A stretch of 43,025 nt of DNA from Acidobacteria bacterium RIFCSPLOWO2_12_FULL_66_21 (GTDB lineage: Bacteria; Acidobacteriota; Vicinamibacteria; Vicinamibacterales; 2-12-FULL-66-21). A program made the position numbers and the translations under genes. The DNA is taken from the NCBI GenBank assembly GCA_001767455.1, contig MELC01000015.1:14771-57795 (forward strand), written 5' to 3'. The notes below the pieces were generated by a model that saw nothing but the letters and a program-made list of their open reading frames with translations, was not told the DNA's origin and searched no databases. Of this stretch, positions 1 to 43,025 are shown piece after piece (the stretch's first letter is position 1; each line of letters starts with the position of its first letter).

Positions 1-140
1 CCAGCCCCGAGACCCGAACCCCGAGTCCCGAGTCCCGAGTCCCCAGCCCCGAGACCCGAACCCCGAGTCCCGAGTCTCCAGCCCCGAGTCCCGAGCCCCA
101 AGCCCCGAGTCCCGAGCCGCGAGCTGCGAGCTGCGAAGTA
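1..140. repeat. Heptanucleotide word array A
   Basis: Twenty consecutive in-phase 7-bp words without an indel. The commonest is cgagtcc, with relatives ccagccc, cgagacc, cgaaccc, cgagccc and cgagctg. A higher order is visible: the first four words (1-28) recur at 43-70, a 42-bp period. The array may extend left beyond the window. It ends a few bases before the -10-like TAGAAT of the first gene. Confidence 0.9.
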
Positions 141-146
141 GTGTCA

Positions 147-178
147 TAGAATGCACTGTCCCTGATAGGAGGACTGAT
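147..178 (+). promoter_or_regulatory. -10-like box and strong Shine-Dalgarno of first gene
   Basis: TAGAAT at 147-152 matches TATAAT in 5 of 6 bases. A perfect AGGAGG at 167-172 lies 6 nt before the ATG at 179 and fixes that start. No good -35 is seen, because the heptamer array occupies that position. The 11-mer aagtagtgtca (136-146) just upstream recurs at 5882-5892. Confidence 0.5.
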
Positions 179-2716
179 ATGCGTCGAAAGGCTTCATTTA
201 TACGCGGCTCGCTCGTGGCGCTGTCGATTGCGGCCGTGGCCGCGGCGTCGGCCGGCCTCGGGGCGCAATCCGGCGCCCGTGCCGATGCCGACTACCTGCG
301 CAGGGCGTACGACACCTACAAATCCATGGCGCAGTCGTCGCCGTACCGCGGCGTGCCGTGGCAGTACCTGGGTCCGACCAACGTCAGCGGCCGCGCGACC
401 GACATTGCCGTCGCGGACCGCGACGGGTCGCGACGGGTTTACGCGGGCTACGCAGCCAGCGGCGTGTGGAAGACCGACGACGACGGCGCGACCTGGCAGG
501 TCGTCTTCGAGAACTACGCGTCGACCAGCATCGGCGACCTCGCCGTCGCCCCTTCCAATCCCGACGTGCTCTGGGTCGGCACCGGCGAGGCGAACATCTT
601 CCGCGCGTCGATGCCTGGAGTCGGCATGTACAAGTCGGTCGACGCCGGGCGGACCTTCACGCACATGGGCCTTGCCGACACCCAGACAATCGCCCGCGTC
701 ATCGTCCATCCGACCGACCCCGAGATCGTCTACGTGGCGGCGTCAGGCCACGAGTGGACCGACAACGAGATGCGCGGCGTCTTCAAGACGACCGATGGCG
801 GCAAGACCTGGACGAAGTCGTTCTATCGCAGCCCGCGCACCGGCGCGATCGATCTCGTGATGGATCCGTCGGACCCGAACACGCTCTACGCGGCGATGTG
901 GCAGCGCGTCCGCCGGAAGTGGAGCGATCCGCGCGTCGAGCCCGGCTACAGCGAGGGCGGTGTCTGGAAGACGGCCGATGGCGGCGCCACGTGGGCGGAG
1001 GTGAGCCAGGGACTGCCGGCGCCGCAGTTCCGCGGCCGCATCGGCATCGACATTTCGCGCACGAAGCCGAACGTCCTCTATGCATTCGTCGACAGCTACG
1101 AGCCGGGCCGGCCGCCGCAGCCGAACGAAACGGATGCGTACGGTCGACCCGTTAACGAGTCGCGCATCAAGTCGGCTGAAATCTACCGGACCGACGACAA
1201 GGGCGCCACGTGGCGCAGAGTCTCCGAGTCGAACAGTTACATGATGAACCTGTCGAACACCTACGGATGGGTCTTCGGGCAGATTCGTGTCGATCCGACG
1301 GACGAGAACACGATCTACACGCTCGGTGTAGGGCTCCACGTCTCGCACGACGCCGGCAAGACGTTTGCGCGGGTGTCGGGCACCCACGGCGACCACCACG
1401 GCCTCTGGATCGATCCGAAGAACTCCGCGATTCTCTACAACGTGAACGACGGCGGGTGCTACGTGTCGCAGGATGCGGGGAAGACGTGGAGGTTCGCGGT
1501 GTCGGTGGGTGGCGCCCACTTCTATAACGTGGCGCTCGACACCAGCACGCCGTTCTGGGTGTACGGCTCGATTCAGGATCACGGCAGCCGCCGCGGCAAG
1601 GTCGACCTCAGCAACGGCCGCGACAAGATCCCGGCCGTCGCGTGGACGAATGCGCCGGGCGGCGAGGGCTCGCACCAGGCCATCGATTGGCAGAACCCCG
1701 ACGTCGTCTACTCCCACGGGTTCTACGGCAACTTCACGCGCGAGGACCAGAGCATTCCGATGCCGCAGCGCGGGCGGGGCGGGCAGCAGGCCATGGAGCT
1801 GCAGCGGCAGGTTGTGGCGCTGCAGCAGCAGCTTACAGAGGCGTCCGGAAGACTTGGCGAGAGGCACCCTGAGATTATCAAGTTGAAGGCCGAGCTTCAG
1901 GCGTTGCAGTCGAAGGCTGCCGCGGAAAGCGCCGCGCAGGGACGGGGCGAGCAGGCAGGCCGGGGCGGACCGCAGCGCAGCACGAACATCCGTCCGAAAG
2001 ACGCCGAGCTGCGCGCGCAGTGGATGGCGTCGGTCATCGTTTCGCCGCACAACTCGAACACGATCTACGTCGGTTATCAGCACGTCTACCGCTCGAAGGA
2101 CAAGGGAGCGACCTGGGAGCGGATCAGTCCGGATCTCACCTCGAACGATCCGAAGCAGCTGCTGCCGAAGAGCATGAGCGAGATCCCGTACCAGACGGTC
2201 GTCGCGCTGGCCGAGTCGCCGAGGAAAGCAGGCGTCATTTACGCCGGGACGGACGATGGGCATTTGCATGTGACGCAGGATGACGGGAAGACGTGGACCG
2301 ATCTGACCGCGAAGCTGCCGGTGCGGAAGTGGATCTCGCGCGTCGCGCCGTCGCAGCATGCGGACGGTACCCTGTACGTTTCGCAGCGCGGCCGTGAAGA
2401 CGACGATTTCGCTCCGTACGTCTACAAGTCCACCGACTTCGGCAAGACGTTCACACGAATCGCCGCCAACCTGCCGGCGGGGCCGGTCAACGTCATCCGC
2501 GAGGATCCGAAGAATCCGGCGCGGTTGTTCGTCGGAACCGACTTCGGCGCGTTCGTCTCGACCAACACGGGGGGGAAGTGGGAGGTGCTCGGCGGCGGCC
2601 TGCCGTCCGTGCAGGTGTCGGACCTGCAGATCCAGGGCCGGGACAACATCATCGTCGTCTCGACTTACGGTCGCGGGATGTACGCACTGGACCTGATGAA
2701 GCTGCCCTCGCCGTAG
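179..2716 (+). CDS. Secreted Asp-box (BNR/sortilin-like) beta-propeller protein
   Basis: An 845-residue secreted protein with an N-terminal signal peptide (about residues 1-29, ending near GLGAQSG). It has about eleven Asp-box motifs of the type S/T-x-D-x-G-x-T-W (for example TDDDGATW, TTDGGKTW, TADGGATW, SQDAGKTW, TQDDGKTW, STDFGKTF) spread over the whole length. These mark the blades of VPS10/sortilin or glycosyl-hydrolase-like BNR propellers. Such proteins are common in secretomes of Acidobacteriota and related phyla, and their substrates are mostly unknown. No sialidase catalytic set was recognised, so an enzymatic role is not claimed. Between two blades (about residues 534-585) is a Gln/Glu-rich coiled coil containing GERHPEIIKLKAEL, reminiscent of Wzz/GumC chain-length-regulator coiled coils. 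The start is set by AGGAGG 6 nt upstream. Confidence 0.9.
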   Translation: MRRKASFIRGSLVALSIAAVAAASAGLGAQSGARADADYLRRAYDTYKSMAQSSPYRGVPWQYLGPTNVSGRATDIAVADRDGSRRVYAGYAASGVWKTDDDGATWQVVFENYASTSIGDLAVAPSNPDVLWVGTGEANIFRASMPGVGMYKSVDAGRTFTHMGLADTQTIARVIVHPTDPEIVYVAASGHEWTDNEMRGVFKTTDGGKTWTKSFYRSPRTGAIDLVMDPSDPNTLYAAMWQRVRRKWSDPRVEPGYSEGGVWKTADGGATWAEVSQGLPAPQFRGRIGIDISRTKPNVLYAFVDSYEPGRPPQPNETDAYGRPVNESRIKSAEIYRTDDKGATWRRVSESNSYMMNLSNTYGWVFGQIRVDPTDENTIYTLGVGLHVSHDAGKTFARVSGTHGDHHGLWIDPKNSAILYNVNDGGCYVSQDAGKTWRFAVSVGGAHFYNVALDTSTPFWVYGSIQDHGSRRGKVDLSNGRDKIPAVAWTNAPGGEGSHQAIDWQNPDVVYSHGFYGNFTREDQSIPMPQRGRGGQQAMELQRQVVALQQQLTEASGRLGERHPEIIKLKAELQALQSKAAAESAAQGRGEQAGRGGPQRSTNIRPKDAELRAQWMASVIVSPHNSNTIYVGYQHVYRSKDKGATWERISPDLTSNDPKQLLPKSMSEIPYQTVVALAESPRKAGVIYAGTDDGHLHVTQDDGKTWTDLTAKLPVRKWISRVAPSQHADGTLYVSQRGREDDDFAPYVYKSTDFGKTFTRIAANLPAGPVNVIREDPKNPARLFVGTDFGAFVSTNTGGKWEVLGGGLPSVQVSDLQIQGRDNIIVVSTYGRGMYALDLMKLPSP

Positions 2717-2758
2717 GCCCGACCAGGGGGTCGCGCGTGCGGAGCCTTCAGGTCGGGC
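2717..2758 (+). terminator. Possible stem-loop after propeller gene
   Basis: gcccgacc (2717-2724), directly after the TAG stop, pairs with ggtcgggc (2751-2758) across a 26-nt loop. There is no T-tract, so this is at best a weak or Rho-assisted terminator. Confidence 0.3.
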
Positions 2759-2805
2759 GTGCGGGCGTTGAGCCGTCTTCGGCGTGCTTCGCGCATTCCG
2801 GCTAG

Positions 2806-3594
2806 ATGCCATACCTGCGCGCGTGGGAGCTCGCCAGCGCGGTGTTTTTCGTGTACGTGACGGCGGTCGCGGCCTTTCTGCCGCGGCTGCCGCCGCGATC
2901 GCGCATCAAGGCGCTCGGCGTCAGCGCCGCGGGACTGCTCGTCGTCGGCCTGTCGGCTGCGCTACCCGCCAGCCGCGTTCTCCATGAGTGGCTCCTGCCT
3001 CCGTGTCTCATGGTCCTCACGTATTGGAGCAGCGGATGGCTCTTTGTCGCGGCGATGCCCCGCGCCGAGCGGGCGCTGGCGGCTTTCGATCGCGCGATGG
3101 GCACGCGGCGGATCGCCGCGCGGATGCCCCGCGCTGTTGTCGAGTTGCTGGAAGTCTCGTATGCGGGCGTGTACCCGGCGATTCCACTCGCGCTGGCGAT
3201 CTACCTGACGTTCAGCCCCTCTCCCGACGTCGACCGGTTCTGGACCGTTCTGGTGGTCACCGACTGCGTCTGCTTCGGCCTTCTTCCCTGGATTCAGACC
3301 CGCCCGCCTCGTGCCCTCGAGCCCGACCTTCCCTGGCACTCCCGCCTGCGCCGTTTCAACGAGCGCCTGCTGGGCACCGCGAGTATTCACGTCAACACCT
3401 TCCCGAGCGGCCACGCGGCCGAAGCCCTCGCGGCCGCGCTGCTCCTCCTGAGCGCGCCTCCCGCGGCCATCGCATGGATGTTCTTGTGCGCCGCCGCCAT
3501 CAGCGCCGGCGCGGTCCTGGGGCGCTATCATTACGCGCTCGATGCGATCGCAGGGTGGATCGTGGCCCTCGCGGTGTGGGGGTGGCTCGGTTAG
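2806..3594 (+). CDS. PAP2 superfamily membrane phosphatase
   Basis: A 262-residue polytopic membrane protein, largely hydrophobic with about six helices. It carries the PAP2 signature motifs: P200-S-G-H203 in HVNTFPSGH, and G-R-Y-H242-Y-A-L-D246. These correspond to motifs C2 (catalytic His) and C3 (nucleophile His plus Asp). The first motif (KxxxxxxRP) is only loosely represented by QTRPPR. Family members dephosphorylate lipid phosphates such as phosphatidate or undecaprenyl diphosphate, or act as inositol-phosphorylceramide synthase-like transferases. The substrate cannot be told here. The ATG has no clear Shine-Dalgarno. It lies 89 bp after the propeller gene and could be cotranscribed unless the hairpin between them terminates. 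Confidence 0.85.
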   Translation: MPYLRAWELASAVFFVYVTAVAAFLPRLPPRSRIKALGVSAAGLLVVGLSAALPASRVLHEWLLPPCLMVLTYWSSGWLFVAAMPRAERALAAFDRAMGTRRIAARMPRAVVELLEVSYAGVYPAIPLALAIYLTFSPSPDVDRFWTVLVVTDCVCFGLLPWIQTRPPRALEPDLPWHSRLRRFNERLLGTASIHVNTFPSGHAAEALAAALLLLSAPPAAIAWMFLCAAAISAGAVLGRYHYALDAIAGWIVALAVWGWLG

Positions 3595-3654
3595 AAGTAG
3601 GCCTAGGTCACCCAGGACAAAAGCACTCGAGCCACGCTGAAACGGGCCACGGCG

Positions 3655-3945
3655 GTTCACGAAGATCACAAAGGACACGAAGGACACGAAGACGGTCGCG
3701 GAGCAGGCTGAACCGTCGAGCCGCGCGCGGCGCGGCAAGGACAGGCGGCACCCGCACACGCAAGCAGCCCATGCTCTGAAGCTGTTTGCGTGTGCCGGTT
3801 CCACCTGTCCTGCACCGCCGGCCTCAGACACGATGCGGCCGGCGCTCGACGGTTCAGCGGTATCAAGCCCAGCGCCTGCTGCGTGCTGTTCTTCTGACTT
3901 GCTGTCTTCGTGAACTTCGTGACCTTCGTAGTCTTCGTGCGTTGA
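3655..3945. repeat. Large imperfect inverted repeat (foldback element)
   Basis: The left arm (about 3655-3770) and right arm (about 3781-3941) carry the same modules in mirror order. The 9-bp direct repeats gaaggacac / gaagatcac (3661-3690) are mirrored by cttcgtgaa / cttcgtgac (3906-3941). The module gctgaaccgtcgagc (about 3708) is mirrored by gctcgacggttcagc (about 3844). An inner 31-bp module with only four mismatches (about 3738-3768) pairs with about 3783-3813. The loop is about 12 nt. The right arm has roughly 60 nt extra (about 3860-3905). It could be a MITE-like or REP-like element. No transposase is nearby, and neither target-site duplication nor terminal ends could be defined by eye. 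Confidence 0.75.
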
Positions 3946-4012
3946 AGGCCGTCGGCGCGTGCGGCGGGACACGACCCGGAACGGAGAAACAGAGTCCTTG
4001 CTAATGCCCGTG

Positions 4013-4040
4013 ATTCTGCATTCTACTTTCTACGTTCTAT
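4013..4040. repeat. Short heptamer array B (attctac type)
   Basis: Four in-phase 7-bp words (attctgc, attctac, tttctac, gttctat) in the leader of the amidohydrolase gene. Nearby acggagaa (3981-3988) is complementary to ttctccgt (4044-4051), so the leader could form a stem enclosing the array. The rest of 3946-4078 shows nothing else recognisable except the Shine-Dalgarno. Confidence 0.6.
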
Positions 4041-4078
4041 CCTTCTCCGTTTCACCGGCCGCACGCCAGGAGCTTGCC

Positions 4079-5770
4079 ATGCGTCAGATGACCAGGACGT
4101 TGTTGATCGCGCTGTCCATCGTGTTTGCCGGGATGTTCGTTTCCACCGGCCGTGCGGTCGTCGTAACGGCTCAACAGCCTCCGGCGGCCGCGCAACCGGC
4201 CGCCCCCGCGCGCGAGCCGCTGGCCGCCGCGCCCAATCGGCGGCCCGACGAAGGGAAGGGGCCGTTCAAGACGCTGGTCATCCGCGGCGTGACGGTGATC
4301 GATGGCAGCGGCGGTCCGCCCGCGGGGCCGATGGACGTCGTCGTGCAAGGCAACCGGATCACGGCCGTGCGCGGCGCCGGCACGCCCGGGCTGCCCATGC
4401 GCACGGGGCGCGGGCCGCAGGCCGACTACGAGGTCGACGCGACCGGCATGTACCTGATGCCGGGGTTCGTGGACGTGCACGTGCACGCCGGCAACTCGCC
4501 GAAGAATGCGGACGCCGAGTACGCCTACAAGCTCTGGCTCGCGCATGGCGTGACGACGGTGCGCGGCGTGCCGATGGCGGGACACGCCTTCACGGTGCGC
4601 GAGAAGGAGCGCAGCGCGAAGAACGAGATCGTCGCGCCGCGGATCGTCAACTACCAGCGGCCGGGCAGCGGCTGGGACAAGGGAGCCGTGGATTCTCCGC
4701 AGAAAGCCGCCGAATGGGTGCAATGGGGGGCGGCCAACGGTCTCGATGGTCTCAAGCTCGGCGCCGAGCGCCCTGAGATCATGAGGGCGTTGCTCCAAAC
4801 GGCCGGGTCTTACGGTCTCGGATCGACCGCGCACCTCCAGCAGAGCGGCGTCGCTCAGATGAACGCGATCACAGCGGCGCGTCTGGGGCTGAACACCGTG
4901 ACGCATTTCTACGGCCATTTCGAGTCGCTGCTGAAGGATTACGTGGTGCAGCCCTGGCCCGTGGAGATGAACGCGAGCGACGAGCAATGGCGCTTCGGCC
5001 AGGTCGCGCGGCTGTGGGACAAGATCCACGAGCCGGGCAGCCCCAAGTGGAAGGCGTACCTCCAGGAGCATCTGAAGCTCGGCACCGTCTTCGATCCGAC
5101 CTTCACGATCTACTCCGCGGGGCGCCACGTGATGGCGTTCCGAAATGCCGAGTGGCACGACAAGTACACGCTGCCGTCGCTGATGGACTTCTACACCGCG
5201 AGCCGCACGAACCACGGCGCGTATTGGTACTACTGGACGACGGAAGACGAGATTGCCTGGCGGAACTACTACCAGGTCTGGTTCAAGCTCGTGAACGACT
5301 ACAAGAAGATGGGCGGGCGCATCACCACGGGCTCGGACTCCGGGTTCATCTACCAGACCTACGGCTTCGGCTTCATCAACGAGCTCGAGATGCTGCAGGA
5401 GGCCGGTTTCCATCCCCTGGAAGTGATCCAGGCGGCGACCATGAACGGCGCGATCACGCTGGCCGAGCCGAAGCATCAATCTCCCGAGTTCGGCATGGTC
5501 CGAGCGGGCATGCTCGCCGACATGGTCATCGTCGATCAGAACCCGCTCGCGAACTTCAAGGTGCTCTACGGCACGGGCGCGGTGAAGTTGAACGACAAGA
5601 CAGGCAAGGTCGAGCGCGTCGGCGGCGTGAAGTACACGATCAAGGACGGGATCGTGTACGACGCGAAGCAGCTCCTGGCCGATGTAGCGGCCATGGTCGA
5701 GAAGCAGAAGCGCGAGCGCGCCTCGAAACCGTCGTCGCAGCAGGCCGCGGGCAGGCCAACTCACAAATAG
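4079..5770 (+). CDS. Secreted amidohydrolase family protein (imidazolonepropionase-like)
   Basis: A 563-residue metal-dependent amidohydrolase with a cleavable signal peptide (about residues 1-30, before the Ala/Pro-rich AAAQPAAPAREP). Features of the fold are the metal-binding HVHAG after FVD, a Lys in GLKLGAERPE, His in GSTAHLQQSG and VTHFYGH, and a catalytic Asp in TTGSDSGF. The C-terminal strand AGMLADMVIVDQNPL is typical of the composite beta-sandwich. Family members hydrolyse C-N bonds in cyclic amides or peptide-like substrates; prolidase-type and unknown secreted activities are common in Acidobacteriota. The ATG at 4079 was chosen because AGGAG lies about 7 nt upstream and it directly precedes the signal peptide. 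An in-frame upstream extension to 3959 would only add heptamer-repeat sequence. Confidence 0.9.
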   Translation: MRQMTRTLLIALSIVFAGMFVSTGRAVVVTAQQPPAAAQPAAPAREPLAAAPNRRPDEGKGPFKTLVIRGVTVIDGSGGPPAGPMDVVVQGNRITAVRGAGTPGLPMRTGRGPQADYEVDATGMYLMPGFVDVHVHAGNSPKNADAEYAYKLWLAHGVTTVRGVPMAGHAFTVREKERSAKNEIVAPRIVNYQRPGSGWDKGAVDSPQKAAEWVQWGAANGLDGLKLGAERPEIMRALLQTAGSYGLGSTAHLQQSGVAQMNAITAARLGLNTVTHFYGHFESLLKDYVVQPWPVEMNASDEQWRFGQVARLWDKIHEPGSPKWKAYLQEHLKLGTVFDPTFTIYSAGRHVMAFRNAEWHDKYTLPSLMDFYTASRTNHGAYWYYWTTEDEIAWRNYYQVWFKLVNDYKKMGGRITTGSDSGFIYQTYGFGFINELEMLQEAGFHPLEVIQAATMNGAITLAEPKHQSPEFGMVRAGMLADMVIVDQNPLANFKVLYGTGAVKLNDKTGKVERVGGVKYTIKDGIVYDAKQLLADVAAMVEKQKRERASKPSSQQAAGRPTHK

Positions 5771-5863
5771 CCCCTTCGATCGTTCGTAACTGCGCTTGGA
5801 ACCCCCCGCATATACCCCGGTCGAACCCTGACCGGCTGTCGCTCATATCGAGCACCTCGACCG

Positions 5864-5894
5864 CTTGACAAAACATCTACTAAGTAGTGTCAAG
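5864..5894 (+). promoter_or_regulatory. TTGACA promoter-like site with nested palindromes
   Basis: CTTGACA (5864-5870) is mirrored by TGTCAAG (5888-5894). An inner ctact-a-agtag palindrome lies at 5877-5887. A consensus -35 (TTGACA) is present, but the sequence 17 nt later (TGTCAA) is a poor -10. It looks like a repressor operator overlapping a promoter, perhaps of the BlaI/MecI or PadR kind that accompany ADOP permeases. That assignment is inference. No regulator gene follows. Confidence 0.45.
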
Positions 5895-6200
5895 GTCGTT
5901 CGGAGGCTGAAGACGTCGAACCCGAAGATACCGGGCGGCTGGTTCGAGGCCGAGACTTACACGGGCGCAACCGACGGGAAGCCGAGCGAGCAGCGGATTC
6001 CCGACCTGCACTACTCGCGGCTCCTCGCTCGGGAGAGCCGGGACCTGGTGTGGCGTATCACGCTGACGAGGGCCAGCGACGGCGGCGTCACGACCTTCAG
6101 CGAGCGGTGGTCGCTCTCCGATGACGGCAACACCCTGACGATCCTCCGGACCTATCGGGGCGGGCGGGAGGTGACCCAGGTCTTTGGTCGGAAGCGCTAG
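5865..6200 (+). pseudogene. C-terminal half of a lipocalin-like secreted protein
   Basis: The open frame (about 110 codons from a TTG inside the promoter-like site) has no signal peptide and no credible start. From GGWFEAETYTG onward it reads like the second half of the small lipocalin-like proteins common in Acidobacteriota. It has alternating beta strands and the ending ERWSLSDDGNTLTILRTYRG...VFGRKR. The expected N-terminal strand (a NFSGTWKLN-like start) is absent, so a deletion appears to have joined an upstream promoter to the tail of this gene. It ends 4 bp before the ATG of the permease, so it could still act as a leader. The family assignment is from pattern only. Confidence 0.5.
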
Positions 6201-6204
6201 ACCC

Positions 6205-8661
6205 ATGGGAAGCCCATTGTCATCGAAGCGCGCGTATGGCCGCGTGTCACTGGCCCTCGTCGTCGCTCTGGGCGTCGGCGCAACGCTGGCCGTCACCAGT
6301 GTGCTGCAGAAGGTGTTCTTCGACGCTGGTCCGTTCGCCAAGGTCGATCGCCTCGTCGTGATCGAGAACGTCGGCGTCTACCAGCTCAGCGATCTGGACG
6401 GAGACGTCGTCCGAGCGCCGACCGTTTCGTGGCCCGACTACCGCGACTTGCAGGCCCAGCAGCGTTCCTTCGCCGGCATCGGCGGCCTGACGCGGCCGAC
6501 GAAGGCGATATGGGACGCGCAGGATCGAAGGCGGTCGGTACTCCGGGTGCACGTCGAGGGAGACTTGTTCCGACTGACCGGCATCCGGCCAGTCCTTGGC
6601 CGCTTGATCGACGCGACCGACTTTCGGGACGGCGCGGCGCCGGTCGCCGTCATCACGGCGAGCCTGTGGCGGCGGCAGCTCGGAGCGGATGCCGGCGTCC
6701 TCGAAGGCGTGATCCGGCTCGACGGAGAGCCGTTCACTCTCGTGGGCGTCGTTCCCGACGAGGCGGTCAGCCTTCTGCGGGAGCGGAAGGAGCTCTTCGA
6801 TGACAGTGAAGGCAACGAATACGTCATCACTCCCCTTGTGGATCGGGGAGGGACCGGACGGCAGCCTCGGCTCCGGGACCGACGCCGCAATTCCCCCTTC
6901 CTGACCGTCGTCGGCAGGCTGCGGCCGGGAGTGTCGATGGAGGCGGCGCAAGAAGACGTGGCAACCGTCGGCAGGCGGCTGGCGGAGGCATTTCCGGCGA
7001 CGAACCGTGGCAGAGGGATGAGCGCGACGAGCTGGAGCACGTGGCGGACGCGAAGCATCGAGTACGTGCGTCCGTTGCTGTGGGGCGCGGCGCTGTTGGC
7101 CATGCTCGTTGCGGGCGTCAGCGGGCTGGGCCTCGTCTTCGCCGACAGCATACGGCGCGCGCCCGAGATGGCCATTCGATACGCGCTGGGCGCAACGCCC
7201 GCCCGGTTGTCGCGTCTCGTGCTGGCGAGGTCGGTTCTCTGGACGCTTCCCGGCGGCCTCCTCGCCATCGCGCTTGCGGCGGGCACATTGTGGTGGATCG
7301 ACACGTCGCGTTCCTCAGGCCCGGGTACTGGTTTCAGCATCAGCCCGTCGTTGGTCGTCGCCGCAGCGGCTCTGACCGTCCTGGGCGGCCTTGCCCTCGG
7401 GATCGTCGGCGTCGGGCTGTTACGGCGTGGAGACATGAGACGGGGGCTGAGCGAGGCTGGCCAGGCGACGTCGCTCGGACGGGGCAGGAGCCGGGCGTTC
7501 GGCATTCTCCTGGCCATTCAGGTTGCCGCCTCGACCTCGCTCGGCGTGGTGTCGGCGCTCCTGATGCACAGCATGCTGAACGTGGTCCGGGTGGACCTTG
7601 GCTTCGACCCGGACCGGTCCTTCGTGGTTCCGATCTCGTTGCCGCGGGGCTCGGGCTGGACGGCCGCGCGCCGGCTCGCGTTCGTCGGGGATTCCCTCGA
7701 GCGGGTCCGTCGTGTGCGGGGCGTCGATTGGGCGGGTGTCTCCGATGCTCCTGCGCTGAGTCCAGGCGCGGTGACCGCCACCGGAACGATCGCCCTGGAG
7801 GCGCCCGGAGAGCCCCCCAAGTCGCTCAGCCACCTGGTAGTCCAGCACATCTCCCCTGGATACCTCGAGGCGCTCGGCATCAGGGTCGTCAGAGGGCGCA
7901 CCTTTACGGAGGACGACTATCGGAGCAACGCGCCGTCGATTCTCGTCAGCGAGGCATTCTGCAGGAGACAGATCGGCAGCGGCGACCCCTTGCAGAGACG
8001 TGTTCGCCTGGGCTCACGCCTGGTGGACGTCATCGGTGTCGTGCACGACGCCCGGCAGTCGGGGCCGACGAGCCCGTCGTGGGAAACCGTCTACCTGCTG
8101 CAGACCAGCCAACGCGACGTGTCTGCCTACCACGTGGTCGTGTCGTCAAGGGGGCCAGGGCGCGATGTCATGCGGGAGGTGGTGGCCGAAGTGGCGCGCG
8201 CCGACCGCGACGTTCTCGTTGATGAAGCCCGCCCATTGTCTGCGCTGCTCTGGAACACCGTGTCTGCGCGACACCGTACGCTCCGGCTCGTGACAGTGGC
8301 GGCCGTCGTGGTACTCCTGCTCACGGCCTTCAGCGTCAGCGGCGCTCTCGGCGAGTACGTGGAGAGCCGGAAACGGGATTTCGCCATCCGAAAAGCCATC
8401 GGCGCCGGCAAGCGGCACATCGGTGCCCTGCTGATTCGATACCTCGCGTTTCCCTGCGCCGCGGGCGTGCTGCTCGGGTGCCTCTGCGGCTGGTGGTTGG
8501 CCAGGACATTGTCGAGCCAGTTGTTCGGCGTCGGCGCCGCGGACCCAGTGACGATCGGCGCTGCGATCGTCTTCGAGTTGCTGCTCGGTTTGGCTGCTGC
8601 CGCCGGACCGCTGGCACGGGCAAACGGTGTCGATACGGTGACGGCGCTGCGGGCCTCATAG
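6205..8661 (+). CDS. ADOP-type ABC transporter permease (MacB/FtsX family)
   Basis: An 818-residue permease built as two MacB_PCD-FtsX halves, the architecture of acidobacterial orphan permeases lacking a fused ATPase. The first TM is VSLALVVALGVGATLAV. A periplasmic core follows (SWPDYRDLQAQQRSFAGIGG). Three TMs lie at about 290-410, a second TM1 at about residue 435, a second periplasmic core, and the final three TMs. The end is the typical tail RANGVDTVTALRAS. The usual cytosolic N-terminal segment (RYALRxLxxxPGFT) is missing, so the N-terminus is shorter than in the two other permeases of this window. The ATG at 6205 was preferred over the upstream in-frame TTG (6184). The substrate is unknown, and no ATPase gene is adjacent. 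Confidence 0.85.
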   Translation: MGSPLSSKRAYGRVSLALVVALGVGATLAVTSVLQKVFFDAGPFAKVDRLVVIENVGVYQLSDLDGDVVRAPTVSWPDYRDLQAQQRSFAGIGGLTRPTKAIWDAQDRRRSVLRVHVEGDLFRLTGIRPVLGRLIDATDFRDGAAPVAVITASLWRRQLGADAGVLEGVIRLDGEPFTLVGVVPDEAVSLLRERKELFDDSEGNEYVITPLVDRGGTGRQPRLRDRRRNSPFLTVVGRLRPGVSMEAAQEDVATVGRRLAEAFPATNRGRGMSATSWSTWRTRSIEYVRPLLWGAALLAMLVAGVSGLGLVFADSIRRAPEMAIRYALGATPARLSRLVLARSVLWTLPGGLLAIALAAGTLWWIDTSRSSGPGTGFSISPSLVVAAAALTVLGGLALGIVGVGLLRRGDMRRGLSEAGQATSLGRGRSRAFGILLAIQVAASTSLGVVSALLMHSMLNVVRVDLGFDPDRSFVVPISLPRGSGWTAARRLAFVGDSLERVRRVRGVDWAGVSDAPALSPGAVTATGTIALEAPGEPPKSLSHLVVQHISPGYLEALGIRVVRGRTFTEDDYRSNAPSILVSEAFCRRQIGSGDPLQRRVRLGSRLVDVIGVVHDARQSGPTSPSWETVYLLQTSQRDVSAYHVVVSSRGPGRDVMREVVAEVARADRDVLVDEARPLSALLWNTVSARHRTLRLVTVAAVVVLLLTAFSVSGALGEYVESRKRDFAIRKAIGAGKRHIGALLIRYLAFPCAAGVLLGCLCGWWLARTLSSQLFGVGAADPVTIGAAIVFELLLGLAAAAGPLARANGVDTVTALRAS

Positions 8662-8756
8662 GATCGCGCCTGAGATCCGCGTTCGATATCGGGCCCGCCT
8701 CAGCTTGTCAACGGCTCCCCGGCCCGGCGACTTCAACCTCGTGCAGCTTGCGATCC

Positions 8757-8987
8757 ATGTTTCTGAAGCAGGCGGCCGGGCCTATTTGTGTTGGCGTGAC
8801 GCTGGGAACCGCGGGCGCCTTCGCCCTCGGCCGCTTGATACAGGCGCTCTTGTCTGGTGTGTCGCCAGACGACACGCTCAGCTACGTAGCAGCCGTGTCA
8901 GTGCTCGTTGGTGTTGCGCTGGCAGCCAGTTACCTGCCGGTTCGAAGCGTCCTGCAGGCCGATCCCGCGAGAGCCTTGCGCGGCTGA
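8757..8987 (+). pseudogene. C-terminal stub of a second ABC permease
   Basis: From ATG 8757 the frame encodes 76 residues that are the last two TM helices and tail of an FtsX-type permease (LGTAGAFALGRLIQALLSGVSPDD...ASYLPVRSVLQADPARALRG). This repeats the end of the complete permease just upstream, but in different sequence. Nothing upstream of it, in any frame, continues the permease. It is therefore a remnant of a lost ADOP gene. The region 8662-8756 shows no other feature. Confidence 0.75.
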
Positions 8988-9040
8988 CCGCCGATTGGAT
9001 CTCCGCGGTCGTGGTATCGTCATCCGAGGAGAGTCGCACC

Positions 9041-9289
9041 ATGGATATCACCGTCCCTAAGAGCCTCGAGGCGCTGGTCCGCCGAAAGGTCGACGAGGGC
9101 CACTACAGCACCGAGGACGAGGTCGTCGCGGATGCTCTGCGGTTGATGCAGGCACGTGACGAGGTGGCCCAGATCAAGCGCGCCCGGCTGCAAGATGCGA
9201 TCGATCGCGGCTACCAAGACGTCACGGCAGGCAACGTAATCCGTCTCGAAAGCGACGACCAGATCGACGCCTTCTTCGCCGACCTGTGA
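9041..9289 (+). CDS. parD: ParD-family antitoxin
   Basis: An 82-residue protein. The N-terminal half (MDITVPKSLEALVRRKVDEGHYSTEDEVVADALRLM) is a ribbon-helix-helix DNA-binding domain of the ParD/CopG type. The C-terminal tail is acidic (ESDDQIDAFFADL) and would wrap the toxin. GAGGAGAG lies upstream of the ATG at a suitable distance. The stop overlaps the toxin's GTG by 4 nt, giving translational coupling. Known ParD proteins neutralise ParE and repress their own operon. The pair sits directly after a degraded permease remnant. Confidence 0.85.
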   Translation: MDITVPKSLEALVRRKVDEGHYSTEDEVVADALRLMQARDEVAQIKRARLQDAIDRGYQDVTAGNVIRLESDDQIDAFFADL

Positions 9290-9606
9290 AGCGCGTCGAT
9301 TTCACCGAGATCGCTCGGGCGGATTTGAAATCGATACGCCGCTATTCCCAAAAAATCTGGGGACCGGATCGCACGGTTCAGTACATGGCGGGGCTGCGCG
9401 ACACGATGAAGGGACTCGTCGCAGGGACTGTCGTCAGCCGCAACCGCGATGACCTCAGACCCGGGCTGCAGACGGCTACCTGGGGCCGCCACTGCGTATT
9501 CTTCGAAGCCGACCAGTCGCACATCCTTGTCGTTCGCGTGCTCCACGACAGGATGGACTACCCGCGTCACCTCGAAGCTGACGAAAGTACCGACAAAGCC
9601 CGGTAA
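9286..9606 (+). CDS. parE: ParE/RelE-family toxin
   Basis: A 106-residue protein of the RelE/ParE superfamily. It has the opening strand-helix VDFTEIARADLKSIRRYSQKIWG, central TATWGRHCVFFEAD, and the terminal strand ILVVRVLHDRMDYPRHL, the typical ParE ending. Family members poison DNA gyrase (ParE) or cleave mRNA (RelE). The spacing, length and ParD partner favour ParE. The GTG start overlaps the antitoxin stop (GTGA). No frameshift is visible, so the module looks intact. Confidence 0.85.
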   Translation: MKRVDFTEIARADLKSIRRYSQKIWGPDRTVQYMAGLRDTMKGLVAGTVVSRNRDDLRPGLQTATWGRHCVFFEADQSHILVVRVLHDRMDYPRHLEADESTDKAR

Positions 9607-9680
9607 GTCTGCTCAAGCCGCACGCCTGAGCTCGTCCACCGCTCGCAGCCAGGGGACGACGCGGTTCCAACTGGCAGGCA

Positions 9681-9727
9681 TTAGGGACCCCTAAAGGACC
9701 CCGAAAGGCCCCTAGCTTAGCTAAAGG
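9681..9727. repeat. Short hairpin/repeat cluster
   Basis: TTAGGG (9681-9686) pairs with CCCTAA (9689-9694). Copies of aaagg + cccc/cc follow, and the palindrome tagc-tta-gcta lies near 9715. This may separate the toxin-antitoxin pair from the MerR gene. No T-tract is present. The remainder of 9607-9750 shows nothing. Confidence 0.35.
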
Positions 9728-9754
9728 CCTGCGCCACCGGTAATTTCTCCGATC

Positions 9755-9785
9755 TTGACCTTTACGTAACGTCAGGCTTTACCAT
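9755..9785 (+). promoter_or_regulatory. MerR-type promoter with 19-bp spacer and operator
   Basis: -35 TTGACC (9755-9760) and -10 TACCAT (9780-9785) are separated by 19 bp, the long spacer typical of MerR-family promoters. Inside it is an imperfect palindrome, gacctt-tacgt-aacgtc (9757-9773), with one mismatch. This matches how MerR proteins bind between -35 and -10 and untwist the spacer, so the downstream regulator probably controls itself. The GTG at 9792 lies 6 nt after the -10. Confidence 0.7.
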
Positions 9786-9791
9786 CTCCCT

Positions 9792-10538
9792 GTGAGCAAG
9801 AAACAGGGAGAGATGCTACGGGTCGGCGAATTGGCAAAGCGCACCGGATTGTCCATCCGGACGCTGCACCATTACGACGCCATCGGCCTGCTGCGCCCGT
9901 CGCACCGCAGCAGCAGCGGCTACCGCCTGTACTCGATCGACGACGTGATGCGCCTGCAGCAGATCGTGCTGCTGCGCGAGATCGGGTTGTCGCTCGAGGA
10001 CATCCGGCGCAGCCTCTCCCGCGACGGCCAATCCCTGCTCCAGACCATCGAATTTCACGCCGGCCGCACCCGCGAGCGCATCGAGCGCGAGCGCAGGCTG
10101 TGCCGGAGGCTCGAAGAGACCGCCGAGCTGCTGCGCCGCCGCTCGCGCGTCACCATCGACACCATCGTCGAGACCATCGAGGAGCTGACCATGTTCGACA
10201 AGTACTTCACGGAAGATCAGCGCGGCTGGCTGAAGGAGCGGCGCGTCGTCGTCGGCGAGGAGCGCATCAAGGAAGTGGAGGCCGAGTGGCCGCGGCTCAT
10301 CGCGGAGGTCCGGCAGGAGATGGCACAGGCCACGCCGCCGGACCACCCGCGCGTCCAGGCGCTCGCGGCGCGGTGGCGCGGCCTGGTCGAAGAGTTCACC
10401 AACGGCAACCTCGCCGTCGCGAAAGGCGTGGCGACGATGTACAAGAACGAGCCGTCGGTCCGCCAGCGCACGGGCCTGGACTCGGAGATCATGGAGTACA
10501 TCAGCCGGGCCGGGGCGTTCAAGGACACCAGTCGGTAG
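9792..10538 (+). CDS. MerR-family regulator with TipAS ligand domain
   Basis: A 248-residue transcription regulator. The N-terminal winged helix (VGELAKRTGLSIRTLHHYDAIGLLRP, then SGYRLYSIDDVMRLQQI) is a classical MerR DNA-binding domain. A dimerisation coiled coil spans about residues 80-120. The C-terminal half (MFDKYFTEDQRGWLKERR ... PSVRQRTGLDSEIMEYISRA) resembles the TipAS antibiotic-recognition domain of TipA/SkgA/Mta-type regulators, which bind drugs and activate resistance genes. Two starts are possible: GTG 9792, which coincides with the predicted transcription start (leaderless), and ATG 9813, which has AGGGAG only 2 nt away. I prefer 9792 because the same spacing recurs at other genes here. 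The last three codons lie in the following repeat. Confidence 0.85.
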   Translation: MSKKQGEMLRVGELAKRTGLSIRTLHHYDAIGLLRPSHRSSSGYRLYSIDDVMRLQQIVLLREIGLSLEDIRRSLSRDGQSLLQTIEFHAGRTRERIERERRLCRRLEETAELLRRRSRVTIDTIVETIEELTMFDKYFTEDQRGWLKERRVVVGEERIKEVEAEWPRLIAEVRQEMAQATPPDHPRVQALAARWRGLVEEFTNGNLAVAKGVATMYKNEPSVRQRTGLDSEIMEYISRAGAFKDTSR

Positions 10539-10670
10539 TCGATGGTCACAGTCGGTAGTCGAAGTCAAAGTCAAAGTCGGTCGAAGTCACAGTCGGCGAC
10601 TCTGACTGTGACTCCCTTGACTTTGACTCCTTGATTTTGACTATCGACTATCGACTGATCAATCGACTGA
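10529..10670. repeat. Foldback array C of 6/7-bp agtc words
   Basis: The unit cagtcggtagtcga occurs at 10529-10542 and 10549-10562 (20-bp period). Runs of agtcaa, agtcgg and gtcaca follow, and then the complementary words gactgtgac, gactttgac and gactatc. The two arms meet near 10595 (GTCACAGTC against GACTGTGAC), so the whole block can form a long imperfect hairpin. It begins within the last codons of the MerR gene. Confidence 0.75.
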
Positions 10671-10672
10671 TC

Positions 10673-10678
10673 TAATAT
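10673..10678 (+). promoter_or_regulatory. -10-like TAATAT before membrane-protein gene
   Basis: TAATAT ends 6 nt before the ATG at 10685, with no room for a Shine-Dalgarno. This suggests a leaderless transcript. It is embedded in ctgat-ctaat-atcag (10667-10681). Confidence 0.4.
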
Positions 10679-10684
10679 CAGTCC

Positions 10685-11143
10685 ATGTACACAGCCGCCC
10701 TCTTCGCGCACTCCTGGGTCCGTTGGGCGGTGGTGATTGCGGGCGTCGTGGTGTTCCTGCGGGCGGCGACCGGCGCGTCCGCACGCAGGCCTTGGACGCG
10801 GTCCGACGACCGGGCGAGCCTGTGGTTCACCATCGCGCTTGACGTGCAGGTCCTCCTCGGCCTGCTGCTCTACGTGGAGACTGGCCTTCCGCAGAGGCTG
10901 GCGGCGGACGCCGCGCTCGTCATGCAGAGCCCGTCGGCCCGTTTCTGGACCGTCGAGCACCCGCTGGGAATGCTCGTCGGCCTGGCGCTGGCGCATGTCG
11001 GCCGCGTGATGGTGCGCAAGGCCGATGTCTCGCGCCGCCACAAGCTCGCCGCGATCTTCTTCGGCATCGCCCTGATTGCCATCCTGGCCTCGCTCCCCTG
11101 GCCCGGCATGCCGAACGGGCGTCCGTGGCTACGGTGGCGATGA
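10685..11143 (+). CDS. Small four-helix membrane protein (cytochrome-b-like annotation)
   Basis: A 152-residue integral membrane protein with four predicted TM helices (about 8-25, 45-65, 88-106, 120-140). Conserved-looking His residues sit at the membrane edges: H9 in AHSWVRW, a His in FWTVEHPLGM, one in ALAHVGR and one in RRHKLA. Proteins of this pattern (HSxLRW start, FxxEH, RxHK, SLPWP end) occur in Bacteroidota and Acidobacteriota and are often labelled cytochrome b. Whether they bind haem is not established, so the function stays open. It follows the drug-sensing MerR gene in the same direction and might belong to its regulon, but the foldback array between them argues for separate transcription. 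Confidence 0.75.
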   Translation: MYTAALFAHSWVRWAVVIAGVVVFLRAATGASARRPWTRSDDRASLWFTIALDVQVLLGLLLYVETGLPQRLAADAALVMQSPSARFWTVEHPLGMLVGLALAHVGRVMVRKADVSRRHKLAAIFFGIALIAILASLPWPGMPNGRPWLRWR

Positions 11144-11144
11144 G

Positions 11145-11243
11145 CCGCCTTCGCGCTTCGCGCTTCCGCCTTCGCGAACCGCTTCGGCGGACACGTCGGC
11201 GCCCAAGCCGAACCACGAGCTGCGAGCTGCGAGCTGCGACACA
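11145..11243. repeat. Intergenic repeat D: dispersed 16-mer plus cgagctg heptamers
   Basis: ccgccttcgcgcttcg (11145-11160) recurs in reverse complement at 26993-27008. It is followed by a hairpin-forming stretch (ccgcc...ggcgg). Three in-phase cgagctg heptamers lie at 11216-11236, ending in cgacaca. The same heptamer closes array A at 120-133. Confidence 0.7.
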
Positions 11244-11262
11244 TTCTTCCGATGAGGTTGTT

Positions 11263-13308
11263 ATGAAATCCCGTCGCCTGTGTCTTCTCTCTCTGATCGC
11301 GATCGTCGTGCTGGCCGGCCAGCCGGCCGGGCGCGCCGCCGCCGGCCGCGCGATGACCATCGACGATCTGCTCGGCGCCATCCGGATCGGCGATCCGCAG
11401 CTGTCGGCGGACGGCAAGACCGTCGCGTTCTCGCGGACGACGACCGATGTGAAGAGCGGTAAGCGGAACGCGGACATCTGGGCGGTTGCCGCGGACGGTT
11501 CCGGTTCGCCGAAAGAGCTGATTGGCGGCGACAAGAGCGAGAGCACGCCGCGCTACTCGCCTGACGGCAGGCGGCTGGCGTTCATCTCGTCGCGCGACGG
11601 CGCTCCGCAGGTCTACGTGGCGGATGCGGACGGTTCGAACGCGAAGAAGATCACCAACCTGCCGATGGGTGTGGAGCCGCCGCTCGTGTTCTCCCCCGAT
11701 GGAAACCGGCTTGCCTTCGTGTCCGACGTCTACCCGGAATGCACGGACGAGGCGTGCAACAAGCAGAAGAGTGAAGAGGCGGAGAAGAACCCCGTGAAGA
11801 TGCGCCGGCTGACGCGGCTGCTGTTCCGGCACTGGGACAGCTGGCGCGAGAACGTGCGGCATCACGTCTTCGTCGCTGACATCGCGGGCGGGCGCGCGCT
11901 CGATCTGACGCCGGGCGACTACGACTCACCTCCCGTCCAGCAGGAGGACGGCTCGATCGCCTTCTCGCCCGACGGCCGCGACATCGCGTTCGTCTCGAGC
12001 CGCGAGGGGCCCGATCGGGAAGCGTGGACGACGAACCACGACGTGTGGACGGTCTCCATCACGGGCGGAGAGGCGAAGAAGGTCACGGCCAATCCGGCGT
12101 CGGACCTCTCACCCATGTTCTCGCGCGACGGCCGCACGATCTTCGTGCGCGCGCAGCGCCGCGCCGGCTTCGAGGCCGACCGCTGGTATCTGGATGCCTA
12201 CGACGTCGCCTCGGGCGCGAAACGGACGGTGTTCCAGACGCCGGACATCTCGGTCGGCGATTACACGCTCTCGCAGGATGGCGCGACGATCTGGTTCACG
12301 GCGGGTGACCACGCCCGCGAGAACGTGTTCGTGGTGCCTGCCGGCGGCGGTACGGCGAAGCGGGTGCTCGAAGGGGGCGCGATTTCGTCGGTCCGTCCCG
12401 GCGCCGGATTTGTCGTCTTCTCGAAATCCAGCCTGACGGCTCCGGCCGAGCTGTTCCGTGCGTCGGCCGACGGCAGCGGCGTCAAGCCGCTCACGCGCGA
12501 GAACGAGCGATGGATCAAGGACGTGCAGTTCGCGCAGCCGGAAAGCCTCACCGTGACGGCGCCGGCCGGCGACAAGATCCAGTACTGGCTGATCAAGCCG
12601 CCGGACTTCGACCCGTCCAGGAAGTATCCCGTGGTGTTCCTGATTCACGGCGGCCCGCAGGGGGCGTGGGAGGACGCGTGGTCGTCGCGGTGGAACCCGT
12701 CGCTCTGGGCGGCACAGGGCTGGGTGGTGGCCGCGCCGAATCCCAGCGGATCGACGGGATTCGGCCAGGCCATGGTCGATCGCATCTCCGGCGACTGGGG
12801 CGGCCGCGTGATGACCGAGATCGACGCGGTCTTCGACGCGGTCGCGAAGATGCCGTTCACCGACTCGCGCCACATGGGCATCGCCGGCGCGAGCTACGGT
12901 GGTTACGCGGTCAACTGGATTCTCGGCCATACCAACAGATTCAAGGTGGCGGTCACGCACGACGGCGTGTTCAACCTCGAATCGATGAGCATGGCCACCG
13001 AGGAGCTCTGGTTCCCCGAGTGGGAGTTCGGCGGACGGCCGTGGGATCCGAAGGCGCGCGCGCAGTTCGCGAAGTGGTCGCCGCACCGCTTCGTCCAGAA
13101 CATCCGGACGCCCACGCTCATCATCACCAACGAGCAGGACTTCCGCGTGCCGGTCGACCAGGGCCTGCAGATGTTCACGGCGCTGCGCAGAAACGGCGTC
13201 GCCGCCGAAGCGCTGGTGTTCCCCGACGAGGGGCACTGGGTACTGAAGGCGCACAACAGCCGCGCCTGGCACGAGGCGGTGTTCGGCTGGATCAAGAAGT
13301 ATCTGTGA
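11263..13308 (+). CDS. Secreted S9 family serine peptidase (prolyl oligopeptidase type)
   Basis: A 681-residue protein with a signal peptide (residues 1-27). An N-terminal seven-bladed WD40/TolB-like propeller has repeated SPDGRxxAF motifs. The C-terminal alpha/beta-hydrolase domain runs from about residue 430. The catalytic Ser is in GASYGGY (about 544), Asp in TNEQDFRVP (about 625) and His in PDEGHWVL (about 656). The HGGPQGAWED oxyanion-region motif is present. S9C-type acylaminoacyl peptidases and dipeptidyl peptidases have this layout and cut short peptides in the periplasm or outside. The ATG at 11263 is supported by GAGG 5 nt upstream and the signal peptide right after it. The enzyme looks complete. 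Confidence 0.92.
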   Translation: MKSRRLCLLSLIAIVVLAGQPAGRAAAGRAMTIDDLLGAIRIGDPQLSADGKTVAFSRTTTDVKSGKRNADIWAVAADGSGSPKELIGGDKSESTPRYSPDGRRLAFISSRDGAPQVYVADADGSNAKKITNLPMGVEPPLVFSPDGNRLAFVSDVYPECTDEACNKQKSEEAEKNPVKMRRLTRLLFRHWDSWRENVRHHVFVADIAGGRALDLTPGDYDSPPVQQEDGSIAFSPDGRDIAFVSSREGPDREAWTTNHDVWTVSITGGEAKKVTANPASDLSPMFSRDGRTIFVRAQRRAGFEADRWYLDAYDVASGAKRTVFQTPDISVGDYTLSQDGATIWFTAGDHARENVFVVPAGGGTAKRVLEGGAISSVRPGAGFVVFSKSSLTAPAELFRASADGSGVKPLTRENERWIKDVQFAQPESLTVTAPAGDKIQYWLIKPPDFDPSRKYPVVFLIHGGPQGAWEDAWSSRWNPSLWAAQGWVVAAPNPSGSTGFGQAMVDRISGDWGGRVMTEIDAVFDAVAKMPFTDSRHMGIAGASYGGYAVNWILGHTNRFKVAVTHDGVFNLESMSMATEELWFPEWEFGGRPWDPKARAQFAKWSPHRFVQNIRTPTLIITNEQDFRVPVDQGLQMFTALRRNGVAAEALVFPDEGHWVLKAHNSRAWHEAVFGWIKKYL

Positions 13309-13313
13309 GAGGT

Positions 13314-13396
13314 CAGCTCCCAGTTTCCGGCTGCCAGCTCCCAGCCGTGTCCAGCTGGAAGCTGGAAGCTGGTCACTGGAAACTGGAAACTGGCCG
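13314..13396. repeat. Heptamer foldback E between convergent genes
   Basis: The left arm holds in-phase 7-bp words (cagctcc, cagtttc, cggctgc, cagctcc, cagccgt; 13314-13348). The right arm holds ctggaag, ctggaag, ctggtca, ctggaaa, ctggaaa, ctggccg (13355-13396). The arms are complementary (cagtttcc against ggaaactg). The element sits between the ends of two convergent genes and could act as a bidirectional transcription barrier. Confidence 0.85.
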
Positions 13397-13404
13397 CTCA
13401 CGTT

Positions 13405-14235
13405 TCACTTCCTCGAGATATGCACGCCGCCATTGGACGTGCGCACGCGAAGCGACGGTCCGCCGCTGCCGATATCCGCTGTCGCTCTCTGCGGCCGTCG
13501 CCCCTCGGTGGTGGTGACCGGGAAATCGCTGTGCAGGCCGCCATTGTTCGTGGCCGCTTCGATGTGCGCGTTGTATGCGGCCGGAATCGACATGCGCACC
13601 CCGCCGTTCGTGGTTTCCACGTCGAGGCCGGATCCGTCCCACGTCGTGCCGTCGAGCTCGACGTCGATCCCGCCATTGGACGTCTTGCCGCTGACCTCTC
13701 CGCCCACCCGGACGAGCTTCACCCCGCCGTTCACGGTCTTGAACTCGACGCGGCTCTTGATGGCTTCGACGGAGATGCCGCCGTTGGTCGAGCTGAGCGA
13801 GAGGGGAGTCGCGCCCGGCGCGGCGATCTCGAAGCTGACCGACCAGCCTTCTCTATCTGGAAGATCGCGGGGACCGTCGGCCGACACGCGATCGGCTGTC
13901 GCGATCACCTGCACGCGCGAGACCAGGGCGCGCGCCTCCTCGATCGTTCGGGCGTTCGCCGATACCCGGGCGCGGACAAGGATGTCGCGCCGGGCGGAGC
14001 CGCTGACCTTGATGCCGCCGTTCGGCGCGGCGTCGACGGTGAGGGTCGCCGCGGTCGCGGGAACGGTGTACTCCCGCACTTCGCAGGCCCGCGCACGATC
14101 GCTGTCGCCGCGCGTTTCCTGGCACCACGGATCGTTGGCCGAGACCTGCTGGGCGTGCAGAGCCGCGGGCACCGCGCCGGCGGCGACAAGAGCCAGAACA
14201 GGAAGGAGCTGGTTGAATCGGGTGTGGTTCGTCAT
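13405..14235 (-). CDS. Exported DUF4097-like beta-repeat protein
   Basis: A 276-residue protein with a signal peptide (residues 1-28, ending ALHAQQ). The C-terminal two thirds is a ladder of short strands with recurring NGG turns (APNGGIKVSG, STNGGISVE, TVNGGVKLV, TSNGGIDVE, TTNGGVRMS, NNGGLHSDF, TSNGGVHIS). This is the look of DUF4097/DUF4098 putative-adhesin beta-solenoids. The role of the family is not established. It lies downstream of the CocE-type hydrolase on the same strand with a 32-bp gap containing an 18-bp perfect palindrome, so it may be cotranscribed or separately started. A weak GTCCAA (14242-14247) lies 6 nt before its ATG. Confidence 0.8.
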   Translation of the reverse strand: MTNHTRFNQLLPVLALVAAGAVPAALHAQQVSANDPWCQETRGDSDRARACEVREYTVPATAATLTVDAAPNGGIKVSGSARRDILVRARVSANARTIEEARALVSRVQVIATADRVSADGPRDLPDREGWSVSFEIAAPGATPLSLSSTNGGISVEAIKSRVEFKTVNGGVKLVRVGGEVSGKTSNGGIDVELDGTTWDGSGLDVETTNGGVRMSIPAAYNAHIEAATNNGGLHSDFPVTTTEGRRPQRATADIGSGGPSLRVRTSNGGVHISRK

Positions 14236-14250
14236 GCCACGTTGGACGGC

Positions 14251-14268
14251 AACGCGGCGCGCCGCGTT
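14251..14268. promoter_or_regulatory. 18-bp perfect palindrome
   Basis: aacgcggcgcgccgcgtt (14251-14268) is a perfect palindrome touching the stop codon of the CocE hydrolase and 16 bp before the DUF4097 start. It could be a hairpin (no T-tract) or a dimeric protein-binding site. Confidence 0.45.
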
Positions 14269-16151
14269 TATTGCTTCAAGACGCCTATTTGCAGCCCGGA
14301 CGGGAGTGTCGCGGTCCGATACACCCGTTGGGTCGTCTTTTGGAAGTCCGCCTCCGACGCCTCGAAGATGTTCAGGAACCTGCCCGGATTGATGTCGATG
14401 AGCGGGAACCAGGTGCTGTGCACCTGAACCATGATCCGATGGCCCTTGCGGAACGTATGGAATAGATCCGGCAGCGTGAAATTGACCGCGGCCGGTTCGC
14501 CAGGGACGAACGGCTCCGGCTTCTCGAGGCTCTTGCGGAACTTCCCACGCATCACGTCGCCGCGCACCAGCTGCTGGTAACCCCCGAGCGTGTTGTTCGT
14601 GTTGCCGGTTTCGTCCGGATACCGGTCCGGGTAGACATCGACTAACTTCACGATCCAGTCGGCGTCGGTTCCCGTCGTGGACACGTTGAGGAGCGCCGTG
14701 ATCGGGCCGGCGAGCGTCAGGTTCGCGTCGAGCGGCGCGGTCTGATAGACGAGCACGTCGGGCCGCCGCGCGGCGTGCCGCTGATCGTCATCCATGTAGC
14801 GCTGCGCCATCCCCGGGGCGATCCCCGGCGTCGCGGGTACTGGTTTCTTCGGATCGCTCACGTACTCGTCGTACGCCTGCGCGGTGTTCGCCGGCCTGTT
14901 GAAGTCCAGCACGCCGCCTTCGTGGAAATACAGTGTGCGCGTCTCGAGGCCGCGCGGAGGCCACGTGTCGTACTTGTGCCAGGCGTTGCGTCCGGTTTCG
15001 AACACGTACGCCTCCGGAAGATCCGGTGCGCCGTTCCCCTTCAAGTACGCGTTGAAGAAGGGCAGCTCGATGTTCTGCTGGTAGAACGCGGACGTGTTCG
15101 ACCCAAAGCGGACGTCGCCGAGCGCCTCGCCATTCTGCCTCGCCCACCCGCCGTGGACCCACGGTCCCATCACGAGGACATTGGACGCGCCGGGGGCCTG
15201 TTTCTCGACGTTCCGATAGACCTCGAGCGCGCCGAACAGGTTCTCCGCGTCGAACCAGCCGCCGACCGTCATCACCGCCGCTTTGACGTCGCGCAGGTGC
15301 GGCCGCAGGTTGCGCGGCGCCCAGAACTCGTCCTTCCGATCGTGCGCCATCATCTCGTTCCAGAACGGCATCTCCCGATGGAAGTACTTGAGGTCGGCGT
15401 TCCGGACGGGGCCGAGGTTCAGGTAGAACTGGTACCCGTCCTCGGTGCCGAGATCGATCGGCGTGCCGACCCGTTCCGGCGTCGGCTTCGTGAACGGCCA
15501 GCCGTTGCGCGAGAACCAGCCGAACGCGTGCGCGAGCAGGAAGGCGCCGTTGTGATGCCAGTCGTCGGACGAGAACCAGTCCGACACCGGCGCCTGCGGC
15601 GAGGCCGCCTCGAGCGCCGGGTGCGCGTCGATCATTCCCGCGGCCGTGTAGAACCCGGGATACGAGATGCCCCACATGCCGACGCGCCCGTTGTGATTGG
15701 CGAGGTTCTTCAGCAGCCAGTCGATCGTGTCGTAGGTGTCGGTGCTCTCGTCGATGTCCTTCGGCCCGGCCTTGCGATCCTTGTGCGGCCTCATGTCGTC
15801 GAACGTCCCTTCCGACATCCAGCGGCCCCGCACGTCCTGGTACACCACGATGTAGCCCTCGCGGCCGAAGAGCGCCGACGGGCCGATCGTGGTCTTGAAC
15901 TGGTCCGGGCCGTACGGCGAGACGTTGTACGGTGTGCGCGTCAGCAGAATCGGATAGGTCTTTGACGTGTCCTTCGGCTCGTACACCGCCGTGAACAGCC
16001 GGATGCCATCGCGCATCGGGATCGACACCTCGCGTTTCGTGTAGTTCGCGCGGACGTAGTCGAGCCCCTGGGACCGTGTCGGCTGCGACAGGGCGACGAA
16101 CGCTACCGCAGCGGGAAGAATCAGGATGAGGGAGCGCAGGCGCGATCGCAT
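14268..16151 (-). CDS. Secreted CocE/NonD family hydrolase (X-Pro dipeptidyl-peptidase type)
   Basis: A 627-residue alpha/beta hydrolase with a signal peptide (about residues 1-28). It contains the CocE/S15 signature YQDVRGRWMSEG, the nucleophile elbow W-G-I-S163-Y-P-G, a helical cap region, and the C-terminal galactose-binding-like jelly roll (LTLAGPITALLNVSTTGTDADWIVKLVDVYP). The catalytic His is in GHRIMVQVHSTWFP. Members of the family hydrolyse esters (cocaine esterase, glutaryl-7-ACA acylase) or X-Pro dipeptides. The substrate cannot be inferred, but a secreted peptidase or esterase fits the surrounding hydrolases. CGGAGG lies 5 nt before the ATG. Divergent from the ADOP permease at 16297. 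Confidence 0.9.
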   Translation of the reverse strand: MRSRLRSLILILPAAVAFVALSQPTRSQGLDYVRANYTKREVSIPMRDGIRLFTAVYEPKDTSKTYPILLTRTPYNVSPYGPDQFKTTIGPSALFGREGYIVVYQDVRGRWMSEGTFDDMRPHKDRKAGPKDIDESTDTYDTIDWLLKNLANHNGRVGMWGISYPGFYTAAGMIDAHPALEAASPQAPVSDWFSSDDWHHNGAFLLAHAFGWFSRNGWPFTKPTPERVGTPIDLGTEDGYQFYLNLGPVRNADLKYFHREMPFWNEMMAHDRKDEFWAPRNLRPHLRDVKAAVMTVGGWFDAENLFGALEVYRNVEKQAPGASNVLVMGPWVHGGWARQNGEALGDVRFGSNTSAFYQQNIELPFFNAYLKGNGAPDLPEAYVFETGRNAWHKYDTWPPRGLETRTLYFHEGGVLDFNRPANTAQAYDEYVSDPKKPVPATPGIAPGMAQRYMDDDQRHAARRPDVLVYQTAPLDANLTLAGPITALLNVSTTGTDADWIVKLVDVYPDRYPDETGNTNNTLGGYQQLVRGDVMRGKFRKSLEKPEPFVPGEPAAVNFTLPDLFHTFRKGHRIMVQVHSTWFPLIDINPGRFLNIFEASEADFQKTTQRVYRTATLPSGLQIGVLKQ

Positions 16152-16262
16152 CAGGCCTCCGATGTAACAATCCGCAGGTTTCTGTGTTCGTCTGGTATGT
16201 GAGCGTCCCGTGTGCTTCCGCGGCCGGACTTTAGCCTGTTCGGAGGCTGGCTGTCGAGAGGC

Positions 16263-16290
16263 GAACCCGCAACCATCGGCTGCCGTCTAA
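16263..16290 (+). promoter_or_regulatory. ECF-sigma-like promoter of ADOP permease
   Basis: GAACC (16263-16267), a 17-nt spacer and GTCTAA (16285-16290) resemble extracytoplasmic-function sigma promoters (GAAC at -35, GTC/TCTAA at -10). The ATG at 16297 follows 6 nt after the -10, so the transcript would be leaderless. The same pair of boxes occurs before the permease at 27080. The rest of 16152-16262 holds the Shine-Dalgarno of the divergent hydrolase and nothing else recognised. Confidence 0.55.
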
Positions 16291-16296
16291 GTCCCC

Positions 16297-18711
16297 ATGC
16301 TGCTTCAGGATATCCGCTACGCCCTTCGCACCCTGCTGAAGAACCGCGGCTTTACGGCCGTGGCCGTCATCTGCCTCTCCCTCGGCATAGGCGTCAACGC
16401 GACGATCTTCAGCGTCGTGGACGGCGTCATCCTGAATCCGTACCCCTACCCCGACTCCGAGCGCCTGATCGTCATCACGTCGACGAACCAGACGCAGGGT
16501 TTCATGCGCGCCGGCCTTTCCTACGCCGATTTCAAGGACCTGCGCGGCACGGCGACCACCATCAGCACCGGCGCCGCGTTTACCAGCCGCAGCCTGACGA
16601 TCTCCGACGGCACGGGCGATCCGGAACGCTTTCTGGGTGAGACGGTCTCCTGGCAGCTGTTCAGCATCCTCGGGGCCGCGCCCGCCCTCGGGCGCGATTT
16701 CGGGCCCGAGGACGATCGTCCGGGCGCGGCGCCTGTGATCATCCTCAGCGACGACGTCTGGCGCTCTCGGTACCACTCGGATCCGAACATCGTCGATCGC
16801 GCGATTTCCATCAACGGCCGGCCCCACACCATCATCGGCGTCATGCCGCCCCGCTTCGCGTTTCCGGAGAGCCACCGGCTGTGGGTACCGCTTGCGCCGT
16901 ACGGGGAGCCGACGACGCGCGACGAGCGCAACGCCTATGTCTTCGCGCGGATGAAACCGGGCGTCACGCTGGAGCAGGCGCGGAGCGAGCTGAAGACGAT
17001 CGCGTCGCAACTGGAGCGCACGTACCCCGCGGAGAACAAGGATTGGGGACTGGGCGCCCGGCCGGTGCGCGAATGGATGCTGCCCCAGGCCGTGAAGCTG
17101 ATCCTCCTGACGATGATGGGCGCGGTGACGCTGGTGCTCCTGATCGCCTGCGCGAACGTCGCGAACCTGCTGCTGGCGCGCGCGTCGGTGCGCGCGCGCG
17201 AGATCGCGATCCGCTCGGCGCTCGGCGCGGGACGGTGGCGGATTGTCCGGCAGCTGCTCACCGAGTCGGTCTTCATCGGCCTGTTCGCCGCACCGCTCGG
17301 GGTCCTGCTCGGCTGGGTGGGCATTCGCCTGCTCGACATGGCCATGCCCGCCGACGGCGTGCCGTACTTCATCCGCTGGAGCCTCGACACGCGCGCCCTC
17401 GTCTACACGATTTCCATTTCGGTGCTCACCGGGATCGTCTTCGGGCTCGCGCCGGCGCTCCAGGCCGCGCGCGGCAATCTCCAGGAGACGCTGAAGGAGG
17501 GCGGACGCGGCTATTCGGGCGCCGGGCGCGCCTGGCTGCGCAACACCCTCGTGATCATCGAGGTCGGCCTCTCGCTCGTGCTGCTCGTCGGCGCCTCGCT
17601 GTTCATGCGCAGCTTCCTGAACGTGCAGACCGCGCAGCTCGGCTTCGATACGAAGCCGCTGATGACGGTGCGGTTCTACCTGCCGGGCGTCCAGTACGAG
17701 AAAGCCGAGGCGAAGGCCCTCCGCGTCGAGGACATCGTCCGGCGCGTCGAGGCGCTGCCAGGGGTCCAGGCGGCGTTCGCCTCGAACTTCGTGCCGCTCA
17801 GCGGCGGCGGCGGCGGCGGGCAGGTGATTGTCGAGGGGAAGGCCGCCGAGCCGGGGAAAGAGCCGGCGATCAACTTCGTCGCGACATCGCCGCATCTGCG
17901 GCAGACGTTGGGCGTCGCGCTCGTCCACGGCCGCGATCTCACGGATAGCGAAGGGGCGACCAGGTCCGGCGCCGCGCTGATCAACCAGGCCATGGCGAAA
18001 CGGCTCTGGGGCGATCAGGATCCTATCGGCCGGCGATTCAGGCTGAAGGGCGACCGGATTCCTGACTGGTTTTCGGTCGTTGGAGTCGTGGCCGACTTCA
18101 GGCAGTACCCGGCACGAGGTGACGAGCCTCCGCCGTCGGCGGCGTTCATCCCCTATCCGTACGACCCTGCCTTGAACACGGGGTTGACGATCCGCGTGGC
18201 GGGCGACCCGGCAAGCGTGACGGCCGCCGTCCGCGATCAGATCCGGCAGGCGGACGCGTCGCTGCCCGTGTTCAACGTCAGCACGATGGAGGAACTGCGC
18301 ACGAGCAGCTTCTGGGAGCAGCGGCTGTTCACGATGATGTTCGCCACGTTTGGCGCGATCGCGCTGCTGCTGGCGTCGGTCGGCGTCTACGGCGTGTTGT
18401 CGTACTCCGTGTCGCAGCGCGTCCAGGAGATCGGCGTACGCGTGGCGCTTGGCGCCGAGCGCCGTCACGTCATGCGGCTGATCGTCGGCGATGGCCTGCG
18501 GCTGGCGGCCGGCGGAATCGTCTTCGGCTTGATCGGAGCGTTCTTCGCATGGCGAGCCATTTCATCCGAGTTGTACAACGTGACGCCGACCGATCCGGCG
18601 AGCTTCGCGGCGGTCGCGCTGTTCCTGACGCTCGTCGCGGCTCTGGCCAGCTACTTCCCGGCGCGGCGGGCCATGGCCGTCGATCCGATCGTCGCGCTCA
18701 GAAACGAGTGA
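16297..18711 (+). CDS. ADOP-type ABC transporter permease
   Basis: An 804-residue permease beginning with the diagnostic MLLQDIRYALRTLLKNRGFTAVAVICLSLGIGVNATIFSVV. It has two complete MacB_PCD plus FtsX halves. The first periplasmic core is YADFKDLRGTATTIS and the first FtsX triplet LLIACANVANLLLARASVRAREIAIRSALGAGR. TM1 of the second half is TLVIIEVGLSLVLLVGASLFMRS. The last FtsX triplet (GVYGVLSYSVSQRVQEIGVRVALGA) ends in ARRAMAVDPIVALRNE. Length and order are those of the family. Related MacB systems export macrolides, peptides or lipoproteins, but these orphan permeases lack an ATPase gene nearby and their substrate is unknown. No Shine-Dalgarno is seen; the ECF-like promoter puts the transcription start at or near the ATG. 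Confidence 0.92.
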   Translation: MLLQDIRYALRTLLKNRGFTAVAVICLSLGIGVNATIFSVVDGVILNPYPYPDSERLIVITSTNQTQGFMRAGLSYADFKDLRGTATTISTGAAFTSRSLTISDGTGDPERFLGETVSWQLFSILGAAPALGRDFGPEDDRPGAAPVIILSDDVWRSRYHSDPNIVDRAISINGRPHTIIGVMPPRFAFPESHRLWVPLAPYGEPTTRDERNAYVFARMKPGVTLEQARSELKTIASQLERTYPAENKDWGLGARPVREWMLPQAVKLILLTMMGAVTLVLLIACANVANLLLARASVRAREIAIRSALGAGRWRIVRQLLTESVFIGLFAAPLGVLLGWVGIRLLDMAMPADGVPYFIRWSLDTRALVYTISISVLTGIVFGLAPALQAARGNLQETLKEGGRGYSGAGRAWLRNTLVIIEVGLSLVLLVGASLFMRSFLNVQTAQLGFDTKPLMTVRFYLPGVQYEKAEAKALRVEDIVRRVEALPGVQAAFASNFVPLSGGGGGGQVIVEGKAAEPGKEPAINFVATSPHLRQTLGVALVHGRDLTDSEGATRSGAALINQAMAKRLWGDQDPIGRRFRLKGDRIPDWFSVVGVVADFRQYPARGDEPPPSAAFIPYPYDPALNTGLTIRVAGDPASVTAAVRDQIRQADASLPVFNVSTMEELRTSSFWEQRLFTMMFATFGAIALLLASVGVYGVLSYSVSQRVQEIGVRVALGAERRHVMRLIVGDGLRLAAGGIVFGLIGAFFAWRAISSELYNVTPTDPASFAAVALFLTLVAALASYFPARRAMAVDPIVALRNE

Positions 18712-18717
18712 GCCTGC

Positions 18718-18723
18718 TATCAT
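18718..18723 (+). promoter_or_regulatory. Extended -10 (TGcTATCAT) before metallopeptidase gene
   Basis: TATCAT matches TATAAT in 5 of 6 bases, with TG one base upstream (extended -10). It ends 6 nt before the GTG at 18730. No Shine-Dalgarno is present, so a leaderless transcript is possible. Confidence 0.45.
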
Positions 18724-18729
18724 CCGAGC

Positions 18730-19452
18730 GTGCAGCTCGAGTTCCCGTTTCTCCGGGCGCCCGCTGAACCGTCGCTTCCGCCGTCCGCGGCCGAAGGGCT
18801 GCCGGTCCAGATCGTCCTGGTGCGCCGGGCGCGCCGCTACATCGTGCGGGTGCAGCACGACGGCGCGGTGCGCGTGACGGTGCCGCGCGGCGGGTCGCGT
18901 GCCGAAGCGCTCCGCTTCCTCGAGAAGCATCGCGCGTGGGTCGAGCAGGAGCGCCTGCGCGTCGGCGAGGCGCGATCGCCCGGCCGGTGGAGCGATGGGG
19001 AGACGATCCTGCTTCGGGGCGAACTGGCGAGACTCTCGATTGCGATCGACGGCGATTTCCGTACCGTGGCGTACGGCGATCGCACGATCACGATGCCCGT
19101 CGCGAGCGATGTCGCATCGTCGATCCAGGCAGACCTTCGGGCGCTCGTGCGCGAGGAAATCGTGCCACGGCTTCACGAGCTCGCGGCGCTCCATGGGCTG
19201 AGGGTCGCACGGGTGGTGGTCCGCGGCCAGCGCTCGCGCTGGGCCTCCTGCTCCAACAGCGGCACCATCGCGCTCAACTACCGGACGGCGCAGATGCCGC
19301 TGGCGGTCCGCGACTACATCCTGGTCCACGAGCTGATGCACTTGAAGCATCAGAACCACTCGCTGCGGTTCTGGCGGCTGGTCGAGCACGCGTGCCCGGG
19401 CTTCCGCGAGGCGGAGCGCTGGCTCAAGACCGACGGTCGCGCGCTTTTCTAA
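18730..19452 (+). CDS. YgjP-type (M48-related, DUF45) metal-dependent hydrolase
   Basis: A 240-residue protein. The C-terminal part carries the zinc motif V-H-E-L-M-H-L-K-H-x-N-H-S-x-x-F-W and the upstream block RGQRSRWASCSNSGTIALNYR. Together these define the YgjP/DUF45 metallopeptidase-like family (SprT/WSS1-like fold). The N-terminal part (VLVRRARRYIVRVQHDGAVRVTVPRGGSRAEALRFLEKHRAWV) is the usual family start. There is no signal peptide, so it is cytosolic. The GTG start is taken because the -10 box 6 nt upstream leaves no room for a longer protein. The physiological substrate is unknown. The next gene starts 4 nt after its stop, so the two are an operon. Confidence 0.88.
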   Translation: MQLEFPFLRAPAEPSLPPSAAEGLPVQIVLVRRARRYIVRVQHDGAVRVTVPRGGSRAEALRFLEKHRAWVEQERLRVGEARSPGRWSDGETILLRGELARLSIAIDGDFRTVAYGDRTITMPVASDVASSIQADLRALVREEIVPRLHELAALHGLRVARVVVRGQRSRWASCSNSGTIALNYRTAQMPLAVRDYILVHELMHLKHQNHSLRFWRLVEHACPGFREAERWLKTDGRALF

Positions 19453-19456
19453 GACG

Positions 19457-19999
19457 ATGAGCATCGAACTCGTCGGGCTGCTCTGCACGGTGCGCCCGTG
19501 GCGCGCGTCGGACGCGGCGTCGCTCGTCCGTCACGCGAACAACCTCGACGTCGCCAGCCAGCTCCGCGATCGGTTTCCGCACCCGTACACCCGCGGCGAC
19601 GCGCACGCCTTCCTGAAGCTCGCCGCCGTGCCTCAGCTGCCGACGAATCTCGCAATCGATGTGGATGGCGAGGCGGCCGGCGCGATCGGTTACGTGCCCG
19701 GGCGCGACGTCGAGCGGTACTCCGCGGAAATCGGCTATTGGCTGGGTGAAGCGCTGTGGGGACGCGGGATCGCGACCGAGGCGCTCGTGCTCGCGACCGA
19801 GTATGTGTTTTCCAGCGTGAACATGCTGCGGCTGTTCGCGTTGCCCTTCGCCGACAATCTCGGGTCCATCCGGGTCCTCGAGAAGGCCGGCTACGTGCGC
19901 GAAGGGCTGCTCCAGTCGAGCAGCGTCAAGTTCGGCCAGCCGCGCGACCAATACATCTACGCCGTCATCAACCGGCACTGGCGGGGGGCTGCCGGATAG
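19457..19999 (+). CDS. GNAT family N-acetyltransferase (RimJ/RimL type)
   Basis: A 180-residue acetyltransferase with the RimJ/RimL layout. It opens with VRPWRASDAASLVRHANN. Motif A is in EIGYWLGEALWGRGIATEALVLATEYVF, with an acetyl-CoA pyrophosphate loop of the form Q/R-x-x-G-x-G/A (WGRGIAT). It ends with NMLRLFALPFADNLGSIRVLEKAGYVREGLLQSSSVKFGQPRDQYIYAVI. Members acetylate ribosomal protein N-termini or small molecules. The target is unknown here. The start ATG lies 4 nt after the stop of the metallopeptidase gene, indicating translational coupling. Confidence 0.9.
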   Translation: MSIELVGLLCTVRPWRASDAASLVRHANNLDVASQLRDRFPHPYTRGDAHAFLKLAAVPQLPTNLAIDVDGEAAGAIGYVPGRDVERYSAEIGYWLGEALWGRGIATEALVLATEYVFSSVNMLRLFALPFADNLGSIRVLEKAGYVREGLLQSSSVKFGQPRDQYIYAVINRHWRGAAG

Positions 20000-20015
20000 C
20001 GGGCTGTTCGAATTC

Positions 20016-20108
20016 CAAACGCCAAACGCCAAACGCCAAACACCGAATGCCGAACATCAAACGCCAAACGGGATTGCTTTGAAGTTTGAAGTTTGAAGTT
20101 TGGAGTTA
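20016..20108. repeat. Heptamer array F (caaacgc, then gaagttt)
   Basis: Eight in-phase words (caaacgc x3, caaacac, cgaatgc, cgaacat, caaacgc, caaacgg; 20016-20071) are followed after 9 nt by gaagttt x3 and ggagtta (20081-20108). The caaac and gtttg cores are complementary, so the arms can pair loosely. The array ends about 10 bp before the -10-like box of the acylase gene. Confidence 0.9.
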
Positions 20109-20118
20109 GAGGTCCGGT

Positions 20119-20124
20119 TACACT
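20119..20124 (+). promoter_or_regulatory. -10-like TACACT before acylase gene
   Basis: TACACT ends 7 nt before the ATG at 20132. No Shine-Dalgarno is visible in the short gap. This is consistent with a leaderless start. Confidence 0.35.
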
Positions 20125-20131
20125 ATGGCGC

Positions 20132-22309
20132 ATGCCGAGTCTGGCTCCGCGCCGTGCGTTCGCCGTAGTCGTTGTGCTGCTGGGGATCGCCGCCGCGTGC
20201 GGACGGCCGCCCGTCACGCTGCCGTCGCCGGACGCCCTGTCGCGGCAGGCGACCATCCGGCGTGACACGTTCGGTATCCCTCACATCCTCGCCGACACCG
20301 AAGAGGCGGCGGCGTTCGCGTTCGGCTACGCGCAGGCGGAAGACCACGCGGAGGAGATCGCGCGCCATCTCGTGTCGGCGCGCGGGGAGGAGGCGAAGTA
20401 TTTCGGAGAGTCCGGCCTCCAGAACGACCTCGCCATGGCGCAATTCGACAACCTCGCGGAATCGCGTCGAGGCCTGGAGCGTGTGTCGCCGTTGTATCGC
20501 GGCATTCTGGCGGCGTACGCGGCGGGCGTGAACCGATATGTGTCGCGTCACACGGACACGCTGCCCGCCTGGATCCCGGAATTCACGGCCGCCGACGTCC
20601 TTGCCAACAGCCGCTCCGGCGCGGCGGAATCGCTGGCGGGCCCCGGTCTGATTCGCCAGCTGCGCAACAAGTACGAGGGCGCTCCCGTCCGAGGCGACAA
20701 GCCGGACGAGACGTGGATCGACGCGCCGGGATCGAATGCCCTGGCGCTCGCCGGGTCGAGAACGACGACGGGTAAACCCATACTGCTCGGCAACCCGCAC
20801 CTGAGCTGGTCGTCGCTGTACTGGGAAGCGCACGTCCGCGTGCCCGGCCGGATCGATTTCTACGGCTCCACGCTTGCCGGCATCCCGATCCTGCGCGCCG
20901 GCTTCAACGAGCGCCTCGGCTTCGTCACCACCAACAACGCTCCGGACCTGGACGATGTGTTTGCGCTGGAGATGGATGCGGCGCACCCGGGTCACTATGT
21001 GTTCGACGGACGTTCGCGGCCGCTCGAGCCGTACACGGTCAGCGTGACGGTGCGCAATGCCGACGGATCGAACCGGATCGAGACGCGCACCTTCTGGCGA
21101 ACGAGCGTCGGGCCGATCGTCTATCGCACGCCCCAGCGTGCCTTCGCGGTCAAGTCGACGCGCCTGGATGCGTACCGCTACTTCGAGGGGTTCTACGAGC
21201 TCAGCAAGACGCGCACGCTCGACCAGTGGCTCGCGGCGCTTCGCCTCAATTACGTGCCGACGTCGAACTTCACCTACGCCGACGCGGACGGCAACATCCT
21301 CTATCAATGGAACGCCCGGCTGCCGGTGCGGCGCGAGGGGGTGGACTACAGCCTGGATGTCGCCGCGCATTCGGCGCGCGACCTCTGGTCCACGCTGCAC
21401 GCGGTGGCGGATTTTCCGCGCCGTCTGAATCCTCCGGGCGGCTACGTCCAGAACGCCAACAATCCGCCGCAGTTCGTGTCGATGCGCGATCCCCTTGACA
21501 TGTCCGCGTACCCGTCGTACTTCGAGCGCGGTCCGCTCGGCCTGCGGCCGCAGCTCGCGATCGACATGCTGGAGAGCCGGCCGTCGTTCAGCGTCGCGGA
21601 CGTGATTGCGTTGAAGTACGACACACGATTGCTGCTGGCTGAGCGTGTCAAGGCGGCGGTCGTTGAAGCCGTGCGCTCGACGCCTGATGCCCCCGGGGAG
21701 GCGCGCGCCGGCGCCGACGTGCTCGACGCCTGGGACGGCCGTGCGTCTGCCGACAGCCGCGGCACGGCGCTCTTCCTGCGTTTCTGGGACCGCTACACCG
21801 GCCTCGTCAAGACTCCATTCGCGGTTCCCTGGGACGCGGCCAATCCCGCGCGCACGCCGTCGGGCATCGCCGATCGCGCGGCGGCCGTTGCCGAGCTTGC
21901 CTCCGCCGTGCGGGCCATGCGCGGCGCCGGCGGGTCGGAGCGCGTCGCCTGGGGAGAGCTCAACCGCTTCCGCGCGGGACCGATCGATCTTCCTGGGGAC
22001 GGCGCCTCGGGAACGTACGGCGCATATCGGGTCGTCCGCTTCGACGCGGTGCCGGGGGAGACCGCGCGGATCGCCGGCAACACCGCCGGCGGGCGTCCGC
22101 TCAGCGGCTTCGGCGATGCCTGGGTGCTCCTCGTGGATTTCTCGGCGCCCGCGACCGCCTGGTCCGTGCTGGCATACGGCCAGAGCAGCCGCCTCGACTC
22201 ACCGCACAGCCGGGACCAGCTTCCGATCTACGCCGCGCACCAGCTGCGCCGCGCGTGGTTCTCCGAGGCCGACATCAAGGCGCACCTGGAGCGGGAATAC
22301 CATCCTTGA
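20132..22309 (+). CDS. Penicillin-acylase-family lipoprotein (Ntn hydrolase)
   Basis: A 725-residue precursor. The N-terminus is a lipoprotein signal (AVVVVLLGIAAAC, lipid-modifiable Cys23). The alpha-chain region opens with RDTFGIPHILADTEEAAAFAFGYAQAEDH, typical of the penicillin/acyl-homoserine-lactone acylase family. Self-cleavage would expose Ser201 in DAPGS-NALALAGSRT as the catalytic N-terminal nucleophile. The beta chain has GNPHLSW and FGDAWVLLVDFS-type motifs. Family members deacylate penicillins, acyl-homoserine lactones or other N-acyl compounds; sequence alone does not fix the substrate. The ATG at 20132 directly precedes the signal peptide. An ATG at 20125 is in another frame. 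Confidence 0.9.
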   Translation: MPSLAPRRAFAVVVVLLGIAAACGRPPVTLPSPDALSRQATIRRDTFGIPHILADTEEAAAFAFGYAQAEDHAEEIARHLVSARGEEAKYFGESGLQNDLAMAQFDNLAESRRGLERVSPLYRGILAAYAAGVNRYVSRHTDTLPAWIPEFTAADVLANSRSGAAESLAGPGLIRQLRNKYEGAPVRGDKPDETWIDAPGSNALALAGSRTTTGKPILLGNPHLSWSSLYWEAHVRVPGRIDFYGSTLAGIPILRAGFNERLGFVTTNNAPDLDDVFALEMDAAHPGHYVFDGRSRPLEPYTVSVTVRNADGSNRIETRTFWRTSVGPIVYRTPQRAFAVKSTRLDAYRYFEGFYELSKTRTLDQWLAALRLNYVPTSNFTYADADGNILYQWNARLPVRREGVDYSLDVAAHSARDLWSTLHAVADFPRRLNPPGGYVQNANNPPQFVSMRDPLDMSAYPSYFERGPLGLRPQLAIDMLESRPSFSVADVIALKYDTRLLLAERVKAAVVEAVRSTPDAPGEARAGADVLDAWDGRASADSRGTALFLRFWDRYTGLVKTPFAVPWDAANPARTPSGIADRAAAVAELASAVRAMRGAGGSERVAWGELNRFRAGPIDLPGDGASGTYGAYRVVRFDAVPGETARIAGNTAGGRPLSGFGDAWVLLVDFSAPATAWSVLAYGQSSRLDSPHSRDQLPIYAAHQLRRAWFSEADIKAHLEREYHP

Positions 22310-22323
22310 TGTTTGATTGCTGT

Positions 22324-22440
22324 CGTTGCTCGTGGCTCGTTGTTCGTCCTTCCCGCCGAGCCACGAGTCACGAGCCACGAGCCACGGCAAACGAGCCACG
22401 AGCCACGGCAAACGAGCCACGAGCCACGAGCCACGGCAAG
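22324..22440. repeat. Heptamer foldback G (cgagcca)
   Basis: Twelve in-phase words fill 22357-22440. Nine are cgagcca or cgagtca and three cggcaaa/g, making a 21-bp higher order (two cgagcca plus one cggcaaa). The left arm 22324-22351 has the opposite words cgttgct, cgtggct, cgttgtt, cgtcctt, so cgtggctcg pairs with cgagccacg across a 5-bp centre. The array ends 1 bp before the TATAGT box of the next gene. Confidence 0.92.
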
Positions 22441-22441
22441 G

Positions 22442-22447
22442 TATAGT
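22442..22447 (+). promoter_or_regulatory. -10 box TATAGT before GNAT-like gene
   Basis: TATAGT (5 of 6 to consensus) ends 6 nt before the GTG at 22454. The position of a -35 is filled by the heptamer array. No Shine-Dalgarno is seen, so a leaderless start is likely. Confidence 0.5.
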
Positions 22448-22453
22448 TAACCC

Positions 22454-23044
22454 GTGGAGTATTCGCTGAAACAATACGCGCTGCAGCAGGGCGCGCTCGA
22501 GATCGAATACCTCGAGGAGTTCTTTCTCGACTTCCCGCGCAAGAAGACCGCGGCGGAGGTCGTTCAGCGTCTCGCGGAACGCGATCACCAGATCCTGATG
22601 GCGGAAGCGCCGCTCCCCGACGATCCGGGCATGGTCGTGCCGGTGTCGTTCAAGGTTGCCCACGAGCTGCGCGCGAACGAGAGCGACCCGCAGCTCGCGG
22701 ATCTCGTCGCGCAGCTCGAGGACTGCGTGAAGTTCGACGGGCGCCGCGTCCTCTATCAGTGGATTGGCGGTACCCGCAGCGACTGGCGCGGTCAGGGACA
22801 TTTCCGGGCGCTGACCGAGGAGCAGGAAGTCTGGGCGATGGCCAACGGCTTCGACGAGATCGTCGCCAAGACGAAGAACAAGTTCTACGAGATGCGCAGC
22901 ACGCTCGCGCAGCTCGATTTCGACGTCATCCGCTTCGTTCCGCACCCGTACGAGATCGGCGAGTCGAAAGTCTTCATGAGCAAGCGGCTGGGCCAGCACG
23001 TCATCGACGCCCACCGCAGCCGCCGCTCAGTCGTTCGAACGTAG
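22454..23044 (+). CDS. GNAT-like acetyltransferase fold protein
   Basis: A 196-residue cytosolic protein. The C-terminal half reads as a GNAT core: strand VLYQWIGGTRSDWRGQGHFRALTEEQEVWAMANGFDEIVAKTKNKFYEMRSTLAQLDFDVIRF. Here DWRGQGHFRAL stands at the place of the acetyl-CoA loop (R/Q-x-x-G-x-G/A), and NKFYEMRSTLAQLDFDVI is the usual terminal motif. The first half (LEIEYLEEFFLDFPRKKTAAEVVQRLAERDHQILMAEA) covers the N-terminal helices. The substrate is unknown. The GTG is chosen because of the -10 box directly upstream. It converges with the M28 peptidase gene across a foldback repeat. Confidence 0.7.
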   Translation: MEYSLKQYALQQGALEIEYLEEFFLDFPRKKTAAEVVQRLAERDHQILMAEAPLPDDPGMVVPVSFKVAHELRANESDPQLADLVAQLEDCVKFDGRRVLYQWIGGTRSDWRGQGHFRALTEEQEVWAMANGFDEIVAKTKNKFYEMRSTLAQLDFDVIRFVPHPYEIGESKVFMSKRLGQHVIDAHRSRRSVVRT

Positions 23045-23046
23045 CA

Positions 23047-23174
23047 GGCAGCTGGCAGCGGGCAACGTAGCAGGCAGCTGGCAGCAGGCGGCTGGCAGTG
23101 GATCGCGCCGTCCCGCTGACAGCTTGACAACTCGACTCACTGCCTGCTGCCGGCTGCCGGCTGCCTGCTTCTTG
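23047..23174. repeat. Heptamer foldback H (ggcagct ... ctgcctg)
   Basis: In-phase words ggcagct, ggcagcg, ggcaacg, then after 5 nt ggcagct, ggcagca, ggcggct, ggcagtg (23047-23100). The complementary arm is ctgcctg, ctgccgg, ctgccgg, ctgcctg (23140-23167). It lies between convergent genes. The centre holds ggatcgcgccgtc and ctcgactca, which are shared with element I at 25373-25505. Confidence 0.88.
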
Positions 23175-23175
23175 A

Positions 23176-25335
23176 TCAGCGAAGCCCCTTCACCATCCCT
23201 GTGGCGCGGTCGACCTCGCCGGCGAGCTTCGTGATGGCCGCGGCGACGATGGGCACGAACGAGCGCGCTTCGTCCCACTGCTTCTGCTCGATCCCTTCGC
23301 GAATACCCGGCAGCGTCTTGACCCCGTAGCCGGTGTAGAACCCCGGCGCGTACGCGAGGTGTTTGAACCACTCGCGCTTCGGGAGGCCCGCCTCGTGTCT
23401 GAATGCGCGCTCCGTGGAGTAGAGCACGCGGTTCAGCTCCGCAAGCGCGGCGCGCGGGGCCGAATCGGCCCTGGTCGCGGCTGACGCGGCCTTGTCATAG
23501 GCGTCGGCCGCCGACGACAGCCTCGCGATCGCGGATCGCAGCGGCGCAAGATCCAGCTTGCCCTTGACATCGGGCATCGTCTCGATTTCGTCCGCATAGG
23601 TCTTCAGCGTCGCCGCCGTGCCGCGGAAGTCGAACGGCAGGATCTCGGCATCGGCGAGCCGCATCAACGCGGTGCCGACGGTCTTCGACAGCGCCGCGCC
23701 GTGGGTGAAGCCACCGTCAGAGAAATGCATGTACCAGTAGAACGAATCGTAGATGGAATGGTAGATGCCGCCTCCGCCGTCGCCGCCGAAGCCGAGATCG
23801 AGCGACGCGACGTTCACGTGATCGATGAACGCCGTGTAGTCGGAGCCCGAGCCCAGCGCCTCGATCGGCAGATCCGTCTTTGCGCGAAGGTCCGACTTGT
23901 CCTTGTCCGTCTTTGCCTGCTCGACGAGACGTGCGCGTTTCGCCTCGAGCACGCTCTTGCCGCTCCCTCTCGGATCGGGCACGTCGCGCGCGACGTCGTT
24001 GATGAACTCCTGGAGCGAATGCGATCCGCTCATGCCCAGCCAGCCCTTGCCGGTGCTGTCGGTGTTGATGTACACCGCGGCCTTCTGCGAGAGCTCGTCC
24101 TTGTGCTTTTCGACCCACTCGGTCGATCCAAGCAGCCCCCACTCTTCACCGTCCCAGGAGGCGAGAATGATCGTCCGCTTCGGTTTCCAGCCGCTCTTCA
24201 GCAGCTCGGCGAACCCGCGAGCGGTCTCCATCAATGCCACGTTGCCGCTCGTCGGATCAGACGCGCCGTTGACCCACGCGTCGTGATGATTGCCCTGGAT
24301 GATCCACTGGTCGGGGAACACCGAGCCGTCGATGCGGACGATGACGTCATAGAGCGGCCGGTTCTGCCACTCGAAGGCGAGCTTCATGTGGACCTTCGAT
24401 GGTCCCGGCCCGATGTGATACGTCACCGGCAGCGCGCCGCGCCACGATTCCGGCGCCACCGGTCCCTTGAGGTTGCGCAGCAACGGCAGCGCGTCGCCGT
24501 ACGAGATCGGCAGGACCGGGATCTTCAGGATCGTCTTCGCGTCGGCGCGATCGAGCTTTCGGCCTCCCTTCTCCGAGCCCCACCCGGGTGTCAGCGGATC
24601 GCCCGGATTGATCGGCATGTCCATCACGCTCCCGCGCTGCACGCCCTGCTCGGGGCGCCATGCCCCTTCCGGGTACACGTCGCCCGGGTAGAACCCGTCG
24701 TCTTTCGGATCGGAGTAGATGATGCAGCCGACCGCGCCGTGTTCCCACGCAACCTTCGGCTTGATGCCGCGCCAGCTCCGTCCGTATCGCGCGAGGACGA
24801 TCTTCCCCTTCACGTCGACGCCTGTTTTCGCCAGCTCCTCGTAGTCCTCGGGGGTGCCGTAGTTGACGTAGACAATGTCCGCCGTGACGTCGCCGTCCGC
24901 CGAGTACGCGTTGAACGTCGGAAGCTGGCCCGCATCGGTCGAGTCCTTGTCGGCATCCACCTGCGGCTCTTTCAGCGTCGCGGTGTATTTCTCCGGCGCG
25001 ACGAGCTCGACGGTGCGCTCGGTGGGCACCGGCATGAGCGCCTCGAACTCTTCGATCGAGGCGTTCAGACCCCAGGACTTGAACTTCGCGAGAATGTATT
25101 CGGCAACCTTCCGGCTGCCGGGACTTCCGGCGTGATGCGGTTCGGCGCTGATCTCGCGCATGTAATCGCGGAGATTCTCCAGCCTGGGCATCGCCTGGAA
25201 GCGTGCTTCGAAATCCCGCTCCGCGGTCACGCTCCCCGTGGCGAAACCGCGGATGCCCGCAGGCGACTGCGATTGTGCGACCGGAGAAACGAGGAGTGAC
25301 AGGAAAAAACAGAAGAAGACTCTGAAGAGGCGCAT
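23176..25335 (-). CDS. Secreted M28 family zinc peptidase (glutamate carboxypeptidase II-like)
   Basis: A 719-residue protein with a signal peptide (MRLFRVFFCFFLSLLVSPVAQSQS). The domain order is that of GCPII/transferrin-receptor-like M28 peptidases: N-terminal start of the peptidase domain (PHHAGSPGSRKVAEYI), a protease-associated domain (VDVKGKIVLARYGRSWRGIKPKVAWEHGAVGCIIYSDP), and the metal site. The metal site has His and Asp in GNHHDAWVNGASDPTSG, Glu pair in DGEEWGLLGSTEW, and His in GGGGIYHSIYDSFYWYMHF. A helical dimerisation domain of TFR type is at the C-terminus. Such enzymes remove C-terminal Glu or other residues from peptides. TATAGT 6 nt before the ATG (minus strand) supports this start. 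Confidence 0.92.
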   Translation of the reverse strand: MRLFRVFFCFFLSLLVSPVAQSQSPAGIRGFATGSVTAERDFEARFQAMPRLENLRDYMREISAEPHHAGSPGSRKVAEYILAKFKSWGLNASIEEFEALMPVPTERTVELVAPEKYTATLKEPQVDADKDSTDAGQLPTFNAYSADGDVTADIVYVNYGTPEDYEELAKTGVDVKGKIVLARYGRSWRGIKPKVAWEHGAVGCIIYSDPKDDGFYPGDVYPEGAWRPEQGVQRGSVMDMPINPGDPLTPGWGSEKGGRKLDRADAKTILKIPVLPISYGDALPLLRNLKGPVAPESWRGALPVTYHIGPGPSKVHMKLAFEWQNRPLYDVIVRIDGSVFPDQWIIQGNHHDAWVNGASDPTSGNVALMETARGFAELLKSGWKPKRTIILASWDGEEWGLLGSTEWVEKHKDELSQKAAVYINTDSTGKGWLGMSGSHSLQEFINDVARDVPDPRGSGKSVLEAKRARLVEQAKTDKDKSDLRAKTDLPIEALGSGSDYTAFIDHVNVASLDLGFGGDGGGGIYHSIYDSFYWYMHFSDGGFTHGAALSKTVGTALMRLADAEILPFDFRGTAATLKTYADEIETMPDVKGKLDLAPLRSAIARLSSAADAYDKAASAATRADSAPRAALAELNRVLYSTERAFRHEAGLPKREWFKHLAYAPGFYTGYGVKTLPGIREGIEQKQWDEARSFVPIVAAAITKLAGEVDRATGMVKGLR

Positions 25336-25341
25336 CCGAAC

Positions 25342-25347
25342 ACTATA
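25342..25347 (-). promoter_or_regulatory. -10 box TATAGT for M28 peptidase gene
   Basis: On the minus strand TATAGT is followed by 6 nt and the ATG at 25335. This is the same hexamer and spacing as at 22442. There is no Shine-Dalgarno in the gap. Confidence 0.5.
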
Positions 25348-25372
25348 TCGTAGGGCGGGGAGCTGGCCGCAT

Positions 25373-25505
25373 GCAGCTGGCAGCTGGCAGTGGATCACGC
25401 TGTCAAACTGCGTCTCTTCGGTCGGTTCAGCGGCGGAGGTTGGGAGTTTGGAGTTGTCAGCCTCGACTCACTGCCTACTGCCTACTGCCTGCTGCCTGCT
25501 GCATA
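25373..25505. repeat. Heptamer foldback I (gcagctg ... ctgccta)
   Basis: Left words gcagctg, gcagctg, gcagtgg (25373-25393). Right words ctgccta, ctgccta, ctgcctg, ctgcctg, ctgcata (25471-25505). The inner blocks ggatcacgctgtc and ctcgactca match element H, in the same orientation. The last word merges with the -10-like CATACT of sufE. Confidence 0.88.
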
Positions 25506-25507
25506 CT
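25502..25507 (+). promoter_or_regulatory. -10-like CATACT before sufE
   Basis: CATACT ends 6 nt before the ATG at 25514. TACTAT (25504-25509) is an alternative 4 nt away. No Shine-Dalgarno is present. Confidence 0.35.
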
Positions 25508-25513
25508 ATTCGT

Positions 25514-25957
25514 ATGTCGAACGCCGCGCTTCCGGCGAAGCTGCAGGACCTCATCGAGACGTTCGAGATGTTCCCGGATGCGGCGGACCGCACGAACATG
25601 CTCCTGAGTTACGCGGATCAATTCAGGGAGGTGCCGCCCGAGGTGGCCGAGCGTCCGTTCGACAAGCGCCATCAGGTGCCGCAGTGCGAGTCGGACGCGT
25701 ACGTCTGGGCGATGAAGCGGCCCGACGGGACGCTGCAGCTCCACTTCGCGGTGGAGAATCCATCAGGGGTCTCGGCGAAAGCGCTCGCGGCGATCCTGGA
25801 CCGGACCTTGTCGGGCCTGCCCGCGGAACGAATCGCGCGCGTGGGCCCGGACATCGTCGAGCGCATCTTCCGCCAGAACATCTCCATGGGCAAAGGCATG
25901 GGACTGATGTCCATGGTGCAGGCGGTGCAGGCGCTCGCCAAGGCCGCCACAAAGTAA
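25514..25957 (+). CDS. sufE: SufE family Fe-S cluster assembly protein
   Basis: A 147-residue cytosolic protein that covers the whole SufE fold. It opens with LQDLIETFEMFPDAADRTNMLLSYADQF. The sulfur-accepting Cys58 is in HQVPQCESDAYVWAM, where E. coli-type proteins have V-x-G-C-x-S-x-V-W. The core is LHFAVENPSGVSAKALAAIL, and it ends with IFRQNISMGKGMGLMSMVQAV. SufE takes persulfide sulfur from the cysteine desulfurase SufS and passes it to the SufBCD scaffold. No sufS or sufBCD is nearby. The next gene is a rhodanese-type sulfurtransferase, so the two are linked by persulfide chemistry. Confidence 0.9.
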   Translation: MSNAALPAKLQDLIETFEMFPDAADRTNMLLSYADQFREVPPEVAERPFDKRHQVPQCESDAYVWAMKRPDGTLQLHFAVENPSGVSAKALAAILDRTLSGLPAERIARVGPDIVERIFRQNISMGKGMGLMSMVQAVQALAKAATK

Positions 25958-26004
25958 CTCCCAACTCCCAACTCCCAACTCCGAACTCCCAACTCCGAAC
26001 TTCC
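25956..26004. repeat. Heptamer array J (aactccc)
   Basis: Seven in-phase words aactccc, aactccc, aactccc, aactccg, aactccc, aactccg, aacttcc. The array begins inside the TAA stop codon of sufE. Confidence 0.9.
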
Positions 26005-26057
26005 CGAGCCCCGCGCTACCTCATCCGCGCATGGATCCACCCCGCCGCAATGCACGT

Positions 26058-26063
26058 CATAAT
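26058..26063 (+). promoter_or_regulatory. -10-like CATAAT before sulfurtransferase gene
   Basis: CATAAT (5 of 6) ends 5 nt before the ATG at 26069, with no room for a Shine-Dalgarno. Confidence 0.4.
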
Positions 26064-26068
26064 CTATT

Positions 26069-26935
26069 ATGAGTGACGATATTCAAAGCCGAGGTTATGC
26101 GCATCCCGAGGTCCTGGTCTCCACCGACTGGGTCCAGGAGCACCTGAACGATCCTTCCGTCCGGATCGTTGAATCCAACGAAGACACCCTCCTCTACGCA
26201 TCCGGCCATGTGCCCGGGGCCGTGCACGTGGACTGGACGTCCGACCTGAACGATCAGATCCGCCGCGACTACATCACGCGCGAGGGGTTCGAGCGCCTCA
26301 TGTCGCGCATCGGCGCGACGCGTGACACCACGGTGGTGTTCTATGGCGACAAGAACAACTGGTGGGCGTGCTACGCCTTCTGGGTGTTCCAACTGTTCCG
26401 CCACACCAATGCCCAGGTGATGGACGGAGGCCGGCTGAAATGGGAGAAAGAAAAGCGGCCGATGACGCGCGACGTGCCGTCGTATCCACCGACGCGGTAT
26501 GAGGCACCCGAACGGATCGACGCGAACCACCGCGCCTTTCGCGACGAGGTGCTGGCGCACATGCAGAGCCACGGTCAACTCGTCGACGTGCGCAGCCCCG
26601 AGGAATTCTCAGGCGCCCGCATGCACATGCCGGACTATCCCAACGAAGGGGCGCTCCGCGGCGGTCACATTCCGGGCGCGCGGAGCGTTCCGTGGGCCCG
26701 CGCCGTCAACCCCGAGGACGGAACGTTCAAGCCGGCCGGCGAGCTGAAGAAGATCTACTGCGAGGAGAAACAGCTCGCGGCCTCCGCGCCCACCATCGCC
26801 TATTGCCGCATCGGTGAGCGGAGCAGCCACACGTGGTTCGCGCTGAAGTACCTGCTCGGCTTCGAGCACGTGCGCAACTACGACGGCTCGTGGACCGAGT
26901 GGGGCAACCTCGTCAACGTGCCCATAGAGAAATAA
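26069..26935 (+). CDS. Thiosulfate/3-mercaptopyruvate sulfurtransferase (two rhodanese domains)
   Basis: A 288-residue cytosolic enzyme with two rhodanese modules. The inactive N-terminal module contains [21 protein letters not shown] and the [20 protein letters not shown] stretch. The catalytic C-terminal module contains [27 protein letters not shown], and the active-site loop C246-R-I-G-E-R-S-S after TIAY. The loop of six residues starting with Cys and containing Arg is closer to thiosulfate sulfurtransferases than to the CG[S/T]GVT loop of mercaptopyruvate enzymes. The donor is an inference. The adjacent SufE gene suggests a role in sulfane-sulfur handling. The start ATG is preceded by a -10-like box. 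Confidence 0.9.
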
Positions 26936-26940
26936 CGTCG

Positions 26941-26975
26941 TTGCTCGTTGCTCGTTGCTCGCGGCTCGTGGCTCG
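26941..26975. repeat. Heptamer array K (ttgctcg) and dispersed 16-mer
   Basis: Five in-phase words ttgctcg x3, cggctcg, tggctcg. About 17 bp later, 26993-27008 carries the reverse complement of the 16-mer found at 11145-11160. Confidence 0.85.
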
Positions 26976-27045
26976 CCTGGCCCGCCGCAGCCCGAAGCGC
27001 GAAGGCGGCGCGCGTGCCGGGCCCGCATGAAAGAGCAATCGGACT

Positions 27046-27072
27046 GAACCGCCGGGCCCGCGCGCCGTCTAA
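27046..27072 (+). promoter_or_regulatory. ECF-sigma-like promoter of third ADOP permease
   Basis: GAACC (27046-27050), a 16-nt spacer and GTCTAA (27067-27072). Flanking bases are also shared with the promoter at 16263-16290 (ccGTCTAAG). The GTG start at 27080 follows 7 nt later, so the mRNA would be leaderless. Confidence 0.55.
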
Positions 27073-27079
27073 GCCTGCT

Positions 27080-29548
27080 GTGATACTTCCTTCCAGGCTC
27101 AGGCATATCGCGCGCAGGCTCGGCCGCGCGCCGCTTTTTGCCGCGGTCGCGATTCTGACGCTCGGCGTGGGGATCGGCGCGAACGCGGCGATTTTCAGCG
27201 TCATCAACAGCGTCCTGCTCAGGCCTCTTCCGTTCAACGAGCCGGAGCGCCTCGTGGGGGTGTGGCATTCGGCCCCGGGTCTGCGGATCCCGCTGATGAG
27301 CCAGTCACCGTGCACTTACCTGACCTACCGGGAGGAGGGACGTGCCTTCGAGGACATCGGGCTCTGGGACGGGTCCGCGGTCACCGTCACCGGCGCCGGC
27401 GATCCCGAACGTGTGGACGCGCTGGTCGTGACCGACGGCATCCTGCCCATCCTGCGCGTGCAGCCCACGCTCGGGCGGCGATTCACGGCGCAGGACGACG
27501 CGCCGCAGGCGCCGCTCCGCGTGATGCTGACCGACGGGTACTGGCGGAGCAAGTTCGGCGGCGACGCCAGCGCCGTCGGACGCACCATCACGATCGACGG
27601 CAAGTTCGCGGAGATCATCGGCGTGCTGCCCGGCACGTTCAAGTTCCTCTCGCTGCATCCGCAGCTCGTCATGCCGTTCCAGATCGATCGCGCGAAGGTG
27701 TACGTCGGGAACTTCAGCTACCAGGGGATCGCGCGCCTCAAGCCGGGCGTCACGATCGAACAGGCGAACGCGGACGTGGCCCGGATGATCCCGATGATCC
27801 TGGATCGGTTCCCGCTGCCGCCGGGTTTCAGCCGCAAGATGTTCGTCGAGACGCGGCTCTCGCCAAAGGTCCGTCCGCTCTCGGCCGATGTCATCGGCGA
27901 GGTCGGCCGCGTCCTCTGGGTGCTCTTCGGCACGGTCGCGATCGTGCTCCTCATTGCGTGTGCGAACGTCGCGAACCTGTTTCTCATCCGCGCGGAAGGG
28001 CGGCAGCAGGAGCTTGCCGTCCACGCGGCGCTTGGGGCCGGGCCCGGCCGGGTTGCGTGGGAGATCCTTTCCGAGGCTGTCGTGCTGGCCGTTGCCGGCG
28101 GCGTCGCCGGGCTCGGGCTTGCCTATGCGGGGATTCGCGTGCTCGCCGCCGTTGCTCCCGAGGGGCTGCCCCGCATCGACGAGATCGCCATCACCCCTCT
28201 CGTCGTCGTCTTCACGCTGGGCATCTCGATTCTCGCCGGCGTGTTCTTCGGCATGCTGCCCGTTTTGAAGTTCGCGCGGCCGCGGCTTGCCGCCGCGCTC
28301 AAGGAAGGCGGACGCGGTTCGAGTGACGGCCGCGAGCGCCATCGTGCGCGCAACGTCCTCGTCGTTGCCGAGATTGCGCTCGCCGTGGTGCTGCTCGTCG
28401 GATCCGGGTTGATGCTCCGCACGTTCAGCGCGATGCGCCACGTGGAGCCGGGCTTCACCCATTCCGAAGAGCTGCTGTCGCTGCGCATCTCGATTCCGGA
28501 AGCGGTCGTGAAGGACGTCGAGCAGGCGGCGCGCGCGCACGAGCAGATCGCGCAGCAGATCGCCGCGATTCCTGGCGTGCGGTCGGTCGGCGTCGGCTCG
28601 TCGGTGACCATGGACGGCCTCGACACCAACGACCCCGTGTTCGTCGAGGATTTTCCGGACACCTCCGGGCAGATGCCGCCGATCCGGCGGTACCGATTCG
28701 TCGGCGCCAGCTACGTCGAGACGATGGGGAACCGCGTCGTGGCGGGCCGCACCATCACGTGGGCGGACGTCCACGAGACCGCCGCGGTGGTGATGGTCAG
28801 CGAGAACTTCGCGCGCGAGTACTGGAAGGATCCGGCGGCGGCGGTCGGCCGGCGCATCCGCAACCGGCCGAACGGCGCCTGGCGGACGATCGTCGGCGTC
28901 GTCGGCGACGAACGGGACAACGGTGTGGCGAAGGCGGCCCCCGCCATCCTCTACTGGCCGATGGTCGTCAGGAACTTCTGGGACGACGCGATCTCCACGC
29001 GGCGGACGATGGCGTACGCGATCCGGAGCGAGCGGATGAAGTCGCCCCCATTCCTGAAAGAGATCCAGCAGGCCGTGTGGTCCATCAACCCGAACGTGCC
29101 GATCGCCAGCGTGCGCACGATGGACGAGATCAAGGCGCAATCGATGGCGCAGACGTCATTCGCGCTCGTGATGCTGGCGATGGCGGCCGGCGTCGCGCTC
29201 CTGCTCGGGGTCGTCGGGATCTACGGCGTCATCGCGTATGTCGCCGTGCAGCGGACGCGGGAGATCGGGATCCGGATGGCTCTTGGCGCGGATCGCGGCA
29301 GCGTCAGCCTGCTGTTCGTGCGGCAGGGACTCGTGCTCGTGGTGTGCGGTATCGCGATCGGGTTGATCGCGTCCGGCCTCGCGACGAGTGTCATGGGCAC
29401 GCTCCTCTTCGGCGTGACCGCGACGGATCCGGTCACGTACGCCGCAGTGGCGGGAGGACTGGGTGCCGTCGCGCTGCTCGCGAGCTACCTGCCGGCGCGC
29501 CGGGCCGCACGCGTCGATCCGGCGGCGGCGCTGCGCTGGGGGATGTAA
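27080..29548 (+). CDS. ADOP-type ABC transporter permease
   Basis: A permease of about 822 residues starting at GTG 27080 (VILPSRLRHIARRLGRAPLFAAVAILTLGVGIGANAAIFSVINSVLL). It is a full two-half ADOP protein. MacB_PCD half 1 has TYLTYREEGRAFEDIGLWDG. The FtsX triplet 1 is VLLIACANVANLFLIRAEGRQQELAVHAALGAGP. The second N-terminal TM is NVLVVAEIALAVVLLVGSGLMLRTF, followed by a second periplasmic core. The final FtsX triplet is GVIAYVAVQRTREIGIRMALGAD, with tail ARRAARVDPAAALRWGM. No ATPase partner is nearby and the substrate is unknown. An in-frame upstream TTG (26948) lies in repeat sequence and upstream of the promoter, so it was rejected as start. Confidence 0.92.
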   Translation: MILPSRLRHIARRLGRAPLFAAVAILTLGVGIGANAAIFSVINSVLLRPLPFNEPERLVGVWHSAPGLRIPLMSQSPCTYLTYREEGRAFEDIGLWDGSAVTVTGAGDPERVDALVVTDGILPILRVQPTLGRRFTAQDDAPQAPLRVMLTDGYWRSKFGGDASAVGRTITIDGKFAEIIGVLPGTFKFLSLHPQLVMPFQIDRAKVYVGNFSYQGIARLKPGVTIEQANADVARMIPMILDRFPLPPGFSRKMFVETRLSPKVRPLSADVIGEVGRVLWVLFGTVAIVLLIACANVANLFLIRAEGRQQELAVHAALGAGPGRVAWEILSEAVVLAVAGGVAGLGLAYAGIRVLAAVAPEGLPRIDEIAITPLVVVFTLGISILAGVFFGMLPVLKFARPRLAAALKEGGRGSSDGRERHRARNVLVVAEIALAVVLLVGSGLMLRTFSAMRHVEPGFTHSEELLSLRISIPEAVVKDVEQAARAHEQIAQQIAAIPGVRSVGVGSSVTMDGLDTNDPVFVEDFPDTSGQMPPIRRYRFVGASYVETMGNRVVAGRTITWADVHETAAVVMVSENFAREYWKDPAAAVGRRIRNRPNGAWRTIVGVVGDERDNGVAKAAPAILYWPMVVRNFWDDAISTRRTMAYAIRSERMKSPPFLKEIQQAVWSINPNVPIASVRTMDEIKAQSMAQTSFALVMLAMAAGVALLLGVVGIYGVIAYVAVQRTREIGIRMALGADRGSVSLLFVRQGLVLVVCGIAIGLIASGLATSVMGTLLFGVTATDPVTYAAVAGGLGAVALLASYLPARRAARVDPAAALRWGM

Positions 29549-29556
29549 ACTCAGTC

Positions 29557-29731
29557 GCAGTTGGCAGTTGGCAGTTGGCAGTTGGCAGTTGGCTGTTCGG
29601 AGTTCGCAGTTCGCAGCCGGAAGCTGGAAACTGGAAGCGGACTCGCAGCTCGCGGGAGCTGGAAACTGGAAACTGGAAGCTGGCTCGCAGCTCGCGGGAG
29701 CTGGAAGCTGGAAACTGGAAGCTGGAAGCTG
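29557..29731. repeat. Long heptamer array L (gcagttg / gaagctg)
   Basis: Twenty-five consecutive in-phase 7-bp words without an indel. They run from five gcagttg, through gctgttc, ggagttc, gcagttc and gcagccg, to gaagctg/gaaactg words. Two 42-bp blocks of six words each (29641-29682 and 29683-29724) share the order (a/g)ctcgca, gctcgcg, ggagctg and then three gaa(g/a)ctg words. It fills the spacer between the permease and DinB genes. Confidence 0.95.
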
Positions 29732-29782
29732 AGATTGAGTTGCGCGCGCGATGAGGCCGGGCGTCGTGAGGAGACGCGGATC

Positions 29783-30364
29783 ATGCATCCGCGCGTTCAA
29801 GAACTGATCGAGCATCTCGACTCCAGCCATCGCGGGCTTCTGCAGGCCATCGAGGACGTGCCCGCGGCCGGTCGTGAGCGCAGGCCCGGGCCCGACCGGT
29901 GGTCGGTGGCGGAGATTCTCCAGCACCTCGCGCTCATCGAGGGAGGCCTCGCGCGGATCCTGGGCGAGGCCCTCGAATCCGCGCGGGCCGCCGGACTCGG
30001 GCCCGAGCGCGACACGAGCCCCGTGATCGATCCTGAGGAGATGAGGATGCTGCTCGATCGGACCCGCCGTTTCCCGGCGCCCGGCCCCGCGCATCCCAAA
30101 CCGGGCGTCACGGCCGCTGAAGCGCTCGCCGCGTTCGAGTCGTCGCACAGGAGGCTGCGCGCGGTGCTCCTGAGCGGCGACGGCCTCGCACTCGGCGAAG
30201 TCGTCCACGTGCATCCCGCGTTCGGCCCGTTGACTTTCTACAAGTGGTTCGCCTTCACGGGCGGCCACGAGACGCGGCACACGGCACAGATGCGGGAAGT
30301 GGCAAGGGTGCTGAAAGGTGCTGAGGGGTGCTGCGGGGTGCTGAAAGGTGCTGAGGGGTGCTGA
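29783..30364 (+). CDS. DinB/YfiT-like four-helix-bundle protein
   Basis: A 193-residue protein of the DinB superfamily, putative metal-dependent enzymes (many act as bacillithiol or mycothiol S-transferases; DUF664/DUF1569 relatives are of unknown function). The helices carry the metal-site histidines: one in SVAEILQHLALIEGG and two in FTGGHETRHTAQM. GAGGAG is found upstream of the ATG at 29783. The natural family end would be near QMREVARVL. The last ~16 residues (KGAEGCCGVLKGAEGC) are translated from the 10-bp repeat array that follows, which supplies the stop codon. This tail is probably not functional. Confidence 0.8.
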   Translation: MHPRVQELIEHLDSSHRGLLQAIEDVPAAGRERRPGPDRWSVAEILQHLALIEGGLARILGEALESARAAGLGPERDTSPVIDPEEMRMLLDRTRRFPAPGPAHPKPGVTAAEALAAFESSHRRLRAVLLSGDGLALGEVVHVHPAFGPLTFYKWFAFTGGHETRHTAQMREVARVLKGAEGCCGVLKGAEGC

Positions 30365-30479
30365 AAGGTGCTGAGGGGTGCTGAAAGGTGCTGAGGGGTG
30401 CTGAGGGGTCTGAGGGGTGCTGAAAGGTGCTGAGGGGTGCTGCGGGGTGCTGAAAGGTGCTGCGGGGTGCTGAAAGGTG
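30311..30479. repeat. Decanucleotide tandem array M overlapping two genes
   Basis: Seventeen copies of a 10-bp unit ctgNNNggtg with NNN = aaa, agg or cgg. One copy (30401-30409) is a base short. The array covers the 3' end of the DinB gene and the 5' end of the next gene. Because 10 is not a multiple of 3, the array changes frame at each unit and its ctga units offer stop codons in all frames. Confidence 0.95.
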
Positions 30480-31798
30480 CTGCGGCGGCGCTTGTCCTTG
30501 TCGCAACGTCGGGACACGTCTGGCCGGGCGAAGCGCGTGTCGCGCAGGCGGGCGCGGCTCCCGTCGTGCGCCTCTACGACGATAATCCTTCGCACCTGTG
30601 GAATCGGCTGCATGCCGCGCTCTTCGTGCGCGTGGCGGACGGGCGCGAGTACGGCACCGACCGCGTCGATCCTCTCCTGTGGATCGGATCGAAACATCTT
30701 CTGCAAGGCGCGTCTCACGAGCGTGCCGTTCAACTGATCCACGAGTTCCTCGACAACCACGGTGAGACCCGCGTCCGCGACCCGTTGAAGCGGGCGATGC
30801 TGCAGCGGGATCTCTGGACGGTGTTCGACTGGCTGCAGGGAACGCATGGTAACTTCGCGCAGCCGCGGCTCAGCGAGGAGGCCGTGCGTCGCGGCGTCGA
30901 GGATCTCTCCGCGGCGATCGGCGCGGCGATCGGGCGCCTCGCGTTGTCGCCAGGGCAGATCGACGCGCTACCCGACAACTACGCGGCCGCGGCGCGCGCG
31001 GGGCTCGTTCCGGCGGACCTCTTCTCGCCGCGTGGTCCGTGGGTGTCGGTCGGCCGCGACGATGGTCCGGTAGCGGTCAATCATGTGGGCGACCTCGGGG
31101 TCGGCAGGAACTCCGTGTTTCTCGTGTTCATCAAGCTGCCCGGCGGCCGCGACGCCACGTTGAGATACGTCCAGCGCCTCCACGCCTACAGCGGACCGTT
31201 CCGCACGGCGAGCGGGTACCCGAGCCCCGACATCCCGCAGTTCCCAGCCGGCACTGAGGTGGCGCTCGTGCGGCGGGCGCTGCTGATCGATTCAGACGGC
31301 CGCATCGTGGCCACGAGGATCGTGGAGCAGGTCCAGCATCGCCTGTACCGCGAGATCCCGCCATGGAGTCCGCAGGAGCTCGATCTCGGCGCAGGGAGAG
31401 GGCAGGAGGTCGACGATGTGATGCTCAGTCGCGCGGCGCTGTTCGCCGGGCACGCTGGCGGGCTGGTGTCCATGGACGCCGCGGGTCCCTTGTTTCTGAC
31501 GTTTTCCGACCAGGGCCTCGACGCGTTCGAGATGAAGGCGTCCGATCCGTCTTTCGAAGGAGGCCGCCGCCGCACCCTTGGCATGAACGCGTCCGAAGCT
31601 CGGAAGCTCTGCGCGACTTGCCATGTGGCGCCTGGCGTGTACTCGTTCAACAGCTACCTGCCGTTCAGACTGTTGAGCCCCGAAGCACGCCCCTCGCGGC
31701 TGTCGGAGATTTCGATGGCCGATGCCGTCCGGTTCGCCGTGCAACACAAGCCGCAGCGCGCCGAGTGGCGCGCCCTTCAGACGCTGATGCGGCGCTGA
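30467..31798 (+). CDS. Secreted protein with a single CxxCH haem-binding-like motif
   Basis: A 443-residue exported protein of unrecognised family. The N-terminus from GTG 30467 (VLKGAAAALVLVATSGHVWPGEARVAQAG) looks like a signal peptide, and its first few codons belong to the 10-bp array. The mature part has an alpha-helical first third (LLWIGSKHLLQGASHERAVQLIHEFLDNHGETRVRDPLKRAMLQRDLWTVFDWLQG). Near the C-terminus, C382-A-T-C-H386, after GMNASEARKL, could attach haem c. A distal Met ligand is not obvious. Function unknown; a periplasmic redox or di-haem-like role is only a guess. An upstream in-frame start at 30437 would give a longer, repeat-encoded N-terminus. Confidence 0.65.
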   Translation: MLKGAAAALVLVATSGHVWPGEARVAQAGAAPVVRLYDDNPSHLWNRLHAALFVRVADGREYGTDRVDPLLWIGSKHLLQGASHERAVQLIHEFLDNHGETRVRDPLKRAMLQRDLWTVFDWLQGTHGNFAQPRLSEEAVRRGVEDLSAAIGAAIGRLALSPGQIDALPDNYAAAARAGLVPADLFSPRGPWVSVGRDDGPVAVNHVGDLGVGRNSVFLVFIKLPGGRDATLRYVQRLHAYSGPFRTASGYPSPDIPQFPAGTEVALVRRALLIDSDGRIVATRIVEQVQHRLYREIPPWSPQELDLGAGRGQEVDDVMLSRAALFAGHAGGLVSMDAAGPLFLTFSDQGLDAFEMKASDPSFEGGRRRTLGMNASEARKLCATCHVAPGVYSFNSYLPFRLLSPEARPSRLSEISMADAVRFAVQHKPQRAEWRALQTLMRR

Positions 31799-31812
31799 CG
31801 GGGGACGCCGCC

Positions 31813-31868
31813 GCTCGCAGCTCGCGCCTCACAGATGTGAGCTGGAAGCTGGAAACTGGAAGCTTCTT
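31813..31868. repeat. Heptamer array N with hairpin
   Basis: Eight in-phase words: gctcgca, gctcgcg, cctcaca, gatgtga, gctggaa, gctggaa, actggaa, gcttctt. The first two are identical to words of array L. CTCACA-ga-TGTGAG forms a tight stem. The array touches the stop codon of the minus-strand tonB gene and lies between convergent genes. Confidence 0.85.
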
Positions 31869-32570
31869 CTAGTGCAGCGTGAAGTGCACCGTGACGGTGA
31901 GGACGACGTCCTGCGGCCCTGGCGTGAAGCGCCACTGGCGGACGGCGTCGATGCACGCTTGATCGAACATCCCGCTGGTCGAGCGCAGAACCGTCACGTT
32001 GCTGACGGTGCCATCCTTGCGAATCACCGCGTCGACGACCACGTCCCCTTCCATGCGGGCGGTCCGCGCGATTTCGGGATACCGCGGCTCCACCTTCTTG
32101 ATGAGGCCCGGGCCCTGACCGGGCGACACGCGGATCGGTCCCATGTCCTGCGCCGGCACGGGTGAGGGGGGCGCCGTCGACGGAGAAGGCACCGGCGGTG
32201 GGGGAGCCGGCTTGATCGGCTCCGGTTCGTCGGGCGTCGTATCGGGACGCGCGATCTTCTTCTTCACGGGCTCGACCGGCTGTGGCGGGGCCTTCGGTGG
32301 CGGTGGCGGCGGGCGCAGGAACTGCACCTTCATCGACTGCGCCTGCGGGGCATCGACCCGCACAGGGTTCGGCCCCCAGTCCGGCATCTTCGCGATGAGA
32401 ATGACCCCGTGGAGCACCAGCGCCGCTGCAAGCGCCCTCGTGACAATCCGGCGCTGCGCGGGATCGCTCCTGAGCCAGCCCTCGGCCTGATCGATCTCGA
32501 GCCGCCTGCGCTCCGCCTCCGCGATGCGTGCGGCCGAGTCGCCGTTTCCGGATGAATGCGGGTCCACCAC
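31869..32570 (-). CDS. tonB: TonB family energy-transducing protein
   Basis: A 233-residue protein anchored by one N-terminal TM helix (about residues 40-62, IVTRALAAALVLHGVILIAKM) after a short cytosolic stretch. A Pro-rich periplasmic spacer follows (PPPPPPKAPPQPVEPVKKK... PAPPPPVPSPS). The C-terminal TonB domain reads KKVEPRYPEIARTARMEGDVVVDAVIRKDGTVSNVTVLRSTSGMFDQACIDAVRQWRFTPG. It transmits the proton-motive force from ExbBD to TonB-dependent outer-membrane transporters. The GTG start shares one base with the TAG stop of the upstream exbD, so it is the last gene of a coupled operon. No TonB-dependent receptor gene lies in the window. Confidence 0.92.
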   Translation of the reverse strand: MVDPHSSGNGDSAARIAEAERRRLEIDQAEGWLRSDPAQRRIVTRALAAALVLHGVILIAKMPDWGPNPVRVDAPQAQSMKVQFLRPPPPPPKAPPQPVEPVKKKIARPDTTPDEPEPIKPAPPPPVPSPSTAPPSPVPAQDMGPIRVSPGQGPGLIKKVEPRYPEIARTARMEGDVVVDAVIRKDGTVSNVTVLRSTSGMFDQACIDAVRQWRFTPGPQDVVLTVTVHFTLH

Positions 32571-33001
32571 TATTTCAGCTGCCTCAGTCCGTACATCTCG
32601 AGCTCCGTGCTCGTCGGGATCACCAGGTTCCGGACGCCGACCTGGCGCAGCTCGTCGAAGACGTCCGTCATCGCCTGGTACGGCGCGTCGAGCGCGGTCT
32701 GGAGGATGACGGACTTCGTCGGGTTTCTCTGCAGCTTGGGCCCGATGTAACCCTGGAGATCGGCGAGCGCCATCGGGCGGCTGTCGACCGTCAGCGATCG
32801 GTCCGACGCGATCTCGATGAGGACGGCCGCCTCCGGCTCCGACGTCAGCGCCGCCTCGTCGTGCTTGGGCAGCGAGAACTGGATCCCGCGCGTCACGCTG
32901 TAGAACGACGCGACGAGGAAGAAGATGATCAGCAGGAACGCCACGTCGGCCATCGATGCGGTCGGGATCTCCACGGGAATCTCCCGTCGCCTGATCTTCA
33001 T
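32570..33001 (-). CDS. exbD: ExbD/TolR biopolymer transport protein (second copy)
   Basis: A 143-residue protein with one N-terminal TM helix (IPTASMADVAFLLIIFFLVASFY) that carries the conserved membrane Asp used for proton transfer. A periplasmic ExbD/TolR domain follows (VLIEIASDRSLTVDSRPMALADLQGYI ... VILQTALDAPYQAMTDVFDELRQVGVRNLVIPT). The ATG overlaps the stop of the preceding exbD (ATGA). With ExbB it forms the proton channel that drives TonB. Tandem non-identical exbD genes are common in such operons and may form mixed dimers; this is inference. Confidence 0.92.
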   Translation of the reverse strand: MKIRRREIPVEIPTASMADVAFLLIIFFLVASFYSVTRGIQFSLPKHDEAALTSEPEAAVLIEIASDRSLTVDSRPMALADLQGYIGPKLQRNPTKSVILQTALDAPYQAMTDVFDELRQVGVRNLVIPTSTELEMYGLRQLK

Positions 33002-33423
33002 TGCGCGCCCTCGCCGCGCGACAACAGCGTCACGTCCTCGGCGCCGGCCGACCGGAGCTGTTCGAGCACCTGGTCGATCACCCGGTATTTCACGCGCCGG
33101 TCCGCCTTGATGATGAACGGATGGAGCCGGTTTGCCGCGGTCACGCCGCGGATCGCCTCGGCAAGGCCGCCGATCCCATCAACGAGCCGCACATCCTCCT
33201 CCCCGGCGGAAAACCGGAACGTGTCGTCCGCGGTGATTGAAATGACGGCGGCCCCCTTCGCGGTCTGCTCCTGCTGCGCCGTCGTCGGCAGTTCCATGGG
33301 CGTCCGGTCCAGCGTGAACGCCGTCGTCACCATGAAGAAGATGATGAGCAGGAACGCGATGTCCGCCATGCTCGCGGTTGGAATGACGGGCGCGAGGCTT
33401 CGCTTCGATCGCTTGAGGCGCAT
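32998..33423 (-). CDS. exbD: ExbD/TolR biopolymer transport protein (first copy)
   Basis: A 141-residue protein: short basic cytosolic N-terminus (MRLKRSKRSLAP), TM helix with membrane Asp (IPTASMADIAFLLIIFFMVTTAF), then periplasmic domain (AAVISITADDTFRFSAGEEDVRLVDGIGGLAEAIRGV ... FIIKADRRVKYRVIDQVLEQLRSAGAEDVTLLS). Its ATG immediately follows the TAG of exbB, and its stop overlaps the second exbD. The two ExbD copies clearly differ in the periplasmic part, so the duplication is not recent. Confidence 0.92.
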   Translation of the reverse strand: MRLKRSKRSLAPVIPTASMADIAFLLIIFFMVTTAFTLDRTPMELPTTAQQEQTAKGAAVISITADDTFRFSAGEEDVRLVDGIGGLAEAIRGVTAANRLHPFIIKADRRVKYRVIDQVLEQLRSAGAEDVTLLSRGEGAQ

Positions 33424-34104
33424 CTACCGCGCTCCGGCAGGGGCCGTTCTCAGTTCCGGGTTTGCCGGCGTGAGGTCCACGCGCGTGGTGCCTCCCGCGT
33501 CGCCGTCGTCGCCAAGCGATTCGAGCACGACGTGCGCGGCCGATTCCATGCTGCGCACGATCGTGTTCACGCTGGTGACGAAGTAGTTGTAGGCCATCTG
33601 CACGGGAATGGCGATCGCGAGACCCGCGGCCGTGGTGATGAGCGCTTCGGAGATGCCCTTGGCGACGGCGGCCGGGTTGTTCAGGCCGACCGACGCGAGG
33701 GCCTCGAAGGAGTTGATCATGCCGGTGACCGTGCCGAGGAACCCGAGCAGCGGCGCGATCATGGCGACGGTGGCCAGGATGGGCAGGCCGCGTTCGAGGT
33801 GCGCAAGCTCGTGGGCCGAGGCGTCCTCGAGCGCCATCTCCACCTGGTTTCGGGGACGTCCGTACCGCAGCAGTCCGGCCTTGACGATCGCGGCCACCGG
33901 GCCGCGATGACGTTCGCACACCTCGACGGCGCCCGGGACGTCCTTCTCGACGAGCGTCCCGCGAAGATCCGTCATGAACGCGGTGAGTCCGCTCGTCGCC
34001 TGGCGCAGCGCCCACCAGCGCCAGAAGATCACGGTCACACCGAGGATCGAAAGCGCCAGCAGCGGCCACATCACCGGACCACCGCGGACAAAGTATCCCC
34101 ACAT
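33424..34104 (-). CDS. exbB: ExbB/TolQ/MotA family proton channel protein
   Basis: A 226-residue membrane protein with three TM helices: residues about 8-28 (PVMWPLLALSILGVTVIFW), about 110-135 (LPILATVAMIAPLLGFLGTVTGMI), and about 155-178 (LITTAAGLAIAIPVQMAYNYF). The long cytosolic loop between TM1 and TM2 and the GFLGTVTGM signature are typical. It forms the pentameric channel with ExbD that energises TonB. A purine-rich stretch (gaggaggaggg, minus strand) lies before the ATG, somewhat further than usual. It heads the operon exbB-exbD-exbD-tonB. Confidence 0.93.
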   Translation of the reverse strand: MWGYFVRGGPVMWPLLALSILGVTVIFWRWWALRQATSGLTAFMTDLRGTLVEKDVPGAVEVCERHRGPVAAIVKAGLLRYGRPRNQVEMALEDASAHELAHLERGLPILATVAMIAPLLGFLGTVTGMINSFEALASVGLNNPAAVAKGISEALITTAAGLAIAIPVQMAYNYFVTSVNTIVRSMESAAHVVLESLGDDGDAGGTTRVDLTPANPELRTAPAGAR

Positions 34105-34430
34105 AAACGGCTGCCCTCCTCCTCATCCATTCGCCGCGCGTCGTTCTAGCCTCCGAGAGTCTACATCGCCTCTCACCGTCATGACCCTTGAATGCCGCAA
34201 CAAGATGCCGCAACGCATGAGCCGGATGAATCGGGCTGGCGGCGCGGTGGTATCCTGCGACGCATGGCCCTTCGACCACGCTCAGGACGTGCCCGTCGAC
34301 TTTTCAGGATGTTGACGGCGCTGCTCGCCTGCGCGGGCGGCGCGGCGGACAGTCACTCCGGTGCGCGCGCAGACCGGCTACCGGCCGGCACCTGAGAATC
34401 CGGCGGCCCGCGAGTGACGGGTTCCAGTCG
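34105..34430. other. 326-bp spacer between two minus-strand operons
   Basis: Holds the leader of exbB, a small plus-strand open frame with its own -10-like box (34251-34395) and a 6-bp stem GTGACG/CGTCAC (34414-34434) overlapping the stop of the hybrid kinase gene. No T-tract, no heptamer array and no larger gene is seen. Confidence 0.5.
34251..34395 (+). pseudogene. Possible 5' remnant of a lipoprotein gene
   Basis: TATCCT (34251-34256) lies 7 nt before an ATG (34264), the same promoter-to-start geometry as at other genes here. The 43-residue frame reads as a twin-Arg-rich start followed by MLTALLACAGG, which looks like a lipobox. It then stops shortly after RADRLPAGT. This could be a gene remnant whose body was lost when the two minus-strand operons were brought together, or chance. 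No homology is claimed. Confidence 0.3.
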
Positions 34431-35999
34431 TCACGTCTGACGGTCCGCGGTACGCGACAGATACGTTCGAAGCCACTGCTGGACGCGCTCGAACTCCTTC
34501 TCCAGGCGCACCAGAATCTCTGACGTGCGAGACGCCGGCCCGGATCGCGCGTTTGTCATCAGCTCGCCGCAGCACGCCGCCATCGACGCCGCGCCCATGA
34601 GCGCGGTGCTTCCCTTGAGCGTGTGCAGCAGCCGCTCCAGCGCTCTGGCGTCCTGCCGCTCGACCGCCGCGCGGATCTCCGTCATCTGGGCGAAGCCGTC
34701 CTGCAGGAACAGGTCGACCAGCTCCCGGACGTCCGCTCCGGCCTGTTCCAGCGCGCGCAGGCCGGGCAGCAGGTCGGTCGGCTCCAGTGCGCCCGCGCGC
34801 GCGGCCTGCTCCGAATCAGCGCGTCCGGCCGGCACGGGGCCGCACCGCTCGAGCGCCGCCCGCCATTCCTCCACCCGCGTCGTCTTGCCGAGGTAGTCGT
34901 CAATCCCAGCCGCCAGGCACGTTTCTCGGGTCCCTTCGACGTCGCTGGCCGTCATGGCGATGATGCGAGGCCGCTGACGCTCCGGCCAGCGCGCGCGAAT
35001 CTGGCGCGCCGTGGCCAGGCCGTCCATTTCGGGCATCTGGATGTCCATCACGACAACGTCGTAGGGCTGGCGCTCCAGGGCCGCGAGCACTGCCAATCCG
35101 TCGGCCACCACGTCGGCGCAGCAGCCCAATCGGGCGAGAAGCGCCAGGGCCACCTTCTGGTTCACGGCGTTGTCCTCGGCCAGCAGGATCCGGAGCGGCA
35201 GTCGCGACGGGAGCGGCGCGGCGATCGTCAGCCCGGCCGCGGATCGCTCGGCGCCTGCGCGTGGCTCCGCGAAGCGCGCGACCTCTTCGGCGACGATCGT
35301 GAAGCAGGCAGTGGAGCCGTGCTCGTCTTCGCTCTCCACCCACAGGGTTCCGCCCATCAGCTCGCAGAGACGCCTGCTCAGCGCCAGACCGAGTCCGGCG
35401 GCGCCGAATCGGCTCGCGTGCGTCTCGTCGAGCTCGGCGAACATCGGGCGGCTCCCCTCGTCCGACGAACTCGCGCCGCCCGCATGCCTCACCGAGAACC
35501 GCACCTCATGGCGCGCATCCGCCAGCCGCCGGTTCGTCGCCGAGACCACGACTTCGCCGCAGCGTGCCGATCGCACGACGTGGCCGGCGAGCGTCACGAA
35601 AACCTGGCGGAGCCGGGTGACATCGCCCAGCAGCATTCCGGGCACGGCGTCATCGACGGTGCCGACCAGATCGAGGTCCTTCTCGGCCGCTCTTGGCGCC
35701 ACGAGCTCCAGCGATCGCTCGACTGCGTCGCGCAGATCAAACGGCTGCGCCTCGAGCTTCAGGGTGCCCGCCTCGATCTTCGCAAAATCCAGTGTGTCGT
35801 TGATGATCGTCAGCAGCACCTCCCCGCTGGAGCGGATGATCTCGACGTACTCCCGCTGTTCCTGAGTCAGCTCCGTGTTCAGGAGCAGTCCGGCCATGCC
35901 GAGGATGCCGTACATCGGCGTGCGGATGTCGTGGCCCATGTGGGCCATGAACTCCAATCCGACTTGGTCGCTACTCCCGCGCGTTTCGCTCTGGGACAT
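34431..35999 (-). CDS. Hybrid sensor-kinase-like protein with degenerate ATPase, REC and HPt domains
   Basis: A 522-residue cytosolic protein without a sensor domain. In order: HisKA dimerisation helix with phospho-acceptor-like His (FMAHMGHDIRTPMYGILG), ATPase-like domain, receiver with phosphorylatable Asp (VVMDIQMPEMDG) and conserved Lys (YLGKTTR), and a C-terminal HPt with LLHTLKGSTALMG. The ATPase domain is odd. The N-box Asn is replaced (TLAGHVVRS where NLVGNAIKF is usual) and the G1 Asp-x-Gly is VRHAGGAS. Only the G2-like GLGLALSRRL is kept. It therefore probably does not bind ATP normally and may act as a phospho-relay partner of the CheA in this operon. The ATG at 35999 is chosen; an in-frame GTG lies at 36056. 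Confidence 0.85.
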   Translation of the reverse strand: MSQSETRGSSDQVGLEFMAHMGHDIRTPMYGILGMAGLLLNTELTQEQREYVEIIRSSGEVLLTIINDTLDFAKIEAGTLKLEAQPFDLRDAVERSLELVAPRAAEKDLDLVGTVDDAVPGMLLGDVTRLRQVFVTLAGHVVRSARCGEVVVSATNRRLADARHEVRFSVRHAGGASSSDEGSRPMFAELDETHASRFGAAGLGLALSRRLCELMGGTLWVESEDEHGSTACFTIVAEEVARFAEPRAGAERSAAGLTIAAPLPSRLPLRILLAEDNAVNQKVALALLARLGCCADVVADGLAVLAALERQPYDVVVMDIQMPEMDGLATARQIRARWPERQRPRIIAMTASDVEGTRETCLAAGIDDYLGKTTRVEEWRAALERCGPVPAGRADSEQAARAGALEPTDLLPGLRALEQAGADVRELVDLFLQDGFAQMTEIRAAVERQDARALERLLHTLKGSTALMGAASMAACCGELMTNARSGPASRTSEILVRLEKEFERVQQWLRTYLSRTADRQT

Positions 36000-36071
36000 G
36001 AGTGCCCTTTCCGCCACTGGTCCGGACCGCGTGCCAAGACGCGGCAGACGTGTCACATCGCCCGGCGCACC

Positions 36072-37571
36072 TCACGGCTGCCTGAGGGCCTGCAAGCTGC
36101 GGCGGCAGAAGCCGAGCAACTGGTCCAGCGTCAGATCCGAGGCAAACTCCTCGGGCAACTGGAGCGTCTGTCGCTGGTAGCTCCGGATCACGTTCCGGTA
36201 TTCCCTGGTCGCCCGTTCCGCGTCCCCCCGATCTCGATAGAGGTTCGCCAGCCAGAAATGCGCGAGCGCCAGCGTGTCGTCCAGGTAGAGGGCGCGGCGC
36301 AGCGACTCCACCGCTTCGGTCTGGCGGCCGCGGCGCGCCTCGATCATCCCGACGAGCAGATGCGCCTTCGCCTCGAACAGATCGAGCCCGAGCGCCCGCT
36401 TGGCCTGATCCACCGCCTCCTCGTATCGGCCCTGGTTCGCGTAGAGCCCGCCCAGCAACAGATACGCGCGGATAAAACTGGGGCTGGACCGCATCAACGC
36501 CCTGAGGCAGGCCTCGGCCCGGTCCCACGCACCTGTCCGGAGCGCGTCCAGGCACTCGTCGTACTGGCTTCCGGTGTCCTCGAGAGGCGCGGGCGGAGCC
36601 GGCTCGTGAGGCGGCGTGACCGTTCTGGCCGCGCTCGGTTGCGTGGATTTCGCCCTGCCGGGCATCGACACCGGATGGCGGCGCCGGACCTCGGGCGGCT
36701 GGGCCTCCACCACTGGAGGCGCCGTGATCTTGCGGTAGCAGAAGGCCCCGTCGTATTCGACCAGCCGGAACTCGTCCGAGATGTGCCACAGCGATTCCGA
36801 GTGCCCCAGAAACAGATAACCGCCTTCGTTGAGCGCCTCGAAGAAGCCATGCATGAGGCGCCGGGTCACTTCCGGGCGGAAGTAGATCGCCACGTTCTTG
36901 CAGAAGATGACGTCCTGTCCACGCAGCTCCGTCGGAGGAAACGGCTCCTGAATCAGATTGGAGTAAGAGAACCGGACGGACCGCTTGACCTCGTCGTTCA
37001 AGAGGTACTGCTGTCCGTCGCTCTCGAAGTAGCGGCGCAGCCACGTACCGTCGACGTACCGGATCGATCGGGCTGAATACGCGCCGCGGCGGGCGGCGCT
37101 GAGGGCGTCGCTGTTGAGATCGGTGGCGGCGATGTCGAAGGTCCAATCCGGATAGGTCACCGGCAGACCCATGTTCCACAGCACCAGGGCGATCGAATAC
37201 GGCTCTTCGCCGCTCGCGCACCCGGCGCTCCAGATGCGGACCGTCCGCCGGCCTTCCGCGCCGCGTTCGGCGATCAGCGCCGGGAGAATCCGCCGCCGCA
37301 GGATCTCGAACTGCGCGGGGTCCCTCAGAAAGCAGGTCTCCGTGACGGTCACCAGGGCGACCAGTTTCCGGAACTCTTCCTCGGTGGAGTCTGCACGCAG
37401 GCGGTCGTAGTACGGTTCGAACCGGCCGATACCCGATTGCTCCATTCGCGCCCGCAGCGACGCCTGCAAAGACGCCCTTCGCGAGTCATCCAGGTGAATC
37501 CCGCACCGCTGCTCGATGAGGTCCCGAAAGCGGATGAACTGGTCCTGCGGCAGGGCGGCCGGTGCGTCCAT
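36072..37571 (-). CDS. cheR: CheR-type MCP methyltransferase with C-terminal TPRs
   Basis: A 499-residue protein. The N-terminal CheR helical domain (residues about 8-80, FIRFRDLIEQRCGIHLDDSR) precedes the SAM-dependent methyltransferase domain, which has TVTETCFLRDPAQFEIL and the SAM loop IWSAGCASGEEPYSIAL. A Pro-rich linker follows, then about four TPR repeats (YLLLGGLYANQGRYEEAVDQAKRALGLDLFEAKAHLLVGMIEARRG...). CheR methylates Glu residues of chemoreceptors. TPR fusions like this occur in Wsp (WspC), Frz (FrzF) and other alternative pathways. The ATG at 37571 is used; GTG 37586 overlaps the cheB stop by 4 nt and would add five residues. Confidence 0.92.
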   Translation of the reverse strand: MDAPAALPQDQFIRFRDLIEQRCGIHLDDSRRASLQASLRARMEQSGIGRFEPYYDRLRADSTEEEFRKLVALVTVTETCFLRDPAQFEILRRRILPALIAERGAEGRRTVRIWSAGCASGEEPYSIALVLWNMGLPVTYPDWTFDIAATDLNSDALSAARRGAYSARSIRYVDGTWLRRYFESDGQQYLLNDEVKRSVRFSYSNLIQEPFPPTELRGQDVIFCKNVAIYFRPEVTRRLMHGFFEALNEGGYLFLGHSESLWHISDEFRLVEYDGAFCYRKITAPPVVEAQPPEVRRRHPVSMPGRAKSTQPSAARTVTPPHEPAPPAPLEDTGSQYDECLDALRTGAWDRAEACLRALMRSSPSFIRAYLLLGGLYANQGRYEEAVDQAKRALGLDLFEAKAHLLVGMIEARRGRQTEAVESLRRALYLDDTLALAHFWLANLYRDRGDAERATREYRNVIRSYQRQTLQLPEEFASDLTLDQLLGFCRRSLQALRQP

Positions 37572-37582
37572 GCGGGAAGCGC

Positions 37583-38692
37583 TCACTCGGCCCGCGCGCG
37601 CAGGCGCCTCCGATGGAGCGCGATGAGGCTCTCGGTCAAGTCCGGCAGGGACAGCACGTGCTGGGCGGCCCCAAGCTCGATTGCCGCCCGTGGCATCCCG
37701 AACACCACGCAGCTTTCCTCGTTCTGCGCGACCGTCAGGCCGCCGGCGGCCCGGATGGCCCCCAGGCCCGCGGCGCCGTCGGATCCCATTCCGGTCAGGA
37801 GGACGCCCGCCGCGCGATCGCCGTAGGCCGCCGCGAGCGATTTCAGCGTCACGTCGGCCGACGGCCGGTGGCCGTTGACCGGGTCGGCGCCCGAGAGGTG
37901 CAGCGTCCCGTCGGACGCCACGACCAGATGCGACGAATCGGGCGCAAAAAAGACTCGCCCAGGAACGATGGCCTCGCCCTCCTCGGCGACCTTGACCGTG
38001 ATCTGGCAGAGCGGCCGGAGCCACTGGACGAGGCCTGGCATGAAACCTTCCGTGATGTGCTGGACCACGAGCACTGAGAGCGAGAAGTCGCCCGGAAGCG
38101 CCGGCAGGATCTGCTGGAGCACCCGCGGACCACCAGTGGAGACGCCAATCCCGATGACCTCCACGTTCTGGCCGGCGTTCGTGCTGGCGCTTCGATCGCG
38201 CCAGCGCTGGCGGGTTTTTCCCTGGACGTGCGTGATGACGCGCACGCGCGCCAGGAGTTTGACCTTGTCCACCAGCGTGCCGGTCATCGCCTGCCACTGC
38301 GCACCCGGAACGATCGTCGGTTTTTCGAGCACGTCGAGCGCGCCGGCCGCCAGGGCGTCGAGCGTGGAATACGTGCCCTCCCGGTCGACGTACGAGGTCA
38401 GAATGAGAATCGGCGTGGGGCGGTACGCCATGATCCGCGCGGTGGCCTCCATGCCGTCCATGCGCGGCATCTGGAGGTCCATCGTGATCAGGTCAGGCCG
38501 GAGCTTCGCCGTCAGCGTCACCGCCTCGGCGCCGTCGCCGGCCGTCCCAACCACGTGGATGTCCGGGTCGGATTCGAGCATGTGCGTGAGGACTTCCCGG
38601 ACCACGGCGGAATCATCGACGATCAACACGCGAAAGGTCGGCCGCGCCAGCGGCGACGGGTCGGGAACGGGCGTCGGTTTTCGATCCATCAT
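37583..38692 (-). CDS. cheB: CheB protein-glutamate methylesterase/deamidase
   Basis: A 369-residue response regulator enzyme. The N-terminal receiver has Asp-Asp in LIVDDSAVVREVL, acceptor Asp in LITMDLQMPRMDG and Lys in DVLEKPTI. A linker follows, then the CheB methylesterase domain with Ser in GIGVSTGGPRVL, His in VVQHITEGF and Asp in LTGMGSDGAAGL. It removes methyl groups set by CheR, adapting the receptor array. Its ATG overlaps the stop of cheA (ATGA), which decides this start over alternatives. The C-terminus runs into cheR with a possible GTGA overlap. Confidence 0.94.
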   Translation of the reverse strand: MMDRKPTPVPDPSPLARPTFRVLIVDDSAVVREVLTHMLESDPDIHVVGTAGDGAEAVTLTAKLRPDLITMDLQMPRMDGMEATARIMAYRPTPILILTSYVDREGTYSTLDALAAGALDVLEKPTIVPGAQWQAMTGTLVDKVKLLARVRVITHVQGKTRQRWRDRSASTNAGQNVEVIGIGVSTGGPRVLQQILPALPGDFSLSVLVVQHITEGFMPGLVQWLRPLCQITVKVAEEGEAIVPGRVFFAPDSSHLVVASDGTLHLSGADPVNGHRPSADVTLKSLAAAYGDRAAGVLLTGMGSDGAAGLGAIRAAGGLTVAQNEESCVVFGMPRAAIELGAAQHVLSLPDLTESLIALHRRRLRARAE

Positions 38693-40926
38693 CGGCCGAT
38701 GAGCCGCTGAATCGTCTCCAGCAACTGCCGCTGGTTGAATTCGCTTTTCGTGACGTAGGCGTCGGCCCCGACCTCGATGCCTCGCCGCCGATCCTCCGGC
38801 GACTCGCGCGCGGTCACGATGATCACGGGGATGTCGCGAAGCCGATCGTCGGCCCGCATCCGCGAGGTCAGCTCGAATCCATCCATGCGGGGCATGTCCA
38901 CATCGGCGATCACGAGGTCGCACTTCTTCTGCCGCAGCACTTCGAGGCCGTGCACGCCGTCATGCGCCAGCTCGGCTCGGTAGCCGGCCGCAATCAGGAT
39001 GTTCCGCTCCAGCTCTCCGGTAATGAACGAGTCTTCCACGACGAGGATGAGTCCGGGCTGGATCTCGCGCGCCACCGCCCGCACGGCCGACGCCCGGATG
39101 GCGGGCGTCCGGACCGCCAGCTGGAAAATCTCATGGACCTCCAGGATCAGCACGATTCGCCCGTCGCCCAGGACCGTGGCGCCGGAAAACGACCGGTGAT
39201 CGCGCAGCCGTCCCCGAAGCTCCCGGAACACCAGCTCCTGCTCGTGATGCACCGCGTCGACCATGATGCCGAACCGGTGATCGAACGCACGCGCCACGAG
39301 CACCGGCCGGCGCAGGAGTGGTCCGGCCGGCGGGGGCAGCTGAAACAGCCGATCGAGCGAGACGAGCGGCACCGTTTCGCCCGAGACCTCCAGCGCTTCA
39401 CCCTCCTGCAGCATCCGGATCTGCTGCGGCTCGACGTACACGATGCGCTCCACGGCGGTCGTCGGCAGCGCGAACAGCTCTCCGCCGCCTTCGACCAGCA
39501 GGGCCCGAATCAACGCGAGGGACAACGGCAGATCAAGCACCACATCGGCGCCCCGACCAGGCTGCGAGTGAATGCGGATGGCGCCGTGAAGACGTTCAAC
39601 CGTCTGCTTGACAACATCCATCCCCACACCGCGGCCCGACACATCGGTGACGGTCCGGCTAGTGCTGAAGCCTGGATGGAAGATCAAGCCGAGCACGTCC
39701 TCCTCGCTCCAGCGTTCCAGCTCCTCTTCGGACACCAGCCGCCGCGTCAATGCCGCCGCCCGCAGCGTGGCCGGATCGATCCCGCGCCCGTCGTCCTGGA
39801 TCGTGATGAGGATCCGGTTGCCCTGTTGCTCCGCCGAGAGGAGCAACTGCCCTTGGCGCGGCTTGCCCTGGCGCACCCGATCCGCCGGCGATTCGATGCC
39901 GTGGTCGATCGCGTTGCGCACCAGGTGGACGAGCGGCTCGTTAATCTGCTCGATGATCTTCTTGTCGAGCTCCGTCTCCCGCCCGCGGACGGTGAACTCC
40001 ACCTCTTTGCCGAAGTCCCGGGCGAGGTCCCGCACAGCGCGGGGGAACGCATCGAACACCGTGGACAGCGGGAGCATGGTCAGTCCGATGACGGTCTGCC
40101 GCAGCTCCTCGGTGACCAGATTCATGCGGACCTGATCGCCGCTGAATTCCTCGACGAATTGCCGCATGCGACGGCCGGCGCCCTCGACAAGATCGACGTA
40201 CTCGTCGAGCCGAGATCCGACTCCGTTCCCGCCGCTCGGCAGTCCCTGGCGGATGACCTGGAGACGGTTCTTGAGCTGACGGAGGAGCGACTCCTGGTGC
40301 CGCAGCTCGCCGGCCCGCTCCGACGCCTGGAGGTTCTGGATGACCATTTCGGCCGCCAGATTGGCCAACCCGTCGATCTTCTCGACCAGCACCCGGACCG
40401 ATCGCCTGACCTCAGGCGCGGCCTGACGTGGAAGACCGGCCTGGGTGCCCGCGTCAGGCGCCGCCACAAGTGGCTGCGCGGGCGCCGCCGGCATCGCGGC
40501 TTCCACTTCCTCCGCCGGGACCGCAGGACCTTCGGAGGACCCTGTCAGCGCATCGAACGCCCGGCAGAAAGGGGTCACATCCATCGGCTCTCTGATTCCA
40601 CCAGCCAGTTGATCGACGCGTGAGGTCAGGGCGTCCACGCCCGTGAACAGGGCGTCGAACGCGCGCGCATCCAGAGCAACCCGATCTTCCCTGGCCGCCA
40701 CGAGCAGGTCTTCCATCCGATGCACGAGCCTGGAAATGTCGTTCAGCCCCAGCATTTTGGCCGAGCCCTTGAGGCTGTGGGCCTGGCGCAGCGCCTCCCG
40801 CATCGCCTCACCCGCCTTGGGGTCGCGCTCCAGGCTCAAGAGGCTGTCGTCCAGGCTGCGCAGGCGCTCGCGGGCTTCTTCGACGAACTGGCCGATGAAG
40901 GCGAACGGGTCGAGTGGGCTCACCAT
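38689..40926 (-). CDS. cheA: CheA histidine kinase fused to a receiver domain
   Basis: A 745-residue hybrid CheA. HPt domain P1 has His50 in ALRQAHSLKGSAKMLG. A short linker takes the place of a full CheY-binding P2 domain. Dimerisation P3 (about residues 230-300) is followed by the ATPase P4 with N-box HLVRNAIDHGIESP, DDGRGIDPATL and GRGVGMDVVKQTVERLHG. A CheW-like P5 comes next, and a C-terminal receiver (LILVVEDSFITGELERN ... LVIADVDMPRMDGFEL). All kinase motifs are intact. CheA-REC fusions are typical of WspE, FrzE and other alternative-function systems. The ATG at 40926 lies inside the end of the upstream cheW-like gene, so expression is coupled. Confidence 0.94.
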   Translation of the reverse strand: MVSPLDPFAFIGQFVEEARERLRSLDDSLLSLERDPKAGEAMREALRQAHSLKGSAKMLGLNDISRLVHRMEDLLVAAREDRVALDARAFDALFTGVDALTSRVDQLAGGIREPMDVTPFCRAFDALTGSSEGPAVPAEEVEAAMPAAPAQPLVAAPDAGTQAGLPRQAAPEVRRSVRVLVEKIDGLANLAAEMVIQNLQASERAGELRHQESLLRQLKNRLQVIRQGLPSGGNGVGSRLDEYVDLVEGAGRRMRQFVEEFSGDQVRMNLVTEELRQTVIGLTMLPLSTVFDAFPRAVRDLARDFGKEVEFTVRGRETELDKKIIEQINEPLVHLVRNAIDHGIESPADRVRQGKPRQGQLLLSAEQQGNRILITIQDDGRGIDPATLRAAALTRRLVSEEELERWSEEDVLGLIFHPGFSTSRTVTDVSGRGVGMDVVKQTVERLHGAIRIHSQPGRGADVVLDLPLSLALIRALLVEGGGELFALPTTAVERIVYVEPQQIRMLQEGEALEVSGETVPLVSLDRLFQLPPPAGPLLRRPVLVARAFDHRFGIMVDAVHHEQELVFRELRGRLRDHRSFSGATVLGDGRIVLILEVHEIFQLAVRTPAIRASAVRAVAREIQPGLILVVEDSFITGELERNILIAAGYRAELAHDGVHGLEVLRQKKCDLVIADVDMPRMDGFELTSRMRADDRLRDIPVIIVTARESPEDRRRGIEVGADAYVTKSEFNQRQLLETIQRLIGR

Positions 40927-41357
40927 GGCAGCCTGGCGGGATCCAGCAGGAGAAAGACTTCCTCCTGGTCGAGGCCGACTCCCCAGAACGGCCCCGTGGA
41001 GCGAGCCGCGCACAGCCACGCGGGCATCGGCCGGAGAGCGCGGAGCGCAGCGGAAACGACATCCAGTACGCAAACCACGCCCAGTCCTCCCGCACGGTCG
41101 CCTCTGCGCCACTCGATCCAGAGCGCGGCGTCGGCAGGGGCCGCGAAGTGCGCGTTCAGGTCGATCAGTGGAAGGCTGCCGCTCGCCTCTGCCGGGCCGG
41201 CGAGATCGCGCGCCGAGACCGCGATCTGCACCACCTCGGCGCTGGGGAGCGCCATGAGGCAGCCAGCCGCCTCGAACAGGAGCAGAGAGATCGCTCTGCC
41301 CGACTCGGGACGCGGTCGATGCGCAGGCGCGTTCTCCCCGAGCCCGAGCGCGCTCAT
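40920..41357 (-). CDS. Divergent CheW-like coupling protein
   Basis: A 145-residue protein that aligns by pattern with CheW: SLLLFEAAGCLMALPSAEVVQIAVSA (first beta-barrel), LPLIDLNAHFAAP where CheW has GxxxLRGxxIPVVDL-like text, and VVCVLDVVSAALRALRPMPAWL. The conserved NLRG loop is lost, which is why it is called divergent. It ends FLLLDPARLPW. By position (between cheW and cheA, with ATGA and ATGGTGA overlaps) it should be the second coupling protein, as WspD is in Wsp systems. Confidence in the family is moderate because motifs are weak. Confidence 0.7.
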   Translation of the reverse strand: MSALGLGENAPAHRPRPESGRAISLLLFEAAGCLMALPSAEVVQIAVSARDLAGPAEASGSLPLIDLNAHFAAPADAALWIEWRRGDRAGGLGVVCVLDVVSAALRALRPMPAWLCAARSTGPFWGVGLDQEEVFLLLDPARLPW

Positions 41358-41878
41358 GGGGCGATCATCCTCTCCAGATCGAGTACGCCCATGAGCGCAT
41401 CCTGGACGCGCACGGTGCCGACGAAGAACTGGGCACGCTCGGACGGCCATGTAGCGAGCGGGGATTCAATCTGGTCCGGCGAAAGCTCGTAGATGTCGGC
41501 GATCGAATCGACCACCAGCCCGAGCGGCTCCTCGGATCCGCGCAGCACGACGAGAAACGACGTCTCGGCCGGGGCCGTCTCCGGGCAGCTCAGGATGGCT
41601 TTGGGGTTGAGCGCACAGATGATCTCGCCGCGCAGGTTCACCAGACCGGCAACGCTCGCGGGAGCGCCGGGAACGCTCCTGATCCTCGTCACCCGCTCCA
41701 CTTCTCTCAACTGCCGCAGCGGGAGCGCATACACTTCCTGCCCCAGGTAGAAGCCGAGGTACTGCACGCGCTCCTGCTCGGCGATCCGCTGCTCACCGGC
41801 GCCCCGTTGCTGCTCGATCGCCTTCAGGATCTGTTCCGGCGGTTCACCAACAGGGCGCTCGCGATCCTCGTTTGCCAT
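41354..41878 (-). CDS. cheW: CheW coupling protein
   Basis: A 174-residue protein. After a variable N-terminus (about 45 residues, Glu/Gln-rich) the CheW domain begins with QYLGFYLGQEVYALPLRQLREVERVTRIRSVPGAPASVAGLVNLRGEIICALNPKAIL. It includes the hallmark VAGLVNLRGEI, and continues LVVLRGSEEPLGLVVDSIADIYELSPDQIE and ends AQFFVGTVRVQDALMGVLDLERMI. It bridges chemoreceptor tips and CheA. The ATG at 41878 lies 11 nt after the MCP stop. Its stop overlaps the second CheW-like gene by 4 nt. Confidence 0.93.
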   Translation of the reverse strand: MANEDRERPVGEPPEQILKAIEQQRGAGEQRIAEQERVQYLGFYLGQEVYALPLRQLREVERVTRIRSVPGAPASVAGLVNLRGEIICALNPKAILSCPETAPAETSFLVVLRGSEEPLGLVVDSIADIYELSPDQIESPLATWPSERAQFFVGTVRVQDALMGVLDLERMIAP

Positions 41879-41889
41879 GAGACTGACCG

Positions 41890-43025
41890 CTACAGCCTGA
41901 ACTCTTTGATCCGGGTCTTGAACTGATCCGCCAGCTTGTTCAACTCCGACACCGACGCCGCGGACTGTTTCATCCCTGCCGCCGACTGCTTCGTGACGTC
42001 CGCCACCTCGCGCATCGTCTGAACGATCTGCTCGCTGGCGCTCCGCTGCTGCTGCGTCGCCAGCGTGATCTGCCGGATCGCCTGGGTTGTGCGGTCCACC
42101 ATCTGCAGGATCTCCTCGAGGCTGCCCCCGGCCCGCGTCGCCAGCGACACCCCGCCCTCGACTTCTCGAACGCCCTGCTCGGTCGCCAGCACGGAACTGT
42201 TCGTGGCCGACTGGATTTCGCCCACGATGCCCTTGATCTCCTCGGCCGACTCCCGGGTCTTCTCCGCCAGCCGCCGGACTTCGCTGGCGACCACGCCGAA
42301 CCGCTTGCCGTGCTCCCCGGCCGCCGCGGATTCGATGGCCGCATTGACCGCGAGCAGGTGAATCTCCCCCGCGATCTCCTTGATCAGGTTGAGCGCTTCA
42401 GAAATCCGCTGCGAGCGCTCGCCGAGCGACAGCGTCTTGGCCGAGATGTCTTCGACCCGGCGGCGGATCTTCTGCATTGCCTCGAGCGCATCGGTGACGG
42501 ATTGGTAGCCGTTGTGGGCGGCCTGCGCGCTGTCATCCGCGATCTTCTCGACCGACGTGGCGTTGTCGGCAATCTGCTTGGCCGTATTGGTGAGCTCCTC
42601 CATCGTCGCGGTCACTTCGGCAATGGAGGCTGCCTGTTGGGCCGACCCCGAGGCGTGCTCTTCGGACGCGCTGAGGATCTGGCTCGAGGCCGTCGTGATT
42701 TGCAGTCCCGCCTGTTGGATCTCCTGGATCAGCTCCCGCAGCTTGGCGCTCATCTCGTTGGCGGCCCGGGCCAGCATGCCCAATTCGTCCCGTCGATCGA
42801 GCCTGATGCTCTGGGACAGGTCGCCTGACGCGATCGCTTTGAGGAAGGGCACAAGCGACGTGATGGGCCGCGAGAACCGGTTCGCCCAATACACCGAAAC
42901 CGCGCCGGCGCCGACGCCAAGGGCGAGAAAGAGACCCACCAGCGTCCACATGAGCCGGCGGAGCGGCGCGAAGGCGACGTCGGTCCGCAACAACAGCGCC
43001 GCCTGCCACGTCTCCGGCAGATACG
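41890..43025 (-). CDS. Methyl-accepting chemotaxis protein (N-terminus outside window)
   Basis: The reading frame stays open to the window edge, so only the C-terminal ~377 residues are present. The outermost residues (LPETWQAALLLRTDVAFAPLRR) look like the end of a periplasmic Cache sensor. A TM helix follows (LMWTLVGLFLALGVGAGAVSVYWA), a HAMP domain (RPITSLVPFLKAIASGDLSQSIRLDRRDELGMLARAANEMSAKL), and the signalling coiled coil. The hairpin tip is EIHLLAVNAAIESAAAGEHGKRFGVVASEVRRLAEKTRESAEEI. It binds CheW/CheA at this tip. As first gene of the operon it should be the dedicated receptor of this array. Its ligand cannot be inferred from the part seen. Confidence 0.93.
   Translation of the reverse strand, partial: YLPETWQAALLLRTDVAFAPLRRLMWTLVGLFLALGVGAGAVSVYWANRFSRPITSLVPFLKAIASGDLSQSIRLDRRDELGMLARAANEMSAKLRELIQEIQQAGLQITTASSQILSASEEHASGSAQQAASIAEVTATMEELTNTAKQIADNATSVEKIADDSAQAAHNGYQSVTDALEAMQKIRRRVEDISAKTLSLGERSQRISEALNLIKEIAGEIHLLAVNAAIESAAAGEHGKRFGVVASEVRRLAEKTRESAEEIKGIVGEIQSATNSSVLATEQGVREVEGGVSLATRAGGSLEEILQMVDRTTQAIRQITLATQQQRSASEQIVQTMREVADVTKQSAAGMKQSAASVSELNKLADQFKTRIKEFRL

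Follow-up and report, generated by a model that had tools for sequence, protein, structure and literature searches.

Promoter-like boxes of two types abut start codons in an Acidobacteria genome and suggest leaderless genes

How is translation begun at genes whose start codons lack a Shine-Dalgarno (SD) sequence and stand directly behind a promoter-like box? The question is raised by a stretch of 43,025 nucleotides, here called the window, from Acidobacteria bacterium RIFCSPLOWO2_12_FULL_66_21 (contig MELC01000015.1, positions 14,771 to 57,795). A preliminary description had listed ten hexamers, each 5-7 nt before a start codon without an SD sequence, as one recurrent pattern marking probable leaderless genes; all ten are where it placed them. 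These putative elements and their genes are as follows (posteriors are those for a -10 box).

9780..9785, plus strand: TACCAT, sigma-70-type -10 box, 6 nt 5' of GTG 9792 (posterior 0.92)
9792-10538, plus strand: gene for a MerR/TipAS-like regulator (Pfam MerR_1 and TipAS)
10673..10678, plus strand: TAATAT, -10 box, 6 nt from ATG 10685 (0.96), for a 152-aa protein with no Pfam match
16263..16290, plus strand: GAAC-N17-CGTCTAA, predicted ECF/sigma-E-type promoter, 6 nt from ATG 16297
16297-18711, plus strand: permease gene (Pfam MacB_PCD and FtsX)
18718..18723, plus strand: TATCAT with TGC ahead (extended -10 box), 6 nt from GTG 18730 (0.98), gene for a YgjP-like metallopeptidase
20119..20124, plus strand: TACACT, -10 box, 7 nt from ATG 20132 (0.90), gene of the penicillin amidase family
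22442..22447, plus strand: TATAGT, -10 box, 6 nt from GTG 22454 (0.96), for a 196-aa protein with no Pfam match
25342..25347, minus strand: TATAGT, -10 box, 6 nt from ATG 25335 (0.96), gene for an M28 peptidase
25502..25507, plus strand: CATACT, -10 box, 6 nt from ATG 25514 (0.78), SufE-like gene
26058..26063, plus strand: CATAAT, -10 box, 5 nt from ATG 26069 (only 0.30), gene for a rhodanese-type sulfurtransferase
27046..27072, plus strand: GAAC-N16-CGTCTAA, predicted ECF/sigma-E-type promoter, 7 nt from GTG 27080
27080-29548, plus strand: permease gene (Pfam MacB_PCD and FtsX)

As a single pattern the ten sites hold together only in part. Seven fit a sigma-70-type -10 box (0.78-0.98), and the box of 26069, whose 5-nt gap lowers its score, is a weak match to the model; 16297 and 27080 appear to carry another promoter type, of the ECF/sigma-E kind, and their GTCTAA was rejected as a loose sigma-70 box on posteriors of 0.07 and 0.24 together with the conservation of two boxes. 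The CATAAT box of 26069 is kept in four of the 27 relatives read (L139, L140, L142 and L152), 14-28 nt from the start. The SufE-like gene lies just behind a rhodanese gene in 9 of 11 relatives. A gene caller blind to upstream motifs agrees on nine of the ten start codons and chooses 20174 instead of 20132, the latter being favoured by a lipoprotein-type signal peptide, in our reading of the translation, and by its -10 posterior. An Rfam search of the window gave no match at gathering scores. Five comparison genes (179, 4079, 9041, 16151 on the minus strand, and 29783) had been credited with good SD sites and do have them (SD posteriors 0.71-0.95); the motif-blind caller picks 4079, 9041 and 16151, takes 29906 in place of 29783, and does not call gene 179, whose frame reaches the window edge.

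The signal is not confined to the window. In a 1.90-Mb portion of the same genome (about 29%), where a caller blind to upstream motifs gave 1369 genes, position counts place the first T of TANNNT at -12 and -13 before 57 and 31 starts, respectively, compared with about 6 per position at -25 to -45, which bears out the genome-wide enrichment expected earlier. Control starts give far lower values: 0 and 0 at 1305 internal in-frame starts, 57 and 54 at 15530 intergenic ATG/GTG codons other than called starts and, for the two positions together, 24 of 1330 other nearby in-frame and 15 of 1416 nearby out-of-frame ATG/GTG codons, as against 88 of 1319 called ATG/GTG starts. These controls rule out a composition effect behind TANNNT before starts. 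Start regions are AT-enriched in general in high-GC genomes, and it might be supposed that AT-rich words near starts reflect low mRNA structure or intergenic composition rather than promoters; the sharp position, the lack of any such peak at the 15530 intergenic codons, the TGn extension (TG one base 5' of the box in 26 of 127 cases, versus 12 of 124 further upstream), the avoidance of SD words and the bias towards operon heads leave that reading the least credible of those considered here.

Avoidance is seen at operon heads, where an SD word is found in 6 of the 95 genes with TANNNT at -12 to -15 versus 196 of the 771 others (odds ratio 0.20, p=8e-6, 866 genes). With this and the other sequence tests passed, the coexistence of leaderless-type and SD-led starts in this genome, already proposed from the window, is well supported by sequence. 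A two-motif model assigns 219 genes to the -10-led class against 97 +/- 9 in 20 shuffles; the -10-led fraction is the excess over shuffles, about 9% of the 1369 genes (roughly 1 in 11 in this soil bacterium), and with chance accounting for 97 of the 219, single genes may match by chance. That background, and the wide variation among the ten hexamers, would also be expected if the ten sites were chance matches to a loose hexamer, but seven of them have posteriors of 0.78-0.98 and relatives hold conserved equivalents of both GTCTAA sites, and we regard chance as very improbable. The model finds -10-led genes far more often among divergent genes (104 of 404) than among genes less than 25 nt behind a neighbour (33 of 376). 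TANNNT at -12/-13 is also present in 12 of the 376 close-behind genes, where 0.9 were expected, a residue not needed under simple operon logic. A search of the genome for a 16S rRNA gene gave none.

From promoter position we infer, with a probability of roughly 83%, that transcription starts on or within 1-2 nt of the start codon and yields a leaderless mRNA translated without an SD sequence. In most cases a housekeeping sigma-70-type promoter would be used, with a TANNNT -10 box, often TGn-extended, and a -35 element whose signal is weak in the sequence logo; its placement would put +1 on the first base of the ATG or GTG. Unlikely, though the more serious rival, is that the promoters are real but +1 precedes the start codon by a few nucleotides, or that translation really begins at codons further downstream, leaving short leaders without SD sequences. 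A tail of TANNNT distances, with first T at -14 to -20 (18, 21, 11, 10, 10, 12 and 18 cases), would suit such leaders, as would ECF-type boxes in relatives up to 12 nt from the start, with three cases at 17-28 nt. The distances nevertheless peak at a single value, a 6-nt gap being commonest among sigma-70-type boxes and one of 6-7 nt among ECF-type boxes before permeases, the motif-blind caller settles on the same codon at nine of ten sites, and the signal is much weaker at alternative starts, whether in frame or out of it.

The leaderless reading stands as probable, with two of the ten sites set apart by their promoter type. A small second set of ECF/sigma-E-type promoters (GAAC-N17-CGTCTAA), those of 16297 and 27080 among them, would act at the same distance, before many MacB/FtsX-type permeases and, at other distances, before envelope or efflux genes. 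In 40 genomes, GAAC and CGTCTAA pair 127 times, at gaps of 17 nt (100 matches), 16 nt (14) and 18 nt (13), with 8, 4 and 9 matches at 19, 20 and 21 nt. The pairing is not numerous as such, a reversed-pattern control giving 120 matches, and it is only gap length and position, not the total, that point to an ECF class. A strict leaderless version occurs in 17 of 297 genomes of the phylum, with 15 reversed-control matches, and at six of the 17 loci the ATG does not open a frame of 100 aa; within the genome's own class it is in excess (7 of 32 genomes, against a single control match), and the scan of the 297 genomes found no excess outside that class. A scan of named genomes gave 24 pattern candidates and, besides, five distant permease relatives, all of which were set aside. 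Sigma70_r4_2 has 51 matches over cut-off in the genome, and a motif-like site lies 5' of the sigma gene at four of the 30 sigma loci examined (L248, L261, L264 and L266).

A loose layout (NAAC, a 16-18-nt gap, CGT(C/A)(T/A)) precedes 24 of 50 permease relatives, or 26 of 52 with the window's own two, the other 26 lacking it, versus 17 of 1369 genes of the window's genome, a comparison to be read knowing that the motif was worded after the relatives' upstream regions were seen and that genes of shared descent do not count as independent cases. Of the 19 relatives with at least 55% identity, 14 have it (exceptions L107, L112, L113, L212 and L214). The layout recurs in relatives of 16297 (L209, L210, L211, L213 and L215-L221, not L212 or L214), and among those of 27080 CGTCTAA is kept in L108, L110 and L111, CGTAAT stands in L109 and L115, and L107 and L112 have neither. 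In 17 of the 26 genes with the layout the box is 6-8 nt from the start. The sequences indicate an ECF/sigma-E-type promoter at 16297 and 27080 that many of the related permease genes have kept. With a longer leader, this promoter would also serve genes for efflux parts (an ABC ATPase, HlyD and an outer-membrane efflux protein) and for DUF4097, PadR and TetR.

An envelope-stress sigma factor may be imagined to drive leaderless messages for MacB/FtsX-type permeases as part of its regulon, through GAAC-N17-CGT(C/A)(T/A)A placed 6-8 nt from the start in several families of the order, a proposal for and against which we see the odds as balanced. If true, permeases could be translated under stress by ribosomes favouring leaderless mRNA. 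For a permease family that is large but poorly understood in function, the promoter offers a regulatory hypothesis open to experiment, and it allows one to ask directly whether a stress regulon is leaderless in part. A literature search, of sources available in part, returned no report of an ECF-type promoter before these permeases. A conserved leaderless promoter of stress-sigma type for the permeases is the newer lead.

Leaderless-type starts differ markedly between lineages of the phylum. Counted without gene calls, TAYAMT-N6-ATG occurs 58 times in the whole genome versus 12 at N11; across the phylum the same excess appears in 41 of 119 genomes and is reversed in 5, the remaining 73 showing neither. 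A simple motif count can tell which lineages have such starts, and gene callers that expect SD sequences can misplace starts in such genomes.

That leaderless genes are little discussed for Acidobacteriota, as the preliminary description held, is corrected by Table 2 of Zheng et al. 2011 (PMC3160421), where they are predicted in all three Acidobacteria genomes (mean 13.3%, range 9.7-19.4). The sigma-70-type class resembles the TA-led genes described there for Actinobacteria, Deinococcus-Thermus and Acidobacteria, with TANNNT some 12 nt 5' of the start codon, beside SD-led genes; that study covered three Acidobacteria genomes, and ours one genome plus counts in 119. As outlined there, the model is built on the Pribnow box, and ECF-type boxes would therefore go uncounted. 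Our literature search found no Acidobacteria report joining transcription start sites with dRNA-seq. In Mycobacterium tuberculosis, by the account in Cortes et al. 2013 (PMC3898074), 5'-end mapping gives leaderless transcripts for 22% of expressed genes, as against about 9% here from sequence; shared features are a TANNNT -10, no marked -35, a TGNTANNNT extension and the use of both ATG and GTG. For the ECF type, the material consulted on Neisseria sigma-E gives a -10 of CGTCTAAH with the mapped start six nucleotides after it (PMC2893595), in common with the CGTCTAA and predicted start about 6 nt after it here, but its -35 differs; the GAAC-type -35 here is instead like that of E. coli sigma-E, whose promoter is quoted there as GGAACTT / TCAAA, and of M. 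tuberculosis sigma-H, whose 17-nt gap is also shared, as far as the excerpted source goes (PMC6411747). Unlike these named ECF/sigma-E promoters, the one predicted here lies directly against the start codons of MacB/FtsX permease genes.

The window occupies positions 14771-57795 of contig C15 in a 6.475-Mb genome of 91 contigs. Genes were called in 1.901 Mb of DNA (genome stretches plus the window, about 29% of the genome) by a method that weighs hexamer coding statistics together with the type of start codon and nothing else. Since this caller takes no account of upstream motifs, its 1369 called starts are unbiased towards -10 boxes; it is a simple caller, and the start errors present dilute the -10 peak. 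In 57 of the 1369 genes the first T of TANNNT lies at -12, and in 31 it lies at -13, over a mean background of about 6 per position at -25 to -45. The corresponding counts are 0 and 0 of 1305 internal in-frame ATG/GTG codons, and 57 and 54 of 15,530 intergenic ATG/GTG codons other than called starts. Within 45 nt of called starts, the box stands at -12/-13 before 88 of 1319 called ATG/GTG codons, compared with 24 of the 1330 other such codons in frame and 15 of the 1416 out of frame. The signal is real, and the enrichment over other codons implied by the preliminary description is borne out.

Aligned boxes show T and G enriched at the extended -10 places and little signal at -35; of 127 boxes at -12 to -15, 26 have TG at the extended -10 place, vs 12 of 124 at -26 to -45. 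A two-motif mixture model seeded with TATAAT and AGGAGG converged on a Shine-Dalgarno (SD) motif and on T-A-(T)-A-A-T with its maximum at -12. It assigned 219 genes to a -10-led class, against 97 +/- 9 in 20 dinucleotide shuffles scored with that model (about 122 genes more, 8.9% of the total), and 545 to an SD-led class, against 415 in shuffles, in keeping with the earlier proposal that two start classes coexist. The -10-led share is 104/404 among divergent genes, 50/361 at least 100 nt behind a same-strand neighbour and 28/192 at 25-99 nt, 33/376 at less than 25 nt and 4/36 at contig edges; the SD-led share trends the opposite way (135/404 divergent vs 210/376 at less than 25 nt). Among 866 operon-head genes, an SD word precedes 6 of the 95 with TANNNT at -12 to -15 vs 196 of the 771 others. 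Position, operon-head bias and SD avoidance are the marks expected of promoters that would abut start codons. A contrary point is that the box also stands at -12/-13 before 12 of the 376 genes that lie less than 25 nt behind a neighbour, where 0.9 would be expected.

Posterior probability of the -10-led class at ten window starts
9792: 0.92
10685: 0.96
18730: 0.98
20132: 0.90
22454: 0.96
25335, minus strand: 0.96
25514, SufE-like gene: 0.78
26069, rhodanese gene: 0.30 (weak)
27080, permease, GTCTAA site: 0.24
16297, permease, GTCTAA site: 0.07

These ten starts had been proposed as a single, probably leaderless class, which fits the seven at 0.78-0.98; the box of 26069 is weak, and 16297 and 27080 belong to a second promoter class. 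The caller chose the same start codon at nine of ten, taking 20174 instead of 20132, the latter adding a lipoprotein-type signal peptide as read from the translation. For the five genes that serve as SD comparison, the SD posterior runs from 0.71 to 0.95; three of their starts were matched, 29906 was taken for 29783, and 179 was unlisted.

For the weak 26069 box there is some comparative backing, read from 28 of 30 rhodanese loci (the window's own and 27 relatives). CATAAT is kept in four of the 27 relatives (L139, L140, L142 and L152, all about 80% identical). There, 14 to 28 nt separate the box from the start codon, vs five in the window, and the box is followed by a leader that by eye bears an SD-like word; none of the other 23 has CATAAT within 60 nt of the start. 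The promoter thus seems to have persisted among these lineages through a loss or gain of the leader. In 9 of 11 relatives (not in genomes G007 and G008) the rhodanese gene is followed, after 4-200 nt, by a SufE-like gene of the same strand. At 25514-26935 of the window the order is swapped relative to those nine, the SufE-like gene coming first with its own -10 box.

Intergenic gaps also hold seven-base tandem arrays, often just upstream of promoters, with many different units (CGAGCCA, ACTGCCT, TTTGAAG, GCAGTTG, AACTCCC and others).

Heptamer arrays in the window
3-136
10530-10566
10639-10656
13355-13393
20015-20107
22323-22435
25470-25507
25956-26001
26938-26975
29557-29731

Exact period-7 runs in the 1.90 Mb number 91 non-coding and 17 coding; non-coding runs at periods 6, 8, 9 and 10 number 4, 23, 6 and 15. 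Heptamer repeats between genes have been reported in Beggiatoaceae (PMC4679880). The end of a DinB-like gene at 30364 falls within another array, at 30306-30482, made of about 18 copies of the 10-base unit GGGTGCTGAG (80% match).

Each GTCTAA site stands before the gene of a permease that combines MacB_PCD and FtsX domains, a family known as acidobacterial duplicated orphan permeases (ADOP). GAAC lies 17 nt (16297) or 16 nt (27080) before CGTCTAA. In the genome DNA examined, GAAC-to-GTCTAA pairs number 7 at gaps 17-19 vs 4 over 16 other gaps tried. In 40 genomes, the own included, GAAC-N{16,18}-CGTCTAA has 127 matches (14, 100 and 13 at gaps 16, 17 and 18), and gaps 19, 20 and 21 give 8, 4 and 9. 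Reading frame might have produced such a peak, yet gap 20 shares its codon phase with gap 17 and has few matches, so frame does not explain it. The total is hardly above the 120 of a reversed-pattern control; the argument for a two-box promoter therefore comes only from the fixed gap and the position.

Removal of two duplicates, and of six loci whose start was unclear, left 52 of 60 permease-relative loci, in which NAAC-N16..18-CGT(C/A)(T/A) was sought at most 40 nt from the start. Because this motif was worded after inspection of the relatives' upstream regions, and the relatives are not independent, rates are given without a p-value: 26/52 (24/50 minus the window's own two), rising to 16/21 (14/19) at 55% identity or more. 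In 17 of the 26 the motif lies 6-8 nt from the start codon. One counted miss (L133) is seemingly the same gene as a match (L217) with another start taken, and L113 has a strict motif just past the 40-nt limit. The same test on the 1369 genes gave 17 matches, six permease-like by reading. The strict leaderless ECF pattern occurs in 7/32 genomes inside the taxonomic class (1 control match), with no excess in the 265 outside it (10 genomes vs 14 control matches); 11 of 17 strict-pattern loci have an open frame of at least 100 aa at the pattern's ATG, two being permeases, one of them the window's own.

When one two-box match was taken from each of 30 genomes, 25 were followed within 200 nt by some open frame, though not every such frame is convincing as a gene. 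Pfam on ten of these frames returned ABC_tran, HlyD, OEP, DUF4097 twice, PadR, TetR_N, DUF5916 and POTRA, and gave no match for one, which suggests a putative regulon of envelope and efflux genes. Sigma70_r4_2 matches over cut-off number 51 in the genome, and a motif-like candidate site precedes the sigma gene in 4 of the 30 sigma loci examined. A variant whose gap contains an inverted repeat, GAACAAGC.GTAGA...CTACGTCTAA, occurs in 7 of 40 genomes, the own included.

Loci and genomes with the variant
L032 (C27:10239-10266), minus strand
L182, before a PadR gene
G004, G006, G007, G008 and G010

At L178, L186, L194 and L195 an ECF-type box precedes TetR-like genes (Pfam for L186 only) and is followed, by eye, by a shared TGAAC(G/A)(G/C)TGTT word, possibly a TetR operator.

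When the whole genome is counted independently of called genes, it has 58 copies of TAYAMT-N6-ATG (10 for the reversed-pattern control) and 12 of TAYAMT-N11-ATG (control 12; N6 vs N11, p=1e-8). Across 119 genomes from the phylum, the 6-nt gap is ahead at p<0.01 in 41, behind in 5 and neither in 73; raw counts favour 6 over 11 nt in 90, are fewer in 26 and tie in 3. Summed 6-nt counts are 1205 vs 428 at 11 nt in the 64 low-background genomes (at most 15 at 11 nt), and 3230 vs 3069 in the remaining 55. Judged from the 41/5/73 split, putative leaderless-type starts are widespread in the phylum, not universal.

Leaderless genes with such a box and distance are an already known bacterial kind, with experimental precedent in Mycobacterium (PMC3898074). 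Nor are they as little discussed for Acidobacteriota as had been supposed: Zheng et al. 2011 list Acidobacteria with 13.3% predicted leaderless genes on average (PMC3160421), of the same order as the 8.9% excess here. Targeted literature searches returned no description of an ECF-type promoter at leaderless distance before such permeases. For Neisseria sigma-E, the -10 is CGTCTAAH with transcription starting six nt on (PMC2893595); the -10 is like that of 16297 and 27080, whereas the -35 differs, and by analogy this spacing would place +1 on or beside the A of the 16297 ATG. For M. tuberculosis sigma-H the best gap is 17 nt (PMC6411747).
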